From: Halichondria panicea
Taxonomy: Eukaryota; Porifera; Demospongiae; Suberitida; Halichondriidae
NCBI RefSeq assembly: GCF_963675165.1
Contig: NC_087377.1
Location: forward strand, 16,844,518 to 16,908,517
Length of the DNA stretch: 64,000 nucleotides
Direction of reading: 5' to 3'
Shown here: piece after piece, positions 1 through 64,000 of the stretch
Layout: every line of letters begins with the position of its first letter
Numbering within the stretch: position 1 is the stretch's first letter
Program-made: the position numbers and the translations under genes
Notes under the pieces: model-generated
Told to the model about the DNA's origin: nothing
The model's database searches: none
Seen by the model: the letters and a program-made list of their open reading frames with translations, nothing else

Positions 1-1072
1 AAGAATGGCTGAAAGGTGAAAAGAGACGCTGGGAAGATGTTGTCAAAGCTTTGTCAAGTCCTATCGTAGGCCACAGTGACATAGCCAATACCATCGAGAA
101 AGATCATCTACAGTCTACTGGTGCAAGCAATCCTACTGACGTGAAGTCAGAGGGTAAGCACTAGTTCAGCACTGAGGAATCACACATGATGCTTAGTTCG
201 TTAGCTGCTATAATATTCACCCCCCCCCCACACACACACACACACACACACACAATGTTCTACAGTTGACCAAAATCACCAGGATATCAATGAGGATTTG
301 ACTGTTTTTCTAGACCAACGACTTGGTAAAGGTGCATTTGGAGCAGTCTTCAAAGGCAGCTACAAGGGCGAGATTTGTGCAGTCAAAGTGCTGCTTCACG
401 ATGCTATGGAGATGCAGGCAAATATTCCAATCGGCAAAAGTGAAGAAGCTAGCAAAGCATTTGATCGTGAGTGTGAGTTTCTCAAGTCACTCCAGCACCC
501 AAACGTTGTTCTGTATTTGTCGACTGCTAAGCACCCCAAAACTGATGGTACAATCCTCGTTGTTGAGCTGATGGATTGCAATCTGAGATCCTATTTCTCT
601 GGCCTTGATGAAGAGTCCCTCACTAGCGAATGTGAAATTAGCCTCTCCAAAGACGTGGCTTGTGGTCTGGCCTACATTCACAGCAATAAAATTATCCACC
701 GTGACCTCTGTGGCGATAACGTCTTGCTGAAGCTTACACGACCAGTGCCTGTCGCAAAGATTTCTGACTTTGGCATGTCACGATTATACGATCCCTCCAA
801 GCTTAGCCACACCCTCACAGCCTTTGGTCACCGTATGGGGTATCTACCTCGCGAGGCGAATCGATTGGACAATGAGAACTACGATAATAGTGTGGATGTT
901 TTTTCCCTTGGGGCAATTATGGTGCAGATTGTTTGCAGACTGAAGACGGTTAAATCTGAAGAAGATCGATTATACCATGTTGCCAGGATCCCTCACACAC
1001 TCAGGTTAAGGAAGCTTATCGACAGTTGCTTGCAGGAAGACATGACGAGGAGACCATCTGCCAGGGACATCT
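1..1072 (+). CDS. Gene 1, 5' part: Death domain tail and tyrosine-kinase-like domain
   Basis: Exons are 1-153 (C-terminal half of a Death domain, cut by the window edge) and 266-1072 (807 nt, kinase). The Death domain tail shows the helix with WLKG, RRW and the SPIVGHSDIANTIEKDHLQS end found in the other copies. The first exon ends in phase 1 at GAG|G before GTAAGC; the acceptor is TTCTACAG. The kinase has a glycine loop GKGAFGAVFKG, the AVK lysine, the catalytic loop HRDLCGDN, DFG, and an APE-like PREA where the other copies have PLEA. All catalytic residues are present, so the kinase is expected to be active (family knowledge). It ends GACATCT|GTGAGT, exactly as in gene 4. The next exon lies 4.77 kb away because repeats filled the intron. 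Signalling by a Death-fold plus kinase protein is inferred; substrates are unknown. Confidence 0.85.
204..265 (+). repeat. C-run and (CA)n tract next to the kinase-exon acceptor
   Basis: A poly-C run followed by CA dinucleotides fills the end of the short Death-domain/kinase intron, just before the TTCTACAG acceptor at 265. Genes 3, 4 and 6 have the same arrangement with different tract lengths. Confidence 0.9.
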
Positions 1073-1490
1073 GTGAGTCAATTATAATTATGTGTTTTAC
1101 GTTTTAGCATAGATAGAGTGTAAGAGGGATTGGAAACGGCAATAGAACCGGATGAAACCATCCGTGTTTCGGATGTATGTATAATTATGATTAGGCTAGG
1201 CCACCGGGCTTGAATCGAGGCTATACCAAGGGTGACTGGCTATGAGTAGCAAGAATACAGAAGACAGGGCTGATGTCATGAGCAGCAAATTTGATCGCTC
1301 CTGCATACATACTGCATATGCTGTAGGGGAGAGCTTGTAGCATCATGGACCTCCTCTGAATCTCACTTTAGACACTATAGATAGGCTCTAAAGATAATTA
1401 TTATTATGCCTGTTGGCCATTTGGAAATATCAACTGTCTGTTGTTGGTCATTATGCCTCAAGGCGTAGCCGCACGAGGGATACAGTAAAG

Positions 1491-1988
1491 CAGAGATTGA
1501 AGAGTTAGAGGGATAGGAAACGGTTGGTATCTCAAGTAACATCTGCGCTACGCTGCGGTTTAATCGAGGCCATCACAACAATATCTATTTCTACACCCAG
1601 TGCATAATAAACTACAAGTAACTGTGCTTAGTCCGTGCAACTTACTTATATTTCAAGGTCTATATATACCTATTGTAGTAGTCATAACCAGCACGCTTAC
1701 ACGTTACATGTTCCAATAGCTCTAAAACAGCCTTGGGAACATTGGAAAGTCTCTTTTTACTGGGTGTGGTCAGTCATTAGCAAGTACTACACGTGGCTCA
1801 TGGACTAGGCGTGTTATAAATTGCTGAAAGAGATGATGTCTCGAGGAAACACAGCTTTGGGAGTTACCCGGCAAAAATTTGTTCATAGGGCGTAACGCGG
1901 ATAATTTTCGAGGCTCCACTGCAGATTCAATGTAAAATCATCACGTGCACCACTCCGTTTCCTATCCCTCTAACTCTTCAATCTATGG
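1491..1988. mobile_element. MITE R1 with about 28-bp terminal inverted repeats
   Basis: Left end reads ATTGAAGAGTTAGAGGGATA and the right end is its reverse complement. It splits R2, with TAAAGC repeated on both sides as a probable target duplication. A second copy in inverted orientation lies at 28186-28693, also inside an R2 copy. Non-coding. Confidence 0.75.
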
Positions 1989-2156
1989 GTAAAGCTGACT
2001 GTGTGTGTGTCTGTTCCAGCTGTAACTGCTCAACGATTGCAATGCGACGAAAGCTAACAGCTTCTATAGGCTTCTAGCCACGTTATCTTGGATTTTGATT
2101 CGTGGATTAGCAAACTAAAGCTTCTCGAGTTCTGGCTAGTTTGACTCACATTGAAG

Positions 2157-2491
2157 CAGTGGCGGATCCAGGAAAAATGAAAGGGGGGCTCCAAACTACG
2201 TGCTAGGGAAAATCCCATACTCAGCCAGGGGAAGTCCCATAATAGACTTGCGTAGAGCTAGCTAGCTGCCACGAACAGTCAACTAGCTAACCTAGGCTAA
2301 CCTGAACACTCCTTTGGCAGTTGGTGCATCAAAACAACAGGCACAATCATTGAATCAAATTACAATAGCTACAAAACTGATAAATAGCTAGCTGGTAGCT
2401 GTAGTAAAGCCACAATAGCCAAAATAGCTAGACTGAAAGGGGGGATCCGTGGCACCCGGTACCCTGGGATCTCCCCCTGGATCCACCACTG
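2157..2491. mobile_element. Nested hAT-like non-autonomous element
   Basis: The ends CAGTGGCGGATCCAGG and CCTGGATCCACCACTG form a 16-bp imperfect inverted repeat of the CAGTG type common in hAT elements. It interrupts the R2 sequence ACATTGAAGGCTG. A clean 8-bp target duplication cannot be read, so the family call is tentative. No ORF of note. Confidence 0.55.
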
Positions 2492-2893
2492 ACTGAAGGC
2501 TGTTGCAGTCTCTTCATAGCATCATCTGTTCGCACAAACTTTCTATGAGTTAGCCTTGCACTAAAGCGCTAGCTTTTTGTTAGCTACAAGACTCAGAAAA
2601 TATCTGTTAAAACAGCTAGCTAGCAGTAGCCATTTGTGAAATTGATCTCTTTGGACACACCCTTTAATTATTCCTGTGGATGTAATGCACATGCGCGCTC
2701 ATTCCCCATGTGTGAGAAAATAATATCCAAGATCCACAAGTCTTTTCTTCTTAAATATTATATACACTGAACTATACAGATCCTGGAAGAATCAATTTTC
2801 TTCTTTCTTGAGGTTCTGGTAAGCCACATAATACAACAATAGATGCATATGTAAATAAGTCTTTTCTTCTCAGTGACTTTATATAGATATTAA

Positions 2894-3760
2894 CCCTTTC
2901 CCGGCTTTAATTAAAACAAAATAATACAGAATAAATACATGTTTTTCTTTAAAAATCCATATCTTATGAACTATACATGAAATCACTCGTAACTATTTCC
3001 TACAGGTAGCCCAGATCCCGGGGGTACCATGACATCATCATCGTTATCTAGCAACTGACCACCCCCAACTAATTAGCGATTGTTTACAAACATTCACAAT
3101 TATGTACACAAACAATATTATACGAAGGCACAAAGTGACTATAGACACTAAGTAAGTGTTCTCAATGTTCTCACGGTGACATTGTTCGATCAGGATCTGC
3201 CGAAACTTCTCTGCGAGGTCGTATCAGCAGACGCCCTTTTCCCGGGAAACGTTCTTCACCTACACACACGTTTACAAGTTCAATGGTGGCTCATGATATC
3301 CACTGCTGTACTAACTAGCCTAAGCAAACCTATACTGAAGCTATCCTGAAGCTATCAGAATACAGTATGTTATACAAATGCTACTCTAGACTTACCAGAT
3401 CCAGAAACTTGGTCCAGCTCCTTCAGGCTCTTTATTTTTAGCTTGAGGTAGCTTCCTACCTAGCTATGATCCCAGTCACTGTCCTCTCACTCTACAAGGC
3501 CATAAGCATCGATATTCTCACTGTCTAGCAGCTCTAGAACCCCACTGAGGTTGTACTACGAAGATCTTGAAGTCATCATCAACGGTCACTTTTCTTTTGA
3601 CAGTACTGCACAAAGCGTACCTCGAAGCAAGATGTTGAAAATACCATGTGGAAGAGCAGCTTGTGCTGGTACCTACAGCGTGCGCATAGCTCCAGCACAG
3701 CAAATTTTTGAAAAATCTCGGTCCGCTGGACAACATATGTCGTCCAAAGCCGGGAAAGGG
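2894..3760. mobile_element. piggyBac-like non-autonomous element flanked by TTAA
   Basis: The left junction is TTAA-CCCTTTCCCGGC and the right junction GCCGGGAAAGGG-TTAA, a perfect terminal inverted repeat bordered by TTAA, the target preferred by piggyBac elements. About 867 bp, inserted in R2 at a site that reads CTTTAATATAAAATTC in the other copies. No transposase ORF; the 72-aa ORFs on both strands are not supported. Confidence 0.6.
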
Positions 3761-4209
3761 TTAATATAAAATTCATTATAGAAATAGAAACTACTATAAC
3801 ACTAATATACTTTTTGAGCGAAAGCATAACATGGCGAGAGGCATTTATTTAGCAAGCGAACGCTTGCAACACTCGTTATTATTGTGATATTTTTTGTGAA
3901 ATATAATCTGAATTGAACGTTGTGTGGAAAAGTTACAAAAATAACAAAAAAGACTTTCTTCTTCTTCTCACGTTCTTTTATGATTTTATATGGATCCCAT
4001 AATCTTTCTGAAGTTGTTTCTTTAATTCTTGCATTTTCCTGGTGATGTTGGAATTTGGGTCTTCAAGGCATACATGAACAGTCGACATGTTCAACGTTTA
4101 CCACTAAATTGAGCTAGGTGTAACTTCTCACAAGAGTGCATTCAGGTCATAGAAATAAGACATTACGATGAACCTATAACTAAAATGTGTGCAATTAGAA
4201 CCTCTTCAC

Positions 4210-5035
4210 TTCTACATAGAGGGTACAAATAAAGGCTGTCTGTAATCAGGACTGGACTGGACTTTGACCTGACTATATTGCAACACCAATTACATTCCTT
4301 TTCCTCATAATAATACCACAATGACAAATGATTGTAAAAACTTAACACATGTACATCTAGCTACATTACAAAACACCTACTGTGGCAAGAACAAAAATTA
4401 ATGCTTGCCTTTAGGTTTGCATGATGATGCATTGAAGAGCATGTTTAGCTTTCTGTATAGGAGGACAGGTAACTGGCCTAGCTGGTTGAGACCATGCTCT
4501 GTGCATACTCCTGTCCTACTTTCCATGAAGCCGTTGCACATACACACTTATCTTTTCTAGTAAACTATAAACCACAAACAAAACGGATGAGCATCCCCCC
4601 CGCTATTTAATTGTATCAGATCCGGTCGTAGTAGATACAAAGGATGCTCCTGTACAAGGAAAATCACTTGAAAAAGGTGCTGTTTCAGGAGGGGTTTGAA
4701 AAAAGGGCATAAATGTTTAGAGACACACTTGGGAAATATTTACTCACTGTAGATCTACCTGTAACGTTTCCTGCGTTTGTGTAATTTTCCCTACTTTGAG
4801 CCTATAAACAACAGTTCAATTGTCGTGCAAGCAAGAATGCTGCTTATCATTGTGTTCTTAATTATTGGGTATGTTTGTAATGTATAGCTAGATATCTATG
4901 TGGTAAAAGTATGTGTTTTTTGTTCATTGTTTACAATCATTTTGTCATTGTGGTCTTGTTATGTCAGGTCAAAGTCCAGTCCAGTCCAGTCCAGTAGTCC
5001 AATAGTCCAGTCCACTGATTACAGACTGCCTACAA
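4210..5035. repeat. Foldback element with GTCTGTAATCAG ends
   Basis: GGCTGTCTGTAATCAGGACT followed by ACTGGACTTTGACCTGAC near 4224-4276 is matched in reverse complement at about 4966-5030, where the GTCCA unit is reiterated (CAGTCCAGTCCAGTCCAG). The 690-bp interior has no supported gene. Confidence 0.6.
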
Positions 5036-5842
5036 TAAACACATAAATCAATTAGTGTATACATGTAGTTGACTTGAAAGCAGCAACGAACGTTTTTCAA
5101 TCAACACCATTGTGGCTCATTACAATCACTACTTTGAAACACTATTATATTATACTTCTTCTAGGCTAAAGATTATTTAAACTCTGGTTCTAGAAAGAAA
5201 AAGCATATAAAAACTCACCGAAGTGTTGTAGGATTGTCTTGAAACTCAAACTTGGACAAATTCACAACTAATTGTTGTGTTCGTGCACCGAGCAGCGTGC
5301 GGCAGTTCAAGATTAAGATTAATAACATTCCACCATAGATCAAAAGACAGTATGCACAAAGCATAGAGACGGTAAATACTAAGACAACAAAGACAGTGGA
5401 GCAGAGGCTCCTATACACAAAGGGCGCTGCTAGGAGCAGGCCGCCAGGCTAGAGCACAAAGCAATAAGATAGACCTATACAAAAGAAGTGTTAACTAGGT
5501 AAGACTCATGCATGTACCATTAAATAGAACACAGGAAATATTAAGGACAGGAAATGACTAAGTGATAACTAGCTAGCAAAGTCGAAAACTAGAGGTTCAA
5601 CTTCAGAAGCTGGAGAAGAGGAGTTTTAGCATGGTTTTAGTTGCTGCTAGAGGTTAACTCCCACTTCCTATTGCACTCTGAACCGAAACGCGGATGGTTC
5701 AAGAGGCAATAATGTAGAAGTCATTGTGATCCTGTTTCCAATCCCTCATACTACTCTATATAATTATGGTTTTAGCTAACACCAACCCCCTAATTCTAAC
5801 AAAAAAATCATTTAATGTTGATATCGATTTCTTTTACTTTAG

Positions 5843-7896
5843 ATGCTGACCTGACAAGTGGCTCGGACACAGTGGAGGCAACAAAGAGGGAATCAAAGGA
5901 CACTCAACCAGTCAAGAACGTGCGTACATGTAGTGTGTGAATGAGATTCCCACAGCAACAATAGTATTGTACCTTAACATGCATGGATGCTGTTTCATGT
6001 GTTAAGCCGTAACTACACATCCGTTTGAGTGTGTCTATAACTAGGGGTACACATGGTGCAATCCTCGCTCAGCATAAAATTTTGCTTGACGTCGTTTAAA
6101 TTAATGTAAAGATGTTGTAATAATTGCCACGTAAGAAAGCTAGGTTTGTGTATTCAATAAAGACAGTGTAGAACCTCTTTGTGAGATCCAAAGCGGGCCA
6201 GAGAGTCTTGTGTTGATGCATGTACACTACATAATTATTGTGAGAAGAGTAGGGTAGAGAAGTAGCTAGATCTAGCTGGAGATGTTTGTGTAATGATCGT
6301 TTTTGTGGCGGATCATCACGGTAAGAACCATAGTTGAAGTAAGTTCACGGTTAACGGCCGTGCAGAGCTTCACTATGGGATGAGAAGTCGTTTGGAGAGT
6401 ATAGCGTTGATGTAGAGTACCTGTGCTGAGTTTAGAGCGAAACCGCTTGACTGGAGAGCAACTGGAGCTAGATCTAGTTTTAATCGACCAACCACCACCA
6501 CCACTACCACCACTACCACTACCACTACCACCACCACTACGACCGTTGATCTCGATTGAACCTAGCACGATTATAGCCTCGCTTCGCTCGGAATTATGTA
6601 CTTCATTTAGCGGAAGTTGTTGCTTGTTCTCGTTTTGTTGTAGAAAATTATATTCACGTCTGTGTTTTAATTGGAAGATTTTTTCCCCTGTACAGGCACA
6701 CAAAGAACAGATTAAGCACAAAGATGCTGAGCTGGACAGGAGAGACGCCATCATTAAACAGCAGAGACAGGCGAGACAAAATGCATTATATTGCTGAGCT
6801 ACATGGTATATACCTAAAGCTTTGATTCGTACATTCTATTAGAAGACTGCATGGTTGTCGTCGCCTTTTAAGCTAATAAATACAGAAAGTGATTTAGTGT
6901 GCATGCAATTATTGCTACAAGTAACACTCGCTTGTTAGTAGACACTATCCTAATTACACTCATTCATTATTCAGGGTCCCCCTCCCAGAGAGTCGAGACC
7001 TCCACTCACTCTGAAATGGAGAAGAGGAAAAGACATGCCAATCAAGATGGGATACTCAGTACAGAGTGTTGTTATCGGTGACACGGTGTATGTTGGTGGA
7101 AGTGGTGCAGACAATGATCGTGACTCGTGTACAGTGATGAAGCTCGAGCAAGATCAATGGACCAAACTAGCACAGTATACTGCCAAGTGGTTCGCTATGA
7201 CATCACTCGCTAGTCGACTAGTGCTGGTGGGAGGGTATGATTCAAGAAACTACAAACTCACCAATCAACTTGCAGTATTTGAGTCAGAGGAATGGACTCA
7301 CCCGTACCCACCAATGAACATTGCTCGTTTTTCCTCAACAGCTGTCTCCTTCAACAACCACATCATTGTAGCTGGTGGGCATGATGATAAAGGACGTACC
7401 TCCTCTGTGGAGGTGTTGGACGTGGCATCAAGAAGATGGTACATTGCTCAGTCACTACCTAACCCACGATCAGCTGAACTCGACTCTCATAGGAAACACC
7501 CTCTACCTAATGGGAGGGTGGGCTCACACTTGGGCAACCAAGACAGTGCACCACGTCGACCTCAATGAACTCATTACAAAGGCCCTTTCCAACCTGGTCA
7601 CACCCACTCTCTGGCAGACCTTACCGGAAGTACCACTCGTATGGCCAGCTCCTCTCAGTATTGGGGGGTCACTATTAGCCGTTGGTGGAACAGGCGACAG
7701 AAGAGGCAACCCAAGTTCATCGATCCACCTCTACCAGCCTGACACCAGGAGGTGGGTGAAAGTGGGAGACCTGCCTACTGCACGATACGGCTGCACATGC
7801 TCAGTACTTCCTAGTGGAGAGGTCATTGTAGCTGGAGGACGAACAGAACTATCTAAACGTATTCAAACTGTGGATTTCTTTTCTATAAGTGATTAG
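5843..7896 (+). pseudogene. Gene 1, 3' part: hinge, coiled coil and frameshifted Kelch propeller
   Basis: Exons: 5843-5919 (hinge, SDTVEATKRESKD), 6696-6770 (25-residue coil with HKDAELDRRDAII), and 6975-7896 (Kelch). The coil exon is followed by GCGAGAC where genes 2, 4 and 5 have GTGAGAC, so this copy needs a GC-AG intron. The Kelch frame from 6975 shows blade motifs VYVGG, LVLVGG and IIVAGG, then breaks. CGATCAGCTGAACTCGAC lacks 2 nt relative to the other copies (near 7472-7482), giving a stop at 7568. The remaining three blades (LYLMGG, LLAVGG, VIVAGG) continue in another frame to 7896. The rest of the sequence is undamaged, so the break is recent or an assembly error. Confidence 0.8.
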
Positions 7897-8029
7897 TTAT
7901 TTTGTAGTTTCTCTTTGTAATGTAGCATTGTTCAATGATCGATCTTGATGCTTTTTTATCGTGTTGAAAAGAACTTTTTTAGATATTATAATTAGCCGTT
8001 CATCAAAATTTTATGACATGAAGTGGTAC

Positions 8030-8240
8030 CAAGGGCGTATAAAAGAAGAGAGGGCATGCAACTCCTATATGAGCAGAGTTCAAATGTGGGCGGATGAATG
8101 TGCATGACTGTGCATGAAATGAAATTTCTATTTTTAGCACTTCATGCAAATGCACACATTCCTCCGCCCACGTTTGAACTCTGCTAGCTACGTGTACTGA
8201 TAGTGGAGTTGCATGCCCTCTCTTCTTTTATATGCCCTTG
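8030..8240. mobile_element. 211-bp foldback element with 7-bp target duplication
   Basis: Arms CAAGGGCGTATAAAAGAAGA and its near reverse complement, then GAGTTCAAATGTGGGCGGA and its match. GTGGTAC occurs on both sides (8023-8029 and 8241-8247). The equivalent spot near 57764 has a single GTGGTAC. Non-coding. Confidence 0.75.
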
Positions 8241-8308
8241 GTGGTACGTTATACGTACATATTTAATTTTTTTGCCGGAATGACTACAAAAACAGACAAA
8301 TTACAGTC

Positions 8309-8430
8309 TCGTAACAAGTTCAGGTCCTTGGTTGGGGTCTTGTCCGAGGGTAGGGTGACGCCTTCTCCCAGAATCCAAAGTCTATCTCCTCTTCCGAGTC
8401 AGACAGTGAGGGGTGGGGCTGGCTCGGGAA
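8309..8430 (-). pseudogene. Decayed last exon of an unidentified acidic gene, copy 1
   Basis: In the best copy (57832-57950) this exon reads SDSEEEIDFGFWEKA and ends PTKDLNLL plus stop. Here one C is missing after GAGAAGGCGTC, shifting the frame, and the terminal TGA is CGA. Family not recognised. Confidence 0.5.
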
Positions 8431-8622
8431 CTGAGGGGTTAAAGAATCACATGGTCATAGTCATACTGAGTGGAAGTTTGAGGGCTTAGGAAGTAAGGAG
8501 TGAGAAAATCACATGATAATAGTAGCTATAATTTATACTGGCTAAATGCAAAATGGCTCAACTATGATAAAAGGGACACCACACACAACACATGTACTGG
8601 TATACAATATGTACGTACTTAC

Positions 8623-8746
8623 ATTATGAATACTAGAATAATCGTAAGAGTCAGTTAAAGTGATACCTTTTGTGGAGGGTGAGAGCTGCTGAGCTTTGGC
8701 ACTCTCCAGGAACTTGTCAAAGTCCTCCTCGTCCTGAGTCAGTGTT
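8623..8746 (-). CDS. Exon of the same unidentified gene (TLTQDEEDFDKFLES)
   Basis: 124-nt open segment with acceptor CTACAG and donor AAT|GTAAGTACG on the - strand. It reads TLTQDEEDFDKFLESAKAQ and then a Ser/Tyr-rich stretch. A near-identical copy is at 58134-58257. It can be spliced in phase to the acidic FGFWEKA exon downstream if acceptor CCCGAG is used. Upstream exons are not certain. Function unknown. Confidence 0.5.
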
Positions 8747-10828
8747 CTGTAGCCAGGATAAACAAGACATGGACACATTCAAACTGGTAGTGTGATGAAG
8801 GGTCTGGTACACGTACTGTACAATGTCATGTACAAATATTGTGAACTAGTGTTCTCAATTGACACACGTTTCCCTGTACACACCTAAACTGCATACTGAA
8901 GCATACCTTGTATACAAGTGCATGTACATACAGACTAGTAAGCATGCTAGGTTCCCATTCTGTGTACTGTACATTCAATAGTACACAGTGGACTCATTGC
9001 ACTGCATAACTACACATTATACACACGTACTTTGTTCTTGATGAAGGTTCTTCTCAATGCCAGCTAATGGTTAGCTCATGCACAAGCAGTCCATTACCAG
9101 GCCAACTTTCGAGGAAGTGCGGCTTGAGATGGAGGCTAGGCTGCACATAATTATAATGGGCGTGGTTTATATATAAATGGGGGTGGCTATGTTCACAACA
9201 AATTTTATTTTATGTTCACTGAATAAGACACAAATATCATGTATAAAAACTATATATACTTAATAATACTGACAATGTAGCTATAGTAAGTGAAGGAGAG
9301 ATTACTAAAAAACACACGTTAAAACTAGAACAGTATAAACAGTCCACAATTATAATATACTGTACACTACTGTTGAGAGGATTGGTCCACCGTTTCCATA
9401 GACATTGAATCTTGCCCGGGGCTACCAGCACTTGAGTTGCTTGTGAGCACATTCTGAGCCAGAATCAGAGTGTTGAGCAGACTAGCAGCAGCCGCGGCAG
9501 AGAGACCACCACCACCACCACCGCCATTGTTGTTGGCTTGTGACAGCATGGAGGATTTCGGTACAGGAGTGGACGGAGAAGTGGTCGTGCTCGCAATAGA
9601 GGATAGAGTTTGTACGAGTGAGCTTAAGAGTGGTGTGTTTGGATTAGAGGCTCCAGTCGGCAGCGATGATTGTAAGAGAGGAGAGAATTGTGACGAAGCT
9701 GACAAGTGCATAGGTTGTGCTTGCGAAGGTGTCAGGCTGGAGACAATGCCACCAAGTTGTTGTAGGGATGAGATAGAACTTGGTGTTTGGTTCTGTGCCA
9801 GTGAGGTCAACAGAGGGCTGTTGGTGAGGTTCTGTGCCAGGGATAGTAGTAGTTGCTGTGCTGCTACATTGTTAGTTTGTTGTGTGGATTGTTGTGGAGG
9901 GGAGACAGAAGTGGTCGGTGGTGAGTGGGTCACTACTGTGTTGAGGAGACTCTGGGCCAGAGGAGAGTTTAGAAGTTGCTGGTTAGGTTGCTTTTGACCA
10001 GAAGAGGCAGCTGCATCGATTCCAAACTCATAATCTGTGCTCGAAGAAATGCGTTCTCTTTCTCTAGGACTTGGATCTGGTTTTGAAGCATTGCTAAAGC
10101 GTTGGTTGATTTCTCTGCGATTTTGGCACTGGCTGTGAGTTGTTCGTTTTAAAACACGAGCTCTTTCAAGTAGTCCACTGTCTTGTCCAGTACCGTTCCC
10201 TTGCTGTACACATACTGCAGTCAGGGAAACATGACGTGAGGGTGAGACATGTACGTGGAGATAACAAAAAAACATACTTAGTTGCTGTTAAAAAATAGCA
10301 ACTTTATTTTATGAGCAACTAACTACATGTGTTATATACGATGGCCTCTGCTGGATTCTATGCTACTACTAACATAACACTGGGCTCTACACTAATGCAT
10401 GCTTAAAAAAGCTTAGCAATAATATTAAGAAATTTAGGCTTAAAAAAAACCAAGTTAGTAGTTATTTCGATGGCTTTCAATAGTACTTTAGTATACACAT
10501 GAACAGACACACACACTCACCCCGACAAAGGAACCGGTATAGTTGCGTCTTTCTTCTGACAAGCAAACACTATCTGAGCCAGTATCTTGATGAGCTCGTT
10601 GATCCTGTCCCGACGCCGACGCTCAACTGGGCGTGGGAAGAACAACAACAACTGGTAATTATCGTGCTTAGGGCATGTACAATGAAGCTGAGCCAATTGG
10701 CAAAATGAATGAACCTTGACCTCACACACACACACGTACACCACTGTACAGTATAAAAACCAAGGCATAATTAATAATTAAGAATGCGTTTACAGCATTA
10801 GATAGCCTCTACAAAACAAGTTATTAGC

Positions 10829-11662
10829 TATGCCTCGAGGCGTAGCCGCACGAGAGATACGGTAAAGCTGACTGTGTGTGTGTGTGTCTGTCTGTCTGTC
10901 TGTCTGTGTGTGTATTCCAGCTATAACTGCTCAACGGTTGCAATGCGACGAAAACTAACAGCTTCTATAGGCTTCTAGCCACGTTCTCTTGGATTTTGAT
11001 TCTTGGATTAGCAAACTAAAGCTTCTTTCTCGAGTTATGGCTAGTTTGACTCACATTGAAGGCTGTTGCAGTCTCTTCAGAATCTTTCATAGCATCATCT
11101 GTCCGCACAAACTTTCTATTCAACATATGAGTTAGCCTTGCACTAAAGCGCTAGCTTTTTGTTAGCTACAATACTCAGAAAATATCTGTTAAAACAGCTA
11201 GCTAGCAGTAGCCATTTATCTCTTTGGACACACCCTTTAATTATTCCTGTGGATGTAATGCGCATGCGCGCTCATTTCCCACGTTGTGATATCCAAGATC
11301 CAAATCCAGATTCTCCTGGCAGAATCATCTTTGTCTTGAGGGCCTGGTATTAGCCACAAAACACTACCATATAACAATATAGATAACAATATGCATGTAC
11401 ACAGGTCTTTTCTTCTTAGATATTATATACACTGAACTACAGATACTGGAAGAATCAATTTTCTTCTTTCTTGAGGTCCTGGTAAGCCACATAATACAAT
11501 AAATAACAACAATAGATGCATGTAAATAAGTCTTTTCTTCTCAGTGACTTTATATAGATAAGCTAACTTTAATATAAAATTCATTATAGATAACACTCTA
11601 ATACTTTTGAGCGAAAGCAAAAACATGGCGAGAGGCATTAGCACAGCGCCAGCTTGAACACT
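10829..11662 (+). repeat. R2 element inside an intron of USF copy A
   Basis: Runs from CTATGCCTCGAGGCGTAGCC to about CCAGCTTGAACAC. USF copy C has the same insertion (59836-60654). Copy B has the empty site, CATTAG joined to TTTTAGAAGTGG near 45435. A TAG on each side may be the target duplication. It includes a (TG)n/(TCTG)n tract near 10873-10913. Confidence 0.75.
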
Positions 11663-11894
11663 AGTTTTAGAAGTGGCAGATTTGATGTTAAAGCTTCGTA
11701 ACTGTACTTTGTGGGAAATGCTTCTATTTGATTATGACCACGTACGTACATGTACATCTGTTGTACACTCTAACTTTCAGTATTGAATTTGCAGCACCTT
11801 CATTGTGTGTAGCCTTCCTCTGAGCTTCCCTGTTGGCCGCCATATCCCCAGACCTGCAAACCAACCACCATAATAACAACACTCCTCACAGTTA

Positions 11895-12076
11895 CCGTAT
11901 TACTAGAATGTTTACGAGCATAATTATGCGAATTTTTAAACAATAAAATTGTAAAACCTAATTTTGGGTAAATACACACGATCCTTGCCAGAACGCAATA
12001 GTTAGATCGCAAAGGGTTGCTGATTTGGCTGATTCGCAAAGGTTTTTTACCAACAGCAAATATTCTAGTAATACGG
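11895..12076. mobile_element. 182-bp MITE with TA target duplication (Tc1/mariner-like)
   Basis: Ends CCGTATTACTAGAATGTT and AATATTCTAGTAATACGG are inverted repeats bordered by TA. The same insertion is present in copies B (45666-45864) and C (60883-61065), so it predates the USF duplications. Confidence 0.7.
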
Positions 12077-12717
12077 TATTTAGCAAAAATGATGCTTTTC
12101 CTAACACATACTGTCATACATGTTATGCAGAGGTAGGCAATCACATGAACTGTGTACTCACAACTGCATTTGAACGATGGGGTCGGCCGTGTGATAATCC
12201 ATAGTTGATATCCCGCTCATCCTGGGTGCTATAGGTCGACCCATTGCATGCAGTATCTCAGCACTACTGGATGGTGGGATCATCACATACAGAGGACCTG
12301 AACACACACAACAACATAGTAAAAACTGACTATTTTTCAACACCACTTCTAAGAAACCTTATTTTATATCAAACATTAGCAATAATACTCATGGTTCTAC
12401 ATGTAATTAGTACGTACAAGCACTTGGATAACTTATCTAAGCCTATATATAATTTTGGATTTGCCCCCAAAAATGTATCGTCACACTGATAAATTTGGCC
12501 TCCATTACTCACCATTTTGGCCAGACTCTGAACCAGATGAAGTGCTCCTAGTGATGAGTAACTGAGATGAGGGGGTGGTCTGTCCACCTTGCTGCATCTG
12601 GATGAGGGCGTGGCCTATAGCGTTGAGGGTGGAGCCATCCTCAGAGGTCATGTCAGAGGGCAAACCATCATCGCTAGTGAGCGTGTGGACCTCCTGTGTG
12701 AGTGGGCAGGAACAACA

Positions 12718-12734
12718 AGTGTGTGTGTGTGTGT

Positions 12735-12781
<47 letters not shown>
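12718..12781 (+). repeat. (TG)n microsatellite beside USF exon 2
   Basis: Long TG tract, interrupted once by GAG, just upstream (on the - strand) of the exon coding EVHTLTSDDG. Copies B (46501-46531) and C (61939-61962) carry shorter tracts at the same place. Confidence 0.9.
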
Positions 12782-13435
12782 CGTTATTTGGGAGGTAGTT
12801 ACCATCATGCAAATTCTAACCATGCAGGGTGTCATACAGGGGGGGGGAAAGGGGGGATATCCCCCCCCTATCTCCAATTTCCCCCCCTTTTTTGCTGACT
12901 GAGGGTCCATAGCTGGCAATTTTACATACTATGAAATAACAGTTGACCTTTTTTTAGCAAAATTTTCTGGTTACTTTTCTTATTTCCCCCCTCTACTTCA
13001 AAATCCTGTATGACACCCTGCCATGCAAATTCTAACCATGTAATACGAAAGCGAAAATAGTACGAAAACGAAACGTCTTAGAAGCCAGATACTTTTAAAA
13101 GGCGTTTTAAGTGCTAGTTTTTAAGTGCTAGTTTTTATACTTTACTTGGTGTGAACTGTGTGTGTGTGTGTTACCTGGGTATCATGCACAAGGCCAAAGT
13201 TAGGGCCCAAGTCACTGGCCTGTAGCTGCTCCACACTCTCCCCATCATCACTCTGACTTATCTCTATCTCAAACTGTGAACTGGGTACCACCTCTTCAGT
13301 AGCGATAGTAACCGTCTCCACGTCGGTCGGCTCTGTCCCTATGTGTAGTATCTCTGTATTAAAACAGTTTTTAAGTGTTTGCTTTTATGTTACTTGGTGT
13401 GAACTCTGTGTGGGTACATACCTGGGTATCATGCA

Positions 13436-13815
13436 CAAGACCAAAGTTAGGGTCCACATTATAACCAACTACACATTATACACAAGTACCGTACTTGTTC
13501 AATTTAAGGCCACCCTCCAAATATGCGACACCCTCGATCTTAGGCAATTTTCTGACCTTAAAAGTAGCGACTGCTGTGTGTGAAAATTATTTTTTATGTT
13601 GCGTCCTAAATAGAGGTCAAACCATAGCCTCGATTCCAGGCCGCTAGAAACAATGTAATTTTAAGGGGCCTGTAATCGAGGATAGTAGAGTAACCTCCAA
13701 TTAGATGCGACCCTCTAAATATGCGACACCAGGACTTCAACATAATTGTTCAGTCTCCAAAGAAATGACCTCTGTGGCTTCCTAATATTTACGCTTTAAA
13801 TCGAATAAGTACCTT
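13436..13815. repeat. Partial duplicate of a USF exon end and a degenerate inverted-repeat element
   Basis: 13436-13460 repeats the 3' end of the 13175-13353 exon (CCAAAGTTAGGGTCCACATT). Copies B and C keep only this remnant and lack the full exon. It is followed by an element with ACCGTACTTGTTCAATTTAAGG at one end and repeated CTCCAAATATGCGACACC and CTCTAAATATGCGACACC, also at 46640-46890 and 62085-62320. Confidence 0.55.
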
Positions 13816-13888
13816 GGAGGTTTCTCGGTAGCCCCTGTCCATGGACCCATGTCTTCAGACTGTCCCTCACTGCTTATAGGCTGCTCAC

Positions 13889-14240
13889 CAGACTGGAGGT
13901 GGGCTGCATGTAAGGGCTGGGCAGTTTGTAGTCTCTGATGACAGACCCTTTTCCATACTGCTGAGGTCTGTTAGCGTCTGAGTGGCCAGTTTACGTGAGA
14001 TCCCTCTCTTAGCAGCCTAAAGGTGGTGTGTGCGGGTCGTACATGATTGTACATTGCACACCTTCCAATACATTACAGGGAAACACACATCATGTGCTGA
14101 ATAGGACACACTATAGCTGACCTTGAATGACTTTAAGGGACTCTACAAAGTATGACACAAATGTATTTTCCAGCTAATGTACTCTGTACCTCTACCTCCA
14201 TTCTCAGTGCCTCTTCTTGTCTCCTCAACACTTGGCCGGG
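13889..14240 (-). CDS. Two exon candidates of the unidentified coiled-coil gene
   Basis: 14190-14240 reads PGQVLRRQEEALRMEVE between TTTTCAG and GTACAG. It joins in phase to 13889-14016, which begins AAKRGISRKLATQTLTD. Related copies lie near 50630-50880 (LTMEVE in place of LRMEVE). The charged, Leu/Glu/Arg-rich sequence resembles a coiled coil. Family not recognised; it may belong with the FGFWEKA exons. Confidence 0.4.
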
Positions 14241-14559
14241 CTGAAAAATGGCCGCATAACTGGGGGCAAAGGTCAGGGGTGGAAAAATTAAACAATAGTA
14301 CTGTATGGAAGACGAATCAATCAGTCGATCTACAATTAGAACTAGAGCACTGAAGTGCTAACCCTGCTGATACAGCTGTTTGCATACATACAAGAGTAGA
14401 ATAATTATCTACTCTTGATACATATCATTCACTGCTTACCACAAAACCACCATGCAATGTTGCTATGCAAACAAATAGTATTGGGTACATTCACATTCAC
14501 ATGACCAAGAGTTTATGATAGAGAGTCTATGATAGAGAGAGAGTCTATGATAGAGAGAG

Positions 14560-14850
14560 AGTATTGAACGTAGGCATGTAACTGTGCATCAGATGTATGC
14601 GGAGAGTAACGTGACTTCCTGTATCTGTCACAAGCTTGGAATTTGCACACTGACCAATCCAGTGTGGGTGATGTAATCTATCAAGAAAGTATATTACATC
14701 ACCCACACTTGGATGGGTTGATAGATTACATCACCCACGCTTGGATTGGTCAGTGTGCAAATTCCAAGCTTGTGACAGATACAGGAAGTCACGTTACTCT
14801 CCGCATACATCTGATACACAGTATGCCTACGTTCGATACTCTCTCCTCTA
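14560..14850. repeat. Long foldback hairpin at the left edge of the tandem duplication
   Basis: TATGCGGAGAGTAACGTGAC and the following roughly 100 bp on the left are matched in reverse complement on the right, around a short loop with two GTGATGTAATCTATCAA-type segments. The right arm begins both copies of the large duplication. Confidence 0.7.
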
Positions 14851-15943
14851 TTATAAACTCTTGACATGACTAAATAAAAAGTGAGCAATGGTGCATGGCT
14901 TCTAGAACTAGACTATGGAGACTCATAGAACCGGGAGGATTTGAAGTAGAGAATGGTCTAATGCTGAGACTTGTACTGTACGAACAATTGTTACGCTAAA
15001 GAACCTACTAACTCGCTCACTGCCGTATACCAGTTTTGAACATCAGGTCCGAACATAATTATTCCTCTACTAGATAAGCTATAGGCTTTCACTCCCTTCA
15101 CTTCCGAACAATATTTGGTGATCTGTCAGTGTTTAAGGTTATGGGCAACAGTTGCACCCACGCATACAAATTTCGCTATGAATATAATTATAAAACCTGC
15201 AAAGCCCACAAAGACACTCGTGCGATAGTGGTCCAATAGTTCTGCGTCAGTTTTTGCAGCTCTGACAGCATGCTTAGCTCTGAAATATTGATTTTCTAAT
15301 TATCAGAATGTCAGGGCAGGGCCAGAAACAAAAAATCCAAGTACACTCATAATTAGAGAAGAGTTATTCTTGTTTTAGTCTGCTTTCTTTCTGCTCTACT
15401 GAATAATCCACGGTATGTTCTCAAGTACTGAGCTCTCTATGGAATGAAAAAGAAGGATCTGGTTATTTCTGGCCCTCCAGTATAGGTTGATACCTTGCCA
15501 TGGATACTGCAAGCCCCTGGTTCTGAGCCTTCTCCTGTCCATAAACTGTTGCGAAAAATTTATTTTTATGCAATCATGTATATGTTAGACCAGCACCTAC
15601 AATAAGCTGGAATAGTGTCCATATTTTCTTTTCTAGGTTATTTGTGCTGTTGAGATATGTGTATAAAGTTTGGTACTGCAAAACTTTCTTTGTTCTCTGG
15701 ATATAATTATAATAAACATGTACCTAATTAAATATTCATAAACATTGTTTCCCATAACCTTAAGGTACTTCGTACTAACAGTTTCTTCAGCCTGAAACTT
15801 CTTCAAACCTCACCATAATTTATATGTGAGTTTCCACACACCAAGAGTAGATAAAAGCATCTACTCTTGATACCTTATAGTGGGTACTTTTGAGGGTCTA
15901 CTCAAAAAGTACCGCTATACAAATTCTAGAAGCCCTTATTGCT

Positions 15944-16564
15944 TAGTCTCGAATACCCGCCTCAACCTAAAAGCTTGAGTCTGGTCAAACTCACATTGAA
16001 GTTTGGTTCAAGTGTGTCCAGGAATTTCTTGGACATTTAATTGACCACAAGTGGGTGTGGAACATGAATAAAATTATAGTCTACATGAATATCATTATAG
16101 CTAACTGCCACGGCAGCATGGATTGTTACTAGTAGAAAGAATTAGCCCCTGACAGAAGGCGACGTAGGAAAATTCATGGAGAGAGTTGTAAGGATGTGAT
16201 ACTAGAACTCTCCAGACTAGCAACAGGACCTTTGGCAATTGGAACACCTTGTCGAAATTAACAGCCTAAATGCTCATTTATGTGAATGTGACCCTCGACC
16301 ATGGTTTCATGGCCCTCTAGCTCTGTGCAATGATGGCTTCAAGCTCAGTGTTTTCTCGTAGGCTTTCAACTCCTAGCCTTAATTTATACACTGTCTGATA
16401 TAGCCCTCTGTGTATGTTCTGTCCCTAACATGCAGTGGCTTGTGGCTTTATCACTATGCTTGTGGGCGTGTAGCCCACTTGACTTTGCTGACTGTGCAGA
16501 ACAAAGTTCATATGTGAGTTTGACCAGACTCAAGCTTTTAGGTTGAGGCGGGTATTCGAGACTA
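15944..16564. mobile_element. 621-bp MULE-like non-autonomous element with 9-bp target duplication
   Basis: TAGTCTCGAATACCCGCCTC at the left is the exact reverse complement of the right end, in inverted repeats of about 50 bp. CTTATTGCT flanks both sides (15935-15943, 16565-16573). The tandem copy D2 has the empty site with one CTTATTGCT near 20310. 9-bp duplications are typical of Mutator-like elements (known). No transposase ORF. Confidence 0.85.
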
Positions 16565-18665
16565 CTTATTGCTCAGGACTACATGTTGTTTGCATAGCAA
16601 CATTGTATAGTGATTTGTGTTACAACCTCACTTGAAATATCAGTTTAAAAACAAAAAAAGAAATGTACCACTAATTGACCTCAGGTATGTATACATATAG
16701 TAATGGTCAGAGCTGCATGCTCACAGTTTCAAATTGTAAATGAATGATTGGTTGTGCAAGACCTACATCTATTTTTAGAGCATTGTATTGATGTGTTTAG
16801 CCTTCTTTCGAGTGAATCCTAGGCGTTTAAGTATACAGCATAATGTGGCAGCAGCTTTAGATCTACTTTAGATCTGAAGCAATTGGGTCTGAATTTTAGG
16901 TAGTCGGCTTTTCACAAATCATTTTAATTCATCGTGAGACAGTGCTCCCTTGGGCTGGCTTTATAAGCAGCGACACATCTCCAGTGCATTGAAATCTATC
17001 AACAACCCTCAGGCCAAACATGTAGTAGCTTCAGCAACAAACAATCTATCTGCTGCTTCCCGATGGTACAGCAATTGACAAGCTTTTGCCATACCATTCT
17101 CCACCTCAGATACAAATAATTATAGGATTTTGTACAGCCAGGTTCCCCCATTATTACTTGCAATCATTCATTTACTGTGAACATGCAGCTCTGACCATTA
17201 CTATATGTACACATACCTGAGGTCAATTAGTGGTACATTTCTTTTTTTGTTTTTAAAATGTACATTTCAAGTGAGGTGAAAAAGGTTGTACTACAGTGGT
17301 TTGCAAGTTGCTTACAGTCTCAGTTGTAGGAGATTTGATACCTTATGGTTTGTCTTAATGTAAACTATCCCACAACTTTGGAATGCAAAATTAATAGATT
17401 AATAGGCACATATCCATCCAATTGCCAAGTATGTTACTGTTAGGTTTTAAAGCGCTGTGTGTAGCTCCTCCATGTACATTGTTGGCTTATTCGCAAATAT
17501 TGCAATATCGATAAATCAGAGAGTAAATATTTGAGGTCCATGGCGTTGCTTAGCTGCTTGTCAGTACCTGTTGTATTGTACAGAGCAATGTACCTATTTA
17601 TGACCTCTTTGACATGAAAAGAATATTTGTATGCTATTTCATATGTTTAATTGATTTGCCACATATCAAATCAATCCAAACAGCTCTCCATGCACCTAAG
17701 CTCCATAGAGTATTCAATACAGAGTATTCAATATAGATTTCCTCAGATCAGTTGTAGCCAATGTTTACATAACTAAAACCTCACATGCAACAATCTCCTA
17801 CTACTGAGACAAGCAACTAAGGGTAGTAATTTTAAGGTTGGTAAACAGTTTGCTCAATGAATATTCATGATTTTCTTATAATGATTTTTGTGAAACTATA
17901 AGTGCCATGATAAAAGTTTAAAGCACATACATGATAAATATATTGGTGTATCTATCTGTATGACAAGTATCAATCTTCAAAACATCTTTCAGTTGAAGCT
18001 CTGAGCGATCATCAAGTTACTGGAAACAACACAAACTAGTAGTCATTTTATGCTTCCAAAAATACTTTTAGCTCCGTGTTCTTGTTCTTATAGGATACTT
18101 CTTACCATTTTGGAGGGCTACACGAAGCGTTTTTTCGTTCCAGGCCAGGAAACTCTCACAAAACACAAATGGCTGACAGATCCAAGGAAAACAGCCTCTT
18201 CAGTAGCCTTTTTTTAAAATATCTCTTCGTGTGGCCCTGCATATAGCTTAGTTCAGACTGCACCTAAAAGTGTCTATTCGAGCCATGAAATGACTACTGC
18301 GTTTCAGCTGGACTTCCAGCTCATTCTAGCTGGAAAGATCTAGCTCATGAATAATTAATGAGCAAACGGTTACCGTAACCTTAAGATTTTCCTCTGTTTT
18401 TAGGGTACTAATTTTTTATATTTGTCAAGATCGATGTACAAGTATGAGTTTTAAGGAAGTTTGCGGTTAGATACAGATACAATTTGGGCCTGAAATAAAT
18501 ACTATTATTAATCTAAGCACACTATAATTATTGCAGCACTATTAAAGATGCTATTAAATACGATAAAATCGGAGGTTTGCAACACAAGATGACTACACAA
18601 GTCAACAAAGCTCTCAGAAAGAGACCTACAATGTGTGTAGTTGTCTAACATATGCTAGCACTCAC

Positions 18666-18804
18666 TTCTCCAGTATTAGTTTCTCATTGTATCTGATCCA
18701 CTCCAGGTGCGTTGCTATCGCTGGTTGCTAGGTGGAGCTCCGCTAGTAAACTCTCATAGTTGGGGTCAAAGTCCACCTCACCTGTTTTGTACAAATCCTC
18801 AGGT
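18666..18804 (-). CDS. Exon candidate of the unidentified coiled-coil gene, D1 copy
   Basis: Between TTCTAG and GTGAGTGC on the - strand. One frame reads PEDLYKTGEVDFDPNYESLL to a stop. The other end, after an internal AG, reads THLEWIRYNEKLILEK up to the donor. An internal CAG|GTGAGG donor would allow two short exons. Copy D2 is at 22396-22534. Coding status uncertain. Confidence 0.35.
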
Positions 18805-19044
18805 CTAGAAGGGAGAAAACATTGTGAACAGTACTTACTACGAATTATGGCCAAACAATAATAACGCTACACACACAAGCATGTCTTCAAACACTGCACA
18901 TGTAACCAAGGCAATGGCTATAATAGTCTCAAGCAACTTCGCCATAACATGACCCCTGGCTATAAGGTCAAATACTCGTGTCATTAGAGCCCTTGTCAGA
19001 GCTTGCTACATGATGGTAGTCTACTGGCGCACTCTTCAACATAC

Positions 19045-22000
19045 TATATCACCCACGCTTGGATTGGTCAGTGTGCAAATTCCAAGCTTGTGACAGATAC
19101 AGGAAGTCACGTTACTCTCCGCATACATCTGATGTACAGTATGCCTAGTGACAGATACAGGAAGTCACGTTACTCTCCGCATACATCTGATACACAGTAT
19201 GCCTACGTTCGATACTCTCTCCTCTATCATAAACTCTTGACATGACTAAATAAAAAGTGAGCAATGATGCATGGCTTCTAGAACTAGACTATGGAGACTC
19301 ATAGAATCGGGAGGATTTGAAGTAGAGAATGGTCTAATGCTGAGACTTGTACTGTACGAACAATTGTTACGCTAAAGAACCTACTAACTCGCTCACTGCC
19401 GTATACCAGTTTTGAACATCAGGTCCGAACATAATTATTCCTCTACTAGATAAGCTATAGGCTTTCACTCCCTTCACTTCCAAACAATATTTGGTGATCT
19501 GTCAGTGTTTAAGGTTATGGGCAACAGTTGCACCCACGCATACAAATTTCGCTATGAATATAATTATAAAACCTGCAAAGCCCACAAAGACACTCGTGCG
19601 ATAGTGGTCCAATAGTTCTGCGTCAGTTTTTGCAGCTCTGACAGCATGCTTAGCTCTGAAATATTGATTTTCTAATTATCAGAATGTCAGGGCAGGGCCA
19701 GAAACAAAAAATCCAAGTACACTCATAATTAGAGAAGAGTTATTCTTGTTTTAGTCTGCTTTCTTTCTGCTCTACTGAGTAATCCACGGTATGTTCTCAA
19801 GTACTGAGCTCTCTATGGAATGAAAAAGAAGGATCTGGTTATTTCTGGCCCTCCAGTATAGGTTGATACCTTGCCATGGATACAGCAAGCCCCTGGTTCT
19901 GAGCCTTCTCCTGTCCATAAACTGTTGCGAAAAATTTATTTTTATGCAATCATGTATATGTTAGACCAGCACCTACAATAAGCTGGAATAGTGTCCATAT
20001 TTTCTTTTCTAGGTTATTTGTGCTGTTGAGATATGTGTATAAAGTTTGGTACTGCAAAACTTTCTTTGTTCTCTGGATATAATTATAATAAACATGTACC
20101 TAATTAAATATTCATAAACATTGTTTCCCATAACCTTAAGGTACTTCGTACTAACAGTTTCTTCAGCCTGAAACTTCTTCAAACCTCACCATAATTTATG
20201 TGTGAGTTTCCACACACCAAGAGTAGATAAAAGCATCTACTCTTGATACCTTATAGTGGGTACTTTTGAGGGTCTACTCAAAAAGTACCGCTATACAAAT
20301 TCTAGAAGCCCTTATTGCTCAGGACTACATGTTGTTTGCATAGCAACATTGTATAGTGATTTGTGTTACAACCTCACTTGAAATATCAGTTTAAAAACAA
20401 AAAAAGAAATGTACCACTAATTGACCTCAGGTATGTGTACATATAGTATGGTCAGAGCTGCATGCTCACAGTTTCAAATTGTAAATGAATGATTGGTTGT
20501 GCAAGACCTACATCTATTTTTAGAGCGTTGTATTGATGTGTTTAGCCTTCTTTCGAGTGAATCCTAGGCGTTTAAGTAGACAGCATAATGTGGCAGCAGC
20601 TTTAGATCTACCAATAATCTGAAGCAATTGGGTCTGAATTTTAGGTAGTCGGCTTTTCACAAATCAATTCAATTCATCGTGAGACAGTGCTCCCTTGGGC
20701 TGGCTTTATAAGCAGCGACACATCTCCAGTGCATTGAAATCTATCAACAACCCTCAGGCCAAACATGTAGTAGCTTCAGCAACAAACAATCTATCTGCTG
20801 CTTCCCGATGGTACAGCAATTGACAAGCTTTTGCCATACCATTCTCCACCTCAGATACAAATAATTATAGGATTTTGTACAGCCAGGTTCCCCATTATTA
20901 CTTGCAATCATTCATTTACTGTGAGCATGCAGCTCTGACCATTACTACATGTACACATACCTGAGGTCAATTAGTGGTACATTTCTTTTTTTGTTTTTAA
21001 AATGTACATTTCAAGTGAGGTGAAAAAGGTTGTACTACAGTGGTTTGCAAGTTGCTTACAGTCTCAGTTGTAGGAGATTTGATACCTTGTGGTTTGTCTT
21101 AATGTAAACTATCCCACAACTTTGGAATGCAAAATTAATAGATTAATAGGCACATATCCATCCAATTGCCAAGTATGTTACTGTTAGGTTTTAAAGCGCT
21201 GTGTGTAGCTCCTCCATGTACATTGTTGGCTTATTCGCAAATATTGCAATATCGATAAATCAGAGAGTAAATATTTGAGGTCCATGGCGTTGCTTAGCTG
21301 CTTGTCAGTACCTGTTGTATTGTACAGAGCAATGTACCTATTTATGACCTCTTTGACATGAAAAGAATATTTGTATGCTATTTCATATGTTTAATTGATT
21401 TGCCACATATCAAATCAATCCAAACAGCTCTCCATGCACCTAAGGTCCACAGAGTATTCAATATAGATTTCCTCAGATCAGTTGTAGCCAATGTTTACAT
21501 AACTAAAACCTCACATGCAACAATCTCCTACTACTGAGACAAGCAACTAAGGGTAGTAATTTTAAGGTTGGTAAACAGTTTGCTCAATGAATATTCATGA
21601 TTTTCTTATAATGATTTTTGTGAAACTATAAGTGCCATGATAAAAGTTTGAAGCACATACATGATAAATATATTGGTGTATCTATCTGTATGACAAGTAT
21701 CAATCTTCAAAACATCTTTCAGTGGAAGCTCTGAGCGATCATCAAGTTACTGGAAACAACACAAACTAGTAGTCATTTTATGCTTCCAAAAATACTTTTA
21801 GCTTCGTGTTCTTGTTCTTATAGGATACTTCTTACCATTTTGGAGGGCTACACGAAGCGTTTTTTCGTTCCAGGCCAGGAAACTCTCACAAAACACAAAT
21901 GGCTGACAGAGCCAAGGAAAACAGCCTCTTCAGTAGCCTTTTTTTTAAATATCTCTTCGTGTGGCCCTGCATATAGCTTAGTTCAGACTGCACCTAAAAG

Positions 22001-22780
22001 TGTCTATTCGAGCCATGAAATGACTACTGCGTTTCAGCTGGACTTCCAGCTCATTCTAGCTGGAAAGATCTAGCTCATGAATAATTAATGAGCAAACGGT
22101 TACCGTAACCTTAAGATTTTCCTCTGTTTTTAGGGTACTAATTTTTTATATTTGTCAAGATCGATGTACAAGTATGAGTTTTAAGGAAGTTTGCGGTTAG
22201 ATACAGATACAATTTGGGCCTGAAATAAATACTATTATTGATCTAAGCACACTATAATTATTGCAGCACTATTAAAGATGCTATTAAAGATGCTATTAAA
22301 TCGGAGGTTTGCAACACAAGATGACTACACAAGTCAACAAAGCTCTCAGAAAGAGACCTACAATGTATGTAGTTGTCTGACATGCTAGCACTCACTTCTC
22401 CAGTATTAGTTTCTCATTGTATCTGATCCACTCCAGGTGCGTTGCTACCGCTGGTTGCTAGGTGGAGCTCCGCTAGTAAACTCTCATAGTTGGGGTCAAA
22501 GTCCACCTCACCTGTTTTGTACAAATCCTCAGGTCTAGAAGGGAGAAAACATGTGAACAGTACTTACTACGAATTATGGCCAAACAATAATAACGCTACA
22601 CACACAAGCACGTCTTCAAACACTGCACATGTAACCAAGGCAATGGCTATAATAGTCTCAAGCAACTTCACCATAACATGACCCCTGGCTATAAGGTCAA
22701 ATACTCGTGTCATTAGAGCCCTTGTCAGAGCTTGCTACATGATGGTAGTCTACTGGCGCGGCGCACTCTTCAACATACTA
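19045..22780. repeat. Large direct duplication, copy D2
   Basis: Second copy of D1. It lacks the 621-bp insertion and has a short extra repeat of the hairpin arm at 19095-19200 (GTGACAGATACAGGAAGTCA twice). The 97-aa ORF at 21780 has no homologue I recognise, and the D1 copy differs by a local 1-nt change, so it is not called as a gene. Confidence 0.85.
22396..22534 (-). CDS. Exon candidate of the unidentified coiled-coil gene, D2 copy
   Basis: Same splice sites and reading as 18666-18804, with a few substitutions. See that entry for the two alternative readings. Confidence 0.3.
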
Positions 22781-23130
22781 TTTAAAAGTTTCAAACAGCT
22801 TTCTGGACCATCCAAACAAAATCAAATGCGTCCTGTAGGAACAGTGTACATGAAAATGTTGGCAGTAGGTATATCCTATCAGGCTATTAAATAACAACAC
22901 TATCACTCACTCATCATCCTGAGTTTGTCATCAGACTTGCATCTTTACGAGCAACTTCGTCATGTAGGATCATCTGATTGGCCAGGAGCTTGCTATTCCC
23001 ACCTCCTCAGCAATGGTCTCTCTCCATGGTCCTGGCTATGTCACTGTGGTCTACAAATTATAGGACTGGACAAAGCATCCACCAAATACAGATGTGGCAA
23101 TTTAACTGGCTCCATGCTTAAAAATTAAAA
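22780..23130 (-). pseudogene. Coil-like and Death-domain-tail-like traces
   Basis: On the - strand, about 23055-23005 reads HSDIARTMERDH, close to HSDIANTIEKDH at the end of the gene 1 Death domain. Downstream, about 22990-22920 reads NSKLLANQMILHDEVARKDA, a coil-like stretch. The block recurs at 53690-53895, in each case upstream of a + strand cassette gene (genes 2 and 5). Too short to name a gene. Confidence 0.35.
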
Positions 23131-23647
23131 GTGATTTGTTGTTTCAGAGGCACCACGTGGCTTGCTGATTCAGCATTGGATCGAGATAGAATAGGAAAAG
23201 AGCGTCTTGTAGCTGTGTCACTGCCACTAGCACTTAGTCTCGATTTCCAGCCTCTTTGCAAGAAGTATGGGAGGGCGTGGCCAGAATAACTATAGCACTA
23301 GCCAGTCTATCAAGGGCGCATGCATCACAGAGCATCATATCCGTATCTATGCATGCATGCACTGAAGGAAGATTATCAATGGTTTTGTGGGTCCTTCACC
23401 AGTTCACTTCCTATCTAATCCCATGACTTAGAGCTAGGGCCTATATATAAGGAGTGAGTGCATGATTCATATCTCAGAAGATTTTTTTCGCAGTATAGCT
23501 AGCCTATCTCAAAGTTGCAATTGATCAAGAGTCTCAGTTTAACTTCACTAAAAAATATAATAAGCCTTTTAGATTCTACATGCTAAATTGATGTGCACCA
23601 TATGCCATTGTATGAAATGCCCTGGTCCACTCACAGGCTAGCTGTCA

Positions 23648-26616
23648 ATGGCCACTCAAGCAACCCCCGACCATTCTCCAGAGTACCTGTCCTTTCAAGA
23701 GAACTTTGAAGCATTGGTGTCCACCTTCAAAGCTCAAACTGCTGCATATGCTGATAGCCTCTTCTCCAATGGCTACATACCAGATGAAGTTCTCGAGTAC
23801 TCTAGACTGAATGGAGTCATGGATTCCGATAAGTCTCGAAAGATTTTAGATACCATCATCCATCGAATTAAGCTCAATCCCAGTGTATTCCACGGCTTTA
23901 TCGCTGCCATCGCTGGCCCTTCTACTGACGATGTTGTCAAGAAGCTGCACGATAGTTACGAGCGTCACAAGACTGCGACCAGCCGTGTTGAACAGCCACC
24001 ACTCTCTCCACCCCCACACCAGCAACCTCCACCAGAGGCTCCGACGTCCTTCAGCTTCCCACACCTCGACACCTCTAGCCTTGATGAGGATATTAGAATT
24101 GAATTGGAGGATCGGCTCATACGTGATACAAGGAAAATGATAATTAGTTTCACTGCTTTTACTCTAATTATCCAAAGATCATTTGAAAACCAACGAATCC
24201 CTTTGGAAAGGATTAAAGATCTTATTCTCAGCCTTGACGCTTTCAACGACGGGATTGGAGTCAAAGTACTTGATCCAGAAGATAAGCAAGAAATCAAAAA
24301 TGCCAAAAATTTGCCTGAAGTCTTCATGACTCTACGTGATTACATCTCCTTCTTCAATTATGAGATAGTGCAGTACCTCATCGAGCTGCTGGGATCACCA
24401 GACGACCAAGCACAACTGCGTGAGTATTGCTCTGCACATGATCAGTTCTGTCATCGAAATGTGTTTGAAGTTCCAGCCGAATCTTTCTCTTCAAAATCTC
24501 GTATGAAAACGGCCAAAGTATTTGTTCTCAAGTGCACGGAGCGAGTAGCCACACTGGAGTATGTGAAAAGGCTGACTTCAAGAATTGCTGAAGCACTTGG
24601 TCTACAAAGAGCAGCGCTACAACTCCGTTCAGTCAAACAAGGCTGCTTGGAGCTCCACTTTCTCGTCACTGTAGCTGTTGCCAAGCGTATCTACCCAGTG
24701 TCCCCTACTGTACAGGCTGCTCTCAGTGTGATGGGGGTCAAAGTTCTCACCTGTGGAAGTACGGATGAGGTGGAGACATTTCTGCTGGAACAGTAAGTTC
24801 TTGAAGAGGTACTATAATACCCATACTCCATACTCCTGGCATAATATAATAATTATACCGTAAGTTAATTAAGAAGCATGGGCCGTATATAGTTACAGTA
24901 ATATAATATTCGTATTATTATAATAATTACAAGTATGTACATGTCACGTACAGGGATCTGAGCAAACTCAAACTAGAAGGTATTGAGGAGATGTCTAAAG
25001 ACACAAGAATAAGCACGACAACCTTCACTCCAATGAAGGTCACTAAAGGTGAGTGTTTGGCCAACTTGATATCCTATAATCTCTCTTAAATTAGATACAA
25101 GAGGCTCGGACACATTGGAGGCAACAAAGAGGGAGTCAAAGGACACTCAACCAGTCAAGAAGGTGCGGGTGCGTACATGTAGTGTGATAATGAGATTCCC
25201 ACAGCAACAATAGTATTGTACCTTAACATGCATGGATGCTATCTCATGTGTTAAGCCGTAACTACACATCCGTTTGAGTGTTCCTATAATTATGTACTTC
25301 CTTTAGCGGAAATTGTTGTTTGTTCTCATTCTGTTGTAGAATTTTCCACTAATGATATTCACATCTGTGTTCAAAGATATCTACCAACGTTCCCCTGTAC
25401 AGGCACACAGGGAACAGATCGAGCACAAAGATGCTGAGCTGGTCAGGAGAGACGCCATCATTCAACAGCAGAGACAGGTGAGACAAAATGCACCATTATA
25501 TTATTGCAGAGCTATAGTAGAAGCTTTGATCTCTTATAATCGTACTGTACATTCTATTAGACTGGTGGGCGTCACCTCTTAAGCTAATTAGAGAAAGTGA
25601 TTTAGTGTGCATGCAATTATTGCTACAAGTAACACTCGCTTGTTAATTAGTAGACAATATCCTAATTACACTCATTCATTATTCAGGGTCCCCCTTCCAA
25701 AGAGTTGAGACCTCCACTCACTCTGAAATGGAGAAGAGGAAAAGACATGCCAATCAAGATGGATGGCTCGGTACAGAGTGTTGTTATCGGTGACACGGTG
25801 TATGTTGGTGGAGGTATTGCAGACAATGATCGTGACATGTGTACAGTGGTGAAGCTCGAGCAAGATCAATGGACCAAACTACCAGAGTACACTGCCAAGT
25901 GGTTTGCTATGACATCACTCGCTAATCAACTAGTGCTGGTGGGAGGAACTGATCCGAGAAACAACAAATGCACTAATCAACTAGCACTGTTGGAGTCAGG
26001 GGAATGGACTCACCCGTACCCACCAATGAACATTGCTCGTTCTTCCTCAACGGCTGTCTCCTTCAACAACCACATCATTGCAGCTGGTGGGTTTGATGAT
26101 AAAGGATATACCTCCTCTGTGGAGGTGTTGGACGTGGCATCAAGAAGATGGTACATTGCTCAGTCACTACCTAACCCACGATCAGAACTGAAATCGACTC
26201 TCATAGGAAACACCCTCTACCTAATGGGAGGTTGGGATATAAATGTGACAGTAACCAAGACAGTGTACCATGTTGACCTCAATGAACTCATTGCAAAAGC
26301 CCGATCCAACCTGGACACACCCACTCTCTGGCAGACCTTACGGGAAGTACCACTCAGGCTGTCAGCTCCTCTCAGTATTGGGGGATCACTATTAGCCGTT
26401 GGTGGAGTAAACAACAGAGGCAACCCAAGTTCATCGATCCACCTCTACCAGCCTGACACCAGGAGGTGGGTGAAAGTAGGAGACCTGCCTACTGCACGAT
26501 ACAGCTGCACATGCTCAGTGCTTCCTAGTGGAGAGGTCATTGTAGCCGGAGGACAGACAAGTACATATATTAATTATATTCCAACTGTTGATTTCTTCTC
26601 TATAAGTGCTAATTAG
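23648..26616 (+). CDS. Gene 2: CARD-like domain, unnamed helical region, coiled coil and Kelch propeller
   Basis: Exons 23648-24792, 24954-25048, 25095-25162, 25403-25477 and 25687-26616 join in phase to 770 aa with no stop. Residues about 15-90 form a helical block (YADSLFSNGYIPDEVLEY, then DKSRKILDTIIHRIK) resembling a CARD. A Pro-rich linker follows (about 118-133). Residues about 145-380 are a conserved-looking region I cannot name (VQYLIELLGSPDDQ, VFVLKCTERVATLEYVKRL). Then come the shared hinge (SDTLEATKRESKD), the 25-residue coil, and six Kelch blades with GG motifs (VYVGG, LVLVGG, IIAAGG, LYLMGG, LLAVGG, VIVAGG). No signal peptide or membrane helix, so a cytoplasmic protein is likely. 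CARDs recruit partners by homotypic contact (family knowledge). A ligand-sensing role for the propeller is inferred. Confidence 0.85.
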
Positions 26617-26777
26617 TTATTTTGTTATTGTTTCTCTTTGTAATGTTGTGCATTGAGTTAACGATATTAATATTATCATGTTCTAATTATAAGTTGCAAC
26701 AACATTTCATCGTACATAGTTAATATGATGACATGAAGTGGTACGTACAAAAACAGACACAATAATATGTAACAGTC

Positions 26778-26878
26778 TCATAACAAGTTCAGGTCCTTGG
26801 TTGGGTGGATGCCTTCTCCCAGAATCCAAAATCTATCTCCTCTTCCGAGTCAGACAGTGAGGAGTGGGGCTCGGGAAC
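26778..26878 (-). pseudogene. Decayed FGFWEKA exon, copy 2
   Basis: Same acidic exon as 57832-57950, but about 17 nt are missing after GAGAAGGCATCCACC, which shifts the frame and removes the usual C-terminus. It lies just beyond the Kelch end, as at the other loci. Confidence 0.5.
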
Positions 26879-27977
26879 TGAGGGGTTAAAGAGTCACATG
26901 GTCATAGTCATACTGAGTGGAAGTTTGAGGGCTTAGGAAGTAAAGGGTGAGAAAATCACATGATAACAGTAGCTATAATTTATACTGGCTAAATGCAAAA
27001 TGGCTCAACTATGATAAAAGGGACACCACACACAACACATGTACGGGTATAAAATATGTACGTTCTGCTGCAGAAAATCATGCAGCACCATGCAATCAGA
27101 TTGCAGACTGCTTACGTAATGCATTTCAGCACCAATCAGATTGTATAGTTCTTACGTAATGCATTCCTTGGCTTCCCAGCTCCTCCCCTTCTCTGCAGCA
27201 AGCTGAGCTTTGTGGTTAGAGGCGCGGCTAATATTAACTATATTCATAGTTAGTATGGGATGCAGCAGAACGAATGCTAGATAGGGCTGAAACCTGTCCC
27301 CCCATTTTATGGCTGGGGACGGGCACGCCCATCTAACACATCACATGCTGAAGTACCTACCCACACAAATAATCAAAGTGTTATACAGTAGTGTACAATG
27401 TATAATCTGGTAACGGGAGCCATATAATTAAACTAGACTAGAGGCTGAAACTTTTGAGAAAGGAGTTGTAGTAGGATCATAGACACTATTATTGCACTAC
27501 ATAACTAGTGTTCAAGCTGGCGCTGTGCTAATGCCTCTCGCCATGTTTTTGCTTTCGCTCAAAAGTATTAGAGTGTTATCTATAATGAATTTTATATTAA
27601 AGTTAGCTTATCTATATAAAGTCACTGAGAAGAAAAGACTTATTTACATGCATCTATCGTAAGTTGTTATTTATTGTATTATGTGGCTTACCAGGACATC
27701 AAGAAAGAAGAAAATTGATTCTCTGTAGTTCAGTGTATATAATATCTAAGAAGAAAAGACCTGTGTACATGCATATTGTTATCTATATTGTTATATGGTA
27801 GTGTTTTGTGGCTTACCAGGCCCTCAAGACAAAGATGATTCTGCCAGGAGGATCTGGATCTGGATCTTGGATATTATTTTCTCACACACATGGGGAATGA
27901 GCGCGCATGCGCATTACATCCACAGGAATAATTAAAGGGTGTGTCCAAAGAGATCAATTTCACAAATGGCTACTAGC

Positions 27978-28022
27978 TAGCCTCGATTCCAGGCCGCTTG
28001 AACCGGCCTGGAATCGAGGCTA
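27978..28022. mobile_element. 45-bp palindromic micro-element
   Basis: TAGCCTCGATTCCAGGCCG, a 7-nt centre, and the reverse complement. In other R2 copies this site reads ACTGCTAGC once. Here the right flank is ACTGCTAGC and the left flank ACTAGC, a 9-bp target duplication with 3 nt lost on one side. Confidence 0.7.
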
Positions 28023-28185
28023 ACTGCTAGCTAGCTGTTTTAACAGATATTTTCTGAGTATTGTAGCTAACAAAAAGCTAGCGCTTTAGTGCAAGGCTAA
28101 CTCATATGTTGAATAGAAAGTTTGTGCGGACAGATGATGCTATGAAAGATTCTGCAACAGCCTTCAATGTGAGTCAAACCATAGA

Positions 28186-28693
28186 TTGAAGAGTTAGAGG
28201 GATAGGAAACGGAGTGGTGCACGTGATGATTTTACATTGAATCTGCAGTGGAGCCTCGAAAATTATATGCGCTACGCCCTATGAACGAGGCTATTAAGCA
28301 CATTTTTGCCGGGTAACTCCCAAAGCTGTGTTTCCTCGAGACATAATCTCTTTCAGCAACTTAAAACACGCCTAGTCCATGAGCCACGTGTAGTACTTGC
28401 TAATGTCTGACCACACCCAGTAAAAAGAGACTTTCCAATAAAGTTATATGTTCCCAAGGCTATTTTAGAGCTATTGGAACATATAACGTGTAAGCGTGCT
28501 GGTTATGACTACTACAATAGGTATAGACCTTGAAATATAAGTGAGTTGCACGGACTAAGCACAGTTACTTGTAGTTTATTATGCACTGAGTGTAGAAATA
28601 GATATTGTTATGATGGCCTCGATTAAACCGCAGCGTAGCGCGGATGTTACTCGAGATACAAACCGTTTCCTATCCCTCTAACTCTTCAATCTA
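28186..28693. mobile_element. MITE R1, second copy
   Basis: ATTGAAGAGTTAGAGGGATA at the left and its reverse complement at the right. GTCAAAC on both sides. Inserted in R2. Same family as 1491-1988 but opposite orientation. Confidence 0.75.
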
Positions 28694-28941
28694 TGGTCAA
28701 ACTAGCCATAACTCGAGAAAGAAGCTTTAGTTTGCTAATCCACGAATCAAAATCCAAGAGAACGTGGCTAGAAGCTGTTAGTTTTCGTCGCATTGCAACC
28801 GTTGAGCAGTTATAGTAGTTGGGCGGAGCCCGACCGTCCCTAACGGGAGGTCGGGTTTCAAACCTATGTCAGGATCAGAGGAGGCTGGAACCACTTGACC
28901 TTAGCTAATTAAGGTCACTAATTGGATTTATCCAAACTTCT

Positions 28942-29229
28942 CTTGCAGACTACTTCAAGCCTAGTTTTTAGTGTCTATCAGTTTAAAACGTTATTTTTCA
29001 GGGGGGGTCAAATTTTATTTTCGCCAATTTTGCTCAGAAGCAGAGATACAATCAAAAGTATTGCTCTTGCACTAGCCTCGATAGCAGGAGCGGTTTGTTC
29101 TCTAGGTCACTGCATAGCTGGCTTTGAGACTTGTATTTCTGCTTCTGAGCAAAATTGGCGAAAATAAATTTGACCCCCCCTGAAATAAACTGATAGAAAC
29201 TAAAAACTAGGCTTGAAGTAGTCTGCAAG
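28942..29229. repeat. 288-bp foldback element
   Basis: CTTGCAGACTACTTCAAGCC followed by TAGTTTTTAGTGTCTATCAG is matched in reverse complement at 29185-29229; inner arms with GTCAAATTTTATTTTCGCC also pair. Only a short loop is unpaired. No gene. Confidence 0.75.
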
Positions 29230-30920
29230 TAGCCTCGATCCCAGCCCCTCTCACTAGAGGGCCTGGTAACCACTGTTTGCGCGTGGGTGGATTCAATAGT
29301 AAATTTGTTAGTAAAACTCTTTGTAATTTATCAATTAACCTTTTGTACTATGGTCACCCACGTGGTTGATTAAACTATTTAGTGTCAAGAGAGAGAAATC
29401 AAACCCATCAAGGATACTAGCAGTCAAACCGCAATGGTTCCAGCGCATGCTCCTACGTGGAGTTTTATTTTCTCATGAATATATTAATGAGCTATTCGCA
29501 ATTGCTTGCGCAAAAGTAGCATTTTTTTATAACCCTCTTCCCTTTGCAGTTTGTTTCCTGCTTCCTGCACCAATCGATTACACATGGCAGGAACTAAATA
29601 TAGCCACAAAGCAGTCACGTGGCTTAGAAACTTCAACACAAACAAATTTAGACAAATTTACATGCCACAGCAAACTGAACTGACAAATTGTTGCAAAAGT
29701 ATATGAGAGGAATTTGAATATGTTCAGTGCTATCTTATAGGATTGATGAACATTTATATGTAATTGTTTTTCGTGTCGATCCATTGAGAGTCGAGAAATG
29801 CATCGTTGAAAATGCTGTATAAAAAACCACAAAATAGTACTAGTTGGAGAGATGTGAGCACACAATAAGCCACATTTTGTGTATTACATCCAACAGATGT
29901 CCTTCTCAATACATTCTAAGCATCGTCCAAATCAGTCGTACTTGTATTCTGTGGTACGAAAAATATGCTATTATTACAGGTCAAATATTTTTTTAATCAG
30001 GAATTGTCTGAACAGACCACTGTATATGCTTACCCCACTGTAGAGAAGCTCAGCTAACCTACCCAGCTTATTTAGTATACCTAGCAAGTGGAATAAACCT
30101 GTAATGTTACTCATAAATTATTCCTGAACATCCAACATTAACGAGTAACAGGTTAATTAATCTCACCGTTATTTGCCACGTAACAGCGAGTTTTTAAATG
30201 TTAGCAGCAGTGGGATACAGCCATTATTACTGTGGCTGTGGACCAGGGTGTACTTCTGGTCCATTTGCAGAGAGATTGCTGAAACGAAAGAGCCGGAAAT
30301 TGAATTGGACTCAGACAGCGAAGACCAGTGACAGTGACAAGGAGAATATAGAGACAAAAGTCATCAATGGCCTGGAGTAAAAGACGAATTGATAGATATG
30401 CAAACATGACTGAACATTTAACCATAGATAATGTTTTAACTAAGTATTTGTATTGTTTACACACTATTTATGATATATTCACATGTAGTGCCATCTACAA
30501 AAGTCAACTGACAAATTGTTGCAAAGAGAATACACTTACAAAACTCTGCATACACTTAGCTTAATAACATTGGAACAGACTTATATAGTTAGAAGTTGTG
30601 TCCCACCCGTAACAGACTAGCTACTCCATGTAAAAGCCCAAAATCATGTTTACAGGAATGGCAATTTTGGCTACATTACGTATACTCAACAAAACTTGCT
30701 TCAACTTGAAGTATACGCCTAATTTCAAACATATACTACAAAACCAACTTCTGTACTTACCTTCTGAGCTTTGAACAGCTTCTAACAGTGGTCTGGGTCT
30801 ATGCTACACAGCTCTAACTACAGGCAGCTACTCACACAATGGCACCAGCTATTTGCTTCCGGACACGCCCACTTCCTGGAAAATAAACTTCTCGCATTTA
30901 TTCCAGTTGCTGTTCGACTG
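29230..30920. other. Region without a supported gene
   Basis: Scattered ORFs (105 aa at 29366, 95 aa minus at 29578, 60 aa at 30198, 65 aa at 30367) have no recognisable domains, no partner exons and no copies elsewhere in the window. A LYS/SER-rich stretch near 30290-30360 (KTSDSDKENIE) could be an exon, but nothing confirms it. Confidence 0.4.
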
Positions 30921-30928
30921 CTAGTACC

Positions 30929-30981
30929 TAGCCTCGATTCCAGGCCGATTAAAATACTTAATCGGCCTTGAATCGAGGCTA
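30929..30981. mobile_element. 53-bp palindromic micro-element with perfect 9-bp target duplication
   Basis: Starts TAGCCTCGATTCCAGGCCG and ends with its reverse complement, with one mismatch. GCTAGTACC flanks it on both sides (30920-30928 and 30982-30990). There is essentially nothing between the arms. Confidence 0.8.
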
Positions 30982-31301
30982 GCTAGTACCTAGCTATGAG
31001 ATGTTCATCTAGCCTTGTTTTTGAAGCTTGATCTTGGCATCTTCAAACATACTATACTATCTACGAGGGGTCCGACACTCCGTGAAATCTTGTACACCTA
31101 CTTTTGAAATCTTTTGAAATCTCATAAAATCTCATGAAATCCCGAAATCTTGAAATCTCTGAAATCCCACCTTTGACCTCATTTTCCGTAATCTTATTGT
31201 AATCTCAGTGTCATGCCTTGACTAGATGGGCGTGGCCTGCCTACAAAAAGGGGACGGGCACGCCCATCTATGCCTTCATGACCGAGGTGCATGACTAACT
31301 A

Positions 31302-32389
31302 TAGCCTCGATCCCAGGCCGAGTTTTCGCTTTTATAACGGTTAGGCGAACAACTGGGCCTGGTACTAGTTGTCTGCGCATGCGTCAGTCGTTCGTCAGAT
31401 TCTGACAAATGGATATTCTCGTTCACTTTCGTGACATTTATATTCGTGTACTATCGTGTACTAGAAGTCAGTTCCCGTTTTATCATTATTGGAATCGATT
31501 GGAATGGCTCTTAGCTGAAGCTTCTCTCTTCTCTGAAGCTTATTCTGAAGACTGAACAACAAGGGAAGAGGTATAAAGCTTTGTCAAGCTTGTTAAGGTC
31601 AGATATTTTTGTGTGGGCCCTATGGCCGGCTATGCTATCAAGTCTTGTTCATGTTTGGCAAGAATGTAGGTAGACTATAGTTTCATCATTAAAATGGTGG
31701 ATCAAGTGAAGAGTGTGAGCTAGAGAACTTGGTGCTGCCATCATCAGCTCGTCGACAATGACACTATAACCGAGAAATTTAATATGTATAGATCTACACG
31801 TATTTAAAATGTCTACTTCTCTGTACAGGAGCAATGGCTAATATCCAGCTATCCCAACAGTGCTCCTCTTGGCTATACTAACGGACGAGACTGGACAGTT
31901 TGAGGTAAGGGTTTAACCGTCTTTGGTTTCTTTTAATATTGTCCTATACTCACAGACACAGGACTGGAGTATGACCTGCTCATTCGAGCGTTGCTGGGTA
32001 GCTCAGAGACATCAAGAGAATCTACGTTTTCTTAAGCAATGAGTTACGAGTTGGGGCCTAGAATCAGAGAAGTCCAGCAGCCTGCTAAATCTTTTTGAAA
32101 CGTAATTTGAAGGCATTCAATCATCCTGAAGTTGCCCTGGGTCACTGTAATCGTGCTGCATCACAACTGGCAACTCCCCAGGCCTTTGTGAAGCAGCTCC
32201 CTATGTGCATCTTTTGTGTACTCACTCTGTGCATTTTCTGTGTACAAATTTCTATTATTGATTTATTAAATATTTTTGCCGACCACAAATATACAATGAA
32301 AATTTGACGCATGCGCAGACAACTAGTACCAGGCCCAGTTGTTCGCCTAACCGTTATAAAAGCGAAAACTCGGCCTGGGATCGAGGCTA
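31302..32389. mobile_element. 1.09-kb TAGCCTCGAT-ended element with 9-bp target duplication
   Basis: Inverted repeats of about 80 bp (TAGCCTCGATCCCAGGCCG, then GTTTTCGCTTTTATAACGG). GACTAACTA occurs before it (31293-31301) and after it (32390-32398). No transposase ORF in the interior. A truncated left end of the same element is at 36713-36845. Confidence 0.8.
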
Positions 32390-32398
32390 GACTAACTA

Positions 32399-32501
32399 TA
32401 GCCTCGATCCCAGGCCGATTCGTCTCTAATTGAACGCTAGGTCGCCTCGAGGAGGCGACCTAGCGTTCAATTAGAGACAGATCGGCCTGGGATTGAGGCT
32501 A
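32399..32501. mobile_element. 103-bp perfect-hairpin element of the same family
   Basis: TAGCCTCGATCCCAGGCCG and about 30 further bases pair with the right half around a CGCCTCGAGGAGGCG centre. A third GACTAACTA follows (32502-32510), so it shares its left target copy with the 1.09-kb element. Confidence 0.8.
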
Positions 32502-33535
32502 GACTAACTAGTGCAAGTGTTGAATGACGGTAGAACTTTCAATCTTCAATCCCAGTGATGCTCTGTAAAATCTTTGAAATCTTTGAAATCTCTGAAATCT
32601 TTGTGAAATCTCGAGATTTTGAAATCTTGTACGCTAAAAATTACAGTTCCGGACCCCTCGATACTATCTATGCTTCAACGCTGTCCAATCTACTATCTAT
32701 TGCAAAGTGCCATGACGTCATCATCATTTTTGTGGCTATATAATAGGAAAAAGAAAACATTGAGCTTCATTTTGGATCATTTTGATGCAGCATAAACTGT
32801 ATATTGCAAATAATACAGCAGTATGAACATAGTGTAAATTTTGGTATTGAAATCTGTTGAAATCTGGACCCGGGCCTTAAGTGCGCAGAGCAGAAAGTGA
32901 CCCTCAGAAAGTGAGTGACCCACAGAAAATCACCTTCAGAAAGTGACCCTCAGAAATTGATGCCCTCAAAATACACAAGGAAACTATACCCTCAGAAAAT
33001 CATACCCATGTAAATTTTCACCCACAAGAGAACTGTAACTGGCAGAAACTGACCCTCATACCCACACCACATACTGTATATACCAACATCAATATTGAAT
33101 TCTGAGTATGATCCCTGTCAGTGTGTGCGTGGGTATGATTATCCAATAACTTCCTTTTGTGAGTATGTGTGGTTGTCTGGTCCTCAAGTGTCTCTAATTG
33201 AATGCGGGAAGGCGGCTTTTGTCATTACACTAGTCTCCTTATGAAATCATTATTTTGAAATGAATATCATTAACACAATATTCTGTGCCCATGGACCATT
33301 GTGCACATGCATAGGAAATAGAATATTTGTGGACAGTGGGAGTCTGGACCAGAAACCAGAGTATCACTTAAAGTGGTGTAAATGTTCTGTAACAACATAC
33401 TGTACACTATTATAGCCTCGATTCCTTGATTATACAGCCACAACATGCTACTGTTGCATTTATGTGCGTACATAATTCGTGTGCCCATAATTATTATGCC
33501 ATATCTACGTTATTGGGTTATAATTAGGCCCTGAT

Positions 33536-33877
33536 AAATTATGCTTTTATTTTCCCCCTTAATTCTTGAAAAATGTGCCTATTATTCTACGATTATTGTC
33601 ATAAAAAATACGATTATTCTCTAATTATTCTCCCAAAAATGTGACATAAACATTATAGACAGAATTAGTAGACATAAACACAGCACACAACTGACACACG
33701 ACATATGTTATCTTGCTGACTTGAACTAATCCATAATAACACCTTCAGCCATTTTTGCCATGAGAACATCATTATGCAAAATTTAATAATTATAAGGATC
33801 TTTACAAAAATGAACATTAATTTTTTGGACACCTAGGGATATGCTAAAATTATTCTGAGCATAATTTATCAGGGCCT
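33536..33877. mobile_element. 342-bp MITE with 19-bp inverted repeats
   Basis: AGGCCCTGATAAATTATGC at the left, GCATAATTTATCAGGGCCT at the right. AT-rich interior without ORFs. Target duplication not clear. Confidence 0.65.
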
Positions 33878-34434
33878 AGTTATATAATCAATAGTTATAT
33901 AATCAATTCAAATAATTATAGCAGATCTACACTACTCTTGACCGGGCAGCACTGCACTGTGGGGCCGTAAGGGGGGACCCTCTGCAACAGCACAATTTAA
34001 TGGTCCACCGGACTGTCTACGTTTAGTTGCCGTACATCGATGATCCCCCCCCCCCCGGACCCCTCTACGGCAGAAAATATTGCCGTATCCGGGGGGAGGG
34101 GACCAATGCTGCTGCCTAGCACCCTCCCTACGGGCGGCGGCGCACGACGTCGAGGTGACTACAAAGATATTAATTTTGTTATTGCTGCATCCGGCCATGG
34201 GATAAAAATTGTTTTTCTACTGTAACTTCAATGCTGTGATCTGAATGAAAATACTGTAGCCTCTGGATTATTATCAGTGAGTGCAGACAGCACTGTTTAT
34301 ACTGTAGATGGTTTAGAGCTAGCTAGTCTATATAGCTTTACTTATGGTGGCCGACAGGGTCACCCGCTGCCGCCGCCGCCTAGTATTTTATCAGTATGTC
34401 TCTATCCATCCCACACTCTGCAGAGCTAGAGAAG

Positions 34435-35668
34435 ATGTCTGACTATCTCACAATAGCAGATCTAAAGAGATTGTACCTCGTCACGTTTGATGCTCGAATC
34501 AAGTGGCGAAACATCTTGCTTATTCTTGATGTACCCTCAGCTACAATTGACAGCATTGGGAAAGAATGGAGCAACAATCCTGATGACTGCTATCGTGAGG
34601 GTTTGAAAGAATGTCTTAATGCAGAAGGAGAGAAAAGCTGGAAAGATATGGTGGAGGCTTTGTCTAGTCCCATCGTGGGTGAATTTCACATAGCCAAGAC
34701 CATCGAGAAAGATCATTTACAGTCTACTTCAGAGGGTAAGCATTAGTTCAGCACAGGAATGCATATCTCATAATTAGTTGGTATAATTTCACCCCCTGCC
34801 CCCCCCCACACACACACACGCACACACACACGCACACACACGTGACATACACACATAATGTTCTGCAGATGACCAAAATCGCCAGTTGATCAACGACAAT
34901 TTGATCGTTTTCCTAGACGAGCTTCTTGGTAAAGGTGCATTTGGAGCAGTCTTCAAAGGCAGCTACAAGGGCGAGATGTGTGCCGTCAAAGTTCTGCTTC
35001 ACGATGCTGTGGAGATGCAGGCAAGTATTTCAATCGGCAAAAACGAAGAAGCTAGCAATGCGATTGATCGTGAGAGTGATTTTCTCAAGTCGTTCCAGCA
35101 CCCAAACGTTGTTCAGTTTCTGTCGACTGCCAAGCACCCCAAATCAGGTAGTACAATCCTCACTGTTGAGCTGATGGATTGCAATCTGAGATCCTATTTC
35201 TCTGGCCTTGGTGAAGAGTCCCTCACTAGCGAATGTGAAATTAGTCTCTCCAAAGACATGGCTTGTGGTCTGGCCTTCATTCATAGCAAGCAGATTATCC
35301 ACCGTGACCTCTGTGGCGATAACGTCTTGCTGAAGCTTACACAACCAGTGCCTATCGCAAAAATTTCCGACTTTGGTATGTCACGATTATACGATCCCTC
35401 CAAGCTTAGCCAAACCCTCACAGCTGTTGGTCACCGTAGAGGGTATCTACCTCTCGAGGCTATTCGATTGGATGAGGAGAATTACGATAATAGCGTGGAT
35501 GTTTTTTCCCTTGGGGCGATTATGGTACAGATTGTTCGCAAGCTAAAGACAGTCAAATCTGTGGAAGATCGATCATTCCATGTTGCCCGGATCCCTCGCA
35601 CACACAGGTTGAGGAAGCTTATCGACAGTTGCTTGCAAGAAGACATCATAGCCCACAATCAGTACTGA
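34435..35668 (+). CDS. Gene 3: Death domain plus kinase, truncated by an internal deletion
   Basis: Exons 34435-34735 (Death domain from MSDYLTIADLKRL) and 34869-35668 (kinase) join in phase to 366 aa. An upstream in-frame ATG at 34396 would add 13 residues, but ATG 34435 matches genes 4 and 6. The Death-domain exon lacks eight codons before its donor (TSEG in place of the NPTDVKSEG end). The kinase keeps GKGAFGAVFKG, AVK, HRDLCGDN, DFG and PLEA. At about 35645 the kinase sequence LIDSCLQED jumps straight into Kelch blade 4 DNA and stops at TGA. The last kinase residues (RRPSARDI), hinge, coil and blades 1-3 are deleted. The product would be a Death-domain kinase without a sensor; whether it is made is unknown. 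Confidence 0.75.
34801..34852 (+). repeat. (CA)n tract before the kinase acceptor of gene 3
   Basis: C-run then CACACACACG-type repeats, in the same intron position as in genes 1, 4 and 6. Confidence 0.9.
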
Positions 35669-36148
35669 AATCGACTCTCATAGGAAACACCCTCTACCTA
35701 ATGGGAGGGTTGGATCACACTGGGGAAACCAAGTCGGTGCTCCACGTCAACCTCGATGAACTTATTGCCAATGCCCTTTCTGGGGCAACCAAATCGGACA
35801 ACTTGAACCTCAAGGAACTCGTTGCAATTGCCCTTTCCAACTGGGACCCATGCACCCATTCTCTGGCAGACCTTACAGGAAGTACCACTCGTGTTCTCAG
35901 CTCCTCTCAGTATTGGGAGGTCACTCTTAGCCGTTGGTGGACGGGACGACAGACGCAACCCAAGTTCATCGATCTACCTCTACCAGCCTGACACCAGGAG
36001 GTGGGTGAAAGTGGGAGATCTGCCTACTGCACGATACGGCTGCACATGCTCAGTACTTCCTAGTGGAGAGGTCATTGTAGCCGGAGGACAGACAGAACTA
36101 TATTCTGATCGTATTCAAATTGTGGATTTCTTTTCTATAAGTGATTAG
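35646..36148 (+). pseudogene. Residual Kelch blades of gene 3
   Basis: Begins in blade 4 (LIGNTLYLMGGLDHTGETK). A stretch of about 57-60 nt, coding TK then ELIA/ELVA and ALS, is imperfectly duplicated. The frame then shifts before blade 5. Blades 5-6 are intact in another frame (LLAVGGRDDRR, VIVAGGQTELYSDRI) to the stop at 36148. The 3' flank resembles that of gene 1, pointing to it as the closest relative. Confidence 0.7.
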
Positions 36149-36390
36149 TTATTTTGTGGAGTTAACATTGTTCAACGATCAATCTTGATTTTTTTATTGT
36201 GTTGAAAAAAGCTTTTCTAGATATTAAGTTCAACATTGAAAGCATAATTACAGAATAAATGAAAGCACCGGGGGGTGCTGATGCCTCGGTGGAGATGCCA
36301 AAGCTACATAACATGTGGACATAAAGCTACTGTAGCTATTATGATGGCCATATATTATTTATTAAAAATGGAACAGAAAATTATGATATT

Positions 36391-36603
36391 ACATTGTTGA
36401 ATAGAAATTACTGAGGTTCGATTTAAATGATGAAGCAGAGGGGCAGAGGGGCTATTAATAACTTCTGGTGGTAAAGAGTTCCATTTCGGTATTAAAAAGG
36501 AATGCTTGTGGGATGAGGTACCCACATGTGGTGTAAAGAGAATTTGATTGTGTGGATGGCGGGGAGAACTGAACACACTGAACTTTGTATAATAATTATG
36601 CAT
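36391..36603 (-). pseudogene. Fragment of a non-LTR retrotransposon reverse transcriptase C-terminus
   Basis: The - strand frame reads HKHSFLIPKWNSLPPEVINS, resembling the WNSLP tail that follows the RT domain in LINE-type elements. Only this tail is present. The family cannot be assigned. Confidence 0.5.
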
Positions 36604-36712
36604 TCAAGTTGTGCATACTTTTTGTTTACAGCAGAATTTTAAAACCAGAAAAACGTCCAAAAAAGCAATCCTTCTTTCATTCTGCTTACAAATTCATGCT
36701 TTCTCCTAGCCT

Positions 36713-36845
36713 CGATCCCAGGCCGAGTTTTCGCTTTTATAACGGTTAGGCGAACAACTAGGCCTGGTACTAGTTGTCTGCGCATGTGTCAGTCGATTCT
36801 GACAAATGGATATTCTCGTTCACTTTCGTGACATTTATATTCGTG
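36713..36845 (+). repeat. Truncated left end of the 1.09-kb TAGCCTCGAT element
   Basis: Matches 31302-31445 (GTTTTCGCTTTTATAACGG, then GACATTTATATTCGTGTAC) and then stops. No right end nearby. Confidence 0.7.
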
Positions 36846-38916
36846 TACACAACCAAAAATCCACATACATGATTAGGATATGTGAGAGGTGCACTTATTA
36901 TACTGATGTGTGCACAGAACCGTATCAAATCTATTTACTATACAAGTGGATCATATATGTGTTAAAGATGTGTGTGTAATATGTACTTCACTAAGATTGC
37001 AAATCTGATGTTCAACTATGTATCACAAGTGAGGAAGGAGCTGCTCTGCTACACATTTGTGCATGTGAGCAAATGAGAGCTTGTTGAGTGACATGAGTGA
37101 TTAATATGAGCCTTGCTAAGATTCTTGGAGAGTTAAAGGGTGAGCATGAGCTATAACTCTTTTAAAATAAGAAAGTTGTGTTTCTTCGAGACATCTCTTT
37201 CAGGGCTGTATAACATGCCTATGTATACTTGCTACTGACTGATCAGACCCAGTAAAAAAAGATATTTCCAAGGTAAGCGTACTGGTGGGCTGAGCACATG
37301 CAGTTATATACTTGTAGTTTATTAGGCACTGTGTGTAGAAATAGTTAGTGTTGTGATGGCCTCGATTAAGCCGCAGCATAGCGCAGATGTTATATACCTT
37401 TGTGTCCAATCCCTCTAACTCTTCAATCTATAGTCAAACATACCAATTTTCTTTGTGTCGATGTGTGCTCCCATTTCTTCTTTATATGCTGCATCATTTT
37501 TCTTTGCCTTTTTGAAACCGGTGATTGACTTCCTAATATCATATTCATGCCAGCAAAAGAGAACAACTCTTCTCCTTTCGGAGGGTAAATCAGTTTTCCC
37601 TATCCACTTGTTGTTGTGACTCAACTAGGGTGCCACCTTCTGCTTGGATGAAGGAGTGATGACCCATTTCTCACTTGTGGGAAGAGTATATAGCTGCAAC
37701 AAAAGCTTCACTGAGCTTGCTTAATTGAGCTGAGCTAGCTAGCTAGCTATATTCTTGCCAGCTGCACATGGTGTTGCTATAGCTTTAATATGGTGTTGCA
37801 AACTTGTCTAGCTACATGCAGCTGTCTGTTATCTAGATAGATATATATAATTATAGCTAGTATAGCTACTCTTTTAGGACAACCACTTATCAACTTGCTG
37901 TCAGCACTGACCATTTAGAGAAGGTATGTTAAGATCTATAATAATACGCACTCAAAAATAATTATAATGAGGGGGTATGATTTATTCTAGACTTATTATT
38001 AGACTGCAATTGCTAATTTTCTCCTTTGTTTACCTCGCAGTGTCCCAAGCTAACAAGTAAATTGTTCCATAGCTACCTCTGCACAAGAATCACCTACCAG
38101 CAGTCATTGTAAATATCTGTCCTAGAACATAATTATTTGGTTGTCCGATGATTCTTATTTCGAATGGGAACAGTTTTTACACTGGAATTGGGATACAGTA
38201 CCAATCTTACCTCCTCAATTTGCTCTGACAACGCTTTAGCAGGTACGTACTAATTGTGAAAATGATGTACGATGTGACAGCTATGAATGCACATGTCACT
38301 TGCTTATGCTTTAATAAATGTGGAGCACCTTTGAGAGTGCTCTGGCTATATAAATAATCCCTTTTATTTAACTAGCCATAACTCGAGAAAGAAGCTTTAA
38401 TGCTAAATCCACAAATAAAAGAACGTGGCTAGAAGCCTATAGAAGCTTTTAGTTTTGAGCAGTTACAGCTGGAACAGACACTCAGACAGACAGACACACA
38501 CACACACACAGTCAGCTTTACCGTATCCCTCGTGCGGCTACGCCTCGGCATAATTATACAAGTTATTGTCCACATCAGCATTTCAATATGCCAGGGAGAT
38601 AATGATAAATGCGCTAACCACATTTTTCTAGTTACTATATATGATACAGATATATACAGATGCCAAGTGGGGTATTTAAGTATGAAACTCCCATCAGGAT
38701 CGAGTGCCCATGAATATAATAGGCTGGTTATTTTTAAAGCAAGCTTCATTAGTATAATCGCATGATGTCCTATTATTCACTGGGATTCGTACAGTGATTA
38801 ATCGCGTATCAGTAATTGCACATCGTCATTAACGACATGCAATTACTGCCTTGACGACCACACGTTCGAATAACGGCCGCGGATAATTTTGTTACTAAAA
38901 CTGCGACTAAAAATGT
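36846..38916. other. Region without a supported gene
   Basis: Contains R1/R2-like fragments (37170-37440; 38370-38570, the latter in reverse orientation with a CA tract) and AT-rich unique sequence. The ORFs of 69-106 aa have no recognisable domain. Confidence 0.4.
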
Positions 38917-39345
38917 TATTATGCCTCGGTGCGCATGCGCAAGCGAGGTATACGGTAGTGTGTTTGTGTGTGTGTGTGTGTCTGTGTAGACTGCTACAGC
39001 TGCTCAAGGATGAATCAAGTGCAAGTTAGAGTTTCTATAGGCTTCTAGTCATGTTCACTTGGATTTTAATTCGTGGATTTGCAAAATAATGCTTCGTTCT
39101 CGAGTTATGCCTAGTCTTGCTTACTTGGAATGCCATTGCAGCCTTTTCAGCATTCCAAGTAAGCAAAACTAGGCATAATTCGAGAACGAAGCATTCAAGT
39201 ATTTTGCAAATCCACGAATGAAAACATGACTATAGAAACTCTTACCTGCACTTCATGATCCTTGAGCAGCTGTATAACAGTCTATACACACACAAACACA
39301 CTACCGTATACGTCGCTTGCACATGTGCACCGAGGCATGATTATC
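38917..39345. mobile_element. 425-bp near-perfect foldback element R3
   Basis: GCCTCGGTGCGCATGCGCAA to GCTTACTTGGAATGCC is mirrored from GCATTCCAAGTAAGC to GCACCGAGGCATGATTAT, leaving almost no loop. A half copy (one arm) lies at 43778-43970. Confidence 0.75.
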
Positions 39346-40408
39346 TGAACTAGTATCAAAAGTCATTTGTGAGTGGTAGAGGTTACTAGTGAATTTGAGA
39401 CCCTGGTTTTATAAAGCCCCAAAATTAAGTTCGTATCCATTTTCCGGTCCAAATGACTTTATTTCGATGATTTCACCTCCTTTCCTTTAGTGTCGTAACC
39501 AAACTTTTAATCACTAGGATACAAGGTCATGGTACAAGTATTGCATGCAGCGAGTTGCTTGTTGGTTGCTTGCAAATTTGCGGCAATCTGTTGCTTACGA
39601 GTTGCCTGGTGCCCTTAATAAATAATTGTAGCATAAAACAAAAGGATTTGTGTTTCGTATCATAACGACCCCTTACCAAATCATGTATCGAGCGACCATG
39701 TAACACGGAAGGGACTGTGACTTTTATTGCACACTTGTTACCTTGACAACATAACCAAAGTTGTAGAACCTGAAGTATAATTATAGGTTTGTACACTCAA
39801 TATAACCAATTACATAATGTTCACGGAAGTCGGTACAATATGGAAATGTACAAATTTGTACAAATAACCACTTCAGTCACATATTTACTCCCTCCAGATC
39901 TATTCCTCTACTGGAAAACCCTGGAAAATCCGGGATCCTAAGAACAGAAGGAAAATTGCTGTTTTACTATTTGGATTTACGCTATTGCAAACAGGAATTT
40001 TCTTCGCAAATGCACTATTGAGCAGTGACGAAACTGTATGCTAAGTTACAGTCATTTTTCCCCGAGTGAAGACCAGTGACACTTTATTCCACTAATCTGA
40101 TAGTATTTATGTGTGTATTCATGTGTTAAAAAGATAACATATTTATTTATTTATGTTCACAATGTAAGTACTACACATACTAAAGGTTGCGAATTGGCAA
40201 GTTGTGTAATTATTACTCTATATTTTGTTTTTATTCGCATATCATAAAGGGAAGGTTAACTTCATAAGGTGTTTGAAGCAGATGAACCCTTGTTTGCCAT
40301 CGATACATCAAATAAAGCAACTTGTTTTGCCTGTTTTTGAGCCCCCAACGAAGGTACCTTTCTTTGTTCATGCATGTCAAACTTTGTGTATTAACTTCCT
40401 ACTCTTAG

Positions 40409-43400
40409 TATTATTCATCTGATGGGACACCCTTTTATGCAAATTCAATGATGGCAACAATACGTCATTGCTTCGCTAATCCATTGTTTGCAAGTGTAGT
40501 CCAGAGGTATCCAGTTCAGCCTGACATGGAGTTGATGTAAGTAGTTTATTGCATGTACGTGTGTATGTATTTAATGAATTTGAATATTCCAGGGAAATGT
40601 ATCATGGAGAGCGCTGGAGAACAGACCCAAAACTTCAAACCCCTATGGCTGTTTTGCCTGTGGGTCACGTGTTTGTCAACGACTTTGTTATAGTCTCACA
40701 TCCACACTTTGGAAGTATATGTGTGAAGGTTCACAGATTTTACTGCAAGGTATTATAGTATAATTATGTTTAAACCATAAACTTACCTGTGCATACATGC
40801 ATGTATACAGGGTTCTGAGTTGCATATCCAAGCACATATATTGCTACACTGGACCAATTAAAAATAGCATTCACATCAGTTGTCTACCTGTATCCTGAGC
40901 CGGGTGCTTTGGTTATACTTGAATCTTCTGACTTCAAGGTTACGAACATTCTAACTATTGTTTCACCACCTAGCTCCCTACTTCGATATATGTTGGATTC
41001 AAACACTCTCGAACAACTTGGAATGAAGGTACATGTATATGATTACTGGCACGTATAATTATTTAAAAAAGTCATAATATTACTAATGTGTACCTGTATA
41101 ATTATAATGCTTTGCAGGAATTTGAGGATTTCATTCAACCTCATCCACTTAAGTATTCAGGATTAGGAAAGCCTGTTGTCACTGCACCAATTATTCTTTA
41201 CTCTGACGATACAAGTGGAAATAAGAGTAAAAAGTGGAACTGTTTTAACAGTTGGTGTTTCCTTGTGGCAGGACTTCCGCGTAGTGAAAATTCTCAATTA
41301 CGTAACATACACTTTATTACTTGTTCCAACAAGGTTTCTGTGTTGGATATGTCACGACCTGTTGCTGAGGATATCAAAACACTCCAAGAGGGAATAACTG
41401 TCTTTGATGCATTTCTCAAAACTGAGGTTATTGTGAGGGCACCTGTGATTTGCTTGATTGCTGATAATCCTCGCGCAGCAGAAGTCATTAATCATCGAGG
41501 TGGAAGTAGCAGGAAGTACTGCAGAAAGTGCATGGTATAATTTAATTATGTGATACGTTTTGTATGTACATGTATAATTATTATAGGTTGACAGAGAAGT
41601 TGATCCTGTTGATGTGAGCACTCTACGTACGAAAGATGTATCACTTAGCCAAATGAGAACTATACAGTCTGCACGGACAGAGTCAGAGAAGGAGAGTCTT
41701 CGAACTAGCTTTGGACTTCGTGAACGAGAAAATCCCATACTGTCATTGAACGTTGATTTATATCAGTAAGTTTAAGTACAACTTTTAGGGGTACATTAAG
41801 TCTGACAATAACAACATACTATTGCCCTTTTAGATCGACACCTGTTGAATGTCTCCATACGATTTTGCTCGGCCCGGTCAAGTACTTACTGAAACGCTTC
41901 ATTGCTGGATTAAAAAAGGAACAAAAAGTAGAAGTTCTGGCTATTGTTCAACAATTCAATTATTCTGGCTTTGACGTTCGACTGTATGGAAACATAATCA
42001 AACACCATTGTTCATTTGTTGGGAGGGATTACAAAGCCTGGGCACAGGTATGTTATTGAGTAAAATATAATAATGTCTATACCAATGCTTAGATGGCTGC
42101 TTTTATTGTGACCCCATATGTGACTACCAATGAAAGAAAATTATGGTTGGCACTTTTAAAAGTGAGTGCACTACATTTGGATGTGTATACATGTACATGT
42201 ATATTATGCATTTCAAACTTTATACCCTAGTTTGCGTGTGTATAGGTGTTCAGACTGGCATATTGTGTTCCATTTAATCCAAATTGTTCTGAGGAAAGCA
42301 GACAAGTATGTAAGGGGTTTGTAGACCTGGTGAAGGAATACAACCCACAAATGCTTAAAAAAATGAAAGTGCACCTACTGCTCCACCTTGTGGATGACCT
42401 CTGTGACTTCGGTCCCACTGCTGCTTTCAACACTGAAAGGTTAATGTTTAAATCGTGTACGTAAAATGATATGTGACACTTTTTTCGTCTTGTGTTTGCA
42501 GGTGTGAAGCCTTTAATTCATTGATGAGGGAGCAGAACATTTTTTCAAACAGACGAGCCCCAAGTCGTGATATTGCTGTTTCGTTTTCAACGTTAGAAGC
42601 ATTGAGATTTGTCTGCTCAAGTGGCTATTACCAGAGTGAGACAAATGAGGATTTTCAACAGTGAGTAATAATTTTGCTAGTTGGTTTACCTACGTTATAC
42701 TTGTATAGGTGTGGTGCTGGATTGACTAATCTTTACAACCAGCATGCAGTACAAACTGTTTTGAATGGTGTCTCGCCAAAATCACTAAATCTTGGCAAGG
42801 CTATATATCAGTCTGGAGCACTGAGAAAGGTAAGAATATTTACTGTACATGCATGGATTATTTTATCTGCATCTAGAAACAAGGCTCAACCAAGAAATTG
42901 AAAGATGTTGCCTTGTCTTTCAATGGCGCCAATCAGATGTATGGTGAAGTCTCAAGAGAATATGATATACATTCATCACCGTCTTTCTTGAATTTGGATG
43001 TTTTGGTGCAAACATATGGAGCAGTTTATTCCCAAAAGGGTCAACTCGTCAATAATGGACACTATGTACGAATTACTCCTTGCTTGAATGTAAGTGTTTA
43101 ATATCAATTTACATATACAATGTACCAATTATTATATTTCAGGTTGTGTACGGACTCCTGTTGACATGTGTTACGCTGGACAATTTAACCTACTGCATTC
43201 TACAGGAGCTCGAGTTGCAACAAGTTATGGGTTTCACCGTACACAATGAGCAAGACTGTCCCTTGTTAACTTTGACAAAAACATTGTGTGTTGTTCCATC
43301 TAGTGCTGTTATTACACATATTTCAGTGATTCATCAATGTACTAGCACTTGTAACATTACTATGCAGCCTTTCACAATCGAACGAGAACGAGAGCAACTT

Positions 43401-43478
43401 AGTAATGAAAAACTTGTTCATTATCATGATTTTTCTAATGATATGTACTGTTTGAATGTCTTCTGTATGAATCAGTAA
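40409..43478 (+). CDS. Plavaka-like (CACTA superfamily) transposase-related gene with many introns
   Basis: Reliable exons: 41118-41534, 41587-41765, 41834-42047, 42093-42161, 42246-42439, 42502-42660, 42709-42829, 42877-43089, 43143-43478 (stop). All nine have GT-AG borders and matching phases with no stop. Upstream exons 40409-40536 and 40593-40749 (MEMYHGERWRTDP) and one around 40870-41028 are likely; their joins are uncertain. Motifs match Plavaka-type transposases: YSDDTSGNKSKKWN, GLPRSENSQLRNIHF, ADNPRAAEVINHRG, ECLHTILLGPVKYLL, KVHLLLHLVDDLCDFGP and RRAPSRDIA. The Asp residues in the first two could be catalytic (family knowledge). No terminal inverted repeats are evident, and the flanking foldbacks belong to another family. 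It is either a live element or a domesticated host gene. Confidence 0.75.
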
Positions 43479-44445
43479 TTTTTATAAGTTGTTCTCTAGC
43501 TATTTTAACTGCTGCATGTCAACACATCATTGTCTCTGCCAACCTGCATGATTGTATTATTACAATAAACCAAGCACTAGCTAATTAATTTTCTTCATAT
43601 TTAAGTATCTGTACCAGATCATGTACAATGCTGAATCACAACTGTACAGCTTCCGTACACATCTGCATGTGCTATCACTTCCGTAACACATCATTGCCCA
43701 GATGAAATGTACAAGTTCAATTGTACACAACTGTACGGACTTGTACATGGACACGAGACAGATCAGGGCTTTTTGGTTGTGTAGTGTGTTTGTGTGTCTG
43801 TGTGTGTAGACCGCTACAGCTGCTCAAGGATGAATTAAGTGCAAGTAAGAGTTTCTATATGCTTCTAGTTATGTTTACTTGGATTTAAATTCATGGATTT
43901 GCAAAATAATGCTTCTTTCTCGAGTTATGCCTAGTTTTGCTTACTTGGAATGCTATTGCAGCCTTTTCAGAAGAGTCCGTAGCAAAACTTATTTACCGAG
44001 TGTTACTACTCTACTTAGTAGTTAGCTCTGCATTAGAACTCTAACTATATTGGTAGCTGCAAGAGTGAGAAGAGAGCTGCAAGACTCAATTTTTGACTTG
44101 AACGTTTGGCATCAATCGTTTTTAACAACAATCATGGTTGATCATTACCCACTATTCGGTTGATTGCATCATAGATGTAGAAGAGGGATTGGAAACTGAA
44201 GTGATTCACGTGATGTTTTACAATGAAGTCTACATAGTGGCTCTGGGACCATCCGTGTATCTCCTCATAACTCCCGCAAAAGCCCAGGAAACTTATTGTG
44301 TCCAAAGCATACATCTCAGAGCTACTACCCCCATTACTGAATCACATGCCCCCTGATAGTAGGTATCAATCGGAAACAAAGAAAATATAATGTCGATTGT
44401 CGTGAAGTAGCTAGAGGTACACAGAGCGCTTCTTCATGCTTGTGT
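43479..44445. other. Region without a supported gene
   Basis: Holds a half copy of foldback R3 (43778-43970) and unique AT-rich DNA. The ORFs at 44132-44356 overlap on opposite strands and show no domain. Confidence 0.45.
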
Positions 44446-44447
44446 TC

Positions 44448-46476
44448 CTATTCTTTCAAGTAGTCCACTGTCTTGTCCAGTACCGTTCCCTTGCTGTACA
44501 CATACTGCAGTCAGGGAAACATGACATGAGGGTGAGACATGTACGTGGAGATAACAAAAAACATGCTTAGTTGCTATTAAAAAATATCATAGATCATTAA
44601 TTTTATATCCAACTAACTACATGTGTATACACAATGAACTCTGCTGGATTCACTGTGCTCTATACACTGTGCATGCTTAGCAATAATAGGAAATTTAGGC
44701 TTAAAAACCAAGTTACTGGATAGCAAAAAATAATAATTGTCCAGATATAATTGGAACAGATTTTTATAGAGCATGCGAAGTGTCCGGAATAATTAGAACA
44801 AGCAAGCAGCTGCATGCGAGCTAGCTAAGTTTAATAGAACAGTGTGCGACTGAATAGTTGCACTAACTATCTAAAACTAGCTACTCAAAGCAATCTAACT
44901 GCAGCACTCTAAGTCTTACTTGCCGTCTATGAATGGTAACTCAACTTTTCAAGGTATTGTCCGGATATTTAGAACGAATGTAATATTAAAGCACTGGAGT
45001 GTCCGTTGTATTAGAACAACGAAAATTGCCCAAAAGAGTGTCCGGGGTAATCAGAAGTGTCCGATAAATTAGAAGATATACGGTAGTAGATATTTCGATG
45101 GTTTTTCCAATAGTACTTTAGTACACACACTCACAGACACACACACTCAACCAGTAGTTGCGTCTTTCTTCTGACAAGCAGGCACTATCTGAGCCAGTAC
45201 CTTGATGAGCTCGTTGATCCTGTCCCGACGCCGACGCTCAACTGGGCGTGGGAAGAACAACAACAACCGGTAATTAACGTGTTTAGGGCATGTACAATGA
45301 AGCTGAGCCAATTGGCAAAATGAATGAACCTTGACCTCATACACACACACGTACACCTAGTATAAAATTAAAATCAAGGCATACTTAATTATTAAGACGT
45401 TACAGCATGCCTCCAAACAACAAATAAGTCATTAGTTTTAGAAGTGGCAGATTTGATGTTACAGCTTCGTAACTGTACTTTGTGGGAAATGCTTCTATTT
45501 GATTATGACCACGTACGTACATGTACATCTGTTGTATACTCTAACTTTCAGTATTGAATTTGCATCACCTTCATTGTGTGTAGCCTTCCTCTGAGCTTCC
45601 CTGTTGGCGGCCATATCCCCAGACCTGCAAACCAACCACCAAAATAACAACACTCCTCACAGTTACCGTAATGTTTGCGAGCATATGCGAATTTGAAGAG
45701 GGTTGACCAATTCGCAGCAATAAAATCGCAAACCTTACATTATTACTAGTAAATACACACGATCCTTGCCAGAACGCAATAGTTAGATCGCAAAGGGTCT
45801 AATTTGTTGCTGATTTGGCTGATTCGCAAATGTTTTTTTACCGCAAAATATTCTAGTAATACTGTATGTAGCAAGAATGATGCTTTCCCTAACACATACT
45901 GTCATACATGTTATGCAGAGGTAGGCAATCACATGAACTGTGTACTCACAACTGCATTTGAACGATGGGGTCGGCCGTGTGATAATCCATAGTTGATATC
46001 CCGCTCATCTTGGGTGCTATAGGTCGACCCATTGCATGCAGTATCTCAGCACTACTGGATGGTGGGATCATCACATACAGAGGACCTGAACACACACAAC
46101 AACATATAAAAACTGACTAGAACAATTTTTCAACACCACTTCCAAGAAACCTCAAACATTAGCAATAATACTCATGGTTCTACATGTAATTAGTATGTAC
46201 AAGCACTTGGATAACTTATTGAGGCCTATATATAACTTTTGGATTTGCCCCAAAAATGTATCGTCACACTGATAAATTTGGCCTCCATTACTCACCATTT
46301 TGTCCAGACTCTGAACCAGATGAGGTGCTCCTAGTGATGAGGAACTAAGATGAGGGGGTGGTCTGTCCACCTTGCTGCATCTGGATGAGGGCGTGGCCTA
46401 TAGCGTTGAGGGTAGAGCCATCCTCAGAGGTCATGTCAGAGGGCAAACCATCATCGCTAGTTAGCATGTGGACCTC
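44448..46476 (-). pseudogene. USF: USF-like bHLH gene, copy B (truncated after helix 2)
   Basis: Exons on the - strand: 46296-46476, 45950-46085, 45569-45624, 45152-45241 and 44493-44448. The coding pattern is as in copy A through VERRRRDRINEL and LAQIVPACQKK. The bHLH exon is 16 nt shorter than in copy A because the IPVPLSG segment is gone, which alters the splice phase. The last exon reads GKGTVLDKTVDYLKE and stops at TAG (44448-44450). Zipper and Gln-rich C-terminus are absent. The acidic exon found at 13175-13353 in copy A is also missing; only its end survives near 46590. The R2 element present in copies A and C is absent. Likely a pseudogene, though a short bHLH product could act as a competitor (inference). 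Confidence 0.65.
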
Positions 46477-46498
46477 CTGTGTGAGTGGGCGGGAACAA

Positions 46499-46500
<2 letters not shown>

Positions 46501-46531
<31 letters not shown>
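46501..46531 (+). repeat. (TG)n microsatellite in USF copy B
   Basis: Same position as the longer tract in copy A, upstream (on the - strand) of exon EVHMLTSDDG. Confidence 0.9.
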
Positions 46532-46532
<1 letters not shown>

Positions 46533-47039
46533 CGTTATTTGGGAGGTAGTTACCATCATGCAAATTCTAACCATGTAATATGAAAACGAAACGTCCAAAG
46601 TTAGGGTCCACATTATAAACCAACTACACATTATACACAAGTACCGTACTTGTTCAATTTAAGGCGACCCTCCAAATATGCGACACTCTCGATCTTAGGT
46701 AATATTCTGACCTCTAAAAGTAGCGACTGCAGCGTTCACAATTATTTTTTTATGTCGCGTCCTAAATAGAGGTCAAACCACAGCCGAGATTCCAGGCCGC
46801 TAGAAACAATATAATTTAAGCGGCCTATAATCGAGGATAGTAGAGTAACCTCCAATTAGATGCGACCCTCTAAATATGCGACACCAGGAATTTTTCTAAA
46901 CCTCCAAAAAGAAATGACCTCTCGCTTTGTAATTTAATATTATTTATGAATAACTGTACCTTGTTAATGTTCTTGATGAAGGTTCCTCAGTAGTCCCTGT
47001 CCATGGACTCATGTCTTCAGCCTCCACCAATACAGACAA

Positions 47040-47438
47040 ATAGTTTGACCACTTGCTCAGAGCTTCAAAATTGACAGCATAATTTCTTCTTCTCTCTAGC
47101 TAGCTATGGAAGTGCAGTGAAAGATCAGCCACGTGGTTTAGCAATGTTATCGCACGTGACAGCTATTGTTTATTCTGCAGAGAAACAGGGCGGGTCTCGT
47201 TGTAGCTGAGCTAACTGTTGTCCTGTACTTCTGTATCGTGCCTGGTATCAAGCTGTGAAGATACTGTAGCTCTGGATTATTATCAGTAAGTGCAGACAGC
47301 ACTGTTTTATTTTCTGCATATAGATCTACGGTATTTATGGTTTTGATGATATAATTTGCACACACCAAATATTTATACATAATTACATGTACCTTCATAA
47401 TTATCATTGTTTATCTTATTCCACACTCTACACAGAAG
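47040..47438. promoter_or_regulatory. Divergent intergenic region and 5' UTR intron of gene 4
   Basis: Lies between the likely 5' end of USF copy B and gene 4. CTCTGGATTATTATCA|GTAAGTGCAGACAGCACTGT is conserved upstream of genes 3, 4 and 6. It supplies a donor at 47286 that pairs with acceptor CTACACAG at 47435, three bases before the ATG. This suggests a spliced non-coding first exon and transcription in both directions from this stretch. Confidence 0.5.
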
Positions 47439-50299
47439 ATGTCGGACTATCTCACAATAGCAGATCTAAAGAAATTGTACCTCGTCACGTTTGATGCTCG
47501 AATTAAGTGGCGAAACATCTTGCTTATTCTTGACGTACCCCAGGCTACAATCAACAGCATCGGGAAAGAATGGAGCAACAATCCTGATGACTGCTATCGT
47601 GAGGGTTTGATTAAATGGCTTAATGAAGGAGGGAAGAGCTGGAAAGAGATGGTGGAGGCATTGACCAGTCCCATCGTGGGTGAAGCTCACATAGCCCAGA
47701 CCATCGAGAAAGATCATCTACAGTCTACTGGTCCAAGCAATCCTACTGATGTGAAGTCAGAGGGTAAGCACTAGTTCAGCACAGGAATCATACAGTCATA
47801 ATGCTTAGTTCGTTAGCTGCTATAATATTCACCCCCCCCCCACACACACACACACACACACACACACAATGTTGTACAGTTGACCAAACCCGCCAGAAGA
47901 TTAACGATGATTTGACTGTTTTCTTAGACAAGCCTCTCGGTAAAGGTGCATTTGGAGCAGTCTTCAAAGGCAGCTACAAGGGCGAGATTTGTGCAGTCAA
48001 AGTGCTGCTTCACGATGCTATGGAGATGCAGGCAAGTATTCCAATCGCCAAAGACGAAGAAGCTAGCAATGCAATTGATCGTGAGAGTGATTTTCTCAAG
48101 TCGTTCCAGCACCCAAACATTGTTCAGTTTTTGTCGACTGCCAAGCACCCCAAATCAGGGAGTACAATCCTCGTTGTTGAGCTGATGGATTGCAATCTGA
48201 GATCCTATTTTTCTGGCCTTGATGAAGAGTCCCTCACTAGCGAATGTGAAATTAGCCTCTCCAAAGACATAGCTTGTGGTCTGGCCTACATTCATAGCAA
48301 GCAGATTATCCACCGTGACCTCTGTGGTGATAACGTTTTGCTGAATCTTTCACGACCAATGCCTGTTGCAAAGATATCCGACTTTGGCATGTCACGGCTA
48401 TACGATCCCTCCAAGCTTAGCCACACTCTCACAGCCATTGGTCACCGTATGGGGTATCTACCTCTCGAGGCTATACGATTGGAAGAGAAGAAATACGATA
48501 ACAGCCTGGATGTGTTTTCCTATGGGGTGATTGTGACGCAAATTGTTTGCAAGCTGGAGACGATCAAATCAGTCAAGGATCGATTATTCCATGTTGCCCA
48601 GATCCCTCACACACACAGGTTAAGGAAGCTTATCGACAGTTGCTTGCAAGAAGACATGACGAGGAGACCATCTGCCAGGGACATCTGTGAGTCAATTATA
48701 ATTATGTGTTTTACGTTTCCACTAACTCCTAGCTCTAACAGAAAAATCATTTTATGTTGGTATCGATTTTCTTTTACTTTAGATGCTGACCTGACAACAA
48801 GCTCGGACACAGTGGAGGCAACAAAGAGGGAGTCAAAGGACCCTCAACCAGTCAAAAAGGTTCGTACATGTACTGTGATAATGAGATTCCCACAGCAACA
48901 ATAGTATTGTACCTTAACATGCATGGATGCTATCTCATGTGTTAAGCCGTAACTACACATCCGTTTGAGTGTGCCTATAATTATGTACTTCCTTTAGTGA
49001 AGATTGTCTCGTTCTGTTGTAGATTTTTCTGTAATGTTATTCACGTCTGTGTTTGATTTCCACCAACGTTCCCCTGTACAGACACACGGGGAACAGATTA
49101 AGCACAAAGATGCTGAGCTGGTCAGGAGAGACGCCATCATTCAACAGCAGAGACAGGTGAGACAAAATGCACCATTATATTATTGCAGAGCTATAGTAGA
49201 AGCTTTGATCTCTTATAATCGTACTGTACATTCTATTAGACTGGTGGGCGTGGCGTGGCCTCTTAAGCTAATTAGAGAAAGTGATTTAGTGTGCATGCAA
49301 TTATTGCTACAAGTAACACTCGCTTGTTAGTAGACACTATCCTAATTACACTCATTCATTATTCAGGGTCCCCCTCCCAGAGAGTTGAGACCTCCACTCA
49401 CTCTGAAATGGAGAAGAGGAAAAGACATACCAATCAAGATGGGTACCACGGTACAGAGTGTTGTTATCGGTGACACGGTGTATGTTGGTGGAGGGCGTGC
49501 AGGCAATGATCGTGACGTGTGTACAGTGATGAAGCTCGAGCAAGATCAATGGACCAATCTACCAGAGTACACTGTCAAGTACTTCGCTATGACATCACTC
49601 GCTAATCGACTAGTGCTGGTGGGAGGACGTGATCTAAGAAACAACAAACCCACCAATCAGCTTGCAGTGTTTGAATCAGGGGAATGGACTCGCCCGTACC
49701 CACCAATGAACATTGCTCGTGATTCCTCAACAGCTGTCTCCTTCAACAACCACATCATTGTAGCTGGTGGGCGTGATGATGAAGAACGTACCTCCTCCTC
49801 TGTGGAGGTGTTGGACGTGGCATCAAGAAGATGGTACATTGCTCAGTCACTACCTAACCCACGATCAATACTGAAATCAACTCTCATAGGAAACACCCTC
49901 TACCTAATGGGAGGGTGGGATCACACTGGGAGGCCAACCAAGACAGTGCACCACGTCGACCTCAATGAACTGATTGCAAAGGCCCATTCGAACCTGGACA
50001 CACCCACTCTCTGGCAGACCTTACAGGAAGTACCACTCGTGTGGTTAGCTCCTCTCAGTATTGGGAGGTCACTATTAGCCGTTGGTGGACGAGACGACAG
50101 ACGCAACCCAAGTTCAACGATCCACCTCTACCAGCCTGACACCAGGAGGTGGGTGAAAGTGGGAGACCTGCCTACTGCACGATACTGCTGCACATGCTCA
50201 GTACTTCCTAGTGGAGAGGTCATTGTAGCCGGAGGACAGACAAAACTGTTTACTGCATATACTCCAACTGTTGATTTCTTCTCTATAAGTGCTAATTAG
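47439..50299 (+). CDS. Gene 4: Death domain, kinase, coiled coil, Kelch propeller (complete)
   Basis: Exons 47439-47763, 47880-48686, 48783-48859, 49082-49156 and 49367-50299 join in phase to 738 aa, the reference structure for the family. Residues 1-108 are a Death domain (LYLVTFDARIKWRNILLI, KEWSNNPDDCY, SWKEMVEAL). The kinase spans about 120-375, with GKGAFGAVFKG, AVK, HRDLCGDN, DFGMSRL and PLEA. The hinge carries SDTVEATKRESKD. The 25-residue coil has HKDAELVRRDAII. Six Kelch blades follow (VYVGGG, LVLVGGRD, IIVAGGRD, LYLMGGWD, LLAVGGRD, VIVAGGQT), ending FFSISAN. No signal peptide or membrane helix. The Death domain probably recruits partners, the coil self-associates and the propeller binds a ligand (inference from domain families). 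All catalytic residues are present. Confidence 0.9.
47831..47869 (+). repeat. C-run and (CA)n tract before the kinase acceptor of gene 4
   Basis: Same intronic position as in genes 1, 3 and 6. Confidence 0.9.
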
Positions 50300-50463
50300 T
50301 TATTTTGTTAATTGTTTCTCTTTAATATATATTGTGCGTTAACGATATGAAATTTTTTATTATGTTCTAATTAAGAAGTTGCAACAGAATTAATAATAAG
50401 TTAATAATAATATTATTATGACACGAAGTACATAATAATACTACAAAATAATATTTAACAGTC

Positions 50464-50586
50464 TCATAACAAGTTCAGGTCCTTGGTTGGGGGTCTTGTC
50501 CGAGGGTAGGGTGGACACCTTCTCCCAGAATACAAAGTCTATCTCCTCTTCCGAGTCAGACAGTGAGGGGTGGGGCTCGGGAACTG
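50464..50586 (-). pseudogene. Decayed FGFWEKA exon, copy 4
   Basis: Same exon as 57832-57950 but with one extra base in the C-run coding KTPTK (five G on the + strand instead of four) and Tyr-encoding TAC where others have FGF, so the terminal frame is lost. Confidence 0.45.
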
Positions 50587-50624
50587 AGGGGTTAAAGAGT
50601 CACATGGTCATAGTCACACTGAGT

Positions 50625-53145
50625 GGCCAGTTTACGTGAGGCCCCTCTCTTTCTTAGCAGCATAGTAGGCCTAACGGTGTGTGTGTGTGGGGGGGGGTCG
50701 TACATGATTGTACATTGCACACCTTCAAGTAGGACACACTATAGCTGACCTTGAATGAATTTAAGGAACTCCACAAAGTATGACACAAATGCATTTTCCA
50801 GCTAACGTACTCTGTACCTCTACCTCCATTGTCAGTGCCTCTTCTTGTCTCCTCAACACTTGGCCGGGCTGAAAAATGGCCGCATAACTAGGGGCCGGAA
50901 AAGATGAGGGGTGGAAAAATCAAACAATAGTACAGAAGACAAATCAATCAGTCAATCTACAATTAGAACTAGAGCACTGAAGTGCTACCCTCGGCTGTTG
51001 ACATAAATAATAAAGATCTATAGAAACCAGAGGAGTGTTATACTGTATAGCGGGTAATTTTCAGGGGACAAAATATTCGTGGTTCAGCAATATTGAGACA
51101 TTTCGTGGGTAATATTTTCGTGGTTGCTGCTTGCACTGCAGGTAAAGGTAGGCATGGTCGCTTCATTCGTGGGTAATATTCATGGTCAGACCTCCAACCA
51201 CGAAAACGAAAACCACGAATATTTTGCCCCACGAAAATTACATGCTATACGGTACAATAGTATGATCTGGCTAAGCAGCAAGTAACGGGAGCAAAAAAAT
51301 AAAACTAGACTTAGATAGGGCTGAAACTTTTGAGAACGAGTTTTAGTAGAATCATAACACTAATAGTATCTTATTGCACTAGATTATAATGTTACTTCAA
51401 GATATACAGTGAAACAGTATAGCTGTACTCTAGAGGTGGCATAGGTCCGCTATGGAGTCCATTAATTAACCTGACTGTATTCTATAATAATCTCTATAGA
51501 GTGACTAGAATAAGAAAAGCTTCACTACAACTCTACACACTAACTGACATGACACAACTCACTAGTCGAGCCACTTTGATTTCTTGCTCTTGGACTTAAA
51601 CAAAGCCGAGTCAGCACTCATCCACAGAGAACAGTTAGCTACTTAACTTCTTGGGAGGCAATAAAGAGAGTGATGGTGCTTTATCTGCATTCAAGTGGTT
51701 GTATAGTGATATAAAGTGTTAGCATGTACCGTAGCCGTGAGGTGCAACATTTCACGTTTTTCGGGGCAGAGCAGCTAACGTGAACATTAAAACTGGGATA
51801 AAGCTATTGATGGGTGTGGTTTCCTAACATTGAAACGTGAATATTAGAACCCATGAGCATTTCTGATAGCCCAAGAGCCGCTATACGGTAAAACTAAGGA
51901 TTATGATGACTGTTTTACAAAACACTACACGATGACCTTTACCTAATATGCTCCAATATAATACTAAGATCTTACCTGACATAACACGTTATAATAACAG
52001 TAAGTAAATTACATGACCTTTACCTAATAGCGAGAGGTACTTCTCTTTGTACCCATTTTTCCGCTCCTTCTCAAAGTCCTTACGTAAACTTTTACCTCCA
52101 GTTTGGTGACACACGCAGAAACGGAATTATTTTGCTCTTGTAGGGTAGAGGCTGAGGACTCGACAGTCACCTTGTCTCTGTGGCAGGGGTGAGTGAGGGG
52201 GCGTGTGTTTGCGTGTGTGCAGAGAAACGAGGGTAACTAGTAAAATCATTAATTCAATTATGATATGAGAGAATACAGATGACCTTAATCAAAACTTGCA
52301 GTTAAGCATGGGCTTATAATCGAGTAAGCGCTAATAATCCAGTTTCTACAGGTACAATAACCAATACTCTAGCCTTTATAGGATTACTAAAACAGAGCCC
52401 CACACTAGTTGGTGGCAACATTCCTGTCCTATGAATTGACGTATTCAAATAGAATGGACACAGGCACGTGAACCACAAATTAGAACTAACAATTAACAAA
52501 CGCATATAAATAAGCATAATCACAATTTGCAGAACGGAGCTTTGACTCCAACATGGTCTCAGATAAGGCCCAAGGCTACGGCCCAAAGGCCCTGTCAGGC
52601 AGAAACATGACTTGTGCATAAACAAATGGCTCTGGCCAAACACAAAAAGTGTGAAAACTCCTAATGTTGATTCCAGTAGGACACTTCTAGGGGAGTTGTC
52701 CTTTTGGGTACTACAGAGCATTTATAAAGTCCACTGCTAAGCAACAATTATACAACCAACTGAAAATGCATTCTCAATATGCAATAATAATTAGATGTCC
52801 TTTTTGCCAGCTAGTTTCGTAGTTCTGGATGGGGATCAATCCCGTACATGTACAATGCTAATACTAAGATCATCATGGCAGATTGTTCATGCATGCACGA
52901 GCTCAAAGACAGATTATTATGGCCTGGGGGTATGCACATTTTGACATTTGAAATTCGGGAAAAGCTATTTCACAATTATAATATGATTGCATTTACCGGA
53001 GAGGTGTGGAGGAGGCAGTGACCACTGGAGAGAAGCTTGCTCTCGGAGGTTTGAACTTTTGGGCATTCAGGTTGAACTTGACGTCTTTGCATTGGGGTTC
53101 AGCTTGAACATGGCCCTGAGGAATTGCAAACTCAGTACATGTACA
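50625..53145 (-). CDS. Exon candidates of the unidentified coiled-coil gene
   Basis: Open - strand pieces: about 50830-50880 (LRRQEEALTMEVE), about 52030-52110 (SLRKDFEKERKNGYKEKYLS), about 52100-52190 (SSASTLQEQNNSVSACVTKL, another frame), and about 53000-53135. The last reads KFNLNAQKFKPPRASFSP, which resembles a PAM2-type motif (LNxxAxxFxP, binds poly(A)-binding protein in known proteins). I cannot assemble them into one frame. Coding status and unity are uncertain. Confidence 0.3.
51043..51252. mobile_element. 210-bp MITE with TA flanks, CTGTATAGCG ends
   Basis: Ends CTGTATAGCGGGTAATTTTC and GAAAATTACATGCTATACGG are imperfect inverted repeats flanked by TA. Interior repeats of TTCGTGGG/CCACGAA. 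Related to the element at 61322-61547. Confidence 0.65.
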
Positions 53146-53327
53146 CATACAAATACACATACATGTACTAAACTATGCGTGTTATTTAAATATTGTCCAC
53201 GCTCATTTTCAACAATTTGGGCATGAATTTCATATTGATTTAAGCACACTATGCACTATAAAGAAGAAACCGTATATAGCAGGTATATTTCGAGGATATT
53301 AAAAAGGTAGACTGGCGCGTAGCGTGA

Positions 53328-53585
53328 GCGAATGGCAAACTGCTTATCAGTCACTCGTCTCAGCGGAATATATGGATCATAATTATGACACTAGCAAACA
53401 TGAATATCATTATAGATAATGTGGTTATATTTTGCTATGAGATTTAGCTACTATGGAATGTATTGAATCCCCTGAAGTGTAAGTGCGGTTACAATTACAG
53501 GGCTAATATGACGTTGAGCAATCTGATAGGCTGCAATGCTCGTTGCAGCTGAGACGAGTGACTGATAGGCAGTTTGCCAGTCCCT
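53328..53585. repeat. Foldback element upstream of gene 5
   Basis: GGCAAACTGCTTATCAGTCA followed by CTCGTCTCAGC pairs with GCTGAGACGAGTGACTGATA and GGCAGTTTGCC. No gene inside. Confidence 0.65.
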
Positions 53586-54083
53586 CGCATGCGTAGGCTC
53601 CTCAACATACATATACTATTTACTAGTTTACAACAGTTTTTCCGGACCATCCAAATACAATACTTGGGTACAGTGAACATGACAATGTTGGCAGTAGGTA
53701 TATCCTATCAGGCTATTAAATAACAACACTATCACTCACTCATCATCCTGAGTTTGTCATCAGACTTGCATCTTTACGAGCAGCTTCGTCATGTAGGATC
53801 ATCTGATTGGCCAGGAACTTGCCATTCCCACCTCCTCAGCAATGGTCTCTCTCCATGGTCCTGGTTATGTCACTGTGGTCTACAAATTATAGGACTGGAC
53901 AAAGCCTCCACCTAACACTGAGACAATAGTTAGCCACTTGCTCCATGTTCCATGGGTGCTGGGTGACCACGTGGTTTGCTGATTCAGCTGTTATTGCATG
54001 TGATTGGACATTGGAATAGGAAAAAGGGCGTATCTTGTACATCTTGTAGCGCTAGCTAGCTGAGTCAACGTACTTAACTACCA

Positions 54084-57000
54084 ATGTTTTCTTTGCGAGA
54101 TGATGCTGACTTGAGGGAGTTTGTGCTGGAGAATGTGGAGCACTTTGGAGAGGAGAGAGTTCTAGGAACTGGCTCCTATGGCTCTGTTCAAGAGGTCAGT
54201 CACTGCATGCTCTGTTTCTGTGCACTGTCTCTAGTGTATCTGCTAGCTATTCAAGTGTGACTGCCTCCATGCACAGGTGATGATCAATGGTGAGGTGTAT
54301 GCAGCCAAGAAGATTCACGAGGTTCTCCTGGAGACGGACGAGCGTGGTGGAGTGGCCAACCTAGTTGGGAACTACCGCCGAGAGTGTCGACTCATGGCTC
54401 GCATCCGTCACCCCAACATCACCCAGTTCATTGGGCTGTGTTTCGTGACTGGCTCTCGACTTCCCCTCCTGGTCATGGAGAGGCTGGACTCAAGTCTGGA
54501 CGATCTCCTGGAGTCCACCCCCAACATCCCCCTCTCTGTCTGCCAGTACATTCTGGTCTGTGTGGCTCGAGGGCTGCTCCACCTGCATCGTGAGTCCGTG
54601 GTCCATCGTGACCTCACTGCCAGGAACGTCCTGCTGACGGCATCTCTGAGAGCCAAGATCACAGACTTTGGTAACTCTCGTATCGTGAATCTGGAGCCTG
54701 GTCGACTGGCCAGGACTCTGACGAGGTTTCCTGGGACACTGGTGTACATGCCGCCCGAGGCCCTCTCTGACAGAGGTCACAGTGTGTACGGACCCAGTCT
54801 GGACGTCTTCTCTTTCGGAGTGCTACAATTGTTTTCACTGACACAAGTATGTGTGTAGTTAATGATATTCATAGGTTAGATTCCTGGTGACCATTCATGC
54901 AGTGAATTACCTTATAAGTATTGTGGTTGTATGTGTTGGGGAGATCCCCCTTTAATATTGTTGACCTTCAGCAATTGCATTTTGTATGTATGATTGTGAA
55001 TATACGTGCACTCGTTTTCTCCATACATATAGACATACATAAAAACAATCATGACAGTCAGTATTCACATGTTCTTCCACTCGTGTCATTGGACTAGGTG
55101 TTTCCTGGAGATCTCCTTGCCCCCACGTACAGTGACCCCAACAACCCAGACCACCTCCTGGCTCGCTCAGAGTTTGAGCGTCGAGGTCCCTACACGGCTC
55201 TCCTTGAGAGGAGTCTGGCGGATGGACGTGAGCACCTTCTGTTTGGTCTGGTGAGGGAGTGTCTGGCCAACACCCCAGAGAGAAGACCGACCACCGCTGA
55301 GCTCCTCTCGTCTCTGGAGGAGGTGGGGAGGGAGATGGACGGAGGACTGCTCCAGCTGGACATTGCACGAGTGAAGACTGCCAGGACCCTCAGGGCAAAG
55401 GAGAAGAGGATAGAGGCTCTACAGGTGAGTCCAGTCTAGTGAGCTAGTGGGTGAAAGGGTCTGACACTGCATGCTGTACTCTGTTCTCAGAGAGAGGTGG
55501 TCCAGAAGGACAGGATACTGGAGAGGAAAGATGAGCAAATAGTACAGAAAGATGAACAACTTACTGAGAAAGATGAGCAACTTACTGAGAAAGATGTACT
55601 TCTTGTGCAAAAAGACGATCAACTAGATCAAAAAGACGGACTTCTGGCACAAAAAGATGAGCTACTTGTTCAAAAAGATGAGGAAGTAGCAGACAAAGAT
55701 ACTCAGCTGGCTAGACTGCAACAGGTCAGCAGAACCAGTTTATTTCGTTTATTATAAGCTATTTTGTTCAACAAGCTAGCATGTTGATAACCTTTTTTTA
55801 TACAGATATTGAATAGTGTCCGTACTAATGCTGCCACCAAAGATGGTGTGATTGCTGACAAGGACAGACAACTCAGTGAACAAGAGTCAAGGATCACTGA
55901 TCTCATTTCCCAGAGAGAGGCTGCTCTAGTTGAGAGGGCCGCTCTCTTACAGGTATTATAGTAGTCACCAAATGCACACACTCTTATACGCTAGTATTAT
56001 ACTACAATAATGATATTTGTTTGCGTACATGTAGCTAAGTGTGTCGATGAGATTCCAACAATAGTAGTATACCTCAACAATTGATGCTATTGTATAAATC
56101 ATGTTAAGCTGCTAAATACACATCCGTTTGAGTGTGCCTATAATTATGTACTTCCTTTAGCAGAAATTGTTGTTTGTTCTCGTTCTGTTGTAGAATTTTC
56201 TCTAATGTTATTCATGTCTGTGTTTGATTTCCACCAACGTTCCCCTGTACAGGCACACAGGGAACAAATTGGGCACAAAGATGCTGAGCTGGTCAGGAGA
56301 GACGCCATCATTCAACAGCAGAGACAGGTGAGACAAAATGCACCATTATATTATTGCAGAGCTATAGTAGAAGCTTTGATCTCTTATAATCGTACTGTAC
56401 ATTCTATTTGACTGGTGGGCGTGGCCTCTTAAGCTAATTAGAGAAAGTGATTTAGTGTGCATGCAATTATTGCTACAAGTAACACTCGCTTGTTAGTAGA
56501 CACTATCCTAATTACACTCATTCATTATTCAGGGTCCCCCTCCCAGAGAGTTGAGACCTCCACTCACTCTGAAATGGAGAAGAGGAAAAGATATGCCAAT
56601 CAAGATGGGTACCTTGGTACAGAGTGTTGTTATCGGTGACACGGTGTATGTTAGTGGAGGTGGTGGTGCACTCAATGATCGTGACATGTGTACAGTGATG
56701 AAGCTCGAGCAAGATCAATGGACCAAACTACCAGAGTACACTGCCAGGTACTTCGCTATGACATCACTCGCTAATCGACTAGTGCTGGTGGGAGGATATG
56801 ATCCAAGAAACAAAAAACGCACCAATCAGCTTGCAGCGTTTGAATCAGGGGAATGGACTCACCCGTACCCACCAATGAATATTGCTCGCTATTCCTCAAC
56901 AGCTGTCTCCTTCAACAACTACATCATTGTAGCTGGTGGGCGTGATGATAAAGGACATACCTCCTCTGTGGAGGTGTTGGACGTGGCATCAAGAAGATGG

Positions 57001-57465
57001 TACATTGCTCAGTCACTACCTAACCCACAATCAGATCTGAAATGGACTCTCATAGGAAACACCCTCTACCTAATGGGAGGGTTCGATCACACTCGGAGTG
57101 CAACCAAGACAGTGTACCACGTCGACCTCACTGAACTCGTTGCAAAGGCCCTTTCCAACCTGGACACACCCACTCTCTGGCAGACCTTACAGGAAGTACC
57201 ATTTGTGCATTCAGCTACTCTCAGTATTGGGAGGTCACTATTAGCCGTTGGTGGAGCGGACAACAGACGCAACCCAAGTTCATCGATCCACCTCTACCAG
57301 CCTGACACCAGGAGGTGGGTGAAAGTAGGAGACCTGCCTACTGCACGATTCTTCTGCACATGCTCAGTACTTCCTAGTGGAGAGGTCATTGTAGCCGGAG
57401 GACAGACAAAACCATTGTATGGTAATTATGTTCAAACAGTTGATTTCTTTTGTATAAGCGATTAA
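54084..57465 (+). CDS. Gene 5: kinase, long KD-heptad coiled coil, shared coil and Kelch propeller (complete)
   Basis: Exons 54084-54194, 54277-54846, 55098-55424, 55491-55724, 55806-55952, 56253-56327 and 56533-57465 join in phase to 798 aa. The start ATG is the first in frame (MFSLRDDADLREF). There is no Death domain. The kinase (about 25-310) has GTGSYGSVQE, AAKK, HRDLTARN, DFGNSR and MPPEAL, closer to canonical tyrosine kinases than genes 1-4 and 6. It is followed by LVRECLANTPERRPT. Residues about 350-425 hold some eight KDxxL heptads (QKDEQLT, EKDVLLV, QKDDQLD, QKDELLV), then a second coil exon (ADKDRQLSEQESRITDLI). The common 25-residue coil (HKDAELVRRDAII) and the six-bladed Kelch cassette complete it. 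Oligomerisation through the coil is inferred. No membrane segment is visible. Confidence 0.9.
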
Positions 57466-57579
57466 TTAGTTATTGTAATATGTTGTGCATTGTTAACAAT
57501 CTTTTTGAAAAAAGTTTTCTAATTAAGTTCGCATATTTCGTTTATTTTTATTCGAACTGTTGATCTATAAGTGCTAAAT

Positions 57580-57712
57580 ACCGTATAGCACGAAATTTTT
57601 GAGGCATTTATATTTTGTGGATAGGCCTCTTTTCGTTGCACAATGTTTGCGGAATGACTGCTTAACGGAAGCCACGCCTTAAATATTTGCATGTTATAAG
57701 CAGGTAAGAGAA
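57580..57712. repeat. Partial CCGTATAGC-type MITE
   Basis: TACCGTATAGCACGAAATTT starts like the element at 61322 and shares its GGAAGCCACGCCT segment, but the other terminus is missing. Confidence 0.5.
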
Positions 57713-57831
57713 AATTAAGTTGCAACAGAATTTTATCGCATATAAAGTTATTATGATGACATGAAGTGGTACATACATAATTACATTGCCAGAAAATAGT
57801 ACAAAAACAGACAAAATAATATTTAACAGTC

Positions 57832-57950
57832 TCATAACAAGTTCAGGTCCTTGGTTGGGGTCTTGTCCGAGGGTAGGGTGGACGCCTTCTCCCAAAATCC
57901 AAAGTCTATCTCCTCTTCCGAGTCAGACAGTGAGGGGTGGGGCTCGGGAA
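57832..57950 (-). CDS. Last exon of the unidentified acidic gene, best-preserved copy
   Basis: - strand reading SLSDSEEEIDFGFWEKAS, then LPSDKTPTKDLNLL and TGA. The upstream partner exon is 58134-58257 (TLTQDEEDFDKFLES), which joins in phase if acceptor CCCGAG is used. Copies 1, 2 and 4 of this exon carry indels; this one does not. Protein family not recognised. Its position right behind the Kelch gene recurs at four loci. Confidence 0.5.
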
Positions 57951-58133
57951 CTGAGGGGTTAAAGAGTCACATGGTCAGAGTCATACTGAGTGGAAGTTTG
58001 ATAGTAAGGGGTGAGAAAATCACATGATAATAGTAGCTATAATTTATACTGGCTAAATGCAAAATGGCTCAACTATGATAAAAGGGACACCACACACAAC
58101 ACATGTACTGGTATACAATATGTACGTACTTAC

Positions 58134-58257
58134 ATTATGAATACTAGAATAATCGTAAGAGTCAGTTAAAGTGATACCTTTTGTGGAGAGTGAGAGCTGC
58201 TGAGCTTTGACACTCTCCAGGAACTTGTCAAAGTCCTCCTCGTCCTGAGTCAGTGTT
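58134..58257 (-). CDS. Exon TLTQDEEDFDKFLES of the unidentified gene, copy 5
   Basis: Identical structure to 8623-8746 with two visible substitutions (SVKAQQLS in place of SAKAQQLS; LSTKG in place of PSTKG). Donor AAT|GTAAGTACG. Confidence 0.5.
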
Positions 58258-58850
58258 CTGTAGCCAGGATAAACAACACATGGACACATTCAAACTGGTA
58301 GTGTGATGAAGGGTCTGGTACACGTACTGTACAATGTCATGTACAAATATTGTGAGCTAGTGTTCTCAATTGACACACGTTTCCCTGTACACACCTAAAC
58401 TGCATACATTGAAGCATACCTTGTATACAAGTGCATGTACATACAGACTAGTAAGCATGTACATTCAATAGTACACAGTCAACTCATTGCACTGCATAAC
58501 TACACATTATACACACGTACCTTAATTGTTCTTGATGAAGGTTCTTCTCAATGCCAGCTAATGGTTAGCTCATGAACAAGCAGTCGATTACCAGGCCAAC
58601 TTTGGAGGAAGTGCCGCTTGAGATGGAGGCTAGGCTGCACATAATTATAATGGGCGTGGTTACATATAAATGGGCTTTGCTACAATATTTTTCTCAAAGA
58701 GCTCCACACAAATATCATGTATAAAAACTATGTATACATAATAATAATAATACTGACAATGTAGCTATAGTAAGTGAAGGAGATATTACTAAAAAACACA
58801 CGTTAAAACTAGAACAGTATAAACAGTCCACAATTATAATATACTGTACA

Positions 58851-59098
58851 CTACTGTTGAGAGGATTGGTCCACCGTTTCCATAGACATTGAATCTTGCC
58901 CGGGGCTACCAGCACTTGAGTTGCTTGTGAGCACATTCTGAGCCAGAATCAGAGTGTTGAGCAGACTAGCAGCAGCCGCGGCAGAGAGACCACCACCACC
59001 ACCACCACCACCCCCGCCATTGTTGTTGGCTTGTGACAGCATGGAGGATTTCGGTACAGGAGTTGACGGAGAAGTGGTCGTGCTCGCAATGGAGGATA
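58851..59098 (-). pseudogene. Orphan C-terminal remnant of USF copy C
   Basis: Same Ala/Gly/Ser-rich frame as the end of copy A (LSAAAAASLLNTLILAQNV, ending VDQSSQQ) with a longer poly-Gly run. It is cut off from the zipper region by a deletion, and the short AT-rich piece 59100-59150 repeats the sequence that lies just beyond the normal stop. Confidence 0.7.
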
Positions 59099-59835
59099 TA
59101 CTATTATTATTATATTATAATATATACTATACACTATTGTTGAGAGGATTGAAATACGAGCTTTTTCAAGTAGTCCACTGTCTTGTCCAGTACTGTTCCC
59201 TTGCTGTACACATACTGCAGTCAGGGAAACATGACGTGAGGGTGAGACATGTACGTGGAGATAACAAAAAAACATACTTAGTTGCTGTTAAAAAATAGCA
59301 ATTTTACTTTATGTGTAACTAACTACATGTGTTATATACGATGGCCTCTGCTGGATTCTATGCTACTACTAACATAACACTGGGCTCTACACTAATGCAT
59401 GCTTAAAAAAGCTTAGCAATAATATTAAGAAATTTAGGCTTAAAAAAAACCAAGTTAGTAGTTATTTCAATGGCTTTCAATAGTACTTTAGTATACACAT
59501 GAACAGACACACACACTCACCCCGACAATGGAACCAGTATAGTTGCGTCTTTCTTCTGACAAGCAGGCACTATCTGAGCCAGTATCTTGATGAGCTCGTT
59601 GATCCTGTCCCGACGCCAACAACGGTCAACTGGGCGTGGGAAGAACAACAACAACTGGTAATTATCGTGTTTAGGGCATGTACAATGAAGCTGAGCCAAT
59701 TGGCAAAATGAATGAACCTTGACCTCACACACACACACACGTACACCACTGTATACAGTATAAAAACCAAGGCATAATTAATAATTAAGAATGCGTTTAC
59801 AGCATTAGATAGCCTCTACAAAACAAGTTATTAGT

Positions 59836-60654
59836 TATGCCTCGAGGCGTAGCCGCACGAGAGATACGGTAAAGCTGACTGTGTGTGTGTCTGTCTGTCT
59901 GTGTGTGTATTCCAGCTATAACTGCTCAACGGTTGCAATGCGACGAAAACTAACAGCTTCTATAGGCTTCGAGCCACGTTCTCTTGGATTTTGATTCTTG
60001 GATTAGCAAACTAAAGCTTCTTTCTCTAGTTATGGCTAGTTTGACTCACATTGAAGGCTGTTGCAGTCTCTTCAGAATCTTTCATAGCATCATCTGTCCT
60101 CACAAATTTTCTATTCAACATATGAGTTAGCCTTGCACTAAAGCGCTAGCTTTTTGTTAGCTACAATACTCAGAAAATATCTGTTAAAACAGCTAGCTAG
60201 CAGTAGCCATTTATCTCTTTGGACACACCCTTTAATTATTCCTGTGGATGTAATGCGCATGCGCACTCATTCCCCATGTGTGATATCCAAGATCCAGATC
60301 CTCCTGGCAGAATCATGTTTGTCTTGAGGGCCTGGTAAGCCACAAAACACTACCATATATATAACAATATAGATAACAATATGCATGTACACAGGTCTTT
60401 TCTTCTTAGATATTATATACACTGAACTACAGATCCTGGAAGAATCAATTTTCTTCTTTCTTGAGGTTGGTAAGCCACATAATACAATAAATAACAACAA
60501 TAGATGCATGTAAATAAGTATTTTTTTCTCAGTGACTTTATATAGATAAGCTAACTTTAACATAAAATTCATTATAGATAACACTCTAATACTTTTGAGC
60601 GAAAGCAAAAACATGGCAAGAGGCATTAGCACAGCGCCAGCTTGAACACTAGTT
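59836..60654 (+). repeat. R2 element inside an intron of USF copy C
   Basis: Same insertion point and near-identical sequence as 10829-11662. Absent from copy B. Confidence 0.75.
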
Positions 60655-61321
60655 TTAGAAGTGGCAGATTTGATGTTAAAGCTTCGTAACTGTACTTTGT
60701 GGGAAATGCTTCTATTTAATTATGACCACGTATGTACATGTACATCTGTTGTACACTCTAACTTTCAGTATTGAATTTGCAGCACCTTCGTTGTGTGTAG
60801 CCTTCCTCTGAGCTTCCCTGTTGGCCGCCATATCCCCAGACCTGCAAACCAACCACCATAATAACAACACTCCTCACAGTTACCGTATTACTAGAATGTT
60901 TACGAGCATAAGTATGCGAATTTTTAAACAATAAAATTGCAAAACCTAATTTTGGGTAAATACACACGATCCTTGCCAGAACGCAATAGTTAGATCGCAA
61001 AGGGTTGCCGATTTGGCTGATTCGCAAAGGTTTTTCACCAACAGCAAAATATTCTAGTAATACTGTATGTAGCAAGAATGATGCTTTCCCTAACACATAC
61101 TGTCATACATGTTATGCAGAGGTAGGCAATCACATGAACTGTGTACTCACAACTGCATTTGAACGATGGGGTCGGCCGTGTGATAATCCATAGTTGATAT
61201 CCCGCTCATCTTGGGTGCTATAGGTCGACCCATTGCATGCAGTATCTCAGAACTACTGGATGGTGGGATCATCACATACAGAGGACCTCAACACACACAA
61301 CAACATAGTAAAAACTGACTA

Positions 61322-61547
61322 CCGTATAGCGCGAAATTTTCGAGGGGCTTAATTTTCGTGGATTTCGTGGGTTAGCAATCCTACACGAAAATTAAGTCCA
61401 CGAAAATCGTTCTTTACCTGCTATAACGTGCAAGATCTAAAGGCGTGGCTTCCGGTAAGCAGTCATTCCGCGAACATTGTGCAACGAAATGGCTTTTAGA
61501 GGCCAATCCACGAAATATAAGTGCCTCGAAAATTTCGCGCTATACGG
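61322..61547. mobile_element. 226-bp Tc1/mariner-like MITE with TA target duplication
   Basis: Ends CCGTATAGCGCGAAATTTTC and its near-perfect reverse complement, flanked by TA at 61320-61321 and 61548-61549. USF copy A has the empty site CTGACTATTTTTCAACACC with a single TA. Non-coding. Confidence 0.85.
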
Positions 61548-62433
61548 TATTTTTCAACACCACTTCCAAGAAACCTCATTTTATAATTATTTTATATCAA
61601 ACATTAGCAATAATACTCATGGTTATACATGTAATTAGTATGTACAAGCACTTGGATAACTTATCGAGGCCTATAACTTTTGGATTTGGCCAAAAAGCAC
61701 ACTGATAAATAAATTTGGCCTCCATTACTCACCATTTTGGCCAGACTCTGAACCAGATGAGGTGCTCCTAGTGATGAGGAACTGAGATGAGGGGGTGGTC
61801 TGTCCACCTTGCTGCATCTGGATGAGGGCGTGGCCTATAGCGTTGAGGGTGGAGCCATCCTCAGAGGTCATGTTAGAGGGCAAACCATCATCGCTAGTGA
61901 GCGTGTGGACCTCCTGTGTGAGTGGGCGGGAACAACAAGTGTGTGTGTGTGTGTGTGTGTGTTCGTTATTTGGGAGGTAGTTACCATCATGCAAATTCTA
62001 ACCATGTAATTCGAAAGCGAAAATAATACGAAAACGAAACGTCCAAAGTTAGGGTCCACATTAAAACCAACTACACATTATACACAAGTACCGTACTTGT
62101 TCAATTTAAGGCGACCCTTCAAATATGCGACACCCTCAATCTTAGGTAATATTCTGACCTCTAAAAGTAGACAATTATTTTTTTATGTTGCGTCCTAAAT
62201 AGAGGTCAAACCACGGCCTCGATTCCAGGCCGCTAGAAGTAATTTTAAGCAGCCTGTAATCGAGGATAGTAGAGTAACCTCCAATTAGATGCGACCCTCT
62301 AAATATGCAACACCAGGAATGTTTCTCAACCTCCAAAAGAAATGACCTCTCGTTTTGTAATTATTTACGAATAAGTACATTACCTTGTTCTTGATGAAGG
62401 TTCCTCAGTAGTCCCTGTCCATGGACTCATGTC

Positions 62434-62767
62434 TTCAGCCTCCACCAATACAGACAAATAGTTTGACCACTTGCTCAGAGCTTCAAAACTGACTGCACAA
62501 GTTCTTCTCTCTGGAAGCACCACGTGGTTTAGCCATAGATAGTAGAGGAAGAGGGCGTATCTTGTTAGCTGCTGTTTTTCTAGTTTTCTGTATCATGCTG
62601 TGAAGATACTGTACTGTACAGAGCCTCTGGATTATTATCAGTGAGTGCAGACAGCACTGTTTACTGCATGTACATGATTTAGATGGCATGATATAATTTG
62701 CACACACTAATTCTGACATAATATATAATTATTATACATTCATCTTATTCCACTCTCTACAGAGAAG
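62434..62767. promoter_or_regulatory. Divergent intergenic region and 5' UTR intron of gene 6
   Basis: About 330 bp between the probable first exon of USF copy C and gene 6. The conserved GGATTATTATCA|GTGAGTGCAG donor at 62641 pairs with CTCTACAG at 62762, five bases before the ATG. Same layout as upstream of gene 4. Confidence 0.5.
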
Positions 62768-63205
62768 ATGTCTGACTATCTCACAATAGCAGATCTAGGA
62801 AAACTATACATAGCTACGTTTGATGCTCGAATCAAGTGGAGAAACTTCTTGCTGGTTCTTGAGGTATCCTCTGATACCATCGACAGCATTGGTACAAAAT
62901 GGCAAAACAATCCTGATGACTGCTATCGTGAGGGTTTGAAAGAATGGCTGAAAGGTGGTGAGAGAAGCTGGGAAGATGTTGTCAAAGCTTTGTCAAGTCC
63001 TATTGTGGGCCACGTTCACATAGCCAGGACCATCGAGAAAGATCATCTACAGTCTACTGATGCAAGCAATCCTACTGATGTGAAGTCAGAGGGTAAGCAC
63101 TAGTTCAGCACAGGAATCATACAGTCATAATGCTTAGTTCGTTAGCTGCTATAATATTCACCCCCCCCCCACACACACACACACATATACACACACACCA
63201 CACAC

Positions 63206-63264
<59 letters not shown>

Positions 63265-64000
63265 GTTCTACAGTTGACCAAAATCACCAGGATATCAATG
63301 ACGATTTGACTGTTTTCCTAGACCAACGACTTGGTAAAGGTGCATTTGGAGCAGTCTTCAAAGGCAGCTACAAGGGCGAGATTTGTGCAGTCAAAGTGCT
63401 GCTTCACGACGCTATGGAGATGCAGGCAAGTATTTCAATCGGCAAAAACGAAGAAGCTAGCGATGCAATTGATCGTGAAAGTGATTTTCTCAAGTCGTTC
63501 CAGCACCCAAACGTTGTTCAGTTTTTGTCGACAGCCAAGCACCCCAAATCAGGGAGTACAATCCTTGTTGTTGAGCTGATGGATTGCAATTTGAGATCCT
63601 ATTTCTCCAGCCTTGATGAAGAGTCCCTCACTAGCGAATGTGAAATTAGCCTCTCCAATGACATGGCTTGTGGTCTGGCCTACATTCACAGCAAGCAGAT
63701 TATCCACCGTGACCTCTGTGGTGATAACGTCTTGCTGAAGCTTACACGACCAGTGCCTGTTGCAAAGATATCCGACTTTGGCATGTCACGGCTATACGAT
63801 CCCTCCAAGCTTAGCCACACCCTCACAGCCATTGGTAACCGTATGGGGTATCTACCTCTCGAGGCTATTCGATTGGACAAGGATAATTACGATAATAGCT
63901 TGGATGTGTTCTCTCTTGGGGCAATTATGATGCAGATTGTTTGCAAGCTGAAGACGATCAAATCTGTGGAAGATCGATCATTCCATGTTGCCCAGATACC
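62768..64000 (+). CDS. Gene 6: Death domain and kinase (3' end outside the window)
   Basis: Exons 62768-63092 (325 nt, same length and phase as in gene 4) and 63274 to beyond 64000. Death domain: MSDYLTIADLGKLYIATFDA, KWQNNPDDCY, SWEDVVKALS. Kinase: DQRLGKGAFGAVFKG, AVK, HRDLCGDN, DFGMSRL, NRMGYLPLEA. The frame is open to the window edge. The Death-domain sequence is closest to gene 1 (EWLKG, EDVVKALSSPIVGH). A coil and Kelch exon are expected downstream by analogy but not seen. Confidence 0.85.
63161..63263 (+). repeat. Expanded C-run and (CA)n tract before the kinase acceptor of gene 6
   Basis: About 100 nt of CA-rich repeats, more than twice the tract of gene 4, directly upstream of TTCTACAG. 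Confidence 0.9.

Follow-up and report, generated by a model that had tools for sequence, protein, structure and literature searches.

Kelch genes at the locus

The window (the whole 64-kb stretch of Halichondria panicea DNA that was analysed) contains the genes and exons listed in Table 1. Five Kelch copies lie in the range 6975..57465 that an earlier note had covered, one of them frame-broken (gene 1) and one a remnant (gene 3). In the latter, the kinase piece runs directly into the Kelch pieces (remnant Kelch 35649-36143). The Kelch exon of gene 4 recurs unchanged at C1:15825377 (minus) and at C1:17364543 (plus). That of gene 6 is found outside the window, at C1:16909274.

Table 1. Genes, exons and selected hypervariable codons in the window. 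Residues are numbered on the gene 5 Kelch exon, where residue p begins at base 56512+3(p-1); p values are from the codon-site test with blade-wise trees.
Feature	Position	Strand	Evidence or remarks
Gene 1, Death-like exon end and kinase-1 exon	48-153, 266-1072	+	blastn against gene 4 exons, 87% and 89% identity; PF00069 family via kinship to gene 4
Gene 1, Kelch exon	6975..7891	+	blastn 91%; frame broken at ~7465-7472, two tblastn pieces in different frames
Gene 2, N-terminal module	23648..24793	+	382 residues, CARD-like by eye; residues 1-382 of RefSeq LOC135352241 X2
Gene 2, Kelch exon	25687..26616	+	residues 461-770 of LOC135352241 X2; Pfam Kelch
Gene 3, whole remnant	34435..36143	+	blastn against gene 4 exons
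Gene 3, Death-like piece	34435-34728	+	
Gene 3, kinase piece	34870-35646	+	
Gene 3, Kelch pieces	35649-35780, 35807-36143	+	
Gene 4, exon 1, Death-like domain	47439..47763	+	gene model with GT-AG introns
Gene 4, exon 2, protein kinase	47880..48686	+	PF00069 E 8e-39; HRD and DFG motifs kept
Gene 4, linker exons	48783-48859, 49082-49156	+	gene model
Gene 4, intron preceding Kelch exon	49157..49366	+	strongly homogenised among copies
Gene 4, Kelch exon	49367..50299	+	gene model
Gene 5, kinase-2 exons	~54083-54196, 54275-54849, 55100-55426	+	PF00069 on 54247-54858; exon limits by eye
Gene 5, coiled-coil-like repeat exons	55492..55954 (approximate limits)	+	translation; KDEQL-type heptads
Gene 5, Kelch exon	56533..57465	+	Pfam Kelch; AlphaFold model
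Codon 34, D-A loop, blade 1	56611..56613	+	12 residues; third base C 87/87; p 5e-9
Codon 52, B-C loop, blade 1	56665..56667	+	13 residues; p 1.5e-6
Codon 96, GG+1, blade 2	56797..56799	+	14 residues; p 3e-8
Codon 127, D-A loop, blade 3	56890..56892	+	12 residues; p 2e-5
Codon 144, GG+1, blade 3	56941..56943	+	12 residues; p 4e-6
Codon 175, D-A loop, blade 4	57034..57036	+	13 residues; p 1e-5
Codon 253, B-C loop, blade 5	57268..57270	+	13 residues; p 4e-5
Codon 281, D-A loop, blade 6	57352..57354	+	9 residues; p 3e-4
Gene 6, Death-like and kinase exons	62768-63092, 63274-63997	+	blastn with gene 4 exons; kinase cut by window end; locus L045

The whole Kelch propeller is encoded by a single exon, which usually has its own upstream gene copy. 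The array extends far beyond the window: the genome contains at least 127 near-full-length Kelch exon copies, 126 without an internal stop. For the alignment, 97 tblastn rows were reduced to 93 near-full exons and these to 87 distinct ones, i.e. those read out of the at least 127, with about 40 copies outside the alignment. Genes 1 and 3 were left out because they are broken, as were two end-cut exons and one TGA-bearing exon.

N-terminal modules

According to the gene models, the propeller is preceded by one of three kinds of N-terminal module: a Death-like domain with a kinase, a second kinase with a coil, or a CARD-like module. These three kinds, the Death-like exon and the scale of the family go beyond the content of the earlier note. 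The kinase is catalytic in type, as in the IRAK/Pelle-like Death-domain kinases, with the HRD and DFG motifs kept in 15/15 Death-kinase-Kelch and 19/19 kinase-2-Kelch models. Its best PDB matches include LIMK, RAF and EGFR/Eph kinases. The death folds are weakly supported: a profile of 12 Death-like paralogues matched FADD in the PDB (E 0.009), PF00531 was seen in 2/12 paralogues below the cut-off (best E 0.013), and the gene 2 module matched no Pfam or PDB family. No membrane-like stretch was found in the seven proteins examined.

Hypervariable codons on a near-invariant propeller

Codons with an entropy of at least 2 bits were defined as hypervariable. Across the 87 distinct exons, 24 of the 317 codons fall in this class on a near-invariant backbone (codon median 0.25 bits), and single hypervariable codons adjoin near-invariant ones. 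This confirms the near-identity of the Kelch copies, save for single positions, that had been described from the window. The seven residue series on which that description was based (at LVLVGG, NIAR, blade-3 AGG, TSS, TAR-Y/F, SAP/AP and AVGG) agree with the translated ORFs. A typical pair of copies has different residues at some 17 of the 24 sites, and 12 sites suffice to make 80 of the 87 copies distinct. An artefact of picking sites by entropy was considered; it is countered by copies outside the array and by homologue clusters, which show the same variable positions. When 21 sites were picked on main-array copies only, they were still variable in 10 outside copies (mean 1.99 vs 0.34 bits).

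The Pfam Kelch families, the AlphaFold model and Foldseek concur in a Kelch beta-propeller. The AlphaFold model of the gene 5 exon (pLDDT 89.4) has six blades. In this model, 23 of the 24 hypervariable sites are situated in the B-C and D-A loops, which form one face of the propeller, and the remaining site ends strand B2. The predicted structure therefore agrees with the proposed placement of the variable positions on one face, while the claim that they occur only at blade loops holds for all but that one site. The B-C and D-A loops are also the longest, with 66 and 64 of 310 residues. Foldseek returned KLHL and Keap1-derived structures (E ~1e-17), indicating a KLHL-type fold. Keap1 itself was absent from the best 50 fold matches listed, though it was matched by sequence. 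When the Kelch alignment served as a profile against the PDB, nothing matched at E <= 1e-30, a threshold that was too strict; a single sequence matched KLHL12 and Keap1. The variable positions lie within about one residue of three series in Keap1, GG+1, GG-16 and GG+6 (478/525/572, 414/461/508/555 and 483/530/577). Passages of PMC6891428 place ligand-pocket residues among these series positions.

Selection on the face

The ratio pN/pS amounts to 0.44 in the Kelch core and to 2.70 at the 24 hypervariable codons, the latter figure being biased upward because these codons were picked by entropy. The other exons have values of 0.35 (kinase-1), 0.37 (Death-like) and 0.13 (kinase-2), and none of them has a site at 2 bits. 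The codon-site test, our own implementation with trees that recombination may distort, yielded 47/311 positive sites with one tree and 36/311 with six blade trees, of which 8 remained after Bonferroni correction. Thirty of the 36 are located in the B-C and D-A loops, and beta is greater than alpha for the sites on the face. The kinase control gave 3/262 positive sites, while depth-matched sets of 18 random Kelch exons gave 22 and 16 positives of 311. A single-tree artefact is partly countered by the blade-wise trees, the kinase control and the depth-matched subsets. The site test suggested in the earlier note thus shows the excess of non-synonymous change at the codons it had pointed out and, together with the one-face placement in the predicted structure, supports diversifying selection on a putative recognition face. 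This excess is confined to the face, as is characteristic of a germline recognition family. One observation speaks against a diversified face: the three closest distinguishable copy pairs (1, 2 and 3 residue differences) have none of these at the 24 sites, and the next pair has 2 of 5.

Homologues in other assemblies

The same positions were found to vary in distant homologues. In a comparison of 116 kinase-Kelch proteins (650-860 residues), this was the case for 104, in four clusters of 46, 42, 10 and 6 proteins; the other 12 belong to clusters too small to test. A few hypervariable columns (5, 4, 1 and 0) are also present in the N-terminal parts of these clusters, a point against the recognition role proposed below. 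Further clusters of 20 and 4 proteins, from a 59-protein comparison, have the same variable positions. Among P0001-P0120, which include proteins from other assemblies, 48/120 are identical to one of the 87 exons and 64 match below 90%; alleles and paralogues are inseparable in this set because the database was clustered at 90% and the exon set is incomplete.

Homogenisation, possible exchange and possible alternative splicing

In 190 of 1128 copy pairs, divergence in the 210-bp intron that precedes the Kelch exon does not exceed 0.5%, and these pairs still differ on average at 16.8 of the 24 face residues. Four-gamete failures (3464/12880) and weak linkage among the Kelch copies suggest exchange between them. 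When the 5'-half was compared to the 3'-half, however, incongruence did not rise above that of random splits (r 0.49 vs 0.51 +- 0.06), and part of the four-gamete signal may therefore be repeated mutation.

There is also a hint that one N-terminus is spliced to alternative Kelch exons. The RefSeq isoforms X3 and X4 of LOC135352306 have their first 485 residues in common (the Kelch exon starting from 461) with Kelch exons about 16 kb apart, and X5 combines the Kelch exon of X3 with a different N-terminus. Mis-mapped reads between similar copies could mimic this pattern. One N-terminus joined to different Kelch exons would, if real, recall the alternative exon arrays of Dscam type, but the Kelch exons described here mostly have their own upstream gene copy.

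Relation to known families

In the Pfam scans of the exons and the Pfam lists of P0121-P0177, no BTB or BACK, NACHT/NB-ARC, LRR or ROC-COR domains were found. This separates the family from the KLHL or BTB-Kelch Cul3 adaptors (BTB/BACK), from the NLRs (NACHT/NB-ARC, LRR) and from the LRR-ROCO proteins (LRR, ROC-COR). With KLHL proteins and Keap1 it has the six-bladed Kelch fold in common; it differs from them in its kinase or death-fold-like modules, its more than 100 paralogues and its hypervariable face. A Death-like domain joined to a kinase, TKL-like by similarity, can also be observed in IRAK/Pelle and RIPK. Those families are not known to have a Kelch sensor or an array this large. In its proposed working logic the family resembles the NLRs of animals and plants, which are cytosolic, form large tandem arrays and combine a death-fold effector at the N-terminus with a variable sensor at the C-terminus, although a kinase occupies the middle in the sponge family. 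The LRR-ROCO proteins, candidate immune receptors of brown algae, likewise display exon exchange and a repeat fold with a single face under diversifying selection, and alternative splicing of their variable exons is reported, as described in passages of PMC11378527. These same passages give LRR, a ROC-COR GTPase and one exon per repeat, in contrast to Kelch, kinase and one propeller exon in the sponge. On the best reading, the family works like NLRs or LRR-ROCO receptors and belongs to neither. No description of such a Kelch family was found among the matches listed from the open-licence PMC literature.

Proposed recognition role

The genes probably encode tandemly amplified cytosolic recognition proteins, mostly kinases, with a Kelch sensor, an N-terminal effector and germline diversity, whose likeliest targets are microbial or otherwise foreign. 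As a candidate recognition-receptor family, they would bind ligands through the B-C/D-A face, where some 24 hypervariable residues lie near the Keap1 pocket positions, and may serve in immunity. The constant N-terminal part would be the effector: ligand binding would cluster or release it and start a kinase or death-fold cascade, as in Pelle/IRAK, RIPK and NLR proteins. Germline diversity would arise as copies duplicate in tandem and exchange some sequence, while their backbone and flanks are homogenised and the codons of the face are under diversifying selection. According to PMC8242945, a paper in which the word Kelch does not occur, the LPS-responsive genes of H. panicea include DEATH-domain kinase genes, possibly distinct from those of the array. 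In two other sponges, genes named by a Kelch motif changed upon microbial cues (excerpt of PMC6208332).

Self/non-self markers are the second-likeliest targets. The extreme diversity, with its many distinct face combinations, would suit propellers that read or mark individual identity (allorecognition) instead of microbes, and sponges show graft rejection. Such a role is nevertheless unlikely: the proteins examined have no membrane-like stretch, whereas known allorecognition molecules are mostly found at the cell surface, and the diversity seen is that between paralogues of one genome. The face might also bring many host proteins to the kinase, in an enlarged signalling network without foreign recognition. 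KLHL propellers do bind host peptides via the same face, and the fold matches list KLHL12, KLHL20 and KLHL3 with peptides. Fixed host partners, however, would be expected to impose purifying selection, and the face sites show beta above alpha and large differences between typical pairs, which makes substrate docking quite improbable.

Two explanations dispense with selection for recognition. Loops are often variable, and the two concerned are the longest, so that they might simply accept any residue. Such relaxed constraint predicts a pN/pS of about 1, not 2.7, and no excess of beta over alpha; nor does it fit hypervariable codons that adjoin near-invariant ones at positions recurring in distant relatives. 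On pN/pS, the site tests and the one-face placement it was rejected as very unlikely. A mutator (hotspot or directed mutagenesis) could be invoked since the face varies far more than the divergence of the flanks would suggest, but this mismatch is accounted for by conversion, which homogenises the flanks. At eight hypervariable sites the first two bases occur in 8-13 combinations, while the pyrimidine-ended codons agree in their third base in 657/661 cases, a constancy at the usual level of silent sites here. The codon lists contain changes beyond adenines, and the youngest pairs lack face-site differences. A mutation hotspot alone was rejected on codon phase, and a mutator is the least probable of these explanations.

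An extension of the preferred reading, germline-diversified recognition of foreign ligands, is rather doubtful. The locus might be combinatorial and intracellular, with splicing free to join an N-terminal module to several different Kelch cassettes downstream, cassettes exchanged between copies, face codons kept diverse, and the system common to species with kinase-Kelch arrays. If true, an early-branching animal would possess a Dscam-like repertoire on a propeller, wired directly to kinase and death-fold signalling.

With at least 127 copies and a signature in the codons of a face known for ligand binding, the family forms a defined set of candidate receptors. The signature names the residues expected to set specificity, which makes the question of sponge recognition directly testable. 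The family would add the Kelch propeller to the few scaffolds that serve germline-diversified recognition.

Copy number and arrangement

The window occupies positions 16,844,518-16,908,517 of its contig (C1) in an assembly of 131.5 Mb and 39 contigs. Genome-wide, the Kelch exon of gene 5, one of the array genes in the window, finds at least 127 near- or full-length matches with an identity of at least 79%, a lower bound given that 127 were scored among 459 candidates. An internal stop is absent from 126 of them. A single region of C1 holds 104 of the 127 copies, divided over two arms: a minus-strand arm at 15.48-16.13 Mb with 54 copies (median spacing 9.3 kb) and a plus-strand arm at 16.71-17.39 Mb with 50 (median spacing 8.2 kb). 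This strand rule holds for 104/104 copies. The two arms, which together span 15.48-17.39 Mb around the window, point away from each other in transcription, and the stretch at 16.13-16.71 Mb contains no Kelch copy among the matches listed. Some identical Kelch exons are shared between the two arms, over distances above 1 Mb. The remaining 23 copies are located on three other contigs (C6, C28 and C12) and elsewhere on C1.

Gene anatomy and N-terminal modules

Gene 4 is modelled as five exons with GT-AG introns, encoding 738 residues. Seven RefSeq models (P0121-P0127) cover 100% of its length with 82-88% identity. In 20 loci read with their upstream DNA, the Death-like exon and kinase 1 were found in 12, the coil-associated kinase 2 in five and neither kind in three. 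One of the latter, L052, carries the 382-residue module of gene 2, which RefSeq LOC135352241 X2 splices to a Kelch exon. The 57 database proteins P0121-P0177 comprise 15 Death-kinase-Kelch, 19 kinase-2-Kelch and 7 CARD-like-Kelch proteins, and 16 with something else.

The 382-residue module would be CARD-like as judged by eye; Pfam and PDB searches with it matched no family. The Death-like assignment is a modest one: PF00531 (Death) matches two of 12 paralogues (best E 0.013), and the 11 best PDB matches of a Death-like profile are all FADD (E 0.009 to 0.41). No membrane-like stretch was found in seven proteins checked by hydropathy.

In gene 3, the kinase sequence passes straight into the middle of the Kelch exon, apparently through a deletion between two exons. 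The window also contains two other open frames. The first (157 codons) has no Pfam match and is, we presume, reminiscent of the transposase-type proteins of large DNA transposons, while the Q/S/L-rich second (306 codons) may resemble a nuclear regulatory protein.

Positions of features in the window
Feature	Position	Remark
Open frame, Q/S/L-rich	9367-10287	minus strand
382-residue module, gene 2	23648-24793	one exon; N-terminus of some Kelch genes
Kelch exon of LOC135352241 X2	25684-26613	joined in RefSeq to the 382-residue module
Kinase/Kelch junction, gene 3	35646-35649	
Open frame, 157 codons	41067-41540	
Death-like exon, gene 4	47439-47763	gene model
Kinase exon, gene 4	47880-48686	gene model; followed by two linker exons
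Kelch exon, gene 4	49367-50299	gene model

A hypervariable propeller face

Residue variation was analyzed in 87 distinct Kelch exons out of the at least 127 copies. The entropy reaches at least 2 bits at 24 of 317 codons, the median over codons being 0.25, and 11 strong sites display 9-14 different residues apiece. The pN/pS ratio amounts to 2.70 at the 24 codons (biased upward, since these were selected on entropy), 0.63 at all others and 0.44 at codons below 1 bit. For other exons of the family the ratio is 0.35 (kinase-1, n=18), 0.37 (Death-like, n=12) and 0.13 (kinase-2, n=6), and none of their sites reaches 2 bits. Comparing each copy with its nearest relative yields 2168 residue differences, of which 841 (39%) are at the 24 sites, which represent 7.7% of the length; the most similar pairs that can still be told apart, with 1, 2 and 3 differences, show none there.

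The AlphaFold model of the Kelch exon is a six-bladed propeller (pLDDT 89.4, pTM 0.89), and the 50 Foldseek matches listed comprise Keap1-derived designs together with Kelch proteins, among them KLHL20, KLHL2, KLHL3 and KLHL12. By the strand limits of the model, 17 of the 24 sites lie in B-C loops, six in D-A loops and one where strand B2 ends (B-C/D-A enrichment over a background of 130/310 residues: P = 9e-9). The strands within a propeller blade alternate in direction, so the B-C and D-A loops share a common face, a placement that follows from established propeller topology. The A-B and C-D loops of the opposite face average 0.19 and 0.31 bits.

Counted from each GG, variable positions recur within about one residue of GG+1 and GG-16, and more loosely at GG+4 to GG+8. 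By motif counting, with KEAP1 letters matched to PDB chains, the Keap1 equivalents include 478/525/572, 414/461/508/555 and 483/530/577, which PMC6891428 names among the ligand-pocket residues.

Selection on the face codons

The earlier note had read the loop variation as the pattern expected of diversifying selection. Codon tests were performed on fixed trees with an own MG94-type implementation, keeping per-site synonymous and non-synonymous rates separate. With a single Kelch tree, 47/311 sites were positive, of which 15 survived Bonferroni correction, and 42 were negative; six blade trees gave 36 positive (eight after Bonferroni: codons 34, 96, 52, 144, 175, 127, 253 and 173) and 39 negative. 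Thirty of these 36 lie in B-C/D-A loops, the others being 96, 112, 116, 236, 246 and 317. With the same code, the kinase control gave 3/262 positive sites, none after Bonferroni, and two random subsets of 18 Kelch exons gave 22/311 and 16/311.

A mutation hotspot could also be imagined as the source of face diversity. Eight strong sites use 8-13 combinations of the first two bases, yet carry an identical third pyrimidine in 657/661 pyrimidine-ended codons, a constancy typical of silent sites here (median minority count 1). Selection on the amino acid accounts for this. Mutation alone is blind to codon phase, on which ground a hotspot as the sole source was rejected.

Possible upkeep of diversity and alternative splicing

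Across 1128 pairs from 49 loci, 76% show a divergence of at most 5% in the 210 bp of intron that precede the Kelch exon. The 190 pairs whose introns diverge by at most 0.5% nonetheless carry different residues at 16.8 of the 24 face positions on average. Linkage between sites is low (mean r2 0.042 at distances up to 30 bp, about 0.02 beyond), and the four-gamete test fails in 3464/12880 informative pairs. Split into its two halves, the exon shows no excess discordance relative to random splits. This fits a homogenization of flank and backbone via conversion or unequal exchange, with selection keeping the face codons diverse.

Some RefSeq isoforms from the C1 array raise the possibility that one N-terminal module is spliced to alternative Kelch exons. 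LOC135352306 X3 and X4 have the same residues up to 485 (the Kelch exon starting at 461) and then continue into the Kelch exons of loci L087 and L016, which lie about 16 kb from each other. In X5, the final 334 residues of X3 follow a different N-terminus. In LOC135352075 X4, the Kelch exon of L040 stands behind the L052 module, with about 25 kb between the two. Mis-mapped reads from similar copies could have produced the same models.

Distant relatives

Kinase-coil-Kelch relatives (P0181-P0239) share 24-33% identity with gene 4; among the matches listed, 25 and 20 lie on two ENA contigs of 1,424,719 and 1,157,099 bases. The proteins from these contigs (P0195, P0240-P0305) have uninterrupted frames of about 750 residues each, and their genes apparently contain few or no introns. 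Of 116 relatives examined, 104 fall into four clusters (46, 42, 10 and 6). In that order, mean entropy is 2.35, 2.08, 1.53 and 1.49 at the columns hypervariable in H. panicea, 0.45, 0.58, 0.34 and 0.34 at the remaining Kelch columns, and 0.26, 0.42, 0.24 and 0.33 in kinase plus coil. Of the 24 most variable Kelch columns in each cluster, 21, 18, 19 and 16 coincide with an H. panicea site to within one residue (about four expected). Further clusters of 20 and four proteins show the same contrast (2.10 vs 0.60 and 1.20 vs 0.39 bits). The clusters likely represent other sponges, and some may derive from a single species.

A putative recognition family

A transcriptome study of H. panicea screened TLR, NLR, CTLD, SRCR and GPCR genes; it describes most putative receptors as expressed individual-specifically and some LPS-responsive kinase genes as having DEATH domains, and the word "Kelch" is absent from its text (PMC8242945). 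The working mode of the Kelch-kinase family would be similar to that of NLRs and of the brown-algal LRR-ROCO candidates (PMC11378527), although it lacks the defining domains of either. Composed of effectors of kinase or death-fold-like type, with no membrane segment, and a hypervariable face of the ligand type, the family is best read as putative germline-diversified recognition proteins.
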